NCBI GenBank assembly: GCA_026874595.1
Contig: CM049319.1
Coordinates: 61,574,917 to 61,638,916 of the forward strand
Source of the DNA: Sipunculus nudus
Lineage: Eukaryota > Annelida > Sipuncula > Golfingiida > Sipunculidae
Length of the DNA: 64,000 nt
Reading direction: 5' to 3'
The first letter of the stretch is position 1; each line of letters opens with the position of its first letter. The notes under the pieces were generated by a model. It was not told the origin of the DNA. It did no database searches and saw only the letters and a list, made by a program, of their open reading frames with translations. Positions 1 to 64,000 of the stretch are shown here, piece by piece. A program made the translations under genes and the position numbers.

Positions 1-480
1 TAGTTTTGCTTTATACAAAAGTTTCCCAGGAAAACCATTCGGGCACACAGTCTCATTTCCTTGCATACAACTGTTTAACACCTTGTTCAAGCCCTGCGTG
101 TTGGTAAACACAGTCTGTTTACCAAAACAAGGCCGCTTGACCGGAGGTCCGATTATGAGGGGCAACACGCGGTTTTTCAGCCAGGGGGAACATGTATTAC
201 ATATTTTCGGCCAAGTCAGACAGGGCATCTCCTCATTGGCACGTGTTGTGGCTATGCTCAGCACACGGCCCGCCGCACTGTGTTAATGTTGACACCTGCG
301 ATCGCGCTTGGTTCACTCTTTTTAACACTCTTTTACAGAAGTAAGCAAACGGTTTCAAGGCAATATTTTGGTAGGTACATATTTATTTTAATGGGAAGAA
401 GCTATTTTTCGTGTTAACTCAACATGCTTTATTGGTGATTGGGCCCCTTTAAATACCAGCTTTACTCCTTTATAGGTGAA
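1..480. repeat. Dispersed repeat family G, copy 1
   Basis: The stretch from about 10 to 250 matches 27.33-28.08 kb in the same order. Shared pieces include 'aaagtttccca', 'cacacagtctca', 'gtaaacacag', 'ggaacatgtattaca' and 'ggccaagtcag'. The 3' part ('ggtaggtac', 'cccctttaa') resembles 28.2-28.35 kb and 49.7-50.0 kb. The only open frame here (83-286) lies wholly inside the repeat and has no domain, so I do not treat it as a gene. The element class is unknown. Confidence 0.7.
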
Positions 481-1439
481 CAAAAGTAATTTTTCAGTCT
501 TGATGCTCATTTGGGTGAGCAGCATGACGTGCCCTAACATTGGGCTTTGGAGAGGTTTGTGATACCATTATACTGTAATTTTCAATAGCAGAAAATCCAC
601 AGCTGAGAAAATGATATGATTGCTGTCATTTGGCAGTCTCAAAAATAAAGGTGAACATGTGTGAACATTGGATTTAGACTTTTATTTCAGAGGTTGAAAA
701 ACATGGTGGAGGTTTCACTTTTTGAGTTAAAAAAAGCTAATCTAATAACTGATAACTAATCTAAATTGAAGATAGTTAAATGCTGCAATACAAATATTCT
801 CTACGTTCAATAGTTAAAATTCTGAGTTGGTGAATATTGTTCCCACTGTTCTATCTTAATACATTATGATCTAAAATTCAGTCACCTAATTTTAATTATT
901 TATGTTCAGGTATCTTAATAGATGTTTCAGGGCCTTCTTTCTTTAATATGTAGTATGTTTTAAGTTCAAGGTCAAATGTTACAATATGTGCACATTTTTT
1001 AATGGGTGACTTGGGGGGGGGGGGGGGAGATCACAGACCAAAAAACCCCAACTTATGATAAATGATGAATAACTTTAAATATCAAACAAAATTTTGAATT
1101 TACAGGTCTTTTATACCAAGCTTAAAACTGAGTAACACATATATTAATAATTATTGATTAAATTTTGTTTTAGTTTGTTGAATTAATGCACATGTTCTAC
1201 AAGCTATATTTGTAGCTGTAAAATATCAATGTTTAAAATGATTATTTTATAATAATATTTTAAACATTTCACGTAAGAGGTAAAATAACAATATAAATAT
1301 GAGAGGAGTCCAACCAATGATATTTTCTTAGAATATGAAATAAATTCATAAAATATCAATGATTATGGACTTATAATATTAGCAAATTCTTTGAATTGAT
1401 TAATGACCAGCTTAAGTGAAATAAAGTGTAGTTGAAGCC
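481..1439. other. AT-rich spacer
   Basis: No coding potential was recognised on either strand. There is a run of about 16 G at 1012-1027. The rest is simple AT-rich sequence. Confidence 0.6.
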
Positions 1440-1653
1440 AGCCTAGGAGTAGATTAGGATTCTGATCTGGGCTGGTCCAGTTTAAAATTAGTCCACCTCA
1501 GGATTGTAAATTTGACCGGCCCAGATCAAAATTTTAATCTGGGCTGGCCCAGTTTAAAATCAATCCAGACCAGATTTAAAACATGAAGTCTTCACCACTG
1601 GATTGTAATCTGAACCGGCTCAGATCAAAATTTTGATCTGGGCTGGCCCAGTT

Positions 1654-1656
<3 letters not shown>
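1440..1656. repeat. Short-motif repeat (CCCAGTTTAAAA type), copy 1
   Basis: The block is made of alternating forward and reverse versions of a short motif: 'ctggcccagtttaaaat', 'ccagatcaaaattttgat', 'accagatttaaaac'. At least three 'gatctgggctgg..cag' units occur within 210 bp. It runs straight into a (TA)n tract. A second diverged copy lies at 34.51-34.69 kb. Because the motif is partly self-complementary, the block could fold into several hairpins. Confidence 0.75.

Positions 1657-1731
<75 letters not shown>
1657..1731. repeat. (AT)n microsatellite
   Basis: About 37 AT dinucleotides directly follow the short-motif repeat. An apparent Tyr-Ile open frame on the - strand is only this tract. 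Confidence 0.98.
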
Positions 1732-1733
<2 letters not shown>

Positions 1734-2229
1734 AAGTGAGACTCACGGGATGGGGCGATTTGTCCGCCCTGGAGGGGCTCGGGCTTGGCGGTCTTTTTGT
1801 GGCCAGATGTCAGAGTTCTAAACATCCATAAAGAAAATGCATTAATCTTTTATATTAATGAGGATGTTATATAAATTATTAATTGGGTCATTAATATCAT
1901 TTTTCGCTGAAAAATTTACATTCCAAAGTTGTCTGAGAGTAGCAAAACCCGATACGCCATGCGATGTTGGACGCATTTCCAGTATGTCCGTCAAAATTCT
2001 TAATGACTAAAGTCATTTCGTAATCGTGAATGATTCATATATTAACTAAAATCTCTAACCATTTCTCAATATTAGTTATGTTAACATTTTCCGCGATAAC
2101 AAAACTAATAAAAACGTGTGTGTGTGTGTGTATGAAGCTTAGTATATTTGAGATATTACAAAAAGTATAAAATTTTGAAAAAATATATAGTCCAAGCACA
2201 AAGTTATTCGAAATGTAAATGATAATATT
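1732..2229. other. Spacer with (GT)n tract
   Basis: No gene was recognised. A (GT)n run lies at 2115-2131. I looked here for the missing signal-peptide exon of the lectin and saw no ATG followed by a hydrophobic stretch and a phase-1 donor. Confidence 0.5.
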
Positions 2230-2316
2230 TATCACCACCACCCCTCCTTGCCTAAATAGGGAGGGGTGATATATACCCCCAAACCCGCACCTCCACCCCC
2301 TGTGTTGACGCCGCTC
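2230..2316 (-). mobile_element. Fragment of a hAT-like element terminus
   Basis: Read on the - strand, the block gives 'cggcgtcaacaca', then G-rich sequence, then 'gggggtatatatcacccc'. This parallels the left end of the complete element at 7131 ('aggcgtagatccc', G-run, 'gggggtatatatacccc'). No partner end or target duplication is visible, so it is a terminal fragment. Confidence 0.5.
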
Positions 2317-2409
2317 GTAGTCTTGGTCGTTAAAGGATTAATATGTTAATTGAGTTTTTCTTGCGAATTAAGTTTGTTGGGTTATTTAATTTTTTTTCTC
2401 TGTTTGTAG

Positions 2410-2616
2410 ACTGTCCTGCTGGTTGGCATAAATACAAAACCGAATGTCTGTATCATAACGAGACACTGGCCACGTGGAGAGAAGCCTCCGACAGCTGTTC
2501 TGATCGTGGCGCCACCTTGGTGAAGGTCAGCTCACCAGAGAAGGCAGCCTACCTTCGTCACGTGTACCCTGGTTTAAGCGCTCCGTATTGGTCCGGCGGG
2601 AGCGACTTCAAGCAGA
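2410..2616 (+). CDS. C-type lectin, exon encoding N-terminal half of the CTLD
   Basis: This is the first recognised exon of a secreted C-type lectin, a family that binds carbohydrate extracellularly and in molluscs is often used in immunity. It follows a pyrimidine-rich acceptor (..tttgtag) and ends at a gtaggc donor; both junctions are phase 1. The 69 codons show the opening CTLD pattern: DCPAGW, TECLY, W-REA near the alpha-1 helix, DSC, GA-LVKV, then YWSGGSDF for the WIGL-like strand. Three of six long-form CTLD cysteines are here. The reading frame also runs through upstream intron to an ATG at 2343, but that segment lacks signal-peptide character beyond a short hydrophobic stretch and the strong acceptor argues for splicing. 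The signal-peptide exon is presumably upstream. The next exon joins in frame through codon A|CT. Confidence 0.87.
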
Positions 2617-2916
2617 GTAGGCCAGAAAGTTTTAACCACCAACAGAGCAACCTACTTACCTGAGTGTCAGAGATTTCATTTACTACTTTACACAAAACCG
2701 TAAATGCACCAATCCACATTTCCCATATGCATATTAACCTTATGCATTTCTTGTGGCTTGCTATAGCAAATAGCTTAATCGTGGTTGCCACGAGAAACGT
2801 ATATGCAGCGGTAAAACTGAAACATTATTCATTTTCATAATTTTTTCCAGTGAAAGGCATATATGATGCTTTTGTTCATATAACCTGATTTGTGAAGAGA
2901 TTTTTATTATGAATAT
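2617..2916. other. Lectin intron, part 1
   Basis: This is intron sequence between the first CTLD exon and the inserted solo LTR. Nothing else was recognised. Confidence 0.6.
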
Positions 2917-3741
2917 TGTTACGGAACCTAATAACAACAGATCACGTAGTCGTGACGAGCATAAATTTTGTTACGGAGGTAAAAAAATCAGATTCTGTAA
3001 CACTAGGCAGCGTGAAATGTCTAGGGGAATGAATAAAGAAGTCAGTTCTTTTTTGTTAACAAATAATTATGATTTATTCTTAAAACAATCCTAACATTAC
3101 AATACACTAAATCAATACAATTACACAGTATAACAAATAAAATGTACAGTACCAGAGTGTCCGGATCCTAGGCTTTTCTGGATACTATTACTGTCACAGC
3201 TCAACAAGTCCTTTAACATAAATATTCTAAATGAACAGTTCATTTCAATAGTCCAATTCAATCCCGAAACTAATCTGTTGTAATCCAAAAGTGGAGTTCT
3301 GGCAATAAGTCCAAAAGCAAACTAAAGACTGTATAAAATCTGCTAAAAAATTTCGAAGATTTTCTATAAGTTCTCCAATTATCGGAAAGGTCCGAAAACT
3401 AACTCACATTCTTCCGTGTCCGCTGGATTTTTTTCTCTCTCTCTCGGCTCTAAACACAGCCCCTAAATTATAGCTTCTCATCCGAAAAAAACTAGAAATG
3501 GAAAACTCCAAAAACCAATACACACGTTACAGCAACAGACCTGAAACATCTAGAACAAAGAACGCTGTGTTTCTACACTTCAGACCCAACTCGCACGTCT
3601 CCCATGGCAACGAACTATGCCTGCCTTACAGACACATGTAACACTCTTGCGCACAATACACCAGGGTCTGCCTAACACGAATCAGAATGTCAACAGACAA
3701 ATATAACACTCATGCGCACAAAAAAACAGACACCTGTAACA
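2917..3741 (-). mobile_element. Solo LTR of an LTR retrotransposon in the lectin intron
   Basis: An 825-bp block begins TGTTACGGAACC and ends CACCTGTAACA, giving the TG..CA and TGTTAC/GTAACA ends of an LTR. It is homologous, inverted and over its whole length, to 8836-9610. Both contain 'cagattctgtaacactagg' and 'cctaggggaatg'-like stretches in mirror orientation. Sense is inferred as the - strand, because the other copy has a TATA box and AATAAA in order on its + strand. No internal coding region or primer site adjoins it, hence a solo LTR. The flanks ('atat' and 'ataa') match imperfectly, so the target duplication is decayed or absent. Confidence 0.8.
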
Positions 3742-3856
3742 ATAACAAAGAATGTATGCAATGATCGTCGATGAAACAGATGAAGACTTTATGTAAAAGA
3801 CGTTGAGAGTTACCTGATTTGAATTTGTCAGTGACACTTTTTACCGTTTTGTTTAG

Positions 3857-4063
3857 CTGATGATTTTCGCTGGGCAGACGGCTCAAGGACCAGATGGACT
3901 AATTGGATTCCAGGACAACCAGATCATCTTCCTGATAACGACTGCATCAGAATGACCGTCAACGCTTACTGGTTTACACCCCCACTTTACTTCGACGTCC
4001 ACCACTGGGACGAGGGCAACTGCAATCAGAAACAAGCATTCATTTGTGAAATTTCCTTCTTTG
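3857..4063 (+). CDS. C-type lectin, exon encoding C-terminal half of the CTLD
   Basis: The exon follows acceptor 'ttttgtttag' and ends at a consensus gtaagt donor; both junctions are phase 1. It encodes the carbohydrate-recognition half: FRWADGSR, WTNWIPGQPD, NDCIRM, HWDEGNC, and terminal FICE, which supply the remaining three CTLD cysteines. The QPD triplet sits where EPN/QPD specificity motifs lie; in known CTLDs QPD goes with galactose-type binding. The WND calcium motif is changed to WDE, so calcium binding is likely but not certain. Translation is open throughout (69 aa). Joined to the preceding exon it completes a normal-length CTLD of about 135 residues. Confidence 0.9.
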
Positions 4064-4806
4064 GTAAGTCTAGTACGTAAGTATTATACAGCGAGACCGT
4101 GAAATTACGACAACCAATGGGACCTCGATAAAGTGGTCCAGATTTCAAGGTGGTCGTCTAAGTGAGGTCATCTATAAAGAGTAAAAAGAATTGGACCCAT
4201 GAACAAATGGTCGTTATGTTAAGCTGTTCGCACAAAGATTCGGCATACTACATACGCATGCCAACTTGTGGTGCATGGTGTGCTGATTGTTCGACTGAAT
4301 CGATGATCGGTCGTTTTCTTTAAAATCTGATTAATTCGATTGCATTTTTGCATAATCAATTCAAAACGATTATGCATGAATATGAAAAGAATATAATCCT
4401 GTCAGAAATATATGACACAAAGTAAAGAACAGCATCAAAACGGAACATTGCGCAGCCAACAATTAACCGTCCGACGGCCAGTCGATATTAGATTCTTGTG
4501 GATTGATGGGTTTCATTATGAATACCGATGTATATGTCAGACAGACAATTGACTGGGGTCAGTGTTTTAGTTACTTGTACTAACAACAGATTTTAAGGTG
4601 ATATAGAAAATACATAAAATGTTATATTCTTTTAATAATCGATCATCGGTCGTTTTTATTTTTCAATCATCGATTATGATTTTATAGCCAATTCCTACTG
4701 CTAATGCCAACTAAAACGAGCCCATACATTTTACAGTAATGCTTGCACAATAAATATGAAGTTAAACACAAACTACGAGAAAGAGAGCATCATTTTATTG
4801 TTTCAG
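4064..4806. other. Lectin intron 2
   Basis: The intron has good splice ends (gtaagt .. tgtttcag). It contains two similar 'gatcatcggtcgtttt' type blocks near 4297 and 4640 that bracket AT-rich sequence. They may be the ends of a small decayed element. Confidence 0.5.
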
Positions 4807-5063
4807 GTAACTTCACGAAAAGCCGAGAGTGGCGCCTCACAGAGGCCGACAAGAGAAGTGCCCCTTACAGCTTGCACTCATCTGTGCAGAGCTCTTTGTT
4901 TTCCTGTATACGTCACTGTGAGCCGATGTCGAACGTCACGACTGTCAATTTCCGTCGGGGTTCTGGAGAGTGTATTTGCCTTAACGAGTCAAATCTGATC
5001 TCTAACACGAGAATTGACGAACCCAACTGGGAGATTTACACTTTGTATGATTGGAACTTTTAA
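4807..5063 (+). CDS. C-type lectin, terminal exon with PAN/apple-like domain
   Basis: This is the last exon of the lectin. The acceptor is 'ttattgtttcag'; phase 1 joins G|GT as glycine directly after the CTLD, and the frame ends at TAA 5061-5063. The 85 residues include four cysteines arranged as SCIRHC and, further on, GECICL. This resembles the central Cx3C..CxC part of PAN/apple modules, which mediate protein or sugar contacts. Three N-glycosylation sequons (NFT, NVT, NES) fit secretion. A PAN-like tail after a CTLD would make a mosaic lectin of about 222 residues plus signal peptide. The domain call is by pattern only; the exon itself is firm because phase, acceptor and stop agree. Confidence 0.75.
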
Positions 5064-5340
5064 AATCATAACATAAAATCATGTTAGTGAGCTAGATTCC
5101 CTTAAGTCATTTATTCTGCAGTAACTTACGTAATGAAATGCTTATTTATAACTAGATGCGTAGTCTGAGCACACACACCTCCGCTGGAATCCTAAAAAAA
5201 AGTCTTGTGTTACTGTGTACCTGTAGGATCACCAAAGATATTATACCGAATATATAACCATATAATCTCCTTAGTGTCACGATGCACCTACCCCTCATAC
5301 AGGTACGCTCTCTAACAAAGGCACCCCGAAATTCCTATGA
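5064..5340. other. Downstream flank of the lectin
   Basis: This is the presumed 3' UTR and spacer. No clear AATAAA signal was found close to the stop. Confidence 0.4.
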
Positions 5341-5688
5341 ATGGCAATGTCTTTATGCCCGGATAAAGAAATAGCCGTATGTTACAAAAGTAATGGATGC
5401 TTTAACAGAAAAACATATTACGATCCAGATTATCTCCAATATGCATTCTCCCTTATGTATTATCAATCATATACCTATACAAAATTCGGAAATTATTCGT
5501 TAAACTTACCAACCAACGTGACCAAGGGGGGAAATATTTTAGCTTTCCTTATGTGTAAAAGGATCAACATCAGTGAGAAGCACTTTACAGCTCATTGTCA
5601 CGTGACACTTACACCTGGTTTTTCCAAGGCGTATTTGTGTGTAGAGCATTTTTATCAATTCTATCATCTTCGTACGTATCATATTACA
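5341..5688 (+). CDS. Unclassified cysteine-rich coding exon
   Basis: The frame opens at an ATG (5341) directly after an in-frame TGA and stays open to 5727. A consensus donor (ACA|gtaagt) at 5689 suggests the exon stops at 5688 in phase 0 after 116 codons. The product has six cysteines (residues 6, 14, 20, 72, 86, 100), many tyrosines and three N-glycosylation sequons (NYS, NVT, NIS). This is typical of an extracellular domain, but no signal peptide or known family was recognised. An acceptor could also lie inside, near 5366. The position just after the lectin gene, on the same strand, leaves open an alternative or paralogous terminal exon. Downstream DNA is a LINE relic, so the gene may be broken. 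Confidence 0.4.
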
Positions 5689-5859
5689 GTAAGTAAATTT
5701 CGTCACTTCATTTCAATCAACGGGTAACGAGTGTTGAACTCCAATACTCAGTCGGTATTCCCCGAGTCAGACAGGCGTCCTCGTTACAATGATATGATTA
5801 AATTCTACGAATAAAAACTCAATATGAAAACTCACAAAATGAAAATCAACATATTGTAG

Positions 5860-6604
5860 CTAGAAAAGAAAAGAAATTAATAAAATCTGTAGAAAATACT
5901 ACTGTCTTTCGCACAGAAGGGCATGAATCAATAAAAGAAGCCATTTTAACATTAGTTAAAGTTAAAAAAAATCAAGCCTTAAAGTAAATTTAGATAAATC
6001 TGTTATTATGAAAGTAAAAAAAAAAAACAAAAACATGTGTGACAATATTGACAATATAGGACTGAGGTGGTGCGCTGAAGTAAAATAAAAATTCTTGGTA
6101 TATACATACATCCAGACTGGTGAAAAATGAAAGATATCAATTATAAAGAAATATTAAGTAAAATCAAAGCAGTTATAAATATATGGTCAACAAGAACAAA
6201 GTCTTGTAAAATTGATGTTATAAAAACACTTATCACAGTAAAATTGCGCAATTCAGGTTTTGAACAATCCTTCATTGAATAAATTAAAAGTAATTAAAGT
6301 ATTTCTGTGCCGGTAAATTAATCTTGGATTGACAAGAAAAAAATAAAAGGAACAACCTTAATTGCACCGATTGATCAAGGGGGACTGATACATCTGAAAT
6401 CCAAAATGGAAGCTTTAAAAATATGATGGAGTGAAAGATTTGTCTCGGAACAACAGGAGAGGGATGTAGACAAATAGTTAAAAAAATTAGGATCGTTATG
6501 TTCAAATGTATTTTGTATGGAATATGTATGGAATGTATCTGTATGTTCTTTGATTGTCTGTAATATTTGTTTGTATATAATAAATGTTTCTTCAATAAAA
6601 AAAA
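5860..6604 (+). pseudogene. LINE retrotransposon 3' relic (L1/Tx1-like reverse transcriptase)
   Basis: Broken frames spell the C-terminal part of a non-LTR reverse transcriptase in the expected order: LDKSVIMK near 5990, KILGIYIHPDW near 6090, NYKEILSKIKAVINIWSTR near 6140, then KIDVIKTLIT near 6210. A 'GGL'-like region around 6370 follows. The spacing of 'LGIyI..N....W..R' is typical of L1/Tx1-type RT thumb regions. Several stops and frameshifts make it inactive. The 3' end has overlapping AATAAA-like signals and an A-run ending near 6604, as in a LINE tail. The 5' limit is uncertain. Confidence 0.7.
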
Positions 6605-7122
6605 TCTTAAGCAAATACCCTTTTCTGTGTTAGATACACCTTTGGACACCTGTGACGCCACCTATATACAAGAATGAAGATTAGCGGCTGCTTATTAATC
6701 GAACAATAAACACATTAATTTTATGTGTGTCGAAAACTTTCTTGTGGCAGTGTAGGGTTCACTATAAATATAAACTTAACGCTCCAAAGTGCCATTTCGT
6801 ATGTCCACTCATACCCGCCATGCGAACCATCACCATGAAGTCTCATAACCTTACCTGAAATCTGCATTCTAAGATATGCGAGCCTTCGCCATGCATATAT
6901 AGAAACATCTGATCGTGACGTCACAGAAACTAGTTCACTGACCACGTGGTGCTCTGTAAAACAAAACATTGGCTGCGGCAGGCACTGGACAAGCTATTTA
7001 CACTACCATACCAGTCTGAGTTACGCTTCATTTTCACAATCTTTATATAAGAAAAAATTTGTCTTTAGACGTGTCTATCAGCTGATCCAAGTTGAGAATG
7101 TCCATGGAAGCTTTATCTGATG
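6605..7122. other. Spacer with a fragment of the CCTCCGCCA family
   Basis: No gene was found. At 6858-6896 the piece 'gaaatctgcattctaag' plus 'gcgagccttcgccatg' matches the 5' end of the family found complete at 21.1 and 22.1 kb. No matching 3' end follows, so it is a fragment. Confidence 0.5.
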
Positions 7123-8835
7123 ACATAATTCATAGGCGTAGATCCCGGGGGGGAGGGGGGGATGGGGGTATATATACCCCCCAATATTTGACAAGTGGGG
7201 TATGGCCCATTGTATTATACCCCCCAATGTTTTTACTGTGTGTAGGATAAAATGGGAATTTTCAGTTTTTTTTCAGACTTTAAAACCCTGCCAGAGAATT
7301 CATAATTAAAATGGGATGTCTTCAGTTTTTGCTATCAAAATGCTTGGATTTTAAACAGTGGAAGAGGAAAACCCACAAATATGCTGAAGAAACATAAATC
7401 ATTAAGTTACCACATTAGTCACCTTTGGCTTAACAGCGCCTTTGCCTGAACTTAATCAAAGAACGAAACCAATTATTTTGTAAATCTTTTAATCCTTTGG
7501 ATGCCGGTGATCATTATCAAAGACAAATTGTAAATCCATCATCTAATAAGCAAACATAAAAGATCACATGCTTTACAAGATCATAAGTAGAGAAAATCTG
7601 CTTACTTAATTATTGTAGCATATTTCTTCTAAGATATGTATACAACAAATTTAAAAAATGACTCAATGTATATAATTTCACAAAACATCCTCCCTTTGTT
7701 AATATTCATCTGCTTGAATTGGAAGAATGAATTTAACAAACTGAAAAGTTAACATAAATTGCCCATAATTCAAATAGGTTTCCTAATGAGATTTCTTAGA
7801 TAATATGGAAGTGATGTGAAAAATCTTGATACTAGAAATATTTTGCAATGTTTTATGGGTTTACCAAAAATGAGAAATAGCATAATTTTGGTGACAGAAT
7901 TATTTGAATAGCATAGGAATTATCTGGTACCAATAGGCGAAGGTATGCACTTCTGTCCTCAGATCTTGTACCTACAACAAGTCACATTTTCACTCTGAAG
8001 GGTTGTGTACACTGACATCAGTTATTTTATGTAAAATCGAAGCATTTTTAAGTTTGATAGGTATATATATGTTGACTTACTTTTAATGAGGAATCAATTG
8101 GTCGCGAAAAACTCACGATGTAGCAAGGAACTTTTTCAACTTTGTATCGTTCTGTAAAATTGAAAAAAACATCCAGACTGACACATCCGGGGAGGACAAC
8201 AGGTTGAGTTTTGTGAAAAGGAACATCACGACACCATTGCCAAGGTAAGTGAAAGAAAGTTTTCTTTATCTAAGTGAAGTTAAAATTTGGGTTGAAGTTA
8301 ACAATATCAAATCCAGAAAAAGATGGTAAATTTGTACTCACTTTTAGTGATGTTAGTGAGAAGGTCAGAAAAAGTCGCTTTGCGTCAAGCGACTTGGTAG
8401 TATAACATGGGCTTCACATGCGCATTATATCGCATTCCGTTAAGTTTCGCAGCGTGCAGGTTTGTGCAGGCACGCAAACGGTAGGCTTAAATTTCTACTA
8501 GGGGAAAAATTAGGCTTACCTCCTAGGCCTAGCTAGATAATTTAGTTTGGCCGAAATTATTCTGAACGAGTAGCTGTGCCGACTGCTTTCAATCACCATA
8601 CAGAATAGCTCAGGAAAGGAATTATTTCAGGGAGTTGGAGGCAGGCCTAACAGGCCTATAGGCCTATTATATGCATGGTAAATATGGACAGATTCTTGGG
8701 TCACAATAAGTCGTGTAGCCCTTAACCCGAGAGAAAATCTAATGCATGGGGTATTCAAAACACTTTTATTTCACCATAGGACAGGTTTCATAAGATGTAG
8801 GCCTATGTGCGAAAGTTATAATCTCTTGTTTATTG

Positions 8836-9610
8836 TGTTATAGGTGCTCCTTTTATTGTGTGACACAGGCGTAACTCGTGTAGTTTAATCAGTACCGGTT
8901 GAACTCTCGTCATGTGAGCCTTGGGTTTTCACACCTGGTCGTGGGTCACGTGATGAGCCTGGTGTGTGGAGATACACAGCGATGTCTTTCTAGAGAATTC
9001 CTGAAGCGCGTGTTTACTGTGATTTGGCAAGAACATATAGACTGTTCGAGAAGTGGAAGATTCCCGGTTCGGGGTGTAAAGTTATATAAAGGGGCTCTTG
9101 TTTAGAACCAGAGGGCAGAGATAGCAGAGCAGATTCCCGCGGACGTAGAAGCGTGTGTCAGATTCTAAGACTTTATTCCACGAATGCGGAAATTATACAT
9201 TTTCAAAGACTTTCTCCTGGATTTTATGCATTTGGACTTGAGTTTGCTTTCTTGATGTTGCAAGAACTTTCCACAGGACCGTCATTCTCCGAGAGTTTAC
9301 ATTTAAAGGACTTATCGTTGTGATGGTGTTGGTATCCAGGTACTGTACCATTATCTTTCTGTGTGATTGTATTGAATTGTTGCTATAACGCTGTTTTACT
9401 GTATAAGTGTATTGATTTAGTGTATTCTATTGTGAGGGATGTTTTAGGAATAAATTATAGTTATTTGTTATAAAAAAACCACTGACTTCTTTATTCATTC
9501 CCCTAGACATTTCCCGCTGCCTAGTGTTACAGAATCTGATTTTTTTATCTCCATTACAAAATTTGTGTTCATCACGCGTACGTGATCTGTTTATATTAGG
9601 TTCCGTAACA
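8836..9610 (+). mobile_element. Solo LTR nested in the hAT element
   Basis: The block begins TGTTATAGGTGC and ends GGTTCCGTAACA, flanked by ATTG on both sides (8832-8835 and 9611-9614). Promoter order is visible on the + strand: TATATAAAGG near 9082, then AATAAA near 9450, so the sense strand is +. It is the inverted homologue of 2917-3741. No primer-binding site follows the right end, so the internal region has been lost, presumably by LTR-LTR recombination. A frame at 8899-9105 is only U3/R sequence. Confidence 0.82.
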
Positions 9611-9631
9611 ATTGTTGTATGTCCATTTCAG

Positions 9632-9769
9632 ATGTCCATTCCCCCACGGAAAAGGGCCGGGTCAACGTCTACAGCTTATAACCAACCGAGTATGTTAAAA
9701 TACTTAAAAAAACAGCGAACATCACCATATATAGTGTCTATCTTCAGTTTTATGTGGGACATATTTTAA
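9632..9769 (+). CDS. Possible 5' fragment of a transposase (hAT element)
   Basis: An ATG directly behind a good acceptor (tgtccatttcag) opens 45 codons starting MSIPPRKRAGS and continuing SMLKYLKKQ. Short basic leaders ending in 'L.(Y/F)F/LKK' are common at the start of hAT-type transposases, but 45 residues cannot prove it. A leader exon ending at donor 8245 lies upstream in the same element. The frame closes at 9769 and no BED finger or catalytic domain follows. It is therefore a stub, and its intron holds the solo LTR. Confidence 0.3.
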   Translation: MSIPPRKRAGSTSTAYNQPSMLKYLKKQRTSPYIVSIFSFMWDIF

Positions 9770-10216
9770 AGTGTACTATATCATTTTGTTTGTGTCTGTT
9801 CGGCTCCAAATAAACGGAACTGCTATAACTGTCTTTACTTTAGTAATTGCTGCTTTTTAATGTTTTTAACTCTATGAAGCCATGTTTATGCCAATGGGAA
9901 TAAGAACAAAGCAAAAAAAGGCACTATGAGGCTTATCGTTCGTATTTGAGCAGATGTATTTAAAAGTATGAAAATAAGGTGAGTAAATAAATGCTGTAAA
10001 ATATTATTTCATTATCCTACAAAGAGGTCATATTCAATGGTAACCCGTACGTTCATTTTAATCAAAATTTCAATTAAAGTATTCATCAAATTGCACCAAT
10101 TCACTTTGAAAAAACCCAAAAACTACCATCTTCTGCGGGGGAACTCCCCCCTCAGACACCCCCCTGTAGCGCATACCCCCAATGAAAAAAAACTTTTCTA
10201 CGCCACTGACATAATT

Positions 10217-11799
10217 GATTACTCATTTTCCTAAGTTAAAATTAATTTGAGACTCATCATCTGTAACAGATATACCTTCTTCACTTAATATTCAATAAAT
10301 GTTTTTATCATATAGTTTCTTATTTTTGTGGTAATAATAATAATTATAATAATAATAATAATAATTTTATTATTATAATCAATAATAAATTATAATAACA
10401 ACTTTAATGATAATATGCATATCATTAATATCAAAACTGATGAAAAGGAACATCCCTAGCAAATTTATATATTTTTAATGTATTTTACAGTTATAACCAG
10501 TTTTACTTAATTATATTATACAAATTATATTTTACTTTTCACTCACACAACAAAAGGGTTGTCTCTTTCAAACGAACACAAACCGTTGCATTTATCGACA
10601 ACTACACCTAAATTATTTAACAATATTACAATGACAATAATACATCAAAGGAAACCATTCTTTACATTGTTTTACAATTACTCTTCTGGTAATTATTATT
10701 ATAAAAGCAATTATAATTAGAATATAACCAAAATGTGCAAGGTGCCTTTTTCATTAATTCATTCATGGTTCATATGAAGTACTATATAGTGGTATTCATC
10801 TTAATATACTAGTGGAAACCCAGGCAGGGTGTTTGAAGACATCAATCATTTATTTTGAATAATACTTCATTAATTATATAGAATATGGAAGTTTTTGGCG
10901 AGAGGGCATTATTGCTCTGTTTCAAATAATGATTGGCATTAAGATGTGAATAGTGATTAATTGGCAGAGATTTGATGATATTACTAATATTTATTACTGC
11001 GATGGATGATGGAGGGTCAGTTTAAACTGTTATTTTTTATAAGCCATACAAATTATAAAGAAGTTAAGAAGGGAACACTTTTTTGTAAGTGGACAATATG
11101 TTTTCCTCAGTGTCAGTTGGTCACAAAAACATGATATCCTATACTATATAAAGTCGTTCAAGTTTGATTGTAGTTTTTAATTTGGGGGGGGGGGCAGTAT
11201 GAGACATCACTTGTTGCAGCACTCCCGCCTCTCATATATAATTGTATAGGCCCATGACGAGCAGAAAAATATTCACAAATTTGCAAGATTATGATATTCA
11301 TATATAAATTTAAATCTACGTGGCACTATTAAATTGTTTTTAAGAGAGGAGACTGAATTTTTATGCAAGTTATAGGCTACAGTTATTTATCATGGGATTT
11401 TTTTCACTAAAATTGAACATATTTTTAAGTGGTATAAGCTATAAAGGAAACAAATCTTCTTAGATGTCTAAAATACTTCATCATTTCTGTCCTACGATCT
11501 TATATTCACAAGTGTCATCTCTGATAGAACTGACAAAATATGATCTGTTGCAGTAAATAGGCTTGTGCCTTTTATTTCAATGGGTTAAGTGTAACCTAAT
11601 TTATTGGGATAATTAAAGTTACTGTGTACCCATGACAGACCGTCTTTTAGTTTGATATTGATTAAAGATACAGTAATGCTATTATATAGGTGACTGTGCT
11701 GATTACATGTCTGGCAGTCAAGCTGGGCTGTGCTTCTTGCCTTACGGCCCATTGCGCTTGCGCTATTTGAGGGGCTTTGTTTGCAAACATCGGATGTGT
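10217..11799. other. AT-rich spacer
   Basis: This begins just after the hAT right target duplication. An (AAT)n-like stretch lies near 10330-10400 and a G-run at 11186-11195. I found no coding exon on either strand. Confidence 0.55.
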
Positions 11800-12099
11800 C
11801 TATATGGGATCCCAATTGCGCGATGCTCCCAAAATCGTGATTGCATTCACTTTTTCGGCCCATATTTCCGTGTTCATTCGTGCATAAGTACAAGTGACTC
11901 TAGATTGGTGAATATTATGTTCCTGAATCCGGATTATGTGCCCGAACCAGACCAAAATCGATTCGATTCTTCATTGGCCAATCCCCGCCCTGAAAATGTC
12001 ATGAAATTCCGTTCATGATTGAGTGAGTTATGTTATGTATGTTCGCACAAAGAAAAACACGAACGGGGATGAACGCATTCCCTCCTGGCGGAGGCAATT
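11800..12099 (+). mobile_element. CCTCCGCCA-ended short element, 5'-truncated copy
   Basis: The stretch matches the interior and 3' end of the copies at 21.1 and 22.1 kb: 'atgctcccaaaatcgtga', 'cctgaatccggat', 'tcatgaaattccgttcatga', ending 'cctcctggcggaggcaa'. The 5' end is not recognisable. The two open frames on opposite strands (11585-11893 and 11707-12018) are within the repeat and are not genes. Confidence 0.75.
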
Positions 12100-13084
12100 T
12101 TTGATATGTTGTCCAGGGCATTGATTGTTTATAACTTCATATTGGCATATTAAAACATTAGTGTACGCCGTGTCCAGGTGGTTTAGTTGAGAGTTGCTGT
12201 TTTTCATGGTTTTTACCTTAAAGTGTACTGAGTAATACGATCTGCGAATTTCTGGCCTCGTGGTGTATATCCGTTTGAAGATTATCATCTGTTTTCCACG
12301 ATAGCAGTGTAACAGGATCGATGACCGTTGCAGTACACCCCCGTATGACTTGTATCACGACTCAAGTTAGGCTTACCGACCGAATATGAATACCTAAACT
12401 AAGTCGCGAGTATTCAAGGCTAGAGAGGCAATACCATATGTTCCAAATGGCTGAATAAGAAACGCAGGTGGAATGCAAACTATAGCATGAAATAAACTAT
12501 GATGGTGAGCTGTTTCATAAAATTAGTTCGATATATGCAAGGGATCACTTAGATATTTTGAAAAAGTGGACCCTTTGTTTACTGAAAATTTTCAGTGTAA
12601 ATTAAGTGTATCAAATTAAGTTTTGAAATCCTTAAAATAACAACTGTTTGTAATATGTGACAAGTGGTCTAGATTCACCAAATCAAGGACTATCAAATGC
12701 ATTAGTTAAAAAATGTAAATGTGTCTGGACATGAATTGACATGCGTCTGCGTGGTCAGTGAACAAATCAAATATGGCTGCGATGTATTAGTCGAACACTT
12801 TATGTGTGTGTGTTTTTATTTTTTTATTCATTGAAGTATATTTTAGTGGAAAATCCCTCTATTAAAATACAATAGCTCTAAGGTACTGTACATAATAAGA
12901 TGCACTGGGATACTATAAAAAAGAATTGAGATCAAATTATACAATATAAAGTATATATCATGTTTTCCAGGATAGGAGACACCGAATAAGTTCCAGGTGG
13001 AATGAGATAAATTAAGAACATGCCGCACTAAAAACAGAATTATAGATGAATATCTCTCCTCCTAAAAAAATACTGGAAAATATA
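12100..13084. other. Spacer
   Basis: No gene or named repeat was recognised. The sequence is AT-rich with no convincing splice-bounded frame. Confidence 0.5.
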
Positions 13085-13560
13085 TTGCCAGATCGCAAGA
13101 ACAATCACTCTACGCTAAAGGGGACGCCATTCCCGAATTCGATTAAGTTTGCTTTTCAGAAAAAACAGGGGGTCTGATGCATCATATTGCTTGTTGGAGG
13201 ACATTTGTCATATAATCGAGAGCGTCAGTCTAGTGTCTGTGAATGTTTCTCGACAGGAATAAGGCGTATGATACCGTATGGCACCAAGGGTTGTTTGTTG
13301 AATTGAACAAACTGGGTATTAGTGGGAAAATCCTAATGGACACTTATATATAGATTTGACAAGCCGTGTACCAGGAGTGAAAGAATAATCCATACCTATC
13401 TGCCTTACATGACATATGTAAATGGCCTCCTGGTTAACCACAGAAAGATTCGGCCGGGGGGTAGAATATATATAACAGGTATATCGGCTGTTCCGCGCAA
13501 GCGGACGACTTCAGTGTGATTTTTACAGTGAAGAGCTACAGTGGTTGATTAATGTACAAA
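13085..13560 (+). pseudogene. Non-LTR retrotransposon reverse transcriptase relic
   Basis: A frame around 13250-13340 gives DRNKAYDTVWHQGLFVEL followed by NKLGISGK. This is the RT motif A block (A/Y-D-T-V-W-h-x-G-L) of non-LTR elements. At about 13498, QADDFSVIFTVKSYSG matches the catalytic Y/FADD block, with Q at the aromatic position. The distance between the two blocks is shorter than usual and stops and shifts intervene, so the copy is deleted and dead. It is a different lineage from the LINE at 5.9-6.6 kb. A Harbinger-type MITE lies immediately downstream. Confidence 0.65.
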
Positions 13561-13599
13561 TTCTGAATCAGTGCGTGGTTTGAAAGAATGGAGGACTTA

Positions 13600-13909
13600 G
13601 GCCAAAAAAAATAAAAGGTATGGTTCTCAGGCACCGCCCGCATCAATTTTAACCCCCCGCATCGAACATTTTTATTTTGATTTTCATCATTCAAGAAGGT
13701 AAAATAATACAATTTCCATACGATTTTCTTTGTTATGTAGTGCTTTTACCTGTTTAGCAAGAAGAAACCTGTCATTTACATGCTTTTCCCAGATCATATG
13801 AAATTTTATCGAAACATACAAAAAAAAGGTCCAAAATAAAATACCGCCCGCCCGCATTGATTTCTGAAAAAAAAGTGCCTGAGAACCATACCCTTTTATT
13901 TTTTTGGCC
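13600..13909. mobile_element. PIF/Harbinger-type MITE, copy 1
   Basis: A 310-bp element has nearly perfect inverted ends of about 38 bp: GGCCAAAAAAAATAAAAGG and GTATGGTTCTCAGGCAC at the left, the complement at the right. It is flanked by TTA (13597-13599 and 13910-13912). A 3-bp TWA target duplication with GGCC-starting ends is the Harbinger hallmark. The inside is AT-rich with 'cgcccgcat' blocks and has no transposase. A second copy lies at 35044-35381 in the opposite orientation. Confidence 0.9.
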
Positions 13910-13912
13910 TTA

Positions 13913-14914
13913 CATCCTATTATTGAACAAGAACCTCATTCCCTTTTCCCTGGTCAAATCAAGTTGCGGACAGTCCCCGCACAAAAAGCAAAACAACATG
14001 GAAACCTGCCGTCTGGAGTGATTCACATGTTTAACATAAGCAACTCCTCCGTCCAAGATCTTAAAAAAATAAATAACACCTTGAGATTTTACTTTTTTAT
14101 TTTTATTCATGCCTGCTGGAATAATATACAAGTAAATATTTTCGAAATTGATGTGCTTCTATAACATTTGCACATACACAACACAAAATGAATGTTTTCA
14201 ATGAGCAAATAACGTACAAATTCAAGCGTCATTTTACAAAATGCATGCGAATTACTTGGTTTTATCTGTCAGTGCCTAAGCTTTGGCAAATTAAAGAGAA
14301 TTATCTATGAGTCGTGGGCGTATTTTATCTACAAGATGTCCTAACTGTACTATTTTCATACAACAATAAAACTGTCAAATTTTACACTGTATAGTGTGAA
14401 AAACAAACGCAAAAGGAATTAGCATTTGGCCAAACTGTAATAAAGGGTAAGTACTAAAAAGAGGCATTTGTATGCATGTTGAAACCAGCATGTCAAGCAT
14501 CCTAGTTGTTTTCCAAGAAATTTACTGTTCCTGGAGTGCACTTTTCAACATTCTCCTGAAAGAAGGAATAGACCTGGCTTCAATGATTTGTGTAGCCAGT
14601 CTGTTTCTGTGAATAGCTAACGAGTATGAAAATGAAGTTTCGTAAAGTTCTTTGGTTGGAGGAGTTATTACCTATACAGACATTTCTCGTTACATACCTA
14701 TGTCTTTGTTGAATGAATATGAGCATCCTTGCTATCAGCTCTTAATATTGTTTTCAAATTGAAAGAAAGACCTTTAAACATTTTAAGATTCTAAATAAAA
14801 GCTATTAGGCTTTTCTCCTTTAGATTTATAAAAAATACAAATTTCTGATTATGTTATTGTGCTATTCAGAACCTTCTAGGATAAAAACGGGTAACAAAAT
14901 TCACAGCTTGGAGA
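13913..14914 (-). other. Probable 3' UTR and downstream flank of RGM
   Basis: The sequence lies directly 3' of the RGM stop codon on the - strand. No other gene was seen. AATAAA-type signals on the - strand occur near 14095-14108, but which one is used is unknown. Frames at 13904-14164 and its antisense have no recognisable domain. Confidence 0.4.
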
Positions 14915-15067
14915 CTATATAGTAAAGAACATCAGGCACAACAGAATCATGAGCCAGGGAGCAGCACTGAGTTGGCCACTTCCGTCAAGGCCGCCGTCAG
15001 ACATGTCGGTGTCCTCTTCCTCCGCCGCTCTCTCAACCTCCTTAATTTCCATAGCTTGCCCGGCAAA
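14915..15067 (-). CDS. RGM: Repulsive guidance molecule, last exon with GPI-anchor signal
   Basis: This is the final coding exon. The acceptor on the - strand is 'tttatgtaacag' and the frame enters in phase 0. It encodes 50 residues and ends at TAG (14915-14917). The start FAGQAMEIKEVERAAEEEDT continues the conserved RGM 'TGD.(N)F..A..A..D' segment. The end has a small-residue cleavage region (SDGGLDGSGQLSAAP) and a 12-residue hydrophobic tail (LMILLCLMFFTI), the standard architecture of a GPI-attachment signal. RGM proteins are GPI-anchored BMP co-receptors and neogenin ligands at the cell surface. The preceding exon is 4.9 kb away, across an intron holding a Ty3/gypsy relic. Confidence 0.85.
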   Translation of the reverse strand, partial: FAGQAMEIKEVERAAEEEDTDMSDGGLDGSGQLSAAPWLMILLCLMFFTI

Positions 15068-15296
15068 CTGTTACATAAATGGATAACGATTAACACAGAC
15101 ATTTGCTACAAGCAGGTTTGATCATATATATTGATACATTCTTAGACAATCCTGTTAACACTCATTATCACTCAGTATTTTAAAACGCTCCGACCACGGA
15201 AATGGGATTAACTAGGGCCTGCTCAATAATTTCATCCATTTGACCCATTTACAAACAGGAACCCATGCAAAATGGTAGCATAAGACTAAAAGTCGG

Positions 15297-15470
15297 TGTA
15301 GCGTCCAGCCGCGGACTACTTTGTTATGCGTTATGTCCGTGCTACAACTCGATACATGTGTTTGTATGTGGCGGAGCGATTTATGGAGGTCGCTATTTTG
15401 GCAGCGCGAGTGAACGTCTGTGAACATAATACTGAGTTCTTAAGTTTTATACGAATAAAAGAACATTACA
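15297..15470 (+). mobile_element. 5' LTR of a Ty3/gypsy element
   Basis: A 174-bp block begins TGTAGCGTCC and ends CATTACA, with TGTA/TACA inverted ends. It contains AATAAA near 15453, close to its 3' end. It is followed at once by TTGGCGACAGAAGGAT, a typical primer-binding-site-like sequence of Ty3/gypsy elements, and 127 bp later by gag. No 3' LTR was found near 19.7 kb. Confidence 0.75.
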
Positions 15471-15597
15471 TTGGCGACAGAAGGATACGGACTATTGTTA
15501 ACTATTACGTGGAAGCCACCTAGAAACTTGTCATCGCCCATAAACTTAAGTAACACTGATTTTATTGATTGCTCACGCTGTCAGTAACCACCTAAAC

Positions 15598-15917
15598 ATG
15601 GCGGCGCTCCCAAACTTCCCGGCGTTCGACATTCACGCTGAAGATGTCGGTGTACGTTGAACATAATACGTCTCTCGCTTCCAAATTTGTTAATTGGAAC
15701 GGATATCAGTGAAGACAAACGGCAAATAGCTCTTCTATTGCACTATGCAGGTTCGTCGGTTTATGACATCTTTGACCCGTTGCCAGACACAGAGCCGAAC
15801 CTCCATGCTGATCCCCCTGAGACTTATTCCGGCAAGGCTTTATCCGCCTTAAACGCATATATCTTGCCAAGAGTTCGAAGTTTTCGCATATCGACAAGCC
15901 AAACAAGAGAGGGGTAA
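15598..15917 (+). pseudogene. Ty3/gypsy gag, N-terminal part (broken)
   Basis: The ATG at 15598 opens MAALPNFPAFDIHAEDVGVR, the usual start of gag in K02A2.6-like Ty3/gypsy elements. After a stop and shift the next frame gives LHYAGSSVYDIFDPLPDT, a conserved gag segment. The reading is lost by several frameshifts. The gene is interrupted near 15929 by an insertion and resumes at 16711. Orientation is opposite to RGM, in whose intron it lies. Confidence 0.75.
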
Positions 15918-15928
15918 AAAAATTATGG

Positions 15929-16708
15929 CATCAGTGGCGTACCTAAGGGAGGGGCACTTTTTCAAGATTGGCTAGAAAATCTAAATGTTTGGTATATTTT
16001 GGCTGTGTGTCCCATTTCAAGTATTCAAGGAATTATAAACTGGGTAGCGGAACCAACCAAATGATTTGCGGACGATCTCTATTATATAGAGGCAAGCTTC
16101 GCAATAAGAAAAAAAACAGATGTGTTGTTATTCATTTATTAGAACATTGGTCTTGCATAATCTGACCGGTCATGCAAAGGCGTGAATTTCAGGGCTGTCT
16201 ACGTTTACAGGAATCCCTAGGGAGCACTAACCAGGGATACAGCCTTCCTGGTGGTTGGGTGTCTGCTTTACACATTACGCGATTTTATGACAAAAATTTA
16301 CGCGAATTTATGACAAATTCTGTTGCTCTTTCCTTGGAATGTATAAAGAATTTCCACTCTTGAACTCTAAATTTCCCCAAATTTCCATCATTTTCAAACA
16401 ATCAGAACAACCTGAAATTATCTTTTTCATGTTTTCCATACTCTAGACACGTTAAAGTCGAACTTTAACACTATCGTAAATATATTGAGCACTACCTAAA
16501 TTTCTGTGTCTTTAGATTTACCACTGGTTATAGGATTTAATGTTAATATGAACTGCATAATCATTTGCATAATCTTTTATGTAAAGCGAAGGATAACAAT
16601 CTTGCAGCCAAATCAATTTAGGAGTTATTTTATCATTTAGATCGCATTTCATATATAAATCTATTTTGAAGGAGGGCGGCAATATCTAAGACCTCCCCGG
16701 GCGGCAAT
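15929..16708. mobile_element. Insertion in gag with a hAT-like left end
   Basis: The gag reading stops around 15920 and resumes in homologous order at 16711, so about 780 bp are foreign. The left edge shows CAGTGGCGTACCTAAGGG, very like the complement of the right end of the hAT element at 10208. The right edge (near 16680-16708, 'acctccccgggcggcaatg') is only weakly complementary, and I could not define a target duplication. Short frames inside (15968-16165, 16172-16363) have no domain. Confidence 0.55.
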
Positions 16709-16710
16709 GA

Positions 16711-17040
16711 GGCGACTAAAGCAACTTGCATCAACATGTGATTTTGGTGATCAAGATCTTAAAATAGAAACATAGATTGTACAATGTACACCAAACAAGC
16801 TCAGACGCAAAGAACTAAGTGGCCCTGATCACACGCTGTAATCGCTAATTGACTTCGAAAAATCAAACGAGATGTCTGAGACACAAGCAAAGGGCATAGA
16901 GCAACAGTTAAGATAAACCCAAATGGCCATCCCTTTAACAGTAAATGAATGTGTTGTGGAAAGATTAACCACTTTGCGAGAGAATGTCAGTCAAGACCTT
17001 ATGATCGACAAATGCGACAAACCGTAAGCACTGTAACCAC
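16711..17040 (+). pseudogene. Ty3/gypsy gag, C-terminal part
   Basis: Frame pieces read MRRLKQLASTCDFGD, then ELSGPDHTL and SETQAKGIEQQL. Near 16965 comes NHFARECQS, the end of a CCHC zinc knuckle of nucleocapsid. Stops and a frameshift are present. It continues the gag interrupted at 15.92 kb and leads into protease. Confidence 0.7.
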
Positions 17041-19706
17041 AGAGGACACCACAGTTTTAAATGAGTGACAATCTGTAACAATGTAACAAACAAAATTCCT
17101 TCAAAGTTCAAAATACAAATTAGTAGAAATACAGTCGAAATGATGACAGACCCCGGCGCAAGCATTAATGTACTGGACAGTGCCATGTTTAAACAAATGC
17201 AGAGCATGCCACATCTTGAAAAAAAAACAGATATTCGTGTGTACCCATATAACTCGCAGAAACCATAACCTGTATGTAGCAAATTTGATGCAACATGGGT
17301 TTCTTATATCGCAAAGTGTAAGACCACCTGCAATGTAGTCAAAGATGCAGGAGGTTCACTACTGAGCTGGGAAACCTCGCAATGGCTTCGGTTTCTGAAA
17401 CAAAATGAAACTATTGATAAAGAACCAAAACACAAAATTACCTGATAAGCAAATACAGTGAGCTCTTCGAGGGTATAGGCAAAGTCTCCGGAAAGACAAT
17501 AACTTTGCACATTGATGAGTCAGTGGCACCGAGGAGCCAGCCACACAAAAGGATACCATTTTATGTGCGGAAAGACGTAGAAAAAGAGCTTGGCAGACTA
17601 TTTTAGCTCGATATAATCGAAAAAAGAGGAGGCCCAACTCCATGGGTTTGCCTAGTTGTGGTAGTCCCTAAACGAAACAACTCGGTGAGACTGCGTATCG
17701 ACATGCGTGAGGCCAATAAAGCTGTTCGCCGTACTAAACATGTCATGCCCACGGTTAATAAACTGATTAACATACTAAATGGTTCAACCACGTTCGGTAA
17801 ACTTGATTTATAATCAGGATACCACGAGTTCGAACTCTTGTCGGAGAGCCGTTCAATCACTACATTCTCCACTTCCAGAGGCCTCTATCAATACATAAGA
17901 TTTATATAAATAAACTGTTCGGCTAAATTAATTCAAAATGAGATAGCAGAAATTACCCAAGACATCCCCGGATGCATGATTATGTCAGACGACATTATAG
18001 TGATTTTCAAAACTCGCCAAGAGCATGACGACAACTTATTATATGTGCTCGAGGGACCACAGCAGAAGAATATGCGTCTCAACAATCTGAAATGTCAATT
18101 CAGCCAAATAGAGGTCCGCTTCTTTGGGCATATCTTTGGTGCAAATGGAATCCGAGCAGATCATAGAAAAGTGAAGGCCATGCAAGACGCATCTCGACCC
18201 TCAAATGTCTGTGAAGTAAGGTCATTGCATGGGGCAGTATATGGACAAGTTTATCCCCAATTAAGCGAGCATCAGCGCGTCATTGAGGCGTCAAACACAA
18301 AAGACACAAAATGGGCAATGGGGAGAATCCGAACAGCCGAGCCTCAATAAACTCAAACATGAGCTCAGCCATTTTCGTTGCCTATGTCACTTCGACCCGA
18401 GGAAGTCTACAGAGATACTGGTCGATGCCAGTCCAAGCGGACTTGGGGCAATTCGGTCGCAGGAAAAGCAAGTCGTGTGCTATGTAAGTAGGGCTCTAAC
18501 AAAAGTGGAGTCGTGATACTGCCAGACTGAAAGAGAAATGCTGGCTGTTGAGTAGGGAGACGAGCATTTCCATAACTATCTTTCTGGAGCTGAGTTCAAA
18601 GTGTTGACGGACCCTAAGCCACTTCTTGGAGTATTCTGCAACAACAGACCAGTTTCAGGCATAATTGAAAGGTGGCACTTACGCCTGATGCCTTATTCGT
18701 GTACACTAGTCTACAACCAGGAAGAGATGAAAACAATCCTGCGGACTATCTTAGTCGTCACCCTAGTAAAAATCATACCAGACGAGAACATGGATGAACA
18801 GTATGTTCACTACCTGTGTCAGAACACAGTTCCTGTCGCTAGGTCTTTTTAGGAGATCCGTGATGCTACCCGGACCGATCCTTTAATGGAAAAACTGACT
18901 AAAGCCATATACACGGAAATTGGAGCTCTGATAGAGATTTAACCAGCTTCATAAATGTTTCGAGTGAACTAGTAGTGCATCATAGAAATATGCTACGGGC
19001 AGTTGTTTGGTAATCTCTAAAATACTCAGAGATAATGCAGTACAGCTCGCTCACGCCAGACATCAAGGGATTGTTAAGACCAAGCGTCTAATCCGAGAAA
19101 AGGTGTGGTTTCCAGGCTTAGACAAAATGGTTGAATGAGCAGAATAAATGTGTATTCCATGTCAGGCAGCTAACAACGACGCTGAAAAGCCAGATACTGT
19201 GCAAATGTTACCATTTCCTGATACCCCATGGAAAAAAACTTTCAATTGCTCTTCTGGGACCGTTCCCCAGTGGCGAAATACTGTTAACGAACGAACGCTT
19301 TATGAGAACGCTGAACAAGGCCGTTCGTACTGACACAGTTGAAAAGAGGAACTGAAAGGAAGAATTACACCATTTCTTGAGGCAGTACCGTGTTACACCG
19401 CACTCCACGACGGGAATATCACCTATGATGACTCTTAACGGCAGGTCAATGAACAGACAGCGGCCGGAGCTAATCAAATTGTGACGCCAGCTAAGAACGA
19501 TATATGTGAACGCGATTTATTAACAAATGAAATTTCACGTTGACGACCGCAGAGGAACCAAGGAGAGCTCTGTTAAAGAGGGAGATATTGTTCTGGTTCG
19601 CTAAGAGAAACAGAACAAATTCACTAATCCCTTTAATCCAGTTCCTCTGCTGGTCACACGCCAAAAGGGGAATCTTGTCACGGCCGAAGACCAGATGGCA
19701 GCACAA
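17041..19706 (+). pseudogene. Ty3/gypsy pol (protease, RT, RNase H, integrase), decayed
   Basis: Domains appear in Ty3/gypsy order across several frames. The protease has TDPGASINVLD (D-T/S-G changed to D-P-G) near 17145. RT has GGPTPWVCLVVVVPKRN near 17630, LRIDMREANKAVRR near 17695, and the catalytic box MIMSDDIIVIF near 17973 in place of Y-x-D-D. FFGHIFGANGI follows near 18122. RNase H has FDPRKSTEILVDASPSGLG near 18390 and TEREMLAVE near 18530. Integrase has a recognisable H-H..CIPC zinc region at 19045-19165 and LLGPFPSGEILL near 19245. At least ten stops or shifts make it dead. It sits in the RGM intron, antisense to the gene. Confidence 0.85.
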
Positions 19707-19786
19707 CTATATACTGTAACCGCCTTTTTTCTAGTTCTGCTTATTCAGGTACTTGCGTACTTAATCTCTGCAGCTTTAGGGCATTA

Positions 19787-19789
<3 letters not shown>

Positions 19790-19819
<30 letters not shown>
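19790..19819. repeat. (CA)n microsatellite
   Basis: About 15 CA dinucleotides lie in the RGM intron, between the gypsy relic and exon 5. Confidence 0.95.
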
Positions 19820-19821
<2 letters not shown>

Positions 19822-19937
19822 AATAATCATTGTTTTTATTACTGTTATATAAGCAACTGGATATATGATCCATTTTAGCGTATATATGTTGACCTGCATT
19901 GTGGTATGGTTCATGTAAAGGTATAAATTTTTAATAC

Positions 19938-20038
19938 CTCTGGGTCTCCGGTCTCATGACAGTCGTACAGACAGGAGTGCGTGTATTCGTTGTTCCCTCA
20001 CACCCGATTACACTCTGTGCTTCTCTTGCTGACAGACC
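19938..20038 (-). CDS. RGM: RGM exon 5 of those recognised, with an in-frame TGA
   Basis: The acceptor is 'gaatttcctgcag' and the donor GAG|gtatta. The 101 bases enter in phase 1 and leave in phase 0, exactly as the flanking exons require. The downstream half reads NNEYTHSCLYDCHETGDPE, matching the conserved RGM 'Y..CVFDL..TGD' block. The upstream half reads RSVSKRSTECNRV, whose Cys fits the conserved cysteine before that block, but codon 14 is TGA (complement of 19998-20000). An alternative acceptor, gtgtgag|GG (exon 19938-19996), keeps frame and phase and removes the stop, but has no pyrimidine tract and loses the cysteine. Either the TGA is a real lesion or sequence error, or the short form is used. 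Confidence 0.7.
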
Positions 20039-20644
20039 CTGCAGGAAATTCAGTGAATGTATGGTACGTAACCAAAGGTTTACATCTGCTAGAAGGAGCA
20101 ATCGTATCCAGCATTCATTCATGGTAGCTGTTTAAACTGTCCTTAATCGAGGTCATTATATGATCTGACTCATATACATAAAAAAGGATTCTCTTTTTAT
20201 ATACCTAAGAACAGTTACCTTTCTAAAGAAATAAAAAATTGGCACAATACAAGAATTTTATAATTATTGTTTTACACATTTTCGACCTAAAAAGATATTA
20301 AACCAAGACACAAATCACGTTTTTATTCCTTTCATCCACCATGTCCATACAGATCTCGGAGCTAGCGTAAAACGATCCATTGATGTTTCAGAAATGGAAT
20401 TTTAACCATCACCATGACAACATATTTATCCAATTAATCAACAGATATATAGATTGAAAGATACTAACGTAGTCAGACAAACAAATGATATTTTAAGACA
20501 CAAAATATGGTCTCTACTTTGGCTCTTATAACTCATTTTTTTCTGAGAATCTCATATGATTACGTGTTTTAATGGCTGATTTTTCTCTGCTGGTGCATAT
20601 ACATTTTGTGTATAATATTTAAATTATCTAAATAACAGGCTCAC
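20039..20644. other. RGM intron
   Basis: AT-rich intron. No further exon or named element was recognised. Confidence 0.5.
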
Positions 20645-20745
20645 TTGTTGTGTCAATTGTTTCATAACACCCATCCACAAGTAACCCGGTCGACCTCGTA
20701 AGGAAATTGTTGGCCATTCGAACCAGCAGTAATGGGTAACGATCC
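20645..20745 (-). CDS. RGM: RGM exon 4 of those recognised
   Basis: The exon runs from acceptor 'tctctattcag' to donor ACAACAA|gtgagc. It enters in phase 2 (AG|G) and leaves in phase 1. The 34 residues contain RDRYPLLLVRM and GLLVDGCYETID. They align in order with the vertebrate RGM stretch 'GRYL.FAVRMP.....GLYLC..GCP'. A (TA)n tract ends about 24 bases upstream of the acceptor. The frame is open throughout. A spurious - strand frame through the (TA)n tract overlaps this exon and should not be used as the gene model. Confidence 0.82.
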
Positions 20746-20766
20746 CTGAATAGAGACGAACAGACA

Positions 20767-20768
<2 letters not shown>

Positions 20769-20843
<75 letters not shown>
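20769..20843. repeat. (TA)n microsatellite next to an RGM splice acceptor
   Basis: About 37 TA repeats lie on the intron side, roughly 24 bases from the exon 4 acceptor, where the branch point and pyrimidine tract belong. Confidence 0.97.
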
Positions 20844-20846
<3 letters not shown>

Positions 20847-21099
20847 GCCCTTAAGATAGAATAACTTATTCATGATCACACAAATTAAAGGCGACACTCT
20901 TTCTCTTTAGCTACACTTCGACTACAGACTACCACAGGTAAACCATGCATTAGATATTATACATACATAAACAGTTAACCAATATGGGATATATATAAAT
21001 ACTACATAAAATCTGTACACATGTAAAAGGTGTTGAAAAAGAAGTACTCGGTGTTTTACAGATTTACCCAAAACAATGTCACAAATAGTATATCACTAG

Positions 21100-21330
21100 A
21101 GATCTGCATTCTAACAAGTGCAAGCCTCCGCCATGTGGGGTGGCCTTATTTGTAGATCCTTAATCCGGATCATGAGCCGGTTCACATCAAAATATAATTA
21201 ATTCTTCATTGACTCATCACCGGAAAATTTCATGAGATTCCGTTCATGATTGGGTGGGTTATGTTGTCAACAAACACAGAAACATACACACATGAATGCG
21301 GATGAAAGCATACCGTCCTGGCGGAGGCAA
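21100..21330 (+). mobile_element. CCTCCGCCA-ended short element in an RGM intron
   Basis: The start is 'gatctgcattctaac' and 'gcaagcctccgccatg', the end 'cctggcggaggcaa'; the inverted ends are GCCTCCGCCA / TGGCGGAGGC. The interior has 'aatccggatcatgagccgg' and 'tcatgagattccgttcatga'. It is about 230 bp, shorter than the copy at 22.1 kb. It stops 30 bases from the donor of RGM exon 3. Confidence 0.8.
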
Positions 21331-21360
21331 CTAGTACTATCATTATGGAATCAAACAAAC

Positions 21361-21457
21361 CTGAATCTGCTGATGAAGACCATGGTTCCACTGTGTGCAT
21401 GAGTGATCTTCATCATGTGGTCCTTGTATCCACTGATCACAACCTCACCACCAGCCG
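21361..21457 (-). CDS. RGM: RGM exon 3 of those recognised
   Basis: The exon runs from acceptor 'accttatcttcag' to donor TTCAG|gtttgt. It enters in phase 1 (C|CG) and leaves in phase 2. The 32 residues read PAGGEVVISGYKDHMMKITH, then AHSGTMVFISRF. The pattern fits RGM 'V.I......I.A.YIGTTI.VRQ.G', a beta-rich part of the vWF-D-like domain. Open throughout, and flanked by exons of the same gene at both sides. Confidence 0.82.
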
Positions 21458-21842
21458 CTGAAGATAAGGTAAATTATACGTTAACCGATTATTTAAACTT
21501 CAGTAGTGTACGAGGGATTAAAAACATAAGCCACTAGAAAAAGCACTCTGAGAGCACAGACCCCAGTGTCAGTATGCTGTAACAATCAGTGATTGTAATG
21601 CTGTGTTTATCACACATTTATGAAAATGCCATATGGGGGGGGGGGGGGGGGCTGCCTTGGCGGAGGTCTGCGCTGTCTCAGTACTTTTCTAGGTTAACAT
21701 TTTTTTTCAATTTCTCTTATCATATTTAAAGTATACAAGGTAAATATGACTGTTGCTCTGGAAAAGGGGCAAAAAACTTTTATTCATGTAATTCCTCCAC
21801 GATGTAATGAGACGTGAGGTATTTAAATATGGAAAAACTAAC

Positions 21843-21954
21843 GGTGTATGACTCGGTCCATTCCGTTGAGGAACGTCACTGGTAGTTGAGAGTTGACGGC
21901 CTGGTACTCTGCCACAGTGTCTCCAGTGCTTGGGTCTCTCAGGACGACCTCTAG
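21843..21954 (-). CDS. RGM: RGM exon 2 of those recognised
   Basis: The exon runs from acceptor 'ctcctctgtag' to donor CACC|gttagt. It enters in phase 0 and leaves in phase 1. The 37 residues read LEVVLRDPSTGDTVAEYQAV, then NSQLPVTFLNGMDRVIH. This matches RGM 'T(I/V)I.K......K.YQAE.D.LPAAF.DG'. A longer frame in another reading covers the same DNA and is a shadow. The intron before exon 3 (21458-21842) contains a G-run at 21637-21650. Confidence 0.85.
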
Positions 21955-22121
21955 CTACAGAGGAGAGCAATACAACGTATATAACCTACTAAAATGGTTC
22001 TGACCAAACAAGAACCGTGAAAACAAGTGACCTACAAATCGTATCATATACTATTTATATATGAATCAGCATGTTAAAAATCATAGCGGGCTCTTCGCTA
22101 TAAGATAATCATAAAAAACTG

Positions 22122-22397
22122 GAAATCTGCATTCTAAGGAATGCAAGCCTCCGTCATATTGGGGAGGGGTCCTTATTGTGGGATGCTCCTAAAACCGTGA
22201 TTGCATTCGCATATTCGGTCCATATCCCCTGGTTCGTTTGAGCATTAGTGAATTTACATATGCAAATATTTTTTTTTAATGACGTTCCTGAATCCGAACC
22301 ATGTGCCGAATCCACACCAAACTGATTGCGTTATTTATGTTGTAAACATGTACACAAACACATACGTAAGAGACGCAAACCCTCCTGGCGGAGGCAA
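22122..22397 (+). mobile_element. CCTCCGCCA-ended short element, nearly complete copy
   Basis: A 276-bp copy starts 'gaaatctgcattctaagg' and 'gcaagcctccgtcat', and ends 'cctcctggcggaggcaa'. The interior shares 'gatgctcctaaaaccgtga' with the copy at 11.8 kb. It fills most of the 457-bp intron between RGM exons 1 and 2 and ends 14 bases from the donor of exon 1. Confidence 0.82.
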
Positions 22398-22411
22398 ATG
22401 CTTGGACTCAC

Positions 22412-22597
22412 TAATGTCATTACTGTGGCCGGATGGTAAGGTGCAATAGCTGTATTGTTGCCTGTGATCCGGATGTATTCGTTGTCCAGGAATACGCTGT
22501 GACCCTCACTTGCACAAGCGACTATAGGCTGGTCCAATGGTTTTACATGTGGATCCCCAAACGCAACCACGGTGGCCCGTGGTCCATGGCGAGGCCT
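22412..22597 (-). CDS. RGM: RGM exon 1 of those recognised (autocleavage site FGDPH)
   Basis: This is the upstream-most recognised exon of a repulsive guidance molecule, a GPI-anchored BMP co-receptor and neogenin ligand. Acceptor is 'tttcttttcag', donor TTA|gtgagt; both phase 0, 62 codons. Residues 13-17 are FGDPH. In known RGMs the precursor cleaves itself at the Asp-Pro bond of this motif, and the two chains stay disulfide-linked. Following segments, LDQPIVACASEGHSVFLDNE and YIRITGNNTAI, match 'F.TC..QGA.PLIDN.YL.VQVTN.PV'. A sequon (NNT) is present. The basic stretch RPRHGPR precedes the motif. The Cys-rich N-terminal domain and signal peptide are not in the nearby DNA and should lie to the right on the - strand. 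Confidence 0.87.
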
Positions 22598-22929
22598 CTG
22601 AAAAGAAATTGCTTTATGTGTAAAAAACAAAGAACAGTTGGTCCTGAGACCATCCGGATCAAAGGGAACATTTCGATGTCTCACGAAAACCCTAAGAATT
22701 TTCAAAGACATACATTAAAATAACTGCCTAATAAAACTGCCCTATATCTCCATTTGAGTGTTAAGAAACTTCAACTTTCTTGTAAGCTTAATATTCACCT
22801 GAAATCCATTTGCTGCATTATGCAGTGTGATATTCACTTATCGGACTTCAATTGCTGTAATGTTACATTTTATTTAGACTCTTCGTCACGTGTTTCATGG
22901 TATTATAAAATGTTACAGTTTCTTTGAAG
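22598..22929. other. RGM intron
   Basis: No exon was recognised. Frames on both strands that overlap 22433-22723 are shadows of RGM exon 1. Confidence 0.5.
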
Positions 22930-23293
22930 GTATCAAAAATAAAGAAAGATACAGGTGGCGCAACAAGTTTAAAGGAACTGACGGAACACCCCATTATCAA
23001 TATTCATGCAAAGAATCATGGTGATCAAGGCAGTATTTATTCAGATACTGAAGCTTTTGTATCAATTTTTTTATTATTCTGGAGGGTATTAACGAGACCC
23101 ATAGCTCGGAGAGTATGGGTAACAGAGACTTAATTTCAGGTTTCCAAGGAGATTTTTCATGGACCTCCCTGGATGTCACGTTAGAAAATTCCAGGTCCAG
23201 CGGTTACGATTTGTGCCCTGTTAACGGACCGCCGGACGACGGACAAAGGATGATCGCTATAGCTCAGAGGACTTTCGGTCAGCTGAGCTAATA
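22930..23293 (-). mobile_element. Family B tandem-repeat element, 5' part
   Basis: On the - strand it begins with the family B hairpin 'agctcagctgaccgaaagtc', then 'tgagctatag' and 'tttgtccgtcgtccg'. One internal unit follows ('gggcacaaatcgtaaccg', 'gtctctgttacccata'), homologous to 53.35-53.60 kb. It is cut off after about 360 bp. Confidence 0.85.
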
Positions 23294-23961
23294 AAACCGG
23301 TGAACTGGAGATAATTAGGCCTAGCCCGTGAGCCGTTATGGTTTTGCCGGGAACTATTGTATACAGCCAAAATGAGCTAAATTACTTGAGATAAAACACA
23401 CATTATTGCAAGTGAAAATTAACCTTTACAAATATTATCTTTACACCAGCCTTAAAACTGAAAAAAAGGATTTCCCCCCGAATAAATCCGGAACATAGGC
23501 TACGGGTAGGCCTATCAAGTTCTTCATCTAGAGTTATTCATGTGGTTATACAGCCTTGATTGTTTTTAAAACAAAATCAGAATCTTAGATATACAAGTAT
23601 ACAATAGGGCCTACCTCAGTGGTTGCCATCTTGAAAGTTCAAAATGGTTGCCATGGAGACAAAGAAAAAAGTGCTAGCATTGGTTTTTGCATTCATCACA
23701 TTATAACTATAAGCTTTCCAAAACAGTTAGAGTTTACCCAATCCCCCAAAAATTTGAACGAATCCATAAAAATTGGAACATTGCGAAAGGCTGACGTAGC
23801 CTACCGGTAGGCCTAAAGGTATAACAACTAAAAAAAGTCCTCGATTGAACATAAAGGTAAGAAACAGCGATATATTGCAGAAACCATCTCTTATTTTTTT
23901 TCATGGGGAAACGTGTTGTTTAAATTTTCATTTATAATAATTAACCTCGCACTCCCTTCTA
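23294..23961. other. Spacer with TAGGCCTA-type motifs
   Basis: No gene was recognised. The palindrome-like words 'taggcctac', 'aggcctatc' and 'ggtaggccta' recur (near 23318, 23506, 23812). A short frame at 23619-23810 has no domain. Confidence 0.5.
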
Positions 23962-24063
23962 AAGCACGTGCTTCTGGCGCCAAACTGCTGAGCTGTTCAT
24001 AAGATGAAACTGCTCAAAAGATTGTGGGTAACCGATTTCGTCTGCGTCACCGATCACTTCCGG
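23962..24063 (+). promoter_or_regulatory. Probable promoter with E-box, E2F-like and ETS-like sites
   Basis: Within 100 bp lie AAGCACGTGCTT (palindromic E-box, 23962-23973), TTCTGGCGCCAAA (E2F-like, 23972-23984), TGCGTCA (CRE-like, about 24043) and ACTTCCGG (ETS-type, 24056-24063). Such clusters mark TATA-less promoters of broadly expressed genes. A short leader and a splice-bounded ATG exon follow. Promoter function is inferred. Confidence 0.45.
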
Positions 24064-24209
24064 CTGCAACTGGTTAAAAAAGAACCTGAATTTTTCTTTT
24101 GTTCCAAGTATTGATAAAAGTAGTTAAATAACACTTTGGATAAGTGAACACCAAAGAAGACTGCATTAATCAAACATTTGTTCATTTAATCCAGAGAAAG
24201 TGTGCAGCG

Positions 24210-24292
24210 ATGCGAATTTCGCCATTTTCTGTTTGGAGTCTGATGGACTGCGCTCGAGAAGTCCTCGATTTACCACTCGAACTGAGGTGTGG
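24210..24292 (+). CDS. Candidate first coding exon of an unidentified gene
   Basis: An ATG at 24210 opens 27 codons (MRISPFSVWSLMDCAREV, then LDLPLELRCG) and meets a consensus donor, TGTGG|gtgagt, leaving in phase 2. An alternative donor, GAG|gtgtgg, lies 6 bases earlier, also in phase 2. It lies 150 bp after a promoter-like cluster. I do not recognise the protein. The next exon was not found, and the exon at 60.58 kb does not fit in phase. It could also be a chance open frame. Confidence 0.35.
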
Positions 24293-25969
24293 GTGAGTTG
24301 CATTGCCTCTTCATTTCTTCTAAAAGTTAACTTTTCCTGTTCACTGTTCTTATATTGTTGCTTATCAAATTTGTAAGGTTCGGTTCAAAACTGGTACAAA
24401 CTTCACTGCAACTGACGAGGCGACAAAAAGCAGGTTATGATAAGCAAGTGCTGCCCTCTATTAGTGGTCTTGGCGACTAAACGAACTTTTACAGTTGGAT
24501 ATCGTTTTCAGCTGTACAGGACACAGCAAATAATACAGAGTGAATAATAATACAGAGATGGACTGTATTGTGTGAAAACGCTAGGAAAATAACAGATGAG
24601 TAATAATTACAAAGAAGTGACCCAGAAAAGAAACGAATTTAACCAAAATCTACACGAATAGCAATTCAAGGGCTAGCCCATAAGAAGGAACTCCTCAATT
24701 GCTTTTTTCAGGGACTGACGCATTGTGGAGTCCATAGATTATTGCACCTGCAGTTAACTGTGATTGTAACACTCCATACACAACTGAGATTTAACATATA
24801 TCCATTGATTAATGTTCAGTGCATATATCCATTGATATATGTTCAGTACATCTATGTGTATTGTATATTTGACCACTATAAAACATTACTGTTCTGTTCT
24901 AAGCCCCATTTTGCACCAAGGAAGTTAAAATATGAACAAAATAGTACACAGGCCTAAAGCCTTATACAGGACTGCCACCAAATGCAAGATGTCTACCGGG
25001 GCTGTTAATGCTTCAGTTCTCTCAGGACAAATACTATCAGTTGTTAATGTTACAGGTGCTTCATGCTTTCCAGAATGGTTACTTTTTATTACAGGCCTTT
25101 CGACATATAACATTATGTGAACATTGGTTTGCCAAAACCATAGGAAATATTTTTATTTAATTTCCTTTCTAAGAGTAACAGATCGTATCGTGCTATAACC
25201 CCAGTTAGCCCTTTGGTGGGCCGGCGACGCAACAGAAACCTGAAACCTGTTGCGTGACCGTCGGCGGCTATTCAAGCATCTGTGGACACAGGCGCTTGAA
25301 ATTTGATTCCCTATAAATTACTCCAGTTAAATTTGAGGTTGAATTAAGCTTTAAATTGCTATGCTACAAGCTTGATGAAGTAATTCGTCATTCAGCTTTG
25401 TTGAATTACCTATAAACGTGAAATACGGTTTATGACAAACGATATATATCGTGTTTACAGGGATTCAAGCCCTCTGTGTACAGGATATGCGGCACAATGT
25501 TTAGATGAAAAAAGTCATAACTATGTAATTTATCCATTTTATGACAGCAGTACTGTAACTTATTTAGTAAAAATGATCAGGGCAGGGGTCAATTACATCC
25601 AGATATAATTAAATACAATTAGTTACTTTCATAATGCCAAATTACAATAAAAGATACAATTATTTGCAAATATTGTTAATTACTTCTCAGTACTTTAAAT
25701 TACTTATTGTAAGTTCAAATACTGGGACATTGAACACAAAATATACACACCCTCTCTAGAATCCCTAGGGTACTACATCTGTCAAACAGTAACACAAGGG
25801 TCCTGAGTTGAGCTCAGTGAGTACTGAAACCTCATGTAGAGCAAAACACAGCTCAGATGCAGACCCCACTAATTCAAGTTTGTCTGTCTGACTTCAAGCA
25901 GAACTTTTGATTTAAAGAGACATAATCAGGAGCAATATTATGCCTATTCTTTTACACAATCGTTTCATT
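24293..25969. other. Spacer with an inverted repeat
   Basis: No gene was recognised. A GC-rich imperfect inverted repeat lies at 25220-25268 (GCCGGCGACGCAACAG / CTGTTGCGTGACCGTCGGC). Opposing frames at 24925-25120 have no domain. The stretch 25560-25700 is very AT-rich. Confidence 0.5.
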
Positions 25970-27172
25970 TTTTAGCGAACCTATGAGCTTATGCGATGGT
26001 GCGGCGTCTAGACGTCTAAACACAATGTCTAGATGCAGAATTCCCAGGTTATTTGAACTATATCTTTCAACTGTTTGAAAAAACTTGGTTTGCATTTTAA
26101 GAGAATCGGGTTTATCATCAGGTCACATGTGAACTGCTGCGCCCTCATTTTTGGTTGACCTCTGACCCTTCCTCGCTGCCAAGTGTCCATTTGTGCGTCT
26201 GTTTCCACACATAAACCCACATATCTCAGGAACCGTTTGACCGATCAGGCTAAAATTTTTGCACAAATGTAGCCCTTTGATAGCTTTATAACATACACTT
26301 AAAATGGTGGTGCCACCTGCAACCACTTATGCACAGCGTCCATCTGTTCATCTGCCTTGGGATAAAATCACTCATATCTCAGAAGTGGTTTGACTTATCC
26401 ACCTGAAATTTTGCAGGTTTATACATCCTGGACAGCTTTCTAGATTTTGTGACAGGTGGCGCCACCTGCATTCAAGTTCACTCTTCAGACATCCAAGCTC
26501 ATATCTCAGGAACCGTTTGACCAATTGGGCCAAAATTTTGCATGTGTATAGATCTCACATAGCTCTTCATCATAGGCAAAACTGGTGGTGCCACCTGCAA
26601 ACCATTTATCCACAGAGTCCATCTGTTCATCTGCCTTGGGATAAAATCACTCATATCTCAGCAGAGGTTTGACTTATCCACCTGAAATTTTGCAGGTTTA
26701 TACATTCTGGACAGCTTTCTTGATTTTATGACAGGTGGCTCCACCTTCATTCAAATTTACTGTGCAGACATTCAAGCTCATATCTCAGTAACCTTTTGGC
26801 TGATTGGGCCAAAATTTTGCATGTGTATAGATCTCCCATAGCTCTTCATCATAGGCAAAACTGGTGGTGCCACCTGCAACCATTTATGCACAGCTTCCAT
26901 CTATTTATCTGCCTTGTGATAAAATCACTCATATCTCAGCAGTGGTTTGACTTATCCACCTGAAATTTTGCAGGTTTACACATCCTTGACAATTTTCTCG
27001 ATTTTATGATGGGTGGCACTACCTACATTCATGTTTACGCTGCAGACATCCATGCTAATATGCAACACACCTCACTCTATTCCCCTTGCCACTTAATCAA
27101 TGCCTCACTTCACCTGTCCCACTCTGATTTCTGTGGATACACATAGTCGCTTGTCGACTACCCAAATTCTAG
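25970..27172 (+). mobile_element. Family A tandem-repeat (pearl/Helentron-like) element, copy A1
   Basis: The copy consists of alternating related units of about 140 bp that form a roughly 280-bp period ('catatctcaggaaccgtttg', 'aaattttgca', 'ggtggtgccacctgc'). The 3' end has a hairpin TAGTCG..CGACTA followed by CTAG at 27169-27172. The 5' end here ('ttttagcgaacctatgagc') differs from the GTATCCGCC start of copies A2 and A3 and resembles 50.14 kb, so this is a mosaic or a subfamily. Tandem core units between short hairpin ends are known from bivalve pearl elements. Confidence 0.75.
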
Positions 27173-27329
27173 TTTTAAAATGTCCTAGTTTGAAACTTGC
27201 AGGTCTGAAACGTCCATTTTGCTGAAATCATAATGACTAAGGTAGAACTGCAGGACTTACAAGGATCAATATTAAATTTTAAAAATAAACCTCCATTCAT
27301 ACTCCCAAACTTTGCACAGGTTCGCATTA
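27173..27329. other. Spacer between repeats
   Basis: Low-complexity spacer. The two opposing frames across 27175-27504 extend into family G sequence and are not genes. Confidence 0.5.
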
Positions 27330-28350
27330 GTCCTGTAGGCCTTGTTTCTGAATGCAAAAGTTTCCCATCAAAACCATCCCACCACACAGTCTCAGTACCT
27401 TGTATACAGCTTTTTACATGCCTTTCATATAATGGGAGTATCATGGTAAACCCACTGTCCATCTGTTTACTTTTAGTGTTACTGCAATAACTTTTTGGGG
27501 CCACAATCGATTTTCACCAAACTCACCATAACTGCTTACCACCATATTATCTCGCCTGAGTTTGATTAACAGCAAAATCCACGCATATTTTATAAGGTCA
27601 CTAAGATAAATTATCAAGAATTAAGGAATTTGATCAAACCCATCAGAAATGTTAATCAATAAAATTTCTTGCCTAAGATCTATTTTCTGCAAAATCCATG
27701 TAATTTTGATGAATTGATCGAGGCACCATGGTGACTTAACAAAAATCCTATGGATTCTCATGAAACTCAATATACATATTTACCTTTACAGTTTTTCACC
27801 TCAATTAAATTCTCAGCAGATTTTACGCATATTTAATGAGGTCAGAGGTATTCTGATACACTAGGGCGTATTACACATGTTTGCAATGCTCTTGTTAACA
27901 TCTTCTCATGGCTCTCTGTGTTTGTAAACACAGCTAGTCCACCTGTGTCTGTTTACTATAACAAGACTGCGTGCCAGGAGGTCTGATTGTGAGCCACAGC
28001 ATGCAATGTTTCAGCCAGCAGGAACATGTATTACATTGTATTGGCCAAGTCAGTCAGGGCATGTCCTGATTGACACAAAAATGTTGACATATAGTTAAAG
28101 CAGGTAATATAATTTGCATATGTGTGGAAGTTGAGAGGTCACTAGTAAAATATAGTTATTTGAAAAACCCTGTTTCGTCTGATTGTACCAGATGACCTTG
28201 TTGAATATGTTTGGGCTATTTTGGTGGGTACCCCCATATGTTATAAACATGGGAATGTTAACAAAATGAACAATCTGTGTGCAATAAGCGTTTTCTGGCC
28301 AAACTTTATTGAAGGTTTCAGGGATTATTTTTATTTAGTATCAAGATTTG
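27330..28350. repeat. Dispersed repeat family G, copy 2
   Basis: The longest copy of the family. Parts at 27340-27420 and 27890-28080 match the window start, and 28190-28350 ('ttgaatatgtttgggctattttg', 'tttcagggatt') matches 49.8-49.99 kb. An inserted segment of about 470 bp at 27.42-27.89 kb is absent from copy 1. Confidence 0.7.
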
Positions 28351-28556
28351 AGAATAGGCCCCTTTAAGAAGTGGTTAAAGGTGGCATTCATTCAGTAATT
28401 CCTTCCACTTAATTCAGGTCAATGAATTGAGGAACAAATTAACTAACTGGAACATGGATGTTTAAACAAGCAAACTGTTGTTTCATTTAAGCAATCACAC
28501 AAGTAACATAGTGCATGTCTGATTACATATGGGCTGTTGATGCTTGAATTATAACC

Positions 28557-29420
28557 TGTTTAAAATTGTTCACCAGTTTCCAAAATTGCAATTGGGATAT
28601 TACAGGCAACACTACAAAGTCTGTATAGTTTGTATGACTTGCATAGTCATGACCAAAAAGGGGGAAATCCAGGACTTTTAGAAGTCAAGGATTTTACACT
28701 GAGTCATACCCTAAAGAAAAGATCCACAGCTTCAAGGGAAGTGTTAGCCCTGAAAATTCATAAAGACACTACCAAAAAAGTTATTTATCCTGATAAATGG
28801 GGTGCCACACTCTAGTCGCCCCACATTTCATGCCAAACTCCTTCACCAACTTCTCAGTTTGCAATTGGGATATCACAGATTACACTGCAGTATAGTTTTT
28901 ATGACTTGCATGATGATGAAAGCAAAGATCTCTGTGTCTTCATTAAAAATAAAGGTTCTTGACTGCTTGCTTGTTACTCAGACCCTCATCACAGAGTAGT
29001 TGTGATTGCTGTTGCTCTGTTGGTTGTCTGATTTCCTTTCTTGACTGCTATGCTAGGCGTTCTGGAGCTAACCTGGGAAGGCATCTTTTCTTGCAAATCT
29101 TGGCTTGGTGTGGCACCTACAGATATCTTCACAGACTTATTTTCTGTTTCTTCTGGGCCTTTACAGCATTTTGAGGCTTAAACCTGAAACAATCTATTCC
29201 TGAACTGGCTCGAGAACTGACTTTTTGTTCATTTGTGGTAACGTCTAAAACAAGGGATAAATTCAGGATTTTAGGAAGAGACAGATTTACACAAAGGGAG
29301 TAATACCCGAAAGAATGGTAAACAGGGGAGGGGTAAGCCATTAAAAATTTATTTGAGAAAACAATTCCAAAAAGGAATTTATCCTCATAAACAGGGTATC
29401 ACCAACTCTAGATCCCTGCC
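28557..29420. repeat. Diverged tandem or dispersed duplication
   Basis: 'gcaattgggatattacag' and 'tatgacttgcat' occur at about 28589-28640 and again at 28860-28912. 'ggatttta..', 'atttatcctgataaa' and 'gtgccacactcta' at 28690-28815 recur as diverged forms at 29265-29412. A stretch on the - strand at about 29180-29000 is open for about 60 codons with Ser/Thr-rich content but lacks both ATG and firm splice sites, so I do not call it an exon. Confidence 0.5.
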
Positions 29421-29587
29421 CCCTTCCATCTGTTCCTCGGGCTCTAAGAACAGATTATATCATACAGAATAAAGTTTAGCATAGCTTAGAACTGTGGTTT
29501 GCTTATTTATATGTGAGTATCTATGTTTCACGTTGACTGCAATTTATCATTGCCCAGACACAAGAGTACCTATGTCTAAAGTTACCC

Positions 29588-32165
29588 TTTTTAGCTCAGC
29601 TGACTATAAGTCATCTGAGCTATAGTCGTGGTCCATTGTCCGTTGTCCGTTTGTCTGTCTGTCCCTCCATCCGTCCGTCCGTCCGTAGATGTGGCACGTT
29701 TTGAAACCGTAAGACCTAGGAATCCAAAATTCAGCATAATGTTAGATGTCCCCAAGATCTCATACCAAGCCGAAAACTGGGTCTCTGCGACTTTGTTCCT
29801 TTGAGAAATTAAGGAAAAACCTCAATTTTTTTTTTTAAAAACCAATTTTCATAAGTGCATATCAAAACCACTCGTCTGTTTTTTTCTCATATTTACCATA
29901 AATAATCCTCTATATAGTTCTTATGTACATGCCAGAAATTAGGTCTGTATTATATAATTTAAAAAAGTTATAGGCCCAAACATAATGAACTTTGTAAAAA
30001 AATCAGGAAAGATGTTTGGTCACTTAAGACCAAAAGTGTAAAAGGTATGGACTTTTTCTCAGTAATACAACTTAAATTAATCAAAATTTAATTGTATACC
30101 AAAAATTAGAACAAAATCTTTTAAAATTTTTTAAAATATTAGCAAAAATAAAAAATTGGTACCTTAAATTTTGCCCAACTTTGACCATGGCATGTTTTTT
30201 CCCTGTAACTGCTGTGGATTTATTTTTCAAAGCATGTTTTTATGAGCATTTCAACTGTTAACACCAAAAATTTGAAACCAGTTGATCAAAAACTGTAGAT
30301 TTTATTCAAGTTTTCAAGCACCATGTCTCATATTGTTTACATCAAGCTTGTGTTATGCAGTTTGCTAGAGCTCAGCTCATGAGCTTCAGCTGTAAGTTCC
30401 TTAAATTTGGCAAACAGTTACATGTCTCCAAAATCCCCTATCATGCCAAGAATTTGGTCACTAGGACTTAATTCCTTCGAGATATTAATGAAAAACTTCA
30501 TTTTTTCCATCAAAAACCCATTGTTACACTTTAAGACTGCCTAATATCAAAACTACTGATCTGACTTTGATCATATATAATATACATATTTTCATATACA
30601 TTCGCTATGCATATGCCAGAAATGATGTCAGTATTGCGTATTTTTTTTAAGTTATGGGCCCAAACATAATGCACTTTTTAAAAAATAAAGAAATATATTT
30701 ACTCACCTAAGATGAGAATTGCTGAAGCTGGAGACTTTTTTTTCAGGAATATAACTTTATTTAATCAAGTTTCAATTGTTTACCCAAAATTTGATCTGAA
30801 TTTTGCAAAGTTATTAGCATAAATAAAAAATCAATACCGTAAATTTTGTCCAACTTTGGCAATGGCATGTTTTTTACCTGTAAGCACTGTTGATTTAATA
30901 TTCACAGCATATTTACAAAAGGATTTAATCTTTTAAAATCTGAAATTTCAAAGGAATTGATTGAAAAGAGTAGCTTTTATTCAAGTTTTCATACACCATG
31001 TCAAGTATTGTTTACATCTAGCCCACATAGTAGTACAGCCTTCACTTGCATTATGTAACCCACCCCAGGCAAGCTAGCTTGCCTTGGCTCAGCTTGGCCA
31101 TTACCAGCAGGCTTCCCCTCTGCCCTGCACCCCCCCCCCCTAGATGGTGCATTAACTAGATGAATGTTATAATTTTCTGTATTTCATTTTATTCTTGGCT
31201 ATGCAGTGCTACATTTTAGATTTTGTATTTACCACCAGGGTTACAATGATTAAAGTGCACATTTAATTGTGTCCACAAAGTGGTGTATTGCTATGAAAGT
31301 GTGGATGTTCATCAGATAAGTAATTCCTTACTTGAGAAGAGTTAAAACTTCACCAGGTGTGACATTTACTATTTATTCCAGAAAAAAAATTATAGCTTAG
31401 ATTTTAATTAGCACAATGATATTGTTTGTCCCTCATTCAACCAACAGTGTGTATACTTTATTTGAAAAGATGTTTTTATTTTACCAAATTTGCTGAATCT
31501 TTTATTTTATTTCGGTGAATAAGATTAAGCATGTACTGAAAACTCCCATGTGCAAAACTTTTTAATAGTGATTCAAGGAATAGTGATTCTTGTAGATGCC
31601 ATGTTGTGGCATTATTTTCCTATAAATTCAGTTTAAACATTTGTGATTTAAAAATAATAAAAATATATGTGTATGCATAATATGACCCAATATGAGCTAC
31701 ACTCTGGATATATAATGATTGCAACTTACATTTCTAATATTTTAACTTATATTTTCAGTTTTTTTAATACAAATTTATAAAACTTGTAATAAAAAAAAAT
31801 TAATCAGATAAAAACTATTTTAATGGAAAAAGTGGATATGCTTAAATAATAGGCTAATATATAAACTTAAATGCATTATTCCCTTGAAAGTGAAATATAG
31901 GTATTAGTCCATTCTGTCCACTGGCCTGTCCATCTGTAAATTTTTCATATGTATCACAGTATCTCAAAACTTTTACTGTTTTTCTTCATGACAGTCTTGT
32001 CAGGGTATTAGTTTGCAGTCATATATTTAGAACTTTACTATAACCAAGTGGGAGGGCCCCTTTCCTCTTAGCTTCTCATATGCTTATATAAATGAAAAAC
32101 ATTAATATTTTGCATTTGCAAAAATTTCAAACTTAAGCTGAGCGCCGTGACCCATAGGTCCCTTG
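29588..32165 (+). mobile_element. Family B tandem-repeat element, long-unit copy B1
   Basis: The start is the B hairpin 'agctcagctgactataagtc', then 'tgagctatag' and (TCCG)n-like 'ccgtccgtccgtccg'. Two diverged units of about 670 bp follow (29690-30360 and 30370-31030), sharing 'tttattcaagttttca' and 'tttgaccatggcatg'. The end is 'aagctgagcgccgtgaccc' plus 'ataggtcccttg', the B 3' end. The units differ from those of copy B2, although both ends are the same. A C-run lies at 31128-31140. Confidence 0.75.
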
Positions 32166-32883
32166 TTACTTACCAATCTCTACATTTTTTTCATTTAAAG
32201 AATGCAGCTTATCAAGTAAACTGTTCAATTTATTTAACTCAGTGCTTAAAACCAATGTAATAGGGATCTCATGGAACTGTATGAACTCAGTTGTACTTTC
32301 CACTGAGGCAAGTACCATGGTACATTCATAGATACATGCAAGAAACACAGAAAGAAAAGTCTTCTCTCAGTAAATTCAAAAGTAAATGACATTAAGTTCA
32401 CACAGGATGCTTGAAAATGAAAGAACCAAGAAACAGGCTTCATAATCCAGTATAGTTTATCAGAGGTCATCAGATACTTATCCCAGATACTTCCCTGCAT
32501 AATCAAATAAAAGTCTCAGATATCTGGATTAACTGAGTGCATATCCTGTTCAGAACATTGATCTAGAAACACTCTTTTATGGGGGAAAAGTGGGTTTATT
32601 ATACCATAATTTTAAGTTTGATGTGTATCAATTAGAAAACTGCTTGCAAGGGAATATTGTAGGCTCTGGAGTGTGTTTGGCCAATGCCCAGGGGGCCATT
32701 TGAAACAAGCATACCCTATCATGAATGGTTAAAGGGCAGTGATTGTTCTCATTTTTTTTCAAACACTATGTAATTTTTCTGTGGACAGTCAGTGCAATGA
32801 ATTAAAGAGAGATAACAATCAATAAATGAATAAGGAATGAGATAACTTTTCAATAAAAAAAATCAATTCAAAAGAATTTCCAT
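32166..32883. other. Spacer
   Basis: No gene was recognised. The overlapping - strand frames at 32166-32506 show no domain. Confidence 0.5.
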
Positions 32884-33290
32884 CTTAGCTGACTTTTGGT
32901 CATGCTGAGCTATAGTGATCACTCTTAGACCAACATCTGGCCGCCTCTACCAGCTGTTTGTTAAGTTCTCAGCTATGCTTTCACTGATCCAGTGTCCACT
33001 TCATATGTTCATTGATCCTCACTAGTTTCATCAGTTCCAGAAGACTGGTGGTATCACTTGTATTAATCTTTAGCCCAGCTAACTTTCATGCAGTCATGCT
33101 GTGCTGTTGCGGTCATCCATTTGTCAGCCTGCCATCTTGCCAGTCATAAGTAGGGCACAAATTGGAGAAATTTGACCTAGAAACTTCATGTTTGATCAGT
33201 CTTCTCATAGATCCCAGGAAAATCTGCTAAGAAACTAGGTCACCGTGGCCTAAATTCTGTGAGCTACACAGCAAAAACATGTTTCTAAGC
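32884..33290 (+). mobile_element. Degenerate family B 5' ends
   Basis: 'ttagctgacttttggtcatg' plus 'ctgagctatagtgatcactc' at 32886 and a second, more decayed hairpin near 33070 are followed by a B unit ('gggcacaaatt', 'gacctagaaacttc'). No 3' end is seen. Confidence 0.6.
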
Positions 33291-34505
33291 ATCATTAATG
33301 TTTTACTCCTTTAAGTGTTTGAAGCAGTGCACATTTTTCCCTCAGAGTTGTTACAAAATTCTTTTCAATTTTTATCTCATATTAGCTTGTAAACTTGTCA
33401 ACTTTATCAGGGGGGGGGGGAATTTACCAAAATATAGGCATGTTAACCCCATAACTTTTAAACAATGCATAATTTTCCCCTTAAATTTGATACACAATTC
33501 CATTCAACAATTTTCAGTTCCCTTTGACCTTGATCATCAGTGTCATATCCACAGCTATTGTTTTTTCCATCAATTTTTGGGATGGGAGGATGTGTAGCAG
33601 GTTTTTCCGGGGGGGGGGGGGGGGTGGTATATTTAGGGGGTTGTTTGACCTTACTTATGTTTAGTCTAACAGATTATCAAAGGAGATAGAAGGCACAATA
33701 AGGGAGTGAATTTTTCCCCTTGTTCAATTTACCAGAGGGTCAAATTATTTAAGTTTGTGTAGCCATATTACAAAACATAGCAAATATTAAGTACTGTTGT
33801 CAGAGATTTTTTTTAGAGGATTTGGGGGCTAATCTTGATTCGGAAGACAGGAGACTCTGCTTTATTTACCTGTTAAAGTCAAACTGCATTGTATTTTGCT
33901 GAACCTCTGAGGGTGTTCACTTGATCTTTCATACATGTTAGACATTGTATGAAGAATAAACATGTGTTGTATTACCCTTGGACCTTGGACTTTTACTGTG
34001 TTTAAAACACAGAGAAAAATACCCAGAAAATAAGTGAATGTGAGAATTTTGTGATACCACATTATTTTTGTGTATTACTGGGATGTTAATATTTAACCAA
34101 TCAAATATAATTTCACAGACACATACTAGACTGTATTAAAATGAATATAATTCCTTTTCAAAATTCTGATTTGATTTCATATTTTCAATGCAGCAGCATT
34201 GGATGAATTAAGCTGGGTAATTAAATTAATTGCTACAAAAATGTTAGTTTTACCACTTAGCTTGAGTCATTTCTACAGAATGTCAAACATTATTTTAATG
34301 GTGATGTCCAGTTAGTAATTAAGGTATGTGTAATTTAAAGTTCTACTTGTAAATGTCAATGAATGTTACATAAAGTTACCCCAAACTTTGATGATTCTAT
34401 GATGAAATACAAATCACTTTAATTATTTTAATAATAATTATTCCTATGAGAAAGCTCAATATTAATTAACAATAAAACAAAATTTTAATATTCTAGATAT
34501 ATATA
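33291..34505. other. Spacer with G-runs and repeat pieces
   Basis: G-runs lie at 33409-33420 and 33610-33625. 'catgttaaccccataac' at 33440 matches 43690, a shared repeat unit. No exon was recognised on either strand. Confidence 0.5.
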
Positions 34506-34690
34506 TGTCGTGGCCCAGATTAGAATTTTGATCTGGGCCAGACTAGATTACAATTGAAACTTGTCCAGCCAACCCAGGTTTAAACCGGACTGAACCAGTT
34601 TAAAATCCTGTGGTGGAGATTTTATGACTGAATTCTGGTCTGACCAGATTTAAAACTTGGCCAGCCAAGATTAGAACCTTAATCTCCCCT
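34506..34690. repeat. Short-motif repeat (CCAGATTTAAAA type), copy 2
   Basis: The same word set as 1440-1656 occurs here: 'gatctgggcca', 'ccagtttaaaat', 'gaccagatttaaaac', 'ggccagcc'. It is next to an AT dinucleotide stretch, as in copy 1. Confidence 0.7.
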
Positions 34691-34943
34691 TGACTGGCTG
34701 ATTGGTATAGTAATAGATTATCTTGAATTCTATCATAGAGTCTGAATATAATCTATTTGCACCATTTATTATATCATAAAAACTTGGAACAGATGCAAGA
34801 ATATAAATAAAAAGTTTATATAATATGGGACGCTTTATCAAAAAGTTAAAAGGGACAATGGCTCAGTTATATCACAAATACCATCACAAAATGTGTGTTA
34901 TTGTTGATTTATTCATTCATTAAGCCCAGATAATTACAAATAA

Positions 34944-34944
34944 C

Positions 34945-34985
<41 letters not shown>

Positions 34986-34990
34986 AAAAA
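34944..34990. repeat. (GA)n microsatellite
   Basis: An interrupted GA/GAAA run of about 45 bases. Confidence 0.9.
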
Positions 34991-35043
34991 ACTGAAGTTT
35001 AGTGGCTAGCCTTACTAAGAAGTTTTGTGAAAAATATAAGTAA

Positions 35044-35381
35044 GGCCAAAATAAAAAAAAAGGTATGGTTCTCAGGCACTTTTTTTCAGAAATCAATGCG
35101 GGCGGTCGCTTTTTTTATTTTAAATTTTTTGGTATGTTTCGATAAAAATGTCAAATGATAAGGGAAAAGCATGAAAATAACAGTTTTATTTTGCTAAATA
35201 AGTAAAAGCACTACAAAACAAAGGAAATTGTATGGTTTAACTTCTTGAAAGAAATGTCGGAGCGGCAGCAGCTGAAAAATTGGATATTTTTTATTGAAAA
35301 TCAAAATAAAAATTTTTGATGCGGGGGTTTAAAATTGATGCGGGCGGTGCCTGAGAACCATACCTTTAATTTTTTTTGGCC
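35044..35381. mobile_element. PIF/Harbinger-type MITE, copy 2
   Basis: A 338-bp element has GGCCAAA and 'ggtatggttctcaggcac' at the left and the complement at the right, flanked by TAA on both sides (35041-35043, 35382-35384). The interior is the reverse complement of copy 1 ('atgcgggcgg' blocks have swapped sides), so it is inserted in the opposite orientation. Confidence 0.9.
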
Positions 35382-35384
35382 TAA

Positions 35385-36368
35385 TATGTAAATATTTCAT
35401 TTAATAATACACTGCACATCTAGAATGACAGGAATGCTTTGACAATTAAGTTTATTCTTCTGTATCATCTATAGATTCAGTAGTGATAAAAGGTACATCC
35501 TATTCCATTAAATGATGCTACAAGATAAATAACCCCACCCTGCATGGCTGAAAAGAATACTTGAGGATTCCAGCCTCGGTTATTCAAAACCCATTACTTG
35601 AGTCATAAAGCAGGGGTTTAGTACTAATGTGCTATTTTCATATCATAGTGTCCAGGCTTGTCAAGTGCCCACATCACATATGTATAACATTTTAGAAAAA
35701 AAGAACAAGGCTAGCATAAAAACCTTCTGTGCATATATTTGTCTTTTTGATTATATTCTTTTGGATAGAGTGTTGATAGTGGCAAATGTGTTTAATTGAG
35801 TTTGAGTCCGAATAAATAACTTTCTTATCCAAAAGGTTGAAGGGGGGCAGGGGATTATGTGTGGAAGGGAGACCCCCTCCACCAACCCTGCCCTTACTAT
35901 CTCGTCTTTCAGATGATATTAAATAATGATAAAAAAATTTTAAATATAAAAAGTTAAATGTTTTGATTTAACATTAAGGAAACACAAATGACAAGAATAT
36001 TAATTTTCACCAAAGGTTCTTTGAAATGTTCTTGTTTAAAAAAATTTAAACTCATTAAAAGGCACACAGATATATTCAATAGTCAAGTTAAACTTCAGGC
36101 TGTTCCTTCCTTCAAAATAAAAATGAGCCAAGTGGGCCCCTTCAGAATCAGCCATTCCTACCAGATTTGTCATGGGCTCCTCCCCCTGGGACAGTGGCCA
36201 GTATCTAGTCCTGTCCGGTCCAGAAGATGGCCATATATTTTTATGTACTGTCTGAGAGGTTTTAAGTGTTCTGTGGTTCAAACCACATCCTGGTTACAGG
36301 AGTTTGTGCTAAGTGTCGTATCACAGCAGTTCATTTTCTTGACAGGAATTAATTAAAAGTTACAACTA
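35385..36368. other. Spacer
   Basis: No firm gene was found. Opposing frames at 35988-36356 (+) and 36036-36281 (-) have no recognised domain. The (-) frame is open for 81 codons but lacks splice support. Confidence 0.45.
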
Positions 36369-36712
36369 GAAATATGTATTTTCAGGAATGCAGGTATCTG
36401 CCATGGGGGTGGTCCTTAATATGGGGTACTCCAGAACCTGTGTTTTCATTCACAACTCCAAGTTATTGGTCCATATTCCCAAGTTTGTTTGTGCATATTT
36501 TCTCCAACAAGTGTTTGCATTCATTTATTTAATCCATATTCTCATGTTCAGTCTTTACATGCATATTTTTTTTTCAAATATTCATCCAAGTCCTTACTGG
36601 GTCCAGATCATGAGCCAGACCCACACAAAGGCCCATCCCTGAGGTGCCCTGAAAATTTCATGGGATTCCTTTCATGATTGTGTCATGTTCAGAACACACA
36701 CACCTGGTACCA
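36369..36712 (+). mobile_element. CCTCCGCCA-family element, diverged copy
   Basis: 'gaaatatgtattttcagg', 'gtactccagaacctgtg', 'gtccagatcatgagcc' and 'aaatttcatgggattcc' follow the family order. The terminal GCCTCCGCCA is degraded at both ends. Confidence 0.65.
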
Positions 36713-37689
36713 ATAAAATATCAGTTATATATTGAAGTGCAGGTAATCCTTTGGTAATAAACAGGTAATTAACTGGATCTTTAAAAAAATCAAGTGAAAT
36801 TACTGGCAGATGTTCTCATTCCTACTTATACAAGCATGTATAAATATTGACTAAAAATGTTAACTTAAGTTAACTTCAATTTGACCATCAAAGTTACTAG
36901 AACCCAATCTGCTACAGTGCAACAAAAGATTCATAACAAAATATAAAGTATCAGTACTGGTCATGGCAATTACAATAATAACAATGATGGTTGAAGACTG
37001 CAAGCACTAGTTGGTTCTACCTGTACTTTAAGCCTGTCAATTCATAAATGTTTTGCCCAATCAGTGCAAATGTCTGGAGTGTTTTAATTATAATGACTTC
37101 CTTTCATTAATAAATTTTCCTTGATGGACCTTATCAAAATCTTGTTTACTGGTCAATTTTAATCAAAACAGACAATTGATTTAAACATGAATTGATTAGT
37201 CAACTGTGATGCGAATCCAGTTAATTATTCTCTGGTATATAAGTCTGTGTAAGCTTAATCTGTTACTAGAAGCTTGATTTAGAACTAGAGTATTCATGCT
37301 GTTAAACATGTTATGATAACGCATATTTACTTTTTAGTGGATAATCTGGAAACATGATTAATATCATTTATGGGGATACCATCAACTTTGAAAAGTTGAG
37401 ATGTTTTAATTTTAACTCAATTTGTTAAAGAATAGCTTTAATTCTATTTTTTTTTATGGAAGAAAATTCTATTTCCTTTTGCAGTTCCGTCTTCTCCATG
37501 TGGATTTATACACAAAAGAATCATCCTCTTTTATAATCTTACTTACAGGTTTGTGTTTCACTGAATGAACACTAGAGGGCACTGAAGAGCAGAAGCTGTT
37601 TGACCACAAGTGATAATGAAGATATTTTTGAGGTACATTTTTTTTAGCTTAGTTATAACTTATATGTATGAACACTTTTTTTCCCATTT
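36713..37689. other. Spacer
   Basis: AT-rich, with no gene or named repeat recognised. Confidence 0.5.
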
Positions 37690-38502
37690 CAAATCTCGGA
37701 TGTTGTCAAAATGTATTAAGAGTCAAATATATAATTACCAAAGAATTTAAGTTTGACTCTTGGACCTAGAATCTTCTAACTTGACATCCAGGTTTGTCCA
37801 TGAAAAAAATCTCCTTGGCAACCTGAAATTAGTTCTCTGTTACCCCTATTCTCTGAGCTGTGGAGCTCATAAGTACCCCCGAATAATTAAAAATTTGATA
37901 TAAAAGCTCCAGTATCTGAATAAATAATGAATATATAGCCATGATTCTTTGCATGCATATTAATTATGGAGTGTTTATTCATTTCCTGAAGACTGGTGGT
38001 TCCACCTGTGTTTATTCCAATTTTTACACATGTTTGCCTCTATTTTTGAGACCTCCAAAGAAGTGGTCGTCCAGTAACAGGGCACAAGTGGTAACTGTTG
38101 GACCTATAGAATCTTCTAACATGTAATCCTGCAAGGTCTTAGACAAACCTCCTTGAAACCTGAAATTAGGTCATTGTAACCTATATTCTGCATGATATGT
38201 AAAAGAACATGATTTGAGCACCGTATCAGACAGATTTGCATGATTGGTTACAGCAGGACCTAGAAACTTCTAATTTGATTAATATCACTTTCTTAGAAAC
38301 CAGAAATAATGTCACTGTGACCTATAATCTGCAAGTTGTGTGAGAGAACATGACTTAACACACTATTAGTCAGATGGGCACAAATGGTAGCAGCTGGATG
38401 TAGAATAACTTCACTGTAACCTATATCTATGGTCTATTGGCAAAATGCATGATTTCATGCAAAGAATTCAGCTGAGCACCATGGCCCATGGGCCACTTGT
38501 TT
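37690..38502 (+). mobile_element. Family B element, 5'-truncated copy
   Basis: Units carry 'aatctccttggcaacctgaaattag', split over 37808-37832, and 'ctggtggttccacctg' (37993). The end is 'cagctgagcaccatggccc' plus 'atgggccacttg' (38469-38500). No 5' hairpin is visible. Confidence 0.75.
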
Positions 38503-41500
38503 TAAATTCCAGTTTCAGCCTTGCAAGTAGCAAGAGGCTCTGTTTAAAGTGTATTTACTTATAAATCAGAGAACATTCACTAATACCATTTGTTACATTA
38601 TGTATTAAAATCTGATAACTGGTTTTATTTTAGACTCCCCATGGATTTCATGTATCTAATCGGAAGAATTGAAAGCCTAGCTCACAATCAGGGATAGTAT
38701 GGGCAGCATCAAAAATTAAAGTATCTTCATCTTTACGTATGTTTCCTGTCACATTAGTGATCACGCCACTTGTGGCTCTATTTGTAATTTACAGTGATGC
38801 TTGGTGTTCATCATGCAGTATGAACTCCAAATTGTCAATTACTGTCAGAGTAGACCTCTTTGCATCCTATTAAAGAATATAAAACATGTAAATCCCTGTC
38901 TGAAGTGGGCAGACACTTGAAATTTGTCTGTGCCATCTTTATTATGGATGGGCAGACCAACTGAATTGGTTTCTGTCATCTGATTGGTCAGTTAATGATT
39001 CTGCTGCCTGTGATTGGCTAGTCTTCATTCAGGCAAGATAGCATCCAGCTGGCCAAATTTCTTAAATTTGTGATAGCTATCCTTAGATAGGGATCTGGTT
39101 CCCAAAAGCAGACGTGCATGGGACTCAGATTTGCATTGGGCTGGGTTGCTTAGCTTTCATAATGTTTCTACTGGGGAAATGGCAATGGCTCACATGTGTG
39201 CAATCAGCACACCCCTTGAGCTGGCGTTCCTGTATATCTGAGTACAAACTGAACACTTAATGTACAATATATGCAGAGCCTGATAGTCTCCCATGTGTAA
39301 TTACACTATGTTCCTTTCTAATCAGGCATGGCTGATCTCTTGGTTCTCTTGGGCCTGGGTAACATCTTATTTATAGGTATTCTGTATCAGGTTAACCATG
39401 GGCAGATTAAGACTGGTTTGCCTGTTGTGGTGACCGGGCCGGTTAAAGCTTTAGTTGGTCAAACACATAACACTTGAGAATAGAGTGTAGTTGTGCTTGT
39501 AAATTTGATATTACCCTCAGCCACCTGGTTTGGCTGCCACAGAATGACAGAACCCACTTCAGGTCCTGTTGCAAGCAAATGCCAGCCTAAAATTGCTCAC
39601 CAGTAAACACTGTAAATGGCAAAGGGAAGCCCAGGCTCTTGTTTATCTAGATTTGTACACTCACTGTACCCTCCTTCATGCAACTAGAAACTGGGTGGTT
39701 TGCTACATATGTGTACACGGCATACTTTACGTTTTCCTGGTTTAACTTTCACCTGAGGATAAACTGTTATCTGAGGTTCAATTCACTGATTTGGAACAGA
39801 TTTTGGACTCGCACAGTTTGGATTTGGGACAGTTGTTCACTCAATGTAGGTGCTCCATTTGCTTCTGTGCTTCATCATAATTGTACTTCACATCTGACTA
39901 CAAGAAATTCCAAAATTTGTCCACATTTGTCATCTGACTGAACTGTGCAAATCAAGAAATATTATCCAGAGTACCTAGGCATTTATATAAATCTAAGCTG
40001 TCATGGTATCTCATGTTACAGCAGGGTTCAAGTTTAATTTTCCACTAGTAGAGTAGCAATTTTCTAGTTATTTTTCACATTTTCTAGTACATATTCTAGT
40101 GCAAGCAAAGTATTTGGTAGTTACTTGACAACCAATCATTACTATAATCTGTAAAGTTGAGACACAAACATAATAGACTTTAGGCCAAGGAATAAGCAAA
40201 TGAGAGTGATTCTGGTATTAACTGAACAAGCCACATTCAATCTTACGAAGCCAAGGTCCTGACCATAAGCAGGCTATTTTCTGCATATATATTTAATATT
40301 GGAAGTCAAACTGATACTGTTTTTTTTTTATTAAATATTTTGAAGAAAAAATTGCCATTTTAATTTGCTAGTAAAAAATACCACTTTCAAAACTTATTTA
40401 GAGGCAAAAATAACAAATTTCAAACCCTGTATTTTACAGTATCAAATGTATTATTTTACTTTATTTGCTCTCCATATCATGAGTATTGTGAGTTTGGTTC
40501 ATAATGGTCAGTGCGCAGCTTGTGACCCCATATTGTTGGTTCCCTTTCTGACGGTCGTCTGAGCTGAGTCTCCTAGCGAATGGTCTTAACCACAAGGATG
40601 CACTCTCTCCACCAAGGAGTGAATGAGTACTGACCTACTGGAACAGCCTTTTAGCACCTATCATAGATTTAAGGGTGTATGTGTATGTGTGTATGTGTAA
40701 AGGTATAAGAATGAATAGGCCCAGCATACCAGGCAGGTTACGTCAGATGAGGCTGCATAATACTGGTGATTATATCAGACTATTAAAACCACTACTTTTA
40801 CTGTTACATGATATTATAAATATCATGCATTTATACACGTAAAGAGTTGATTACAAGTCCATGTACTTTCTTGTTCATAAAAAGATTAGCAAAAAGATTA
40901 ACTCTGTTTTATATTTTTTCTAAATAGGGCTTTTTACCTCAGAGCAAAAGGTCCCTGGTTTAAACCTCATTAGTTTCTGTCCCAAAGGTAAACTGATGAA
41001 ATTTCGATGGAACCTGTTAAACTTGCTATTATGTATAAACAGTATATTTGTATAGCTGTTGGATCATTCCAGGCCCTGTGCATATATAAAACCTAAAATA
41101 CAGAATTTGTAATAATAACTTATCATTCTAATCAAGCACTTTATGGTTCTATAAATTTTCATTCCATGGAGGGTGCCACCTGCTTACCTTGAATTGATTT
41201 AAAGAAAAAACTTATCAGTAAAGATATGTCAAAAGGTATGCATGAAATCAAGGCAACACTATTCAAGTTGGCCAAAATTGGATTTTACTTGTGGCATTGG
41301 CTGCCCCCCCCCCCCACACACACACAAATCAGTTTGTTAGGTACTGTATTCTATATGGATTGCTCATTGGAAGATGTATAAACAGGGAAAAAGTGCTATC
41401 TAAGAGTAAACTTTCCACATCTTCATTTAAAGTCCTTAAATTTTAAAATTTATGCAAAAACTTGGGGGGGGGGGGATTAACAGACTAGAAAGAAAAGTAG

Positions 41501-42432
41501 CTGGGTTGTCCAGCAATGACATCACAGTGTAATATACTAATAAGTGTTTCCAGCATATGGTTGCCATGGTAACACACAGGGCCCCACCATCTTGATTATT
41601 ATTATCCTTTTAATTAGTTTGAAACTTACTTGTTCATAAAAAAACAATTAATTACTCTTCATATATTATTTTTATTGATCAACTGGAGAAGTTTATTGTT
41701 TGTGGTGTTACAGGAATAGCCACATGCAATGAAAGTAATGTATCCAGTTTGTGAAATACAAACATATTGATGCTTAATAACACTTCATTGCAGCAATCAA
41801 ACTTTTAAGTTTTAAACATCAGATCAGATGGTCTCTATTTGGTCATACAATTCATTTGGGAAATTAATTTGTGCACATATCTGGAACTTATTAGTGAATT
41901 TTTGTACCTTAATTGGTCCGTGGGATATTAGTAATGAGATTCTGATCTCAGATTAGCTCTTAGCTAATTAACACACCTGTGTCACAGATCATGTCATTAG
42001 GTCCAAACTGAGGTACAATTGGAGCAGCTGGTTAATTTGTACATAATTTTTTCAATAAAACAGTATCAGTTATACTTAAAATGTCTAGAAAATTGAAAGG
42101 GTAGAGGATACTATTGAGAGTGTAACAATTCAGACTTGTCAAAGAGAAACATTCTGAATGTGATGTATATGTGTGTGTAGTTACAGCTACGCATTTACGG
42201 TGTTAAAGTCTATACATTTTAATAAAAAGATAAAGCTCATTGCATCATTGCTAATTCTGTCTAATTATCTATGAATAACGATGCTACATTAATTGATCCT
42301 TTAAATTAGAAACATGCATTGAATTTAACATTGGTTCATGATTTCAAAATTTATTTTATTATTTTAGTTTTAATTGCTATTTGCAACATAAATGCATGTT
42401 GTGTCCTGTTGGCGTTTAGCTGATGTTGATCA
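38503..42432. other. Long spacer without a recognised gene
   Basis: Read on both strands. Inverted CCAAT boxes ('tgattggtca', 'tgattggcta') lie at about 38976 and 39012. A possible decayed tRNA-like B box ('ggtccctggtttaaacctc') is at about 40950. A C-run lies at 41305-41315 and a G-run at 41464-41475. The frame at 39678-39941 has no domain or splice support. Confidence 0.45.
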
Positions 42433-42911
42433 GTGATGTTGGAATCTGACTTTGACTCGAGGGTCCTGGACTCTGACTTTGACTCGAGGGTCCTGGACTC
42501 TGACTTTGATTTGAGGGGTCGGGACTCTGACCTTTGACTTGAGGGTCCTGGACTCTTGACTTATACTGGAGGGGCCTGGACTCTGACTTTGACTCCAGGG
42601 TCCTGGACTCTGACTTTGATTTGAGGGGCCGTGACTCTGACCTTTGACTTGAGGGTCCTGGACTCTGACTTGGACTGGAGGGGCCTGGACTGTGACTTCG
42701 ACTTGAGGGTCCTGGACTCTGACTTTGACTCAAGGGTCCTGGAGTCTGACTTTGACTTGATCGTCCTGGACTCTGACTTTGACAGTAGTGTTCGGGACTC
42801 TGACTTGGACTTGAGGGTCTGGACTCTGACTTTGACTTGGGGGTCCTGGACTCTGACCTTTGACTCGAGGGTCCTGGACTTTGACTTGGCTGGAGGGTCC
42901 TAGACTCTGAC
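42433..42911. repeat. 27-bp minisatellite
   Basis: About 17-18 copies of a 27-base unit (GGGTCCTGGACTCTGACTTTG plus ACTCGA-like) are present. Because 27 is nine codons, both strands stay open: a 9-residue Ser/Pro/Gln repeat on the - strand and an Asp/Leu repeat on the + strand. There is no start context, splice site or codon-level conservation beyond the repeat, so I do not call it a gene. Confidence 0.95.
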
Positions 42912-43659
42912 AACTAAACTACTAAAATGGTAAGGGGAAAGATGCTGGTAATTGGTAGAGTGATCGGTCAAGGTGTTTTGGACCAAAACCCCAGGTGCAC
43001 TCTAGTGGAGTCTCAGTAGGCCTTAAAATAAGGTTCATTTTAGAGGAGAAAATACAAATGAAGACCTTTAGACAATTCACAGAGCTGTCAGTATGGATGT
43101 AAAATTTGTTTTTGTTGTAAATACTGGTTGCATGACTTTGAGGTTGGATATGACAGACTGTGGAATAAGCACTGTCTGTCTCTCCAGGAGGAAGCGTGTA
43201 GCTAGTGATTTTGTCTCTGAATTAAATCCAGATTTGACATCAAAAGACAACATTTAAGATACAATCTTAAGGTGTTACACTGCCACGCGCCATTAAGCGG
43301 TTGTATAAAAAAGTAAAGCAATAAAGATTAGATAAGATGCATTCAAACCAGAGAGATATATACTACCACCATAAAAGATGAGTCAGCTGCATGTGCCAAG
43401 TTATATGCTGTGGTTAACAGGACCATAAATGATCTATTTGCTGGTGCAGCTTATATGCATGGTTGTATAATAGTGCTCCATTTGAAAAAAAATCTACGTA
43501 GAAAAAATCCTCGGACAAACAAAAATGGACAAAATCTCTTTTAGTTGTAAAAGTCAAGCCACTTCCATTCCTTTCCAATTTAAGTATTAGTTACCAAGTA
43601 AAAATAAGTAATATTCGTCTATATAAACATAGTGTAGGGAGTTCCTTTTGAAACGCTGA
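42912..43659. other. Spacer
   Basis: No gene recognised. Confidence 0.5.
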
Positions 43660-43945
43660 CCTAAGGTCAAATATGGTGAAATGTAGGCATGTGAACCCCA
43701 TAATTTTTTAACCAGTACATTTTTTTATATTTAAATTGTTTTAAAAAGTTCTCAGATGAGGTCAAAGATCTTTACCTAGATCTTCAGTGTTAAAATCTAC
43801 CAATATGTATTCTTGTGAATCTGAGGTGGTATATATATTTTCCTCAAATTTTATAAACAAATTGTTTCAGCCATTAACCCATAACTGTATTGTTAGGCTA
43901 TGATGTCATGCTAGTCAGCTGAGCAACCTTACATGGGTCACTAAA
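43660..43945 (+). mobile_element. Family B 3' end fragment
   Basis: A unit shared with 33.43 kb ('catgtgaaccccataat') is followed by 'agtcagctgagcaacct' and 'tacatgggtcact', a B-type 3' terminus. Confidence 0.55.
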
Positions 43946-44170
43946 GTTTACCAATAAGTAGGGCTGTAACAGTGGCTTCATTACTTCATCATGTATATTG
44001 TTTATTTTCCTGGGGTACAAGCTTGAGATCACAAAGGTATAAGAATGACAGTGCATGCAATAACTGAAATTAATTATTTCATTCCAGAGTCTTTATCAAT
44101 TAAACAATACCTTCAGTTCAGTGCATCAATTTATTTGATGACTACTTATTCAAACAAAGAAAGTCAACCA

Positions 44171-44470
44171 GCTTCTGTGACTCAGCGGTTGAGCACTCAA
44201 AACCGGGAGATGATGAAATTTTGAATCTCAGTCCCCACTCAGGGTGAGCACTCTGCAGCTAGGCTTTATGGGAAGGTTTTACCCAATGACCATAGTCCAC
44301 TCACCGATGAGTGTGCCTTTCAGGGGTTCCTCAGTGGTATGACCCAGCAATGGGGATGATTACACACCTAGGGCCCGCAGGTGCAGCAGTCACCAGGCCT
44401 GGGTAACACCAGGATATAAAATGTGAGGAAGTGTGTGACACTGCTCTGTCATGTAGTCTGAAACCAGAAT
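44171..44470 (+). mobile_element. tRNA-derived SINE
   Basis: A pol III A-box-like 'tgactcagcggttgagcact' (44178) and a degenerate B box ('ttttgaatctcag', about 44218) have tRNA-like spacing. About 230 bp of unrelated body follows. It is probably a decayed SINE and not a tRNA gene, since stems do not pair well by eye. Confidence 0.55.
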
Positions 44471-45790
44471 GGAATTCTGCAAATGTACATATACTTAGTA
44501 AAGCAAAAATATGGAGGCGCTTACCTCCAGCAAAAAAAAATTAAAAAAAAAAAAAACAGAGAGTCTCCTTACAGTCTATACTGGATGTTAGGGCTGTTAT
44601 GCCTGACAATTTTGATCTACATAAATGGTCAGGTAAATGATGCTGTTCATCCAAGCATGTATCATATGTGAGAAAACTTTAAATATATATATATATAGTC
44701 TTGAAATAAGACAAAAATGTGCATAGGAAATACTTAATATTGGAAGGAACATACAAAAGTGCTAAGTAGACGCACTTAACAAAAAAGGTGCCTTTAATTG
44801 TTTTAATGCATGGTGCTATCATAGTGAAAAAGTCGCACATCACACATTCAAATGAAACAAAGGGTAGCATTTACACTATACAATCTGGATGGCATAAAGA
44901 TGAGCAAATTTCAAATAGAAGAAAAGATGGAGACCCACTTGATTTAAGGATAAAATAGATCACGCCCATTGACGTAAGACCGTATATTGTTCTGAGAGTT
45001 AAAGTTCGTAAGCATCCATAAATCAACCATCCTTTCCTGCAGCCCAGCGGGTATACTTTGTATAATCTGATAAGATAAACCCATTATCTGATCGAGGGCA
45101 GGCGAAGAAAAAGATGAGTTTTTAATCTTTGTAGAAGTGGAATCGTATGACTCTGCTAATCTGATTTGTCGGATAAAAAAACTTTCAGATGTCTCGATCA
45201 TGTTTTATAGTGAATGATCAGGATACATGTATCACCTGACGAAGCAGTTAGTGGTCATATATCATAGCTTTGTATGTCATTGTAACAGAAGTATATAGAG
45301 TTTAATGAAAATGATATATTTAAATAATTGTAACATAGAATTATATGGTTTCAGTTTTACATTTCTTGATTATAGAAGAAAATGTGTTGGATGTATTAAG
45401 ACTGTAAAACAAATAGATATTTTAATACCAGTAGTTTATTTAGTACATGCAATTCAGGAAAAAGGAGACAGGAAAGGTTGAACAGCATAAATTTTATAAA
45501 TCTTATACCTTTTATCAAATGAAAAATTAATTTTTTTCAAATGAGTGCGTACCAACCCCCAAAGGGAACAATGCAGCTGTCCAGTATATACTAAGGTTGT
45601 TGCGTCACTAATATGTGATGTGGTTTGTTTATATTATATATTAAAAATACAATTAGGTATAAGGTTTAAAAAAAAATGGTAATATATTTCCAGTATAGGT
45701 TAATTCTAAACCAGGTTAAGATATAATATTCCATTGTCAACTCAGAAATGAAACCAAAGTTAAAAATTCTAATTTTTAATATATTTTATT

Positions 45791-45794
<4 letters not shown>
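44471..45794. other. Spacer with a GATA-type module
   Basis: The module at 45061-45115 reads 'aatctgataagataa', then 'ttatctgatcgagg', then 'cgaagaaaaag'. Related copies lie at 48632-48690 and 61469-61530. A (TA) stretch lies near 44686. The - strand frame at 44944-45201 covers the module and is not a recognised protein. Confidence 0.55.

Positions 45795-45842
<48 letters not shown>
45795..45842. repeat. (TA)n microsatellite
   Basis: About 24 TA repeats. Confidence 0.95.
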
Positions 45843-45845
<3 letters not shown>

Positions 45846-46460
45846 ACCTGAATAGCAAGGGGATAATTACATTGACCAACCCCCATTGCTAAAAAGTTGG
45901 GTTGATATATACCCTTCATCCCTTCTGATAGATTTCCCTGGTGTTACAGAATGCTATAACATGAACACTGATGTGACAGTTCAACAACCCTATTCTGGGC
46001 CACCTCCAGAAACACACCAGGTAACATCTATGAATGACCCTGTTATTTTGAATAGCTGTATGTCATGATGGGAGGGTGTCCTGTGAATGGAAACTGAACA
46101 AATTTTATTGTGAATCAGAATACCTCTAAAATTTAATGGATTGTTTCTTGGATGTTATCTTGACCCTCCAAACAATTCCAGCAAACACTTTTCAATACTT
46201 TCGCATAAATTTACTGACTGACAAACCTGGAGGGTAAAGTGTAATAACTCTCACCAGCCAGCAGAATTATTATTATGTGTCAGGTGGCAGGAGGTATTGT
46301 TTTATAATTAGTTATTTGGTTTGTCAGTCAACAAATCCATGACAGATATTTATTGAAATATTGTGTTTTGGGAAGCTGGGGGGGGGGGGGGGTTGAGTAA
46401 CACCAAAGGAACAACCCATTTAGATTTAGAAGTAATCTGGATCGCCATCATGTATTTTTT
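45843..46460. other. Spacer
   Basis: No gene recognised. A G-run lies at 46379-46392, just upstream of family C. Confidence 0.5.
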
Positions 46461-47791
46461 ATGCCCCCGCCACAAAGTGACCGGGGCATATAGTTTTACC
46501 CATGTCCGTCATTCCGTCATTCCGAAATGAAACAGTTGACTTTTTTTCGCAATGCCTGCAGATATTGGCCTGATTTTTGGTGTGTGGGCAGATAATGACC
46601 AGTTACAGATCAAGTTCGCGTTTCGTCCCAGTTGACCTACTTTTGACCGTTTTATGGCTCCTTTACATAGAAAATTTCATGAAAAATATTAATTTTCATG
46701 ACAAATGTACATGTACAGCCATTTTAAGCCCTCAGCTCATAGGCTCATGGGCTATTGTCGTCACCCAAGCTGTCCGTCTGTCCGTCCGTCCATCTGTCTG
46801 TCCGGTGTCCGTCAGTCCATCTGTTCCGCGTCTGTTAACTTTTACCTTGTGAGCTGGATATCTCTAAAAGGATTCACCGTTGGAATTTTATTTCATCAGT
46901 GAAGATGTATATCGATAAAATCTCGGCCAAGTTTGAAGATGGGTGACCTTGACCCATTTTTCTACATTTTAGAGCTGATTATAGAAAAACACTCAGAAGC
47001 TTATATCTCAGGAACCATTGTGTGGATTTTCACAAAACTTACTATAATCATTGGGTCTGATGGTCTGAACGTGCTGCACAATTTTGGTAGCGCCACCTGC
47101 AATTTCTGATTTTTTAATGAAATTTTTTCGGATTTTTCAATTTTGGCCTTTTGTGCAGGATATCTCCAAAGGAATTCAATACAGGAACTTCATTTCTTCA
47201 GTGCTATTGCATTATATTTACAAAATCTTGGTCAAGTTCAAAGATGGGTGATCTTGACCTACTTTTCAAGGTCACAGAGCTTAGTATAGAAAAATACTTA
47301 GGAGCTTATTTCTCAGGAAGCATTTGATGGATTGTTATGAAACATGGTACATACCTCTCCAATTTAAATTTATAACTGATTATCAGCTTTTGCTAATATT
47401 CTAGTTTTGCAATGCAATGCTTACAGATACTGGCCTAATGTTTGGTCTGTGTGCGCATAATGACCACTCACAGATCGAGTTCGCATTTTGTCCCAGTTAA
47501 CCTATTTTTGACCATATGACAGATCCTGAACATAGAAAATTTCATGAAAGACAGAAATTTCTACGAAAAATGCACATGTATGGACTTTTTTTCACAATGC
47601 CTGCAGATTCTGGCCTGATTTTTGGTGTGTTGCTTGATAATGACCCATTACAGATCGAGTTTGCATTTTGCCCCTGTTGACCTACTTTTTACCATACAAC
47701 ACCTCCTGAACTTAAAAAAAATTTACAAAATTTAACAAATGTTTCTCATTTGCCCCAGGCGGAGGCATTCGTGTCATTCCGACACATCTAG
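46461..47791 (+). mobile_element. Family C hairpin-ended repeat element
   Basis: The 5' hairpin has arms ATGCCCC..GGGGCAT (46461-46489), followed by 'ccgtcattccgtcattccg'. Units of about 200 bp carry 'aatgcctgcagat' and 'ttttggtgtgtg'. The 3' end has hairpin GTGTC..GACAC at 47771-47785, then 'atCTAG' at 47788-47791. A hairpin just upstream of CTAG is the 3' architecture of Helitron-type elements. A family D element is nested inside. Confidence 0.8.
46725..47404 (+). mobile_element. Family D element nested in family C
   Basis: It starts 'aagccctcagctcatagg' plus 'ctcatgggctattg', then a (TCCG)n-like tract. Internal units resemble family A ('tatctcaggaaccat', 'gcgccacctgc'). It ends 'gctaatattCTAG'. 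Family C sequence resumes directly after it ('tttgcaatgc'), so the insertion sits between T residues. Confidence 0.75.
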
Positions 47792-50138
47792 TTTTTCATT
47801 ATAAAGCTTTCTTTCCATTGTTACCTACAGGTGTTACTTTTTGTGTCTGTTGATGTCTGGGGATTTTCAAAAGTATAACAAACAGTAATGACAGCAGAGT
47901 GTCCTGACCCATGGTTTAAGTGGTAGGAGTTCATAATGATTTCATTATCAGTCATTGATTTGCATAAACCAATCTGTGATCATTAATGATCAGTTAAGCT
48001 ATATACATAAGTGTATTTGATTAACTGTAAAATTAGTTGGAGAGTTCTAAAGTAGTATCCATATTTTCCTTTTTATATGTCAAACAAATTCCGTACTAAT
48101 TTTCTGGAGCATATATATCCTCAAGTTAACTGGTCACAGTTTACAGGTGAATGTCTTAAAAATTCATGGATAGGGGTTATTTTAAGGCTGAATCCACACA
48201 TTTTTAATGAGGTCAGATGTCAAGTGGCTACTTTGTGGTGACATCCTAAAACTTTATGCCAGAGCTGTTTACAAATAGAGTTCTGCTCTATGTAAAAATA
48301 TACAAATTCTCAAAAGGTTTTACACATTTTGAACAAATTTTTTGAATAATTTACTCTAATTAAAAAACACTCCTGATTGAGTAGACTATAAGGACAATGA
48401 TTTAAACAAAGTGGATTCCTTTTATCAGAAGGTTTTACAGCTAGGGTATTAGTCCATGTATCTAGGGTTTGAACCCTGTCAGAAAAAGATACATTGAACC
48501 CTCTTAGCACTCCCATAAATCTTTGAACTCATGAATAATTCATTGGATGGACAAAGTGTGGTGTTGTTGTAATGATGAGTGTGTAAGAGTCAAATACATC
48601 AGCACTTCCTTCCTGTGATCGACCAGACAAGGTTTGTTATCTGATAAGATAGTCACGTTATCTGATCAAGGACGCGTGCAGAAAAAGTTACACAGACCAG
48701 ACTGGAGATGCAGGCATCACTGTATACTCCTTGTTAACCTTCACTATTTAGCTAATAAAACTTATATAAGTTCAAGGAATGTGATGATCATGTAGTTGTG
48801 CACCTTTATGTAAAATGTAACATCTAATTACTATGGAGTTTTCCTTCGTGGTAACATCACTTTTATTTAAGATATAATGATAAAATATTAATATAATATG
48901 ATTGATATCATGTGTTTGTATAAATTAAGAAATATGCTGAGTTTTTATTTTTTTTTCTCAAATTAAAACTAGCAATATAATACCTGATAATTAGGGTCTC
49001 GTACACTCCTATATATATATGGACATATTTTTGACTTAGTCTTTTGATAAAATTAAATGAATAACTTTTATAAAATTATGAGTTATATTAAAAATAATGT
49101 AGAACATGTATAAAAAGGTGAGATATTTTAAAATATCAAAGAAAAATCAATTAGTTATGTTCATATTAAAATCTTTAAATACATCTATGCTTTTGTCTAT
49201 TTATTTATCTTATTACCTTACATACAGATTTCATATGAAAATTATATTAATTAATTACACTGAGACACTGAAACAGGTAAACAAATTTTGAGACAACATG
49301 ATAAAAAATGAATGAAATATGTAAAGACTATAGGTTTTACTCAAACATTCTTCTCACAGAATTAAAATTCTTGAAATATTTTCATTCTTATTGAAACCTT
49401 GAAAGTGCATGAATTGAGCCAATTTTAAAATTTCCTTGAAAGACCTTAAAATTTACTCCAGCTGCTTGGTTTATGGCAGAGTAGTATAAAAGATCTTGTT
49501 ATTTTTGTAAAATATACTGATAACCAAAAATGATGAACAAAATAAAAAAAAATCCAATCCATGTCATTGAAAAGCTTTTTCCTTGAAAATGTTAAAGCTG
49601 GCTATTCATTTACATTTTCTGTAGAAGTTATGTGATTTCTGGCTTACTTTGTGTGCTGTGATGGATGTATGAACTTGTTTATCTCCACATTGTTAGTAAA
49701 CATGGTACATTAGCCAGTGTTGACAAACAGAAAACCATGTAACATGAGGTGGTTGGTTGAATTTGTGTTGAAGTTGGTTACTCGCTGCAAAATGACATAT
49801 GTCTGACTTGCCACCAGGTGTCCCTGTTGAATATGTTTTGACTATTTTGGTGGGTTCTTTGCAAGTTATAGATGCAAGTATACAAACAAATTGAACAGCC
49901 TGCATGCTGTGGGTTCATTGTTTTCTTACCTTTTTAAAAAAACAGGTTCTAGGGATTGTCTTTATTATATAGATATCATATATCAGATTAGCCTCCTTTA
50001 AGGTAATCTACTCACTGACTGAATGAAATACAGTGAGTAAATTTATGCATCGGTCCAGTATTCCTGCAGACAGATTTGGTTTTTTTGCATTGTAGAACTC
50101 TAGAATGCTTGCTGATCTTGTACTATTTAGGATTCCTT
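47792..50138. other. Spacer with GATA module and family G copy 3
   Basis: Read on both strands with no gene recognised. The GATA-type module lies at 48632-48690. A tRNA-like B box ('agggtttgaaccctgtc') lies at 48463-48480. A family G fragment lies at about 49690-49995 ('ttgaatatgttttgactattttg'). Confidence 0.5.
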
Positions 50139-51345
50139 TTTAGCAAACCTGTGAGCTTATGCAATGGCATAATCTGCTGTTGTCTGTACTTTAACCCATG
50201 CTATTTAAAAAATGGTAGGAGCTAGCTTCACCAAATTTTATGCAAAAAAATCAGTCATATTAAAAATTCTATAGGATTTTGCTTATTTTTTTGCTATCTA
50301 CATTACTTAGATTTTATAGAGAAAAAGCTAAAAAATCTTCAAAAATTTTCTTAACATAAACTGTCCAGCAAAATTCTTTAGTAATTCACAGAAATAATCT
50401 CTGAAACAATCTCTCTCAAGTTTGTTTGAATGGTTTCAGTTTATCAAATTTTGGCCTAGTTAAAGGAAGCTGAATTAAGTCATTTGGCCAAAAATTACAG
50501 TCTAAGAAACAGCTGGACCTATCATCACCAAATTTATGCAAATGATGGTCACATGACTCATATTTGATATTGAGGTATTGATGGCACCACCTGCATCAGC
50601 CTTTTTTGTACGAGGGACATCTGTTATTAGCACATTAACTCATAATTTTTCAGGAACAGCAGGAGCTAGGATCCCTAAATTTTATGCAAATACCTGTCAC
50701 ATATCAAATGTTGTGGAATCAAGCTTTTTGTGGTGCCACCTGCATCACTTTTTTTTTGAATGGGGGAAAAAAGCAAGAAAAACCTTTGAAAATCTTCTTC
50801 TCTGAATTCATTCAGCCAAATTGTTTAAATATTTTAAGAAAATAAATGATCCCAGTGACGAGCTCTCTCAGTCCTGAGCTAGCATCATCATGTTTTGTTC
50901 AAATGTTGGTCTCATGACTCACATTTGAAATTGCATTTTTTTGGCAACACCTTCATAGACCTGTTTTAAAAAATTAGATCTGTATTTTGCAATATTTTCA
51001 AGTTATTAGCATAAATATAAAATCAGTTCCTTAAATTTTGCCTAACTTTGTCCACGGCACGTTTTTTTCCTGTAAGAACTGTGGATTTAATTTTCACAGC
51101 ATGTACACATAAGGATTTAATCTGTTAAAATCTGAAATTTGAAAAAGCTGCAAAATTAGGCTAGTTATTGATTTTTTTGGAGGCTCTTGTATTTCCTCAC
51201 ATTGTCAAGCAGTCCACTTTGGTCACTGTAGGTCATTCAGTGCAGCTCTCTATGCTCCCTGGGCTGTTATATGTAAACCCATCACTCAGGCAAACCCTCT
51301 CTCTTGTTGAGCTTGATTAGGCTGTCTGCAGTTAATACCAGAAGG
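50139..51345 (+). mobile_element. Hairpin-started tandem-repeat element, another subfamily
   Basis: It starts 'ttttagcaaacctgtgagc' plus 'ttatgcaatgg', like copy A1. Units carry 'caaattttatgcaaa' and 'ggcaccacctgcatc' (50580) or 'ggtgccacctgcatc' (50735). The segment 50990-51180 matches the long B1 unit. No CTAG end was found. A C-run of about 20 lies at 51356-51376 after it. Confidence 0.6.
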
Positions 51346-51429
51346 AGCCTTTTTCTCCCCCCCCCCCCCCCCCCCCCGCCCCCCTATTCTGTTTACAGAC
51401 CTTTACTTTAAATAAGGAATCTTATAATT

Positions 51430-52884
51430 GTATCCGCCAAAACAGTTTTGCGGATACTATGTTTTCAGCCGGACACCACCGCCGCCGCCACGGAGGTGTC
51501 CGGAGAACTCCTCCGTAACTGCTGAGTGGAATTTTAAGAAACCCTGGATTAAGTTCAGGTCACATGTGGACTGCTGCCCTCCTATTTTGTTTTGACCTCT
51601 GACCTTTCCTCTGTGCTCTGCGTCCATCCATGAGTCAGTAATGACACATTAACCCACATATCTCAGGAATCGTTGGACCGATCCAGAAAAAAATTTTGCA
51701 CAAATGTAGCCCTTGGATAGCTTTATAACATGCATAAAAAATGGTGGCACCACCTGTAACCATTTTTGCATGGTGTCCATCTTTTCATCTGCCTGGGGAT
51801 AAAATCACTCATATCTCTGCATTGGTTGGACTTGTCCACCTGAAATGTTGCATGTGTATACATCCTGGACAGCTTTTATGACAGGTTTTGATTTTATGAC
51901 AGGTGGCGCCACCTACATTCACGTTTACGCTGCAGACATCCAAGCTCATATCTCGGGAACCATTTGACCGATTAGGCCAAAATTTTGCATGTGTATAGAT
52001 CTCACATAGCTCTTTAACATACGCAAAACTGGTGGCGCCACCTGCAACCATTTTTGCACAGCGTCCGTCTGTTTCTCGTCGTGGGATAAAATCACTCATA
52101 TCTCTGCACTGGTTTGACTTGTCTGCCTAAAATTTTGCATGTTTATACATCTTGGATAGCTTTCTGGATTTTGTGGCAGGTGGCCTAAACCTACATTTAT
52201 GTTTATGCTGCAGACATCCAGGCTTATATCTCGGGAACCATTTGACTGATTGGGCCAAAATTTTGCATGTGTATAGATCTCACACAGCTCTTTATCATAC
52301 ACAAAACTGGTGGCACCACCTGCATCCATTTTTTGCACAGCGTCCGTCTGTTTGTCTGCAGTGGGATAAAATCACTCATATCTCTGCACTGGTTTGACTT
52401 ATCTGCCTAAAATTTTGCAGGTTTATTCATCTTGGATAGCTTTCTTGATTTTATGACAGGTGGCGCCACCTACATTCACATTTACCCTGCAGACATCCAA
52501 GCTCATATCTCAGGAACCGTTTGGCCCATTGGGCCAAAATTTTGCATGTGTATAGATCTCACATAGCTCTTTATCATAAGCAAAACTGGTGGCGCCACCT
52601 GCAACAATTTTTGCACAGGGTCCATCTGTTTGTCTGCCGTGGGATAAAATTACTCATATCTAGGCAGTGGTTTGACTTTTTGCATTTGTATACAACTTTG
52701 GTAGCTTTCTGGATTTTGTGGTAGGTGGCACAACCTACATACACATTTTGGCTGCAGACATCCATGCTAATATGTAACACATCTCACTCTATTTCCCCTT
52801 GTTATCAATCCATGCCTCACTTCACCCGTCTCACTCTGATTTCGGCAGATACACATAGTCGCTTGTCAACTACCTGTATTCTAG
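51430..52884 (+). mobile_element. Family A element, copy A2 (complete)
   Basis: The 5' hairpin starts TATCCGCCAAAAC and closes GTTTTGCGGATA (51431-51456). Tandem units of about 140 bp alternate into a 280-bp period, each with 'ggtggcgccacctg' or close variants (51746, 51902, 52030, 52310, 52458, 52588). The 3' hairpin (TAGT..ACTA) is followed by CTAG at 52881-52884. The - strand frames across 51809-52780 are periodic shadows of the repeat. Confidence 0.85.
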
Positions 52885-53352
52885 TTTCACTTTTTTCTTC
52901 AGCAACAAGCAGTAAGAACAGAGACCCCTTCCCCGACCCGTCCCTTCAATACAAAGGACTTATAAACTACAAATCTTATCATTTTCATGTTTAATAAATT
53001 CTTTTTGTTGAGACTTGGACTATTTTGATTTTTTTAAGAATAAAATGTTCAGGAATTTGATCCTAAAATTCAAATGTGATAAAACATTAGGATCTAATGT
53101 AAGTGCTAACTGACAAGATTTAAGAAGATATCAATATTTTGTAGCATTTCATTCATATCTCTTATAGTTGGCTGGGCCTAGGTTAGAATAACACTGTTAA
53201 ACTTAGTTTTAAAATATGGAATATTGGTCAAACTTTGTGGGATTAATTTCTAACTCATATGGCCATATATTTAACTTTTGAAAACTAAATTACCTTCACA
53301 CATTATTTGTTTATGAAATGTAACTTTTATATTACGCTTACTGCAGGCCCAT
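52885..53352. other. Spacer
   Basis: No gene recognised. Confidence 0.5.
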
Positions 53353-56300
53353 TTTTAGCTCAGCTGACTGAAAGTCATCTGAGCTATAGCGATCACTCTT
53401 TGTCCGTCGTCCGTCTGTCCGTCTGTCCGTCTGTCCGTCTGTCCGTCCGTTAACCAGGCACAAATCGTAACCGCTGGACCTAGAACCTTGTAACTTGGGA
53501 TTCTGAGAGGTCCATAAAAAATCTCCTTGGAAACCAGAAATTAGGTCTCTGTTACCCATATCCTTCGAGCTATGTGGCCCCAAAGTACCCCCCAGAAAAG
53601 TCAAAAATTTCATACAAAAACTTCAATATCTCATTAACTACTTGACTGATGGTCATGATTTTTGGCATACATATTGATCATGAGATGTTACATCACTTCC
53701 TGCAGACTGGTGGCGCCACCTGTATTTTTCGATTTTTTACGAATTTTTTTCTCTATTTTTGAGACCTTAAAAAATGTGAACATCTGTTAACAAGGCACAA
53801 ATCATAAAGACTGGACTTAGAATCTTAATTCTTGACACACTGAGAGGTCCATGAAAAATCTCCTTGGAAACCAGAAATTAGGTCTCTGTTACCCATATCC
53901 TTCGAGCTATGGGGCCCCAAAGTACCCCCCAGAATAGTAAAAAATTTCATACAAAAACTTCAATATTTCAATAACTACATCACTGATGGTCTTCATTTTT
54001 GGCATACATATTGATCATGAGATGTTCGATCAGTTCCTGCAGACTGGTGGCGCCACCTGTACTGTTTGATTTTTTACGATTTTTTCCTCTATTTTTGAGA
54101 CCTTTGAGGATGCTGTCATCTGTTAGCGTGGCACAAATCGTAACGACTGGACCTAGAATCTTCATTTTCGACACACTGAGAGACTTATGAAAAGTCTCCA
54201 TGGAAACCAGAAATAAGGTCTCTGTTACCCATAACCTTCGAGCTATGGGGCCCAAAATTACCCACCAGAATAGTCAAAAATTTCATACAAAAACTTCAAT
54301 ATCTCATTAACTACATCACTGATGGTCATGATTTTCGACATACATATTGATCATGAGATGTTTCATCAGTTTGTGCAGACTGGTGGCGCCACCTGTATTT
54401 TTCAATGTTCACGAATTGTTTTCTCCATTTTTGAGACCTTTAAGGATGTAGTTATCTGTCAACAGGGTACAAATCGTAACGACTGGACCTAGAATCTTCG
54501 TTCTTGACACACAGGGAGACCCATGATAAGTCTCCATGGAAACCTGAAATTTGGTCTCTGTTACCCATATCCTTCGAGCTATGGCACTCCAAAGTACAGC
54601 TCAGAATAATGGAAAATTTGATTCAAAAGCTAAAGTATCTGAACAACTAATGCAGAGATAACCATAATTGTTTGCATGGATATTGATCATGGAGTGTTTC
54701 ATAAGTTTCTGCAGACTGGTGGCACCACCTGTATTTGTTCATTTTTTTTTACGAAATTTTTCTGTATTTTTGAGACCTTTAAAGATATGAACATCTGTTA
54801 ACAGGGCACAAATCATAAAAACTGGACCAAGAATCTTCATTCTTGACACACAGGGAGACCCATGAAAAGTCTCCATGGAAACTTGAAATTAGGTCTCTGT
54901 TACCCATATTCTTTAAGCTGTATGGGTCCAAAATACCCCCCCCCCCCCCCCAGAATAATGGAAAATTTGATACAAAAACTGCAGTATTTCAATAACTACA
55001 ACACTGATGGTCATGATTTTCGGCATACATATTGATCATGAGCTGTTCCATCAGTTTCTGCAGACTGGGTGTGCCACCTCTGTTTTTTTTCAAAATTTTA
55101 CGAATTTTTTTCTTTTTTTTGAGACCTTTAAAGATGTGGTTATCTGTCAACAGGGTACAAATCGCAACAACTGGACCTAGAATCTTCATTCTTGTCATGC
55201 AAGGAGGCCCATGAAAGGTGCCTGTGGAAACTTGAAATTAGGTCTCTGTTACCCATATCCTTCAAGCTATAGGACTCCGAAGTATCCCTCAGAATAATGG
55301 ACAATTTGATACAAAAACTGAAGTATCTGAACAACTAATGCAGAGATCACCATGATTTTTTGCATGGATATTGACCATTAAGTGTTTTTATTAGTTTCTG
55401 CAGACTGGTGGAGCCACCTGTATATTTGTATCCGCCAAAACGAAGTTTTGCGGATACTATGTTTTTGACCGAGTTCCTCCACCGCAGCGGCGTTCGTTTC
55501 CAGAGAGCTCCTCGGAGACTAATGGACCGATTTTTCCCAAACTTACACCTATTATCGGGTCACATGTGAACTGGTGCCTAACCAATTTGCGTTGACCTCT
55601 GACCTTTCCTCTCTATCCAGTGTCCATTTGTGGGTCTGTTTCCACTCATAAACCCTCATATCTCGGGAACCGTTTGACCGATCAGGAAATAAAATTGATA
55701 CAAATGTAGCCCTTGGATTGCTTTATAACATACACAAAAAATGGTGGCGCCACCTGTAACCATGTTTGCACAGTGTCCATCTGTTCATCTGCCTTGGGTT
55801 AAAATCACTCATATCTCTGCAGTGAATTGACTAATTCACCTGAAATTCGTCATGCGTATACATCCAGAATAGCTTTCTTGATTTTATGACAGGTGGCGCC
55901 ACCTACGTTCACGTTCACGCTGATGACATCCAAGCTTATATCTTGGGAACCGTTTGACCGATCAGGAAATAAAATTTATACAAATGTAGCCCTTTGATAG
56001 CTCTGTAACATACACAAAAAATGGTGGCGCCACCTGTAACAATGTTTGCACAGCGTCTGTCTGTTAGTCTGCCATGGCCTAAAATCACTCATTTCTCTGT
56101 AGTGGTTCGACATAACTGCCTAAAATTTTGCAGGTTTATACATCGTGGACAGCTTTCTTGATTTTATGACAGGTGGCACCACCTACATTCTAGTTAACGC
56201 TGCACACATTCAAGCTCATATCTCAGGAACCATTTGACCGATTGGGCCAAAATTTTGCATGTGTTTAGATCTCACATAGGTCTTTATCATACACAAAACT

Positions 56301-56780
56301 GGAGGGGTTACCTGCAAAGATTTTTGCACAGTGTTTGTCTGTTTGTCTGCCATGGGCAAAAATCGCTCATATACATGTAGTGGTTTGGCTTTTCTGCCTA
56401 AAATTTTGCAGGTGTATACAACTTGGACAGCTTTCTGGATTTGTGGTAGGTGGCACAACCTACATACACATTTAGGCTGCAGACATCCATGCTAATATGC
56501 AACATACCTCACTCTATTTCCCCTTGCCACTCAATCCATGCCTCACTATCCGATTTTGGCAGATACATGTAGTCACTTGTCGGTTACCCGTATTCTAGTT
56601 TTAAAAGTCTACACATTTTTCTCTATTTTTGAGATATATAAATACAGACTAAATCTTGGCCTGTTGGTTAATCTGTTTGATGCTTCAGTTGAATGGGTAT
56701 ATACTACCGTTCTGATGATAAAATTTCCTTTTGCGAATCTCTTCCCAGTCAGCTGAGCGTCATGACCCATGGGTCACTTG
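53353..56780 (+). mobile_element. Family B element, copy B2 (complete, with nested A3)
   Basis: The 5' hairpin AGCTCAGCTGACT..AGTCATCTGAGCT (53358-53386) is followed by 'gtctgtccgtctgtccg'. About six units with a period near 338 bp start at about 53458, 53796, 54133, 54470, 54808 and 55156. Each contains 'ggacctagaatctt', 'gtctctgttacccata' and 'ctggtggcgccacctgt'. The last unit is split by copy A3. The 3' end has the 14-base palindrome TGACCCATGGGTCA (56763-56776) then 'cttg'. Confidence 0.85.
55428..56598 (+). mobile_element. Family A element, copy A3, nested in B2
   Basis: It starts GTATCCGCCAAAACG with a closing arm GTTTTGCGGATA, and ends 'cccgtattCTAG' at 56595-56598. The B2 unit is interrupted after 'ccacctgtata' and resumes as 'ttt..acacatttttctcta' right after CTAG, so both boundaries of the nested element are directly visible. 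It holds eight or so 140-bp units. Confidence 0.87.
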
Positions 56781-56849
56781 TTTTCCTTGTTACATCATTA
56801 AATGGTTTCAGGCCACAGGTTTCATTTATTACACAATGCATATATGCTT

Positions 56850-57025
56850 AAGCTTATGCCCATTATTCTATAATTTACAGAGTTTTACTTTAGCAGGGCC
56901 ATTTTCTCTTAGCTTTTCAAATGCTTATATACACGAAAACCCAAAGAAATAAAAATATTTTGCAGTTGCTAATTTTTTTCTCCAAAATTAAGCTGAGCAA
57001 TGTGACCCATGGGTCCCTTGTTGAA
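56850..57025 (+). mobile_element. Additional family B 3' end
   Basis: The stretch matches the last 150 bp of B1 ('gccattttctcttagcttttc', 'attttgca') and ends 'aagctgagcaatgtgaccc' plus 'atgggtcccttg'. It directly follows B2, giving two B 3' ends in tandem. Confidence 0.7.
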
Positions 57026-57224
57026 GGTCATGAAAATGTCAAGGAAAAGTTATAAAAATCTGTTCCTCTGGAAGTGTAGACACCTGCATTTAATATTAGT
57101 GCAGAACATGTATGTAGATATAATTATTTCTTGGTATACATTCATACAATACTGATGGAGTGTTGTAGAAATACAATACTGAGGGAATTTCTTTTATAGT
57201 AATATCTTGGAAGAGAATATTATT

Positions 57225-59888
57225 GTATCTGCCAACACAGAGTTTTAAGGATATTACGTCTGACACATTTCGGCCACAGTCACAATATCTATGAAGAACT
57301 CCTCTGAGACCCTTGGACAAATCTTTCTAAAACCTGAAATTTATCTCAGGAATGTTTTGACAAATCAACAATTTTTTCATATCCATAGATCTTTGATACC
57401 TTAATCTCATACACAAGCCTTTTGGTCCCACCTACTTATATTTTCACATAGCATCCAACCATGAATATGTTTTTGGTGAAAATTGCACATATCTCAGGAG
57501 TGGATGGATGTATTAGCCTGAAAATTTGCATGTTAATGTTTGAATAGCTTTGTCATAGAAGAGACAGGTGGTGCCATCTATAATCGTTTTTGCATGATGT
57601 CTGTCTGGACTGCAGTTTTGGGTATAAATATCACATATTTTAGGAGTGGTTTGGTGTATCAGCCTGTAATTGTGCATGTAGATCCATCTTTTGTAGATTC
57701 CTCATACACAAGACTAGTTGTTCCACCTTCAATCACCTACTTATAGAATACATTCAGGCAGTTATCTCAGGCAGTGTACATCCACCTGTGCAAAAAATGT
57801 AACTGCTGGACCTAGAAGCTTCTTACTGAATACCAAAAGAGGCCCATAAAAAGTCTCCTTGGAAACCTCAAAATAGAGCTATTGGGCTCACAAGTATAAA
57901 AGAATAATAAAAATTTAATACAAAAGCTCAAGTATCTGAATAACTGACGCATTGATTGAAATGATTATTTCCATACATGTTGATCATGGAGTGTTTCATC
58001 ATTTCCTGAAGACTGGTGGTTTATCTGTACTTTTTCTAATGTTTACACATTTTGTTCTCTTTTTTTTAGACCTTCAAATAAAATCTGGACAATAACAGGG
58101 CACAACCTAGAAACTTTAAAATTCAAGGAGGTCCCAGGCAGATCTCAAAGGAAACCTGAAATAGTTAAACCTGACGTATGTGCTGTGAGCTACTACCTGA
58201 AAGCATGATATTGAGCACCTAGAGAGTGAGACAGGGCACAAATTGTATTCATTTGGCCTAGAATCTTCTTTTGTGACATTCAGGGAGGTCATGGATATAT
58301 GTCCTTGGAAACACAAGATTAGGTCACCATGATATTTATTCTGTGAGCGATAGGAAAAACATGATTTTAACAACCTAAAAGTTAGATGGGCTCATATTGT
58401 ATTCATTAGGCCTAGAATCTTTTAAAGAAACATCCAGGGAGTTTGTGGGCAATTTTTTTCAGAAACCATAAACTGGGTCATGATGATATATATATTCTGT
58501 AACTGGCCAGAAACATGACTGAGCACCCTGACAGTTAGAAAGGGCACAAATTGAATCTGAATCTTGACCTAGAAACTTCTGACTGTACATTCAGGGAGGT
58601 TCTTGGCAAATCTCAGAAACCTGAAGATAGGTCATGGTGACCCATTTTCTGCAAGCTTCTGGCCGAAAACATGATTTTGAGCAACCAGAGAGCCAGACAG
58701 GGCACAATTTGTATCCATTTGGCCAACAATCTTCTAATGTGACATTCAGGGAGGTTCTGGGTAAACATCCTTGTAAATATGAAATTAGGTGACTGTGACC
58801 TATATTATGTGAGCTATAGGGAAAAAAAACATGATTTGAGCACATGGAAATCAAATGTGCACAAACTGAATCTTCTTATGTAAAGTACGTCTTTGGCAAA
58901 TTTTCTTGAAAGCCTGAAATTAGGTCATTATGACCTATATGCTTTGGGAGACTGGCCAGAAACATGATTTTGAACACCCAGACAGACAGCACACAAATTC
59001 TAACTGTTAGGCCAAGAATCTATATATAAAACAACATCTAAGGAGGTTCTGGCCAAAAACCTTTAAAACCTGAAAGTAGGGCATGATGACCTCTATTCTG
59101 CAAGCAACTGGCCAGCAATATGCTTATGAGCACCTAGAAAGTCAGGCTTGGCATCAAACTATACTGTTGGACCTAGAACCTTCTTGAATGACATCCATGT
59201 ATGAGTTCCATGGCAAGTCTCCTTTGAATCCTTAAATTATGTCACTGTGACATATTCTCTGATCTATGAGCAGAAAACATAATTTTAAGCACCCAGAAAT
59301 TTGGACAGGTCACAAATCTTAACTGTTGGCTCAAGAAATGTCTTTCTTGATATTAAGGGAATTTATTGTAATGTCTCCTTTGACAATCCAAAATAAGGTC
59401 ACTGTGACCTATTTTCTGTTAGCTGTGTGAAACAACATAATTTGAGTACCCTATAAGTCAAATGCACACAAGTCATAGCAGTTTTATGTAGAAACTTCTA
59501 ACTAATAGAATCTTGGGCGTAGCCAGTAAAATCTCCAGCTGGTACCTATAGATTTTCAAAGGACTTGGGCAAAAAAACATGATTTGAGCAGTCATTCTAC
59601 CCATTGTTCAAGGTTCATTTAAAAAATATTCTTAACTGTGACCAGATCATAACATCAGTAATGAATACATGCATCACCTGTATACATTTCAATTTCAGCT
59701 GAGTGTCATGACCCATGGGTCACTTGTTTTGTTTTCATCAAACTGTGTCTTCTGATGGTTGGGCTTCTCTGATGACAAAAATTTGGAGGGATACATGTCA
59801 CTTCAGGAGCGATTCTGTGCCTCACTTTATCCATGCCTCTATTATTTGGCGAATTCCCTTATTCACTTGTCAACTGCTCATATTCTAG
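57225..59888 (+). mobile_element. Family A element, copy A4, with nested B
   Basis: The diverged 5' hairpin 'gtatctgccaacacagag' and A units ('tatctcaggagtgg', 'ggtggtgccat') run to about 57765. After the nested B sequence, A resumes ('tcactttatccatgcctc') and ends 'actgctcatattCTAG' at 59885-59888. Confidence 0.7.
57770..59730 (+). mobile_element. Family B element nested in A4 (5' end missing)
   Basis: Repeated diverged B units of about 150-170 bp ('gggcacaaatt', 'cctagaatctt', 'cattcagggaggt', 'aggtcactgtgacc') end 'cagctgagtgtcatgaccc' plus 'atgggtcacttg' (59698-59729). No B hairpin is visible at the left edge. Confidence 0.7.
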
Positions 59889-61939
59889 TTATTTTATGTC
59901 TCTTACAGAATGATTTTGACAATTATTGATTTGAGGATCAAATTGAAAAGCAATAAGTTTTAATTGAATTGGAAATTCATAGACATTATGTTAACATTAT
60001 AATGACTAATATTTGTTAGTGTTTAAGGTATTTAAACTAAATAGACTTACAGATATCATATCTATCAGTTCAAATAACAAGTAAATTATACTCCACTATG
60101 GACTGTAATATTGTGTAATTGGGCGTATAATGGGGGTTTAAGACCAACAGAACACCAAGTAAGTCCAACTACATTATTCATGTGCCGATCAAGTACTGAC
60201 TAAAACCCGGATGTCTATTTTCTGACTCCGGTACTAAAGACAGTATTACCGTAAGTAACACCAAAAACACAGTCATGCTACATAGACAAGATATAATGCG
60301 GAACTCTCTCTTGCTTTAAAATATTAAATATATATTAAATGATATATGGTAGATTTTATATGATTAATATATATAGCTGACACAATCTGCTATATTTAAT
60401 TATCAATTTACATGTTGGCTGCTATATTCAGAATTCAGTCAGGTGTGAATAATCCTACTGGTAACAAAAAAGGGTTAGTCCACCCTTAAAACATTTTCAA
60501 TTGACACTAAACTCTCAGCTGATACATTATTGCCTATATAAACTTAGGGTACCTCTGTGTTGCATCCCTGTGCCCTTATCAGACCCTGACTGGTTAGTTC
60601 TCCCACAAATTCCATATGGATGCTATCAAGGGCCACCAAGACTTAAAAGACTTAAAAATGCATGGGTAAGGTCTGCTACTGCTAATATAAATTAATATAG
60701 GATTTTTATTTTGTTTCATCTGAAACGGTGACAATAATTTTTAAATGGAGTATTATTTGATTCTGAAATTTTTCAATAGATAAGATTACCTTAGATCACC
60801 AGAAATATTATCAAAATGTGGAATATTAATTATAATCAATGAATGCAGGGATCAAAGATCAATATTGCTGAATAGCTCCACCCCTGTCCCCCCAACCCTT
60901 TTTCCTAAGGAAAATGACCTCCTTAGGACACACTTTGCCTATTTCACAAGACTACAAGTCCAAAAGTTGCATATCCAAGGTGTAGCAACAGAGGAGTTCT
61001 GTGACAAAAGTCCACAGAGACCACCATCAGTTATAATATAGATCTATTTAAAACATTCTGGACAGTAAACATCTCTTTATGAAATGATGGCAGTGGGTGG
61101 CACCTTTTGGCTTTTCATGTTACCTTCTAGAACCAGTGCACAGTCAGCATCTGTCAGTGTCCCTGTCTCGATCACTCCAGAAAATCATTTTTTTTTCAGA
61201 TATCAAATTTACTTAATTTGCAGTGTCTGTTAAAACCCCTTGGTTGAATGAACTGTAATGGCTGGTTAGGATGTCTGGATTAGAAACAAAAACAATTAAA
61301 CATTGTATTTTGAATATTAAAAATATCATTTAATGATCATCTAAAACGCATATTATAACATGAATAGTTATGATTAAAAAGGATGCGGGGAAGCTTTGTT
61401 GTATAAGAGGGCTGGTGTATAGGGGCCTTTGGTCTGTCTGTATATAGTACTTTCTGGCAATCTTAACAGACAAACTTTCTAATCTGATAAGATAAGTAGT
61501 TTATCTACCAAAGTGTGTGTGAAGAAAAAAGTTTTATCAGGCTACTGATGTGGGCTCTTCATATGCAGATGAAGTTGATTAGGATGAACCATACCTGGAG
61601 GATGAGGGACTATAGTGTAGTAGGCTGGAATAACCCCATTTTATTTTATACCCTGGTACGATCTAACCAAGCTTAAACTTTGCCCTAGCAGACATAAATT
61701 TATTTAGCCAGATGCTTGTACACATTTGTCTGAGTCTGTTCTTACCCCATCATGCTTGATTGTTTTCTCTTTTTGCTATTAATAAAATGTGCTTTATGAC
61801 TTTAAACATCTGTAGTTTTATACGTAAGCTGATCAAATACAATTACCCATAAAAAAATAAGCATTTAAAAAAATAGACGCATTGCCTGTCTGTGCACTGT
61901 CCATTCAATGAGGGTGAAGGTTCTCATATGATATGAGTA
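59889..61939. other. Spacer with one candidate exon and a GATA module
   Basis: Apart from the exon at 60583 and the GATA-type module at 61469-61530, nothing was recognised. Confidence 0.5.
60583..60665 (+). CDS. Candidate internal exon of an unidentified gene
   Basis: A strong pyrimidine-rich acceptor (tccctgtgcccttatcag) and a donor TGG|gtaagg enclose 83 bases, open only when entered in phase 1. The product is a split first codon followed by PDWLVLPQIPYG, then CYQGPPRLKRLKNAW. The composition looks like a real protein (W, P, K/R rich) and not like repeat sequence, but I do not recognise the family. Neighbouring exons were not found, and the exon at 24210 leaves in phase 2 and does not fit directly. 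Confidence 0.4.
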
Positions 61940-63680
61940 TGTTATTAGGGCCCTATAGTGATTACTGTGTCAGTCTTTATTTCCGTCCGTCTGTACTACC
62001 GTCCAACTGTCAGTGACCCTTTCTTTTTGTGCACAATATTCACCAGAAAATGCTTGATCTTTCTCATATTCACAGGGATGATTGGTACTTATTAGGGTGC
62101 CAGACTTGTATCAATTAACAAACCTGTGGGAATTCCAATATGGCCACCAGAGAACAATCGGTGATTTTCTTTCATGGGGGATATCTTAACAAAACCATGC
62201 TTGATCTTTATCATATTCACAGAAATGATTGGTGCCAATGAGGGCTCCAGACCTGTCAAATTAAAGACCTTTCAGAATTCCAATATGGCGACCAGAGCAC
62301 AATTGATGATTGTCTTTCATGCACTATATCTCAACAAGAACATGCTTGATCTTTCTCATATTCGCTGGGGTGATTGGTACCTATTTATGAGGACTCCAGT
62401 CCTATCAAATTACAGACCTGTCGGAATTCCAGTATGGCCACAAAAACATATTCAGTGATTTTCTATTGCTCACAATATCTCAACAAGATGATCATGCTTG
62501 ATCTTTTTTCAAATTCACAGGTATGCATGATTGGGGCCTAAGAGAGCTCCAGACTTTTTGAATTACAGACCTGTCTAAATTCCAGTATGGCCACCAGAGC
62601 ACAATGGGTGATTTTCTTTCTTTATGCAGGATATCTCAAAAAGAACATGCTTGATCTTTCTCAAATTCACAGGAATAATTGGTGCCTATGAGGAATATCC
62701 TTCTCTATCAAACTACAGACCTGTCAGAATTCAGATATGGCAGCCAGACCACAATCACAGATTCTCTATCGCAAACATTTTCATAAAAAGAATCCTTCTG
62801 TTCTTTTAAACTTCACAGGGACGAATGGTGCCTATGAGGACCACAACCCTATTGGATTACAGATCCGCTTAAAATCAAATATGGCCACCAGAGAACAATT
62901 GGAGATTTTTACTGACTCGCACATTATGACAAACAGACCACAATCAGAGATTTTCTGTCATACACATTTCCACAAACAGAAAACATTTGATCTTTGTCCA
63001 ATTCACATGGATGAATGGTGATTATGAGGACTCCATCCCTATAGTATTAGTCCCATAGAGGACCCGGCAGAGCTACGGCAGTGCCAGGGATAGGTCTTGG
63101 GTGATCTGAGGTGTAAGCCATAGAGCTGCCGGGATGGTCTGGGATGGTCTGGGAAGGCGAGCTGGCAGTTTTTGGATGTCAAAAACTGCCGGGGCGGTTC
63201 GTGGTGATCTGGGGTGGAATGTAATCCGGGGCTAATCCATAGCTCTGATGGGGCTTTGCCATGGATGTCTGGCCACTGCCGTGGATCCATTCAAAGTCCA
63301 GGGCACTGCTGTGACAGTCCTTGGAGGTCCGGGACAATGAAAACTACCCTGGCAGAGCAACGGACCAATACAGCAGAGCCAGGGACTTCCACGGCAGTTC
63401 ACCGTCTGACCTGTGAATCACCTTGGACAAGCACGGCAAACAAAAACAGGAATCCATAGTGCATCCTTGGCAGACCGTGGTTAGACGTAGCTTTGCTGAG
63501 ATAATCCGGGGCTGTACCTGGAGAATTTATGCAAAAAAACACCACGGATCACCGAGGACCACCCCAGACCATATCCATATATTCAGTGGGACTGTAGCTA
63601 ATCAAATTACAGACCTGCCTAAAACCAAATATAGCTGCCAGAGTACAATCGGTGATTTTAAATATAATTATAAACTAAAT
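61940..63680 (+). repeat. Family E tandem array of about 155-bp units
   Basis: The array opens with 'ccctatagtgattactg' and 'ttccgtccgtctg', as other families do. Units contain 'acatgcttgatctttctca', 'cacagggatgattggt', 'attacagacctg' and 'atggccaccagagcacaat'. They start at about 62040, 62190, 62340, 62490, 62645 and 62800. The last units are diverged and split by an insertion at 63.04-63.60 kb. Frames through the array are repeat shadows. Confidence 0.8.
63042..63598. mobile_element. GC-rich insertion in the family E array
   Basis: The array unit is interrupted after 'ccatccctatagta' and resumes at 'ctaatcaaattacagacctg'. The insert is rich in 'tggtctggg', 'gatctggggtgg' and 'ccgtgg' words, quite unlike its surroundings. 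Short inverted ends (AGTCCCA / TGGGACT) fit a small DNA element. Target duplication was not resolved. Confidence 0.55.
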
Positions 63681-63683
63681 TTT

Positions 63684-63862
63684 TAATTTGTAAACTAATC
63701 CTGCTCTACCAGAAATGTGGGGCCCTCTGAGACCATCGTATGACCACATCTAGCTATTAAGTATTATGCACTTGGCCAGAAATAATCCAGAAGTCATAAC
63801 CTGTTGAAAAGACATCAGAGCAAATATCTGAGGTTCTAGCAAAAGTTCACCATTTTGCCATT
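63684..63862. other. Presumed SINE body or spacer
   Basis: It lies downstream (on the - strand) of the tRNA-like head at 63864. No other structure was recognised. Confidence 0.35.
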
Positions 63863-63863
63863 G

Positions 63864-63935
63864 AGATACTGGCGGGGTTCAAACCAGGGACCTTCCAATC
63901 TGCAGTCTAGTACCTTAATCACTAAGCTACAACAT
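63864..63935 (-). mobile_element. tRNA-like SINE head
   Basis: On the - strand, 'tagcttagtgattaagg' (63913-63929) is an A-box-like sequence and 'ggtttgaaccc' (63875-63885) a near-consensus B box, with tRNA spacing. The anticodon stem does not pair convincingly, so a SINE head is more likely than a functional tRNA gene. Confidence 0.6.
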
Positions 63936-64000
63936 TCATGTTTTCTTAGATTTGACTTTTAATTTTAGATACCAGCCCAGAAATACTTGTCACTGCATTA

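Follow-up and report, generated by a model that had tools for sequence, protein, structure and literature searches.

The closest described relatives of the elements considered here belong to the HINEs, non-autonomous Helentron-like elements of a class known from oysters. In Crassostrea gigas, Cg_HINE combines a subterminal inverted repeat and a further inverted repeat at the left, a GTCC-type microsatellite, an array of satellite-like monomers of 138-181 bp, and a right-hand part with a subterminal repeat and a palindrome, together with T-rich insertion and several families, some of which have common monomers; conserved monomer segments are boxed in a figure, and the text consulted from that source spells out no word of the kind described below (PMC7492417). 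DINE-1 and the HINEs of mites are alike in their subterminal inverted repeats, 3' stem-loop, central repeats and TT-rich targets without target duplication, but belong to another animal group, and a conserved central-repeat word was not met in the parts of their description used here (PMC4067079). Bivalve repeats can be likened by description, not by sequence: DTC84 and phBglII400 are mobile or satellite monomers with a conserved palindrome, and BIV160 and Cg170 have monomers with two conserved motifs (PMC5139131). Conserved motifs and palindromes in the monomers of such elements are already published.

The window (64,000 nucleotides of Sipunculus nudus DNA, the whole stretch analysed) holds tandem units, each built around a 12-bp palindrome, GGTGGCGCCACC (the word), which are the central repeats of HINE-like elements. 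The history of this word bears on why non-autonomous Helentrons often carry tandem arrays, as well as on the short motifs kept in mollusc satellites despite monomer divergence.

HINE-like elements and their central arrays

Element S (Table 1) shows both the anatomy of a HINE and mobility. As in Cg_HINE, subterminal inverted repeats are accompanied on the left by one further inverted repeat, a microsatellite precedes satellite-like central repeats, and the 3' end bears a palindrome, which folds no better than shuffles do (z -0.47). A second copy of S (locus L020) is 97.9% identical and has the same ends; the two copies have identical T-ended borders and differing flanks, and no target duplication is visible by eye. 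In elements D and B the left inverted repeats are clear and the right-hand repeat was found in B by pattern; among A, D and B, the 3' stem-loop folds well in A alone.

The repeat module, whose blocks follow one another in the order TATCTCaGgAAc ... AAATTTtGCATg ... ATaGATCatgg ... ACTGGTGGCGCCACCTGyA, forms the central tandem arrays of several HINE families with differing ends. The sequence-only reading had placed the word once in each unit. This is true of the 336-bp repeat, whereas A, D and B are built from a dimer of ~279 bp with two words, mostly separated by 149 and 129-131 bp.

Table 1. Elements, modules and words of the window; mismatches are counted against the 12-bp word.
Feature	Position	Strand	Details
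Single S-type module	22954..23060	-	two-mismatch word at 22954
Element A	25969..27175	+	ends approximate; a/b dimer array; 5' end resembles that of 50.1-kb element, 3' end resembles D and B; from self-comparison, terminal motifs, 3'-end fold
A, six words or variants	26306..27023	+	exact 26455; one mismatch 26306, 26584, 26734, 26863; two 27012
A, 3' stem-loop	27144-27160	+	TAGTCG-CTTGT-CGACTA; from fold of 3' end
Single S-type module	37907..38006	+	two-mismatch word at 37995
Isolated module	47086..47097	+	one-mismatch word; upstream part from ~46998
50.1-kb element, two modules	50580..50740	+	two-mismatch words at 50580, 50729
Element D	51428..52887	+	ends approximate; a/b dimer array; decayed counterpart of A-type 3' stem-loop
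D, 5' inverted repeats	51427-51460	+	GTATCCGCCAAA/TTTTGCGGATAC
D, words	51743..52735	+	exact 51902, 52031, 52459, 52588; one mismatch 51743, 52309; two 52724; further unit near 52180 with rebuilt centre
Element S	53353..56784	+	HINE-like; B nested within
S, 5' subterminal and inverted repeat	53356-53386	+	
S, GTCC-type microsatellite	53401-53447	+	TGTCCGTC, ahead of array
S, satellite-like array	53449-55427	+	336-bp unit
S, words	53709..55418	+	exact 53709, 54046, 54382; one mismatch 54718, 55407; three 55067
Element B	55425..56606	+	ends approximate; same ends as D; inserted a little past the word of the last 336-bp unit of S
B, words	55743..56460	+	exact 55743, 55892, 56023; one mismatch 56172; two 56449; decayed near 56301
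S, 3' subterminal repeat	56749-56758	+	
S, 3' palindrome	56764-56775	+	GACCCATGGGTC
Three diverged modules	57342..57728	+	57424, 57717 decayed; 57567 two mismatches

At least 143 Helitron_like_N matches lie in the genome. One F3-like decamer excepted, the ends of S and D were absent from 20 loci and from four flanking stretches, which stop short of the element ends, and no autonomous element carrying the word was found among the Helitron genes examined, two of which were not reached to their ends. For the families looked at, the terminal palindrome of an element was rejected as the source of the word, since those of A, S and F3, compared by reading, differ from the word and from one another.

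The word and the common descent of its modules

The recurrence of the word is real: 11 exact copies stand in the window (positions in Table 1), against none in 100 dinucleotide shuffles, and 22 copies, the exact ones included, lie within one mismatch, where none is expected. Apart from A/T-only words, the only recurrent perfect 12-bp palindromes of the window are GGTGGCGCCACC (11) and GACCCATGGGTC (3). Most of the coordinates first quoted for the word were right, with 54045, 54385 and 55744 off by 1-3 bases; the 50.1-kb element, also credited with it, has no exact or one-mismatch copy and only two-mismatch variants. The longer CAGGTGGCGCCACCTG, in which the word was said often to lie, is indeed abundant genome-wide, at 4,777 places in 1.43 Gb (reversed control, 0), but within the window it is present at 26455 only, among 33 aligned copies. 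The word is weakest at its central CpG: with one copy of shifted centre set aside, the remaining 32 read CG in 13 cases, CA in 8, TG in 5 and otherwise in 6. Viral contigs (two patterns) and prokaryote contigs (one pattern) gave no match, a search of the repeat literature did not turn up the word, and no RNA family reached the gathering threshold in the window. One reading frame matches the RGM C-terminal domain.

The units had been taken as otherwise unrelated, a view that their upstream sequence contradicts. With the word excluded, ~83 bp upstream join 12 representatives, covering all families seen, in one network whose register is tied to the word; for each joining link, no more than 1 of 2,000 shuffles scored as high, and 27 of the 66 pairs are non-significant at 5%. 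Between family a2 and S, 46 of 97 such positions are identical, a value equalled by 1 of 20,000 shuffles. The deeper links escaped gapped alignments with free end gaps and emerged when alignments were bound to the register. Among outside matches to upstream-only models (E <= 0.05), 6 of 10 have the word, with up to two mismatches, at the expected place, as do 0.5% of random segments; module models were seeded from word-bearing copies. Convergence of unrelated units on one word is rejected by this word-free relatedness and by the upstream-only matches. The modules share one descent, with the word in fixed register, so that the families go back to one ancestral unit, the very outcome that the sequence-only reading had set against its own proposal, and recombination between families is not needed to explain the sharing. 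The word is common to the families because of common descent; its extra conservation still needs a cause. A palindrome common to different-looking repeats, as here, need not mean unrelated families.

Rates of change in the word and its surroundings

When families are compared, conservation among 12-mers peaks at the word (0.78, or 0.82 for a shift of one; upstream, 0.46). Where units were gathered through their upstream sequence, non-CpG changes are about half as frequent within the word (122/2104) as upstream (1916/15652), and the corresponding counts for the full set of 26 array units in the window are 8/292 and 187/2078; with CpG sites included, this second comparison is weak (20/338 and 196/2118, p = 0.049). 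The expectation that the word outlasts its neighbours holds to that extent, but not in family a2, where the relation is reversed (0.083 for the word and 0.059 upstream). When windows are ordered from the slowest, the word comes well down the list, at rank 37 in family a1 and 72 in a2.

A first divergence-binned test gave a trend that was partly regression to the mean, because binning and measuring used the same columns, and was superseded by held-out tests. On held-out columns the word/upstream ratio falls from 1.01 to 0.53 as divergence rises, and on G/C sites alone from 1.09 to 0.53. With loci resampled, the ratios are 0.84 [0.53-1.23] and 1.08 [0.85-1.38] below 12% divergence and 0.49 [0.36-0.77] and 0.47 [0.35-0.60] above it, which establishes that the word is slowed on deep lineages and not between recent copies. 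The sample comprised 20 loci picked for an exact 16-mer, all within the first 8.5 Mb of one chromosome.

A word inherited without function, its apparent slowness arising from a low mutation rate, gene conversion or copy sampling, would suit the recent copies and family a2, neither of which shows slowing, as well as a sampling that leaned on the word. This account is nevertheless unlikely: a low mutation rate should appear in recent pairs as well and does not, and the trend persists on G/C sites only, as well as in units retrieved solely through their upstream part. As recent copies lose the word at the rate of its surroundings and deep lineages at about half that rate, the pattern is consistent with selection that acts on spreading lineages and not on copies already resident; free decay in the latter together with slowing on the former is what would be expected of an element-level signal.

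Candidate roles of the word

The preferred explanation, tentative at a probability of roughly 0.45, is that an old HINE module of single descent has the word as its conserved core, which would serve as the binding site of a putative protein acting in element propagation. Its conservation hints at a signal that the elements use to spread, rather than at a need of the host. The putative binder, host-encoded or supplied by an autonomous partner, would act during element copying by recruiting or enhancing transposition, replication or transcription; lineages keeping several intact sites would spread, and inserted copies would be free to decay. The bound protein first proposed as a reason for the shared palindrome may be retained as the preferred cause of its extra conservation, with a replication signal as a possible one, the sharing itself reflecting ancestry. 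The word offers a defined probe of 12-16 bp for pull-down and mobility tests.

An extension of this propagation signal, itself unlikely, is that the word acts as an internal recognition site present in several copies, through which one propagation machinery or host factor serves HINE families whose ends are wholly different. The central repeats, and not the termini only, would in that case determine copying success, which would explain why elements carry satellite arrays.

The replication signal, a doubtful but not negligible candidate, would be a hairpin: the palindrome would fold in single-stranded rolling-circle intermediates, pause synthesis and promote template switching, thereby creating and keeping the arrays. 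Published precedents are a conserved palindrome near the DTC84 repeat junction and phBglII400 junctions that fall at a 12-bp palindrome (PMC5139131). The dyad is perfect in many copies, a freely changing centre would suit a loop, both arms are about equally slow within families, and one D unit has a short duplication starting in the left arm (51885-51905). Against this, the observed array ends lie ~40-60 bp beyond the word, as judged by eye, pairing is confined to the word itself, compensatory change affects 0 of 4 pairs across the 12 representatives, and the diverged copies E, X47, X57 and 22954 break arm pairs, keeping 3-5 of 7. Single-strand folds around five copies gave one z of -2.57, with pairs leaving the dyad, and otherwise -1.08 to +1.11. 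A conserved RNA structure was likewise rejected, with pairing in the word alone and no covariation.

Returning to a bound protein, the arm CAGGTGG, which we take to resemble CTCF and Snail/ZEB motifs as well as the CTCF or E-box sites carried by transposons, raises the prospect of an architectural or repressor site of the host. A CTCF-like or Snail/ZEB-like protein would recognise it, and the elements would plant it in tandem genome-wide. Such a role is improbable: in contrast to those transposon-carried sites, the central C, expected to be necessary to a CTCF core, is among the least kept positions, and resident copies show neither constraint nor slowing. On the other side, of 218 units, 167 keep YAGGTGG on one strand or both, and CTCF is described from most bilaterians examined, with the oyster protein among those studied (PMC7021899).

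Abundance and kinship of the word

The 12-mer palindrome GGTGGCGCCACC (hereafter the word) is strongly and genuinely over-represented, with 11 exact copies and 22 at no more than one mismatch in the window against none in shuffles, and, across the whole genome (1.43 Gb in 153 contigs, the window being C14:61574917-61638916), 4,777 places for the 16-mer CAGGTGGCGCCACCTG containing it against 0 for the reversed control. This bears out the recurrence proposed by the sequence-only reading, whose word coordinates are correct to within 3 bases. Its claim of one word per unit stood only in part: the ~279-bp a/b dimer units of elements A, D and B carry two words each, spaced mostly 149 and 129-131 bp apart, and the 50.1-kb element holds two-mismatch forms only. 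Together, the window and 20 loci elsewhere (L005-L024, 20 of 36 stretches grouped from the genome matches listed for the 16-mer) contain 183 words at up to one mismatch, 122 of them exact.

The surrounding units had been regarded as otherwise unrelated; their upstream parts, which precede and exclude the word, are nevertheless related across families, and word-bearing units are thus kin by sequence. Aligned on the word but with the word itself excluded, the 97 bp upstream in the consensus sequences of families a2 and S are identical at 46/97 positions (the null averages 0.31, and 1 of 20,000 shuffles reaches this value), and register shifts of up to 8 yield at most 0.37. An upstream-only model from A/D/B recovers the units of S and vice versa, and such models also detect isolated modules elsewhere; six of ten matches at E <= 0.05 outside their own arrays have the word (up to two mismatches) near the expected place, compared with 0.5% of random segments. 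Twelve representatives of all families seen are joined by register-bound alignments, each step being reached by at most 1/2,000 shuffles, with 39 of 66 pairs at or below 5% and 27 not. Eight of the 183 words lack an upstream match above 5 bits, some lying too close to a locus end to test. A further tandem array at 62022-62757 (periods 145/302 bp) has GGCCACCA in its unit and no word.

Conservation and possible role

Greater conservation of the word than of its neighbours was confirmed, family a2 excepted. Across six groups of window copies, picked mainly by the word, the top-conserved 12-mer coincides with it (identity 0.78; 0.82 when shifted by one; upstream 0.46). Counting non-CpG changes over all 26 array units in the window gives 8/292 for the word against 187/2078 for the upstream part (p = 9e-5); one other 13-column stretch, which overlaps the word, equals the word's level. 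Including CpG sites leaves a small difference (20/338 versus 196/2118, p = 0.049). Upstream models, which keep a residual bias from being seeded with word-bearing copies, collected 218 units; in the 192 kept after excluding 26 with the exact 16-mer, the word has 122/2104 non-CpG changes (5.8%), compared with 1916/15652 (12.2%) for the upstream part and 466/4098 (11.4%) for the downstream part.

Proportion of changes by unit family, with rank of the word among 13-column windows
Family	Word	Upstream	Rank
b	0.059	0.159	1st
a1	0.024	0.053	37th
F3	0.067	0.132	2nd
a2 (reverse direction)	0.083	0.059	72nd
S	0.075	0.200	6th

When unit pairs were binned on half of the upstream columns and rates taken on the other half, the word/upstream ratio ran, from most similar to most different pairs, 1.01, 1.07, 0.81, 0.70, 0.54, 0.56 and 0.53, and at G/C sites only 1.09, 0.84, 0.56 and 0.53. 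Resampling of 21 loci gave 0.84 (0.53-1.23) at 0-5% divergence, 1.08 (0.85-1.38) at 5-12%, 0.49 (0.36-0.77) at 12-20% and 0.47 (0.35-0.60) above 20%. Between the two copies of the S+B composite (B nested in S), 2 of 62 mismatches fall in the 156 word bases. With ratios near 1 in similar pairs and near 0.5 in diverged ones, resident copies of the word decay as their surroundings do, and spreading lineages retain it. Such slowing would be that expected of a signal used by the element; were the word maintained copy by copy for the host, decay of resident copies at the surroundings' rate would not be expected.

Change is slow at GGTGG and C-ACCT, and the centre between them varies freely. A hairpin role predicts compensating changes, of which the 12 representatives show none, and arm pairs are broken in diverged copies, while one perfect CAGGTGG arm is retained in 26 of 33 window copies and YAGGTGG on some strand in 167 of 218 units. 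On these grounds, a putative protein-binding site, active during propagation, is the preferred interpretation. The arm resembles a Snail/ZEB-type E-box and the core of a CTCF site, but the C expected to be required by CTCF is poorly retained.

Carrier elements and published systems

Word copies in the window lie mostly inside dispersed elements, in short tandem arrays. Element S has the same anatomy as published HINEs (non-autonomous Helentron elements), as outlined in excerpts of PMC7492417 and PMC4067079.

Features of the carrier elements and examples of Helitron-like genes
Feature	Position	Remark
Element A	25969-27175	ends approximate
Element D	51428-52887	ends approximate
Element S	53353-56784	HINE anatomy
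Element B	55425-56606	nested in S; ends approximate
S subterminal repeat and extra inverted repeat	53356-53386	
S GTCC-type microsatellite	53401-53447	
S central repeats		336-bp units
S 3' subterminal repeat	56749-56758	
S 3' palindrome	56764-56775	
TCACATGTGA palindrome	26100-26115 (A), 51555-51570 (D), 55558-55573 (B)	
Helitron-like gene	C11:50385293-50385904	(-)
Helitron-like gene	C8:80139053-80139664	(+)

The S+B composite transposed as a single unit, since a second copy at C1 ~6.93 Mb (L020 292-3590), 97.9% identical over 3,203 aligned positions, shares both ends with the window copy and differs in its flanks. The nested composite occupies at least two places in the genome, and the L020 copy is without ~195 bp near the array start. 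D, B and the F3 elements of other loci have ends unlike those of S; A, S and F3 each have a different 3' palindrome, none being the word, and a 3' stem-loop folds well in A alone. Another palindrome, TCACATGTGA, is common to the left flanks of A, D and B, where it lies 5' of the first unit. At 51885-51905, a short duplication of TTTTATGACAGGT directly precedes the word at 51902; its break lies within the left arm, resembling a local template switch.

Helitron_like_N matches number at least 143 in the genome. The word, at up to two mismatches, is absent from 20 such loci (~3.5 kb each), in stretches that stop short of the element ends, and from four flanking stretches of two loci, with the element ends lying beyond. 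Helitron-like genes with open frames exceeding 2,200 codons occur in the genome and are possible autonomous partners.

The element class carrying the word is already known, HINEs with satellites being established in oysters (excerpts of PMC7492417, PMC8268682, PMC11136912). Excerpts of PMC5139131 describe a conserved palindrome close to the repeat junction in DTC84, a 12-bp palindrome at phBglII400 junctions, and a pair of conserved motifs in BIV160 and Cg170. Among the matches listed in the literature searched, GGTGGCGCCACC occurs in one paper, on a bacterial chitinase, and the shorter form GGCGCCACC does not appear in the 8 listed out of 222 papers. The result, a real word in kin units, slowed in the manner of an element-level signal, is modest but testable.

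Elsewhere in the window, a 27-bp minisatellite (42416-42913) contains a 165-codon minus-strand open frame with serine/proline-rich repeats, and an open frame at 22331-22714 (-), matching the RGM C-terminal domain (E 1e-6), is probably an exon.
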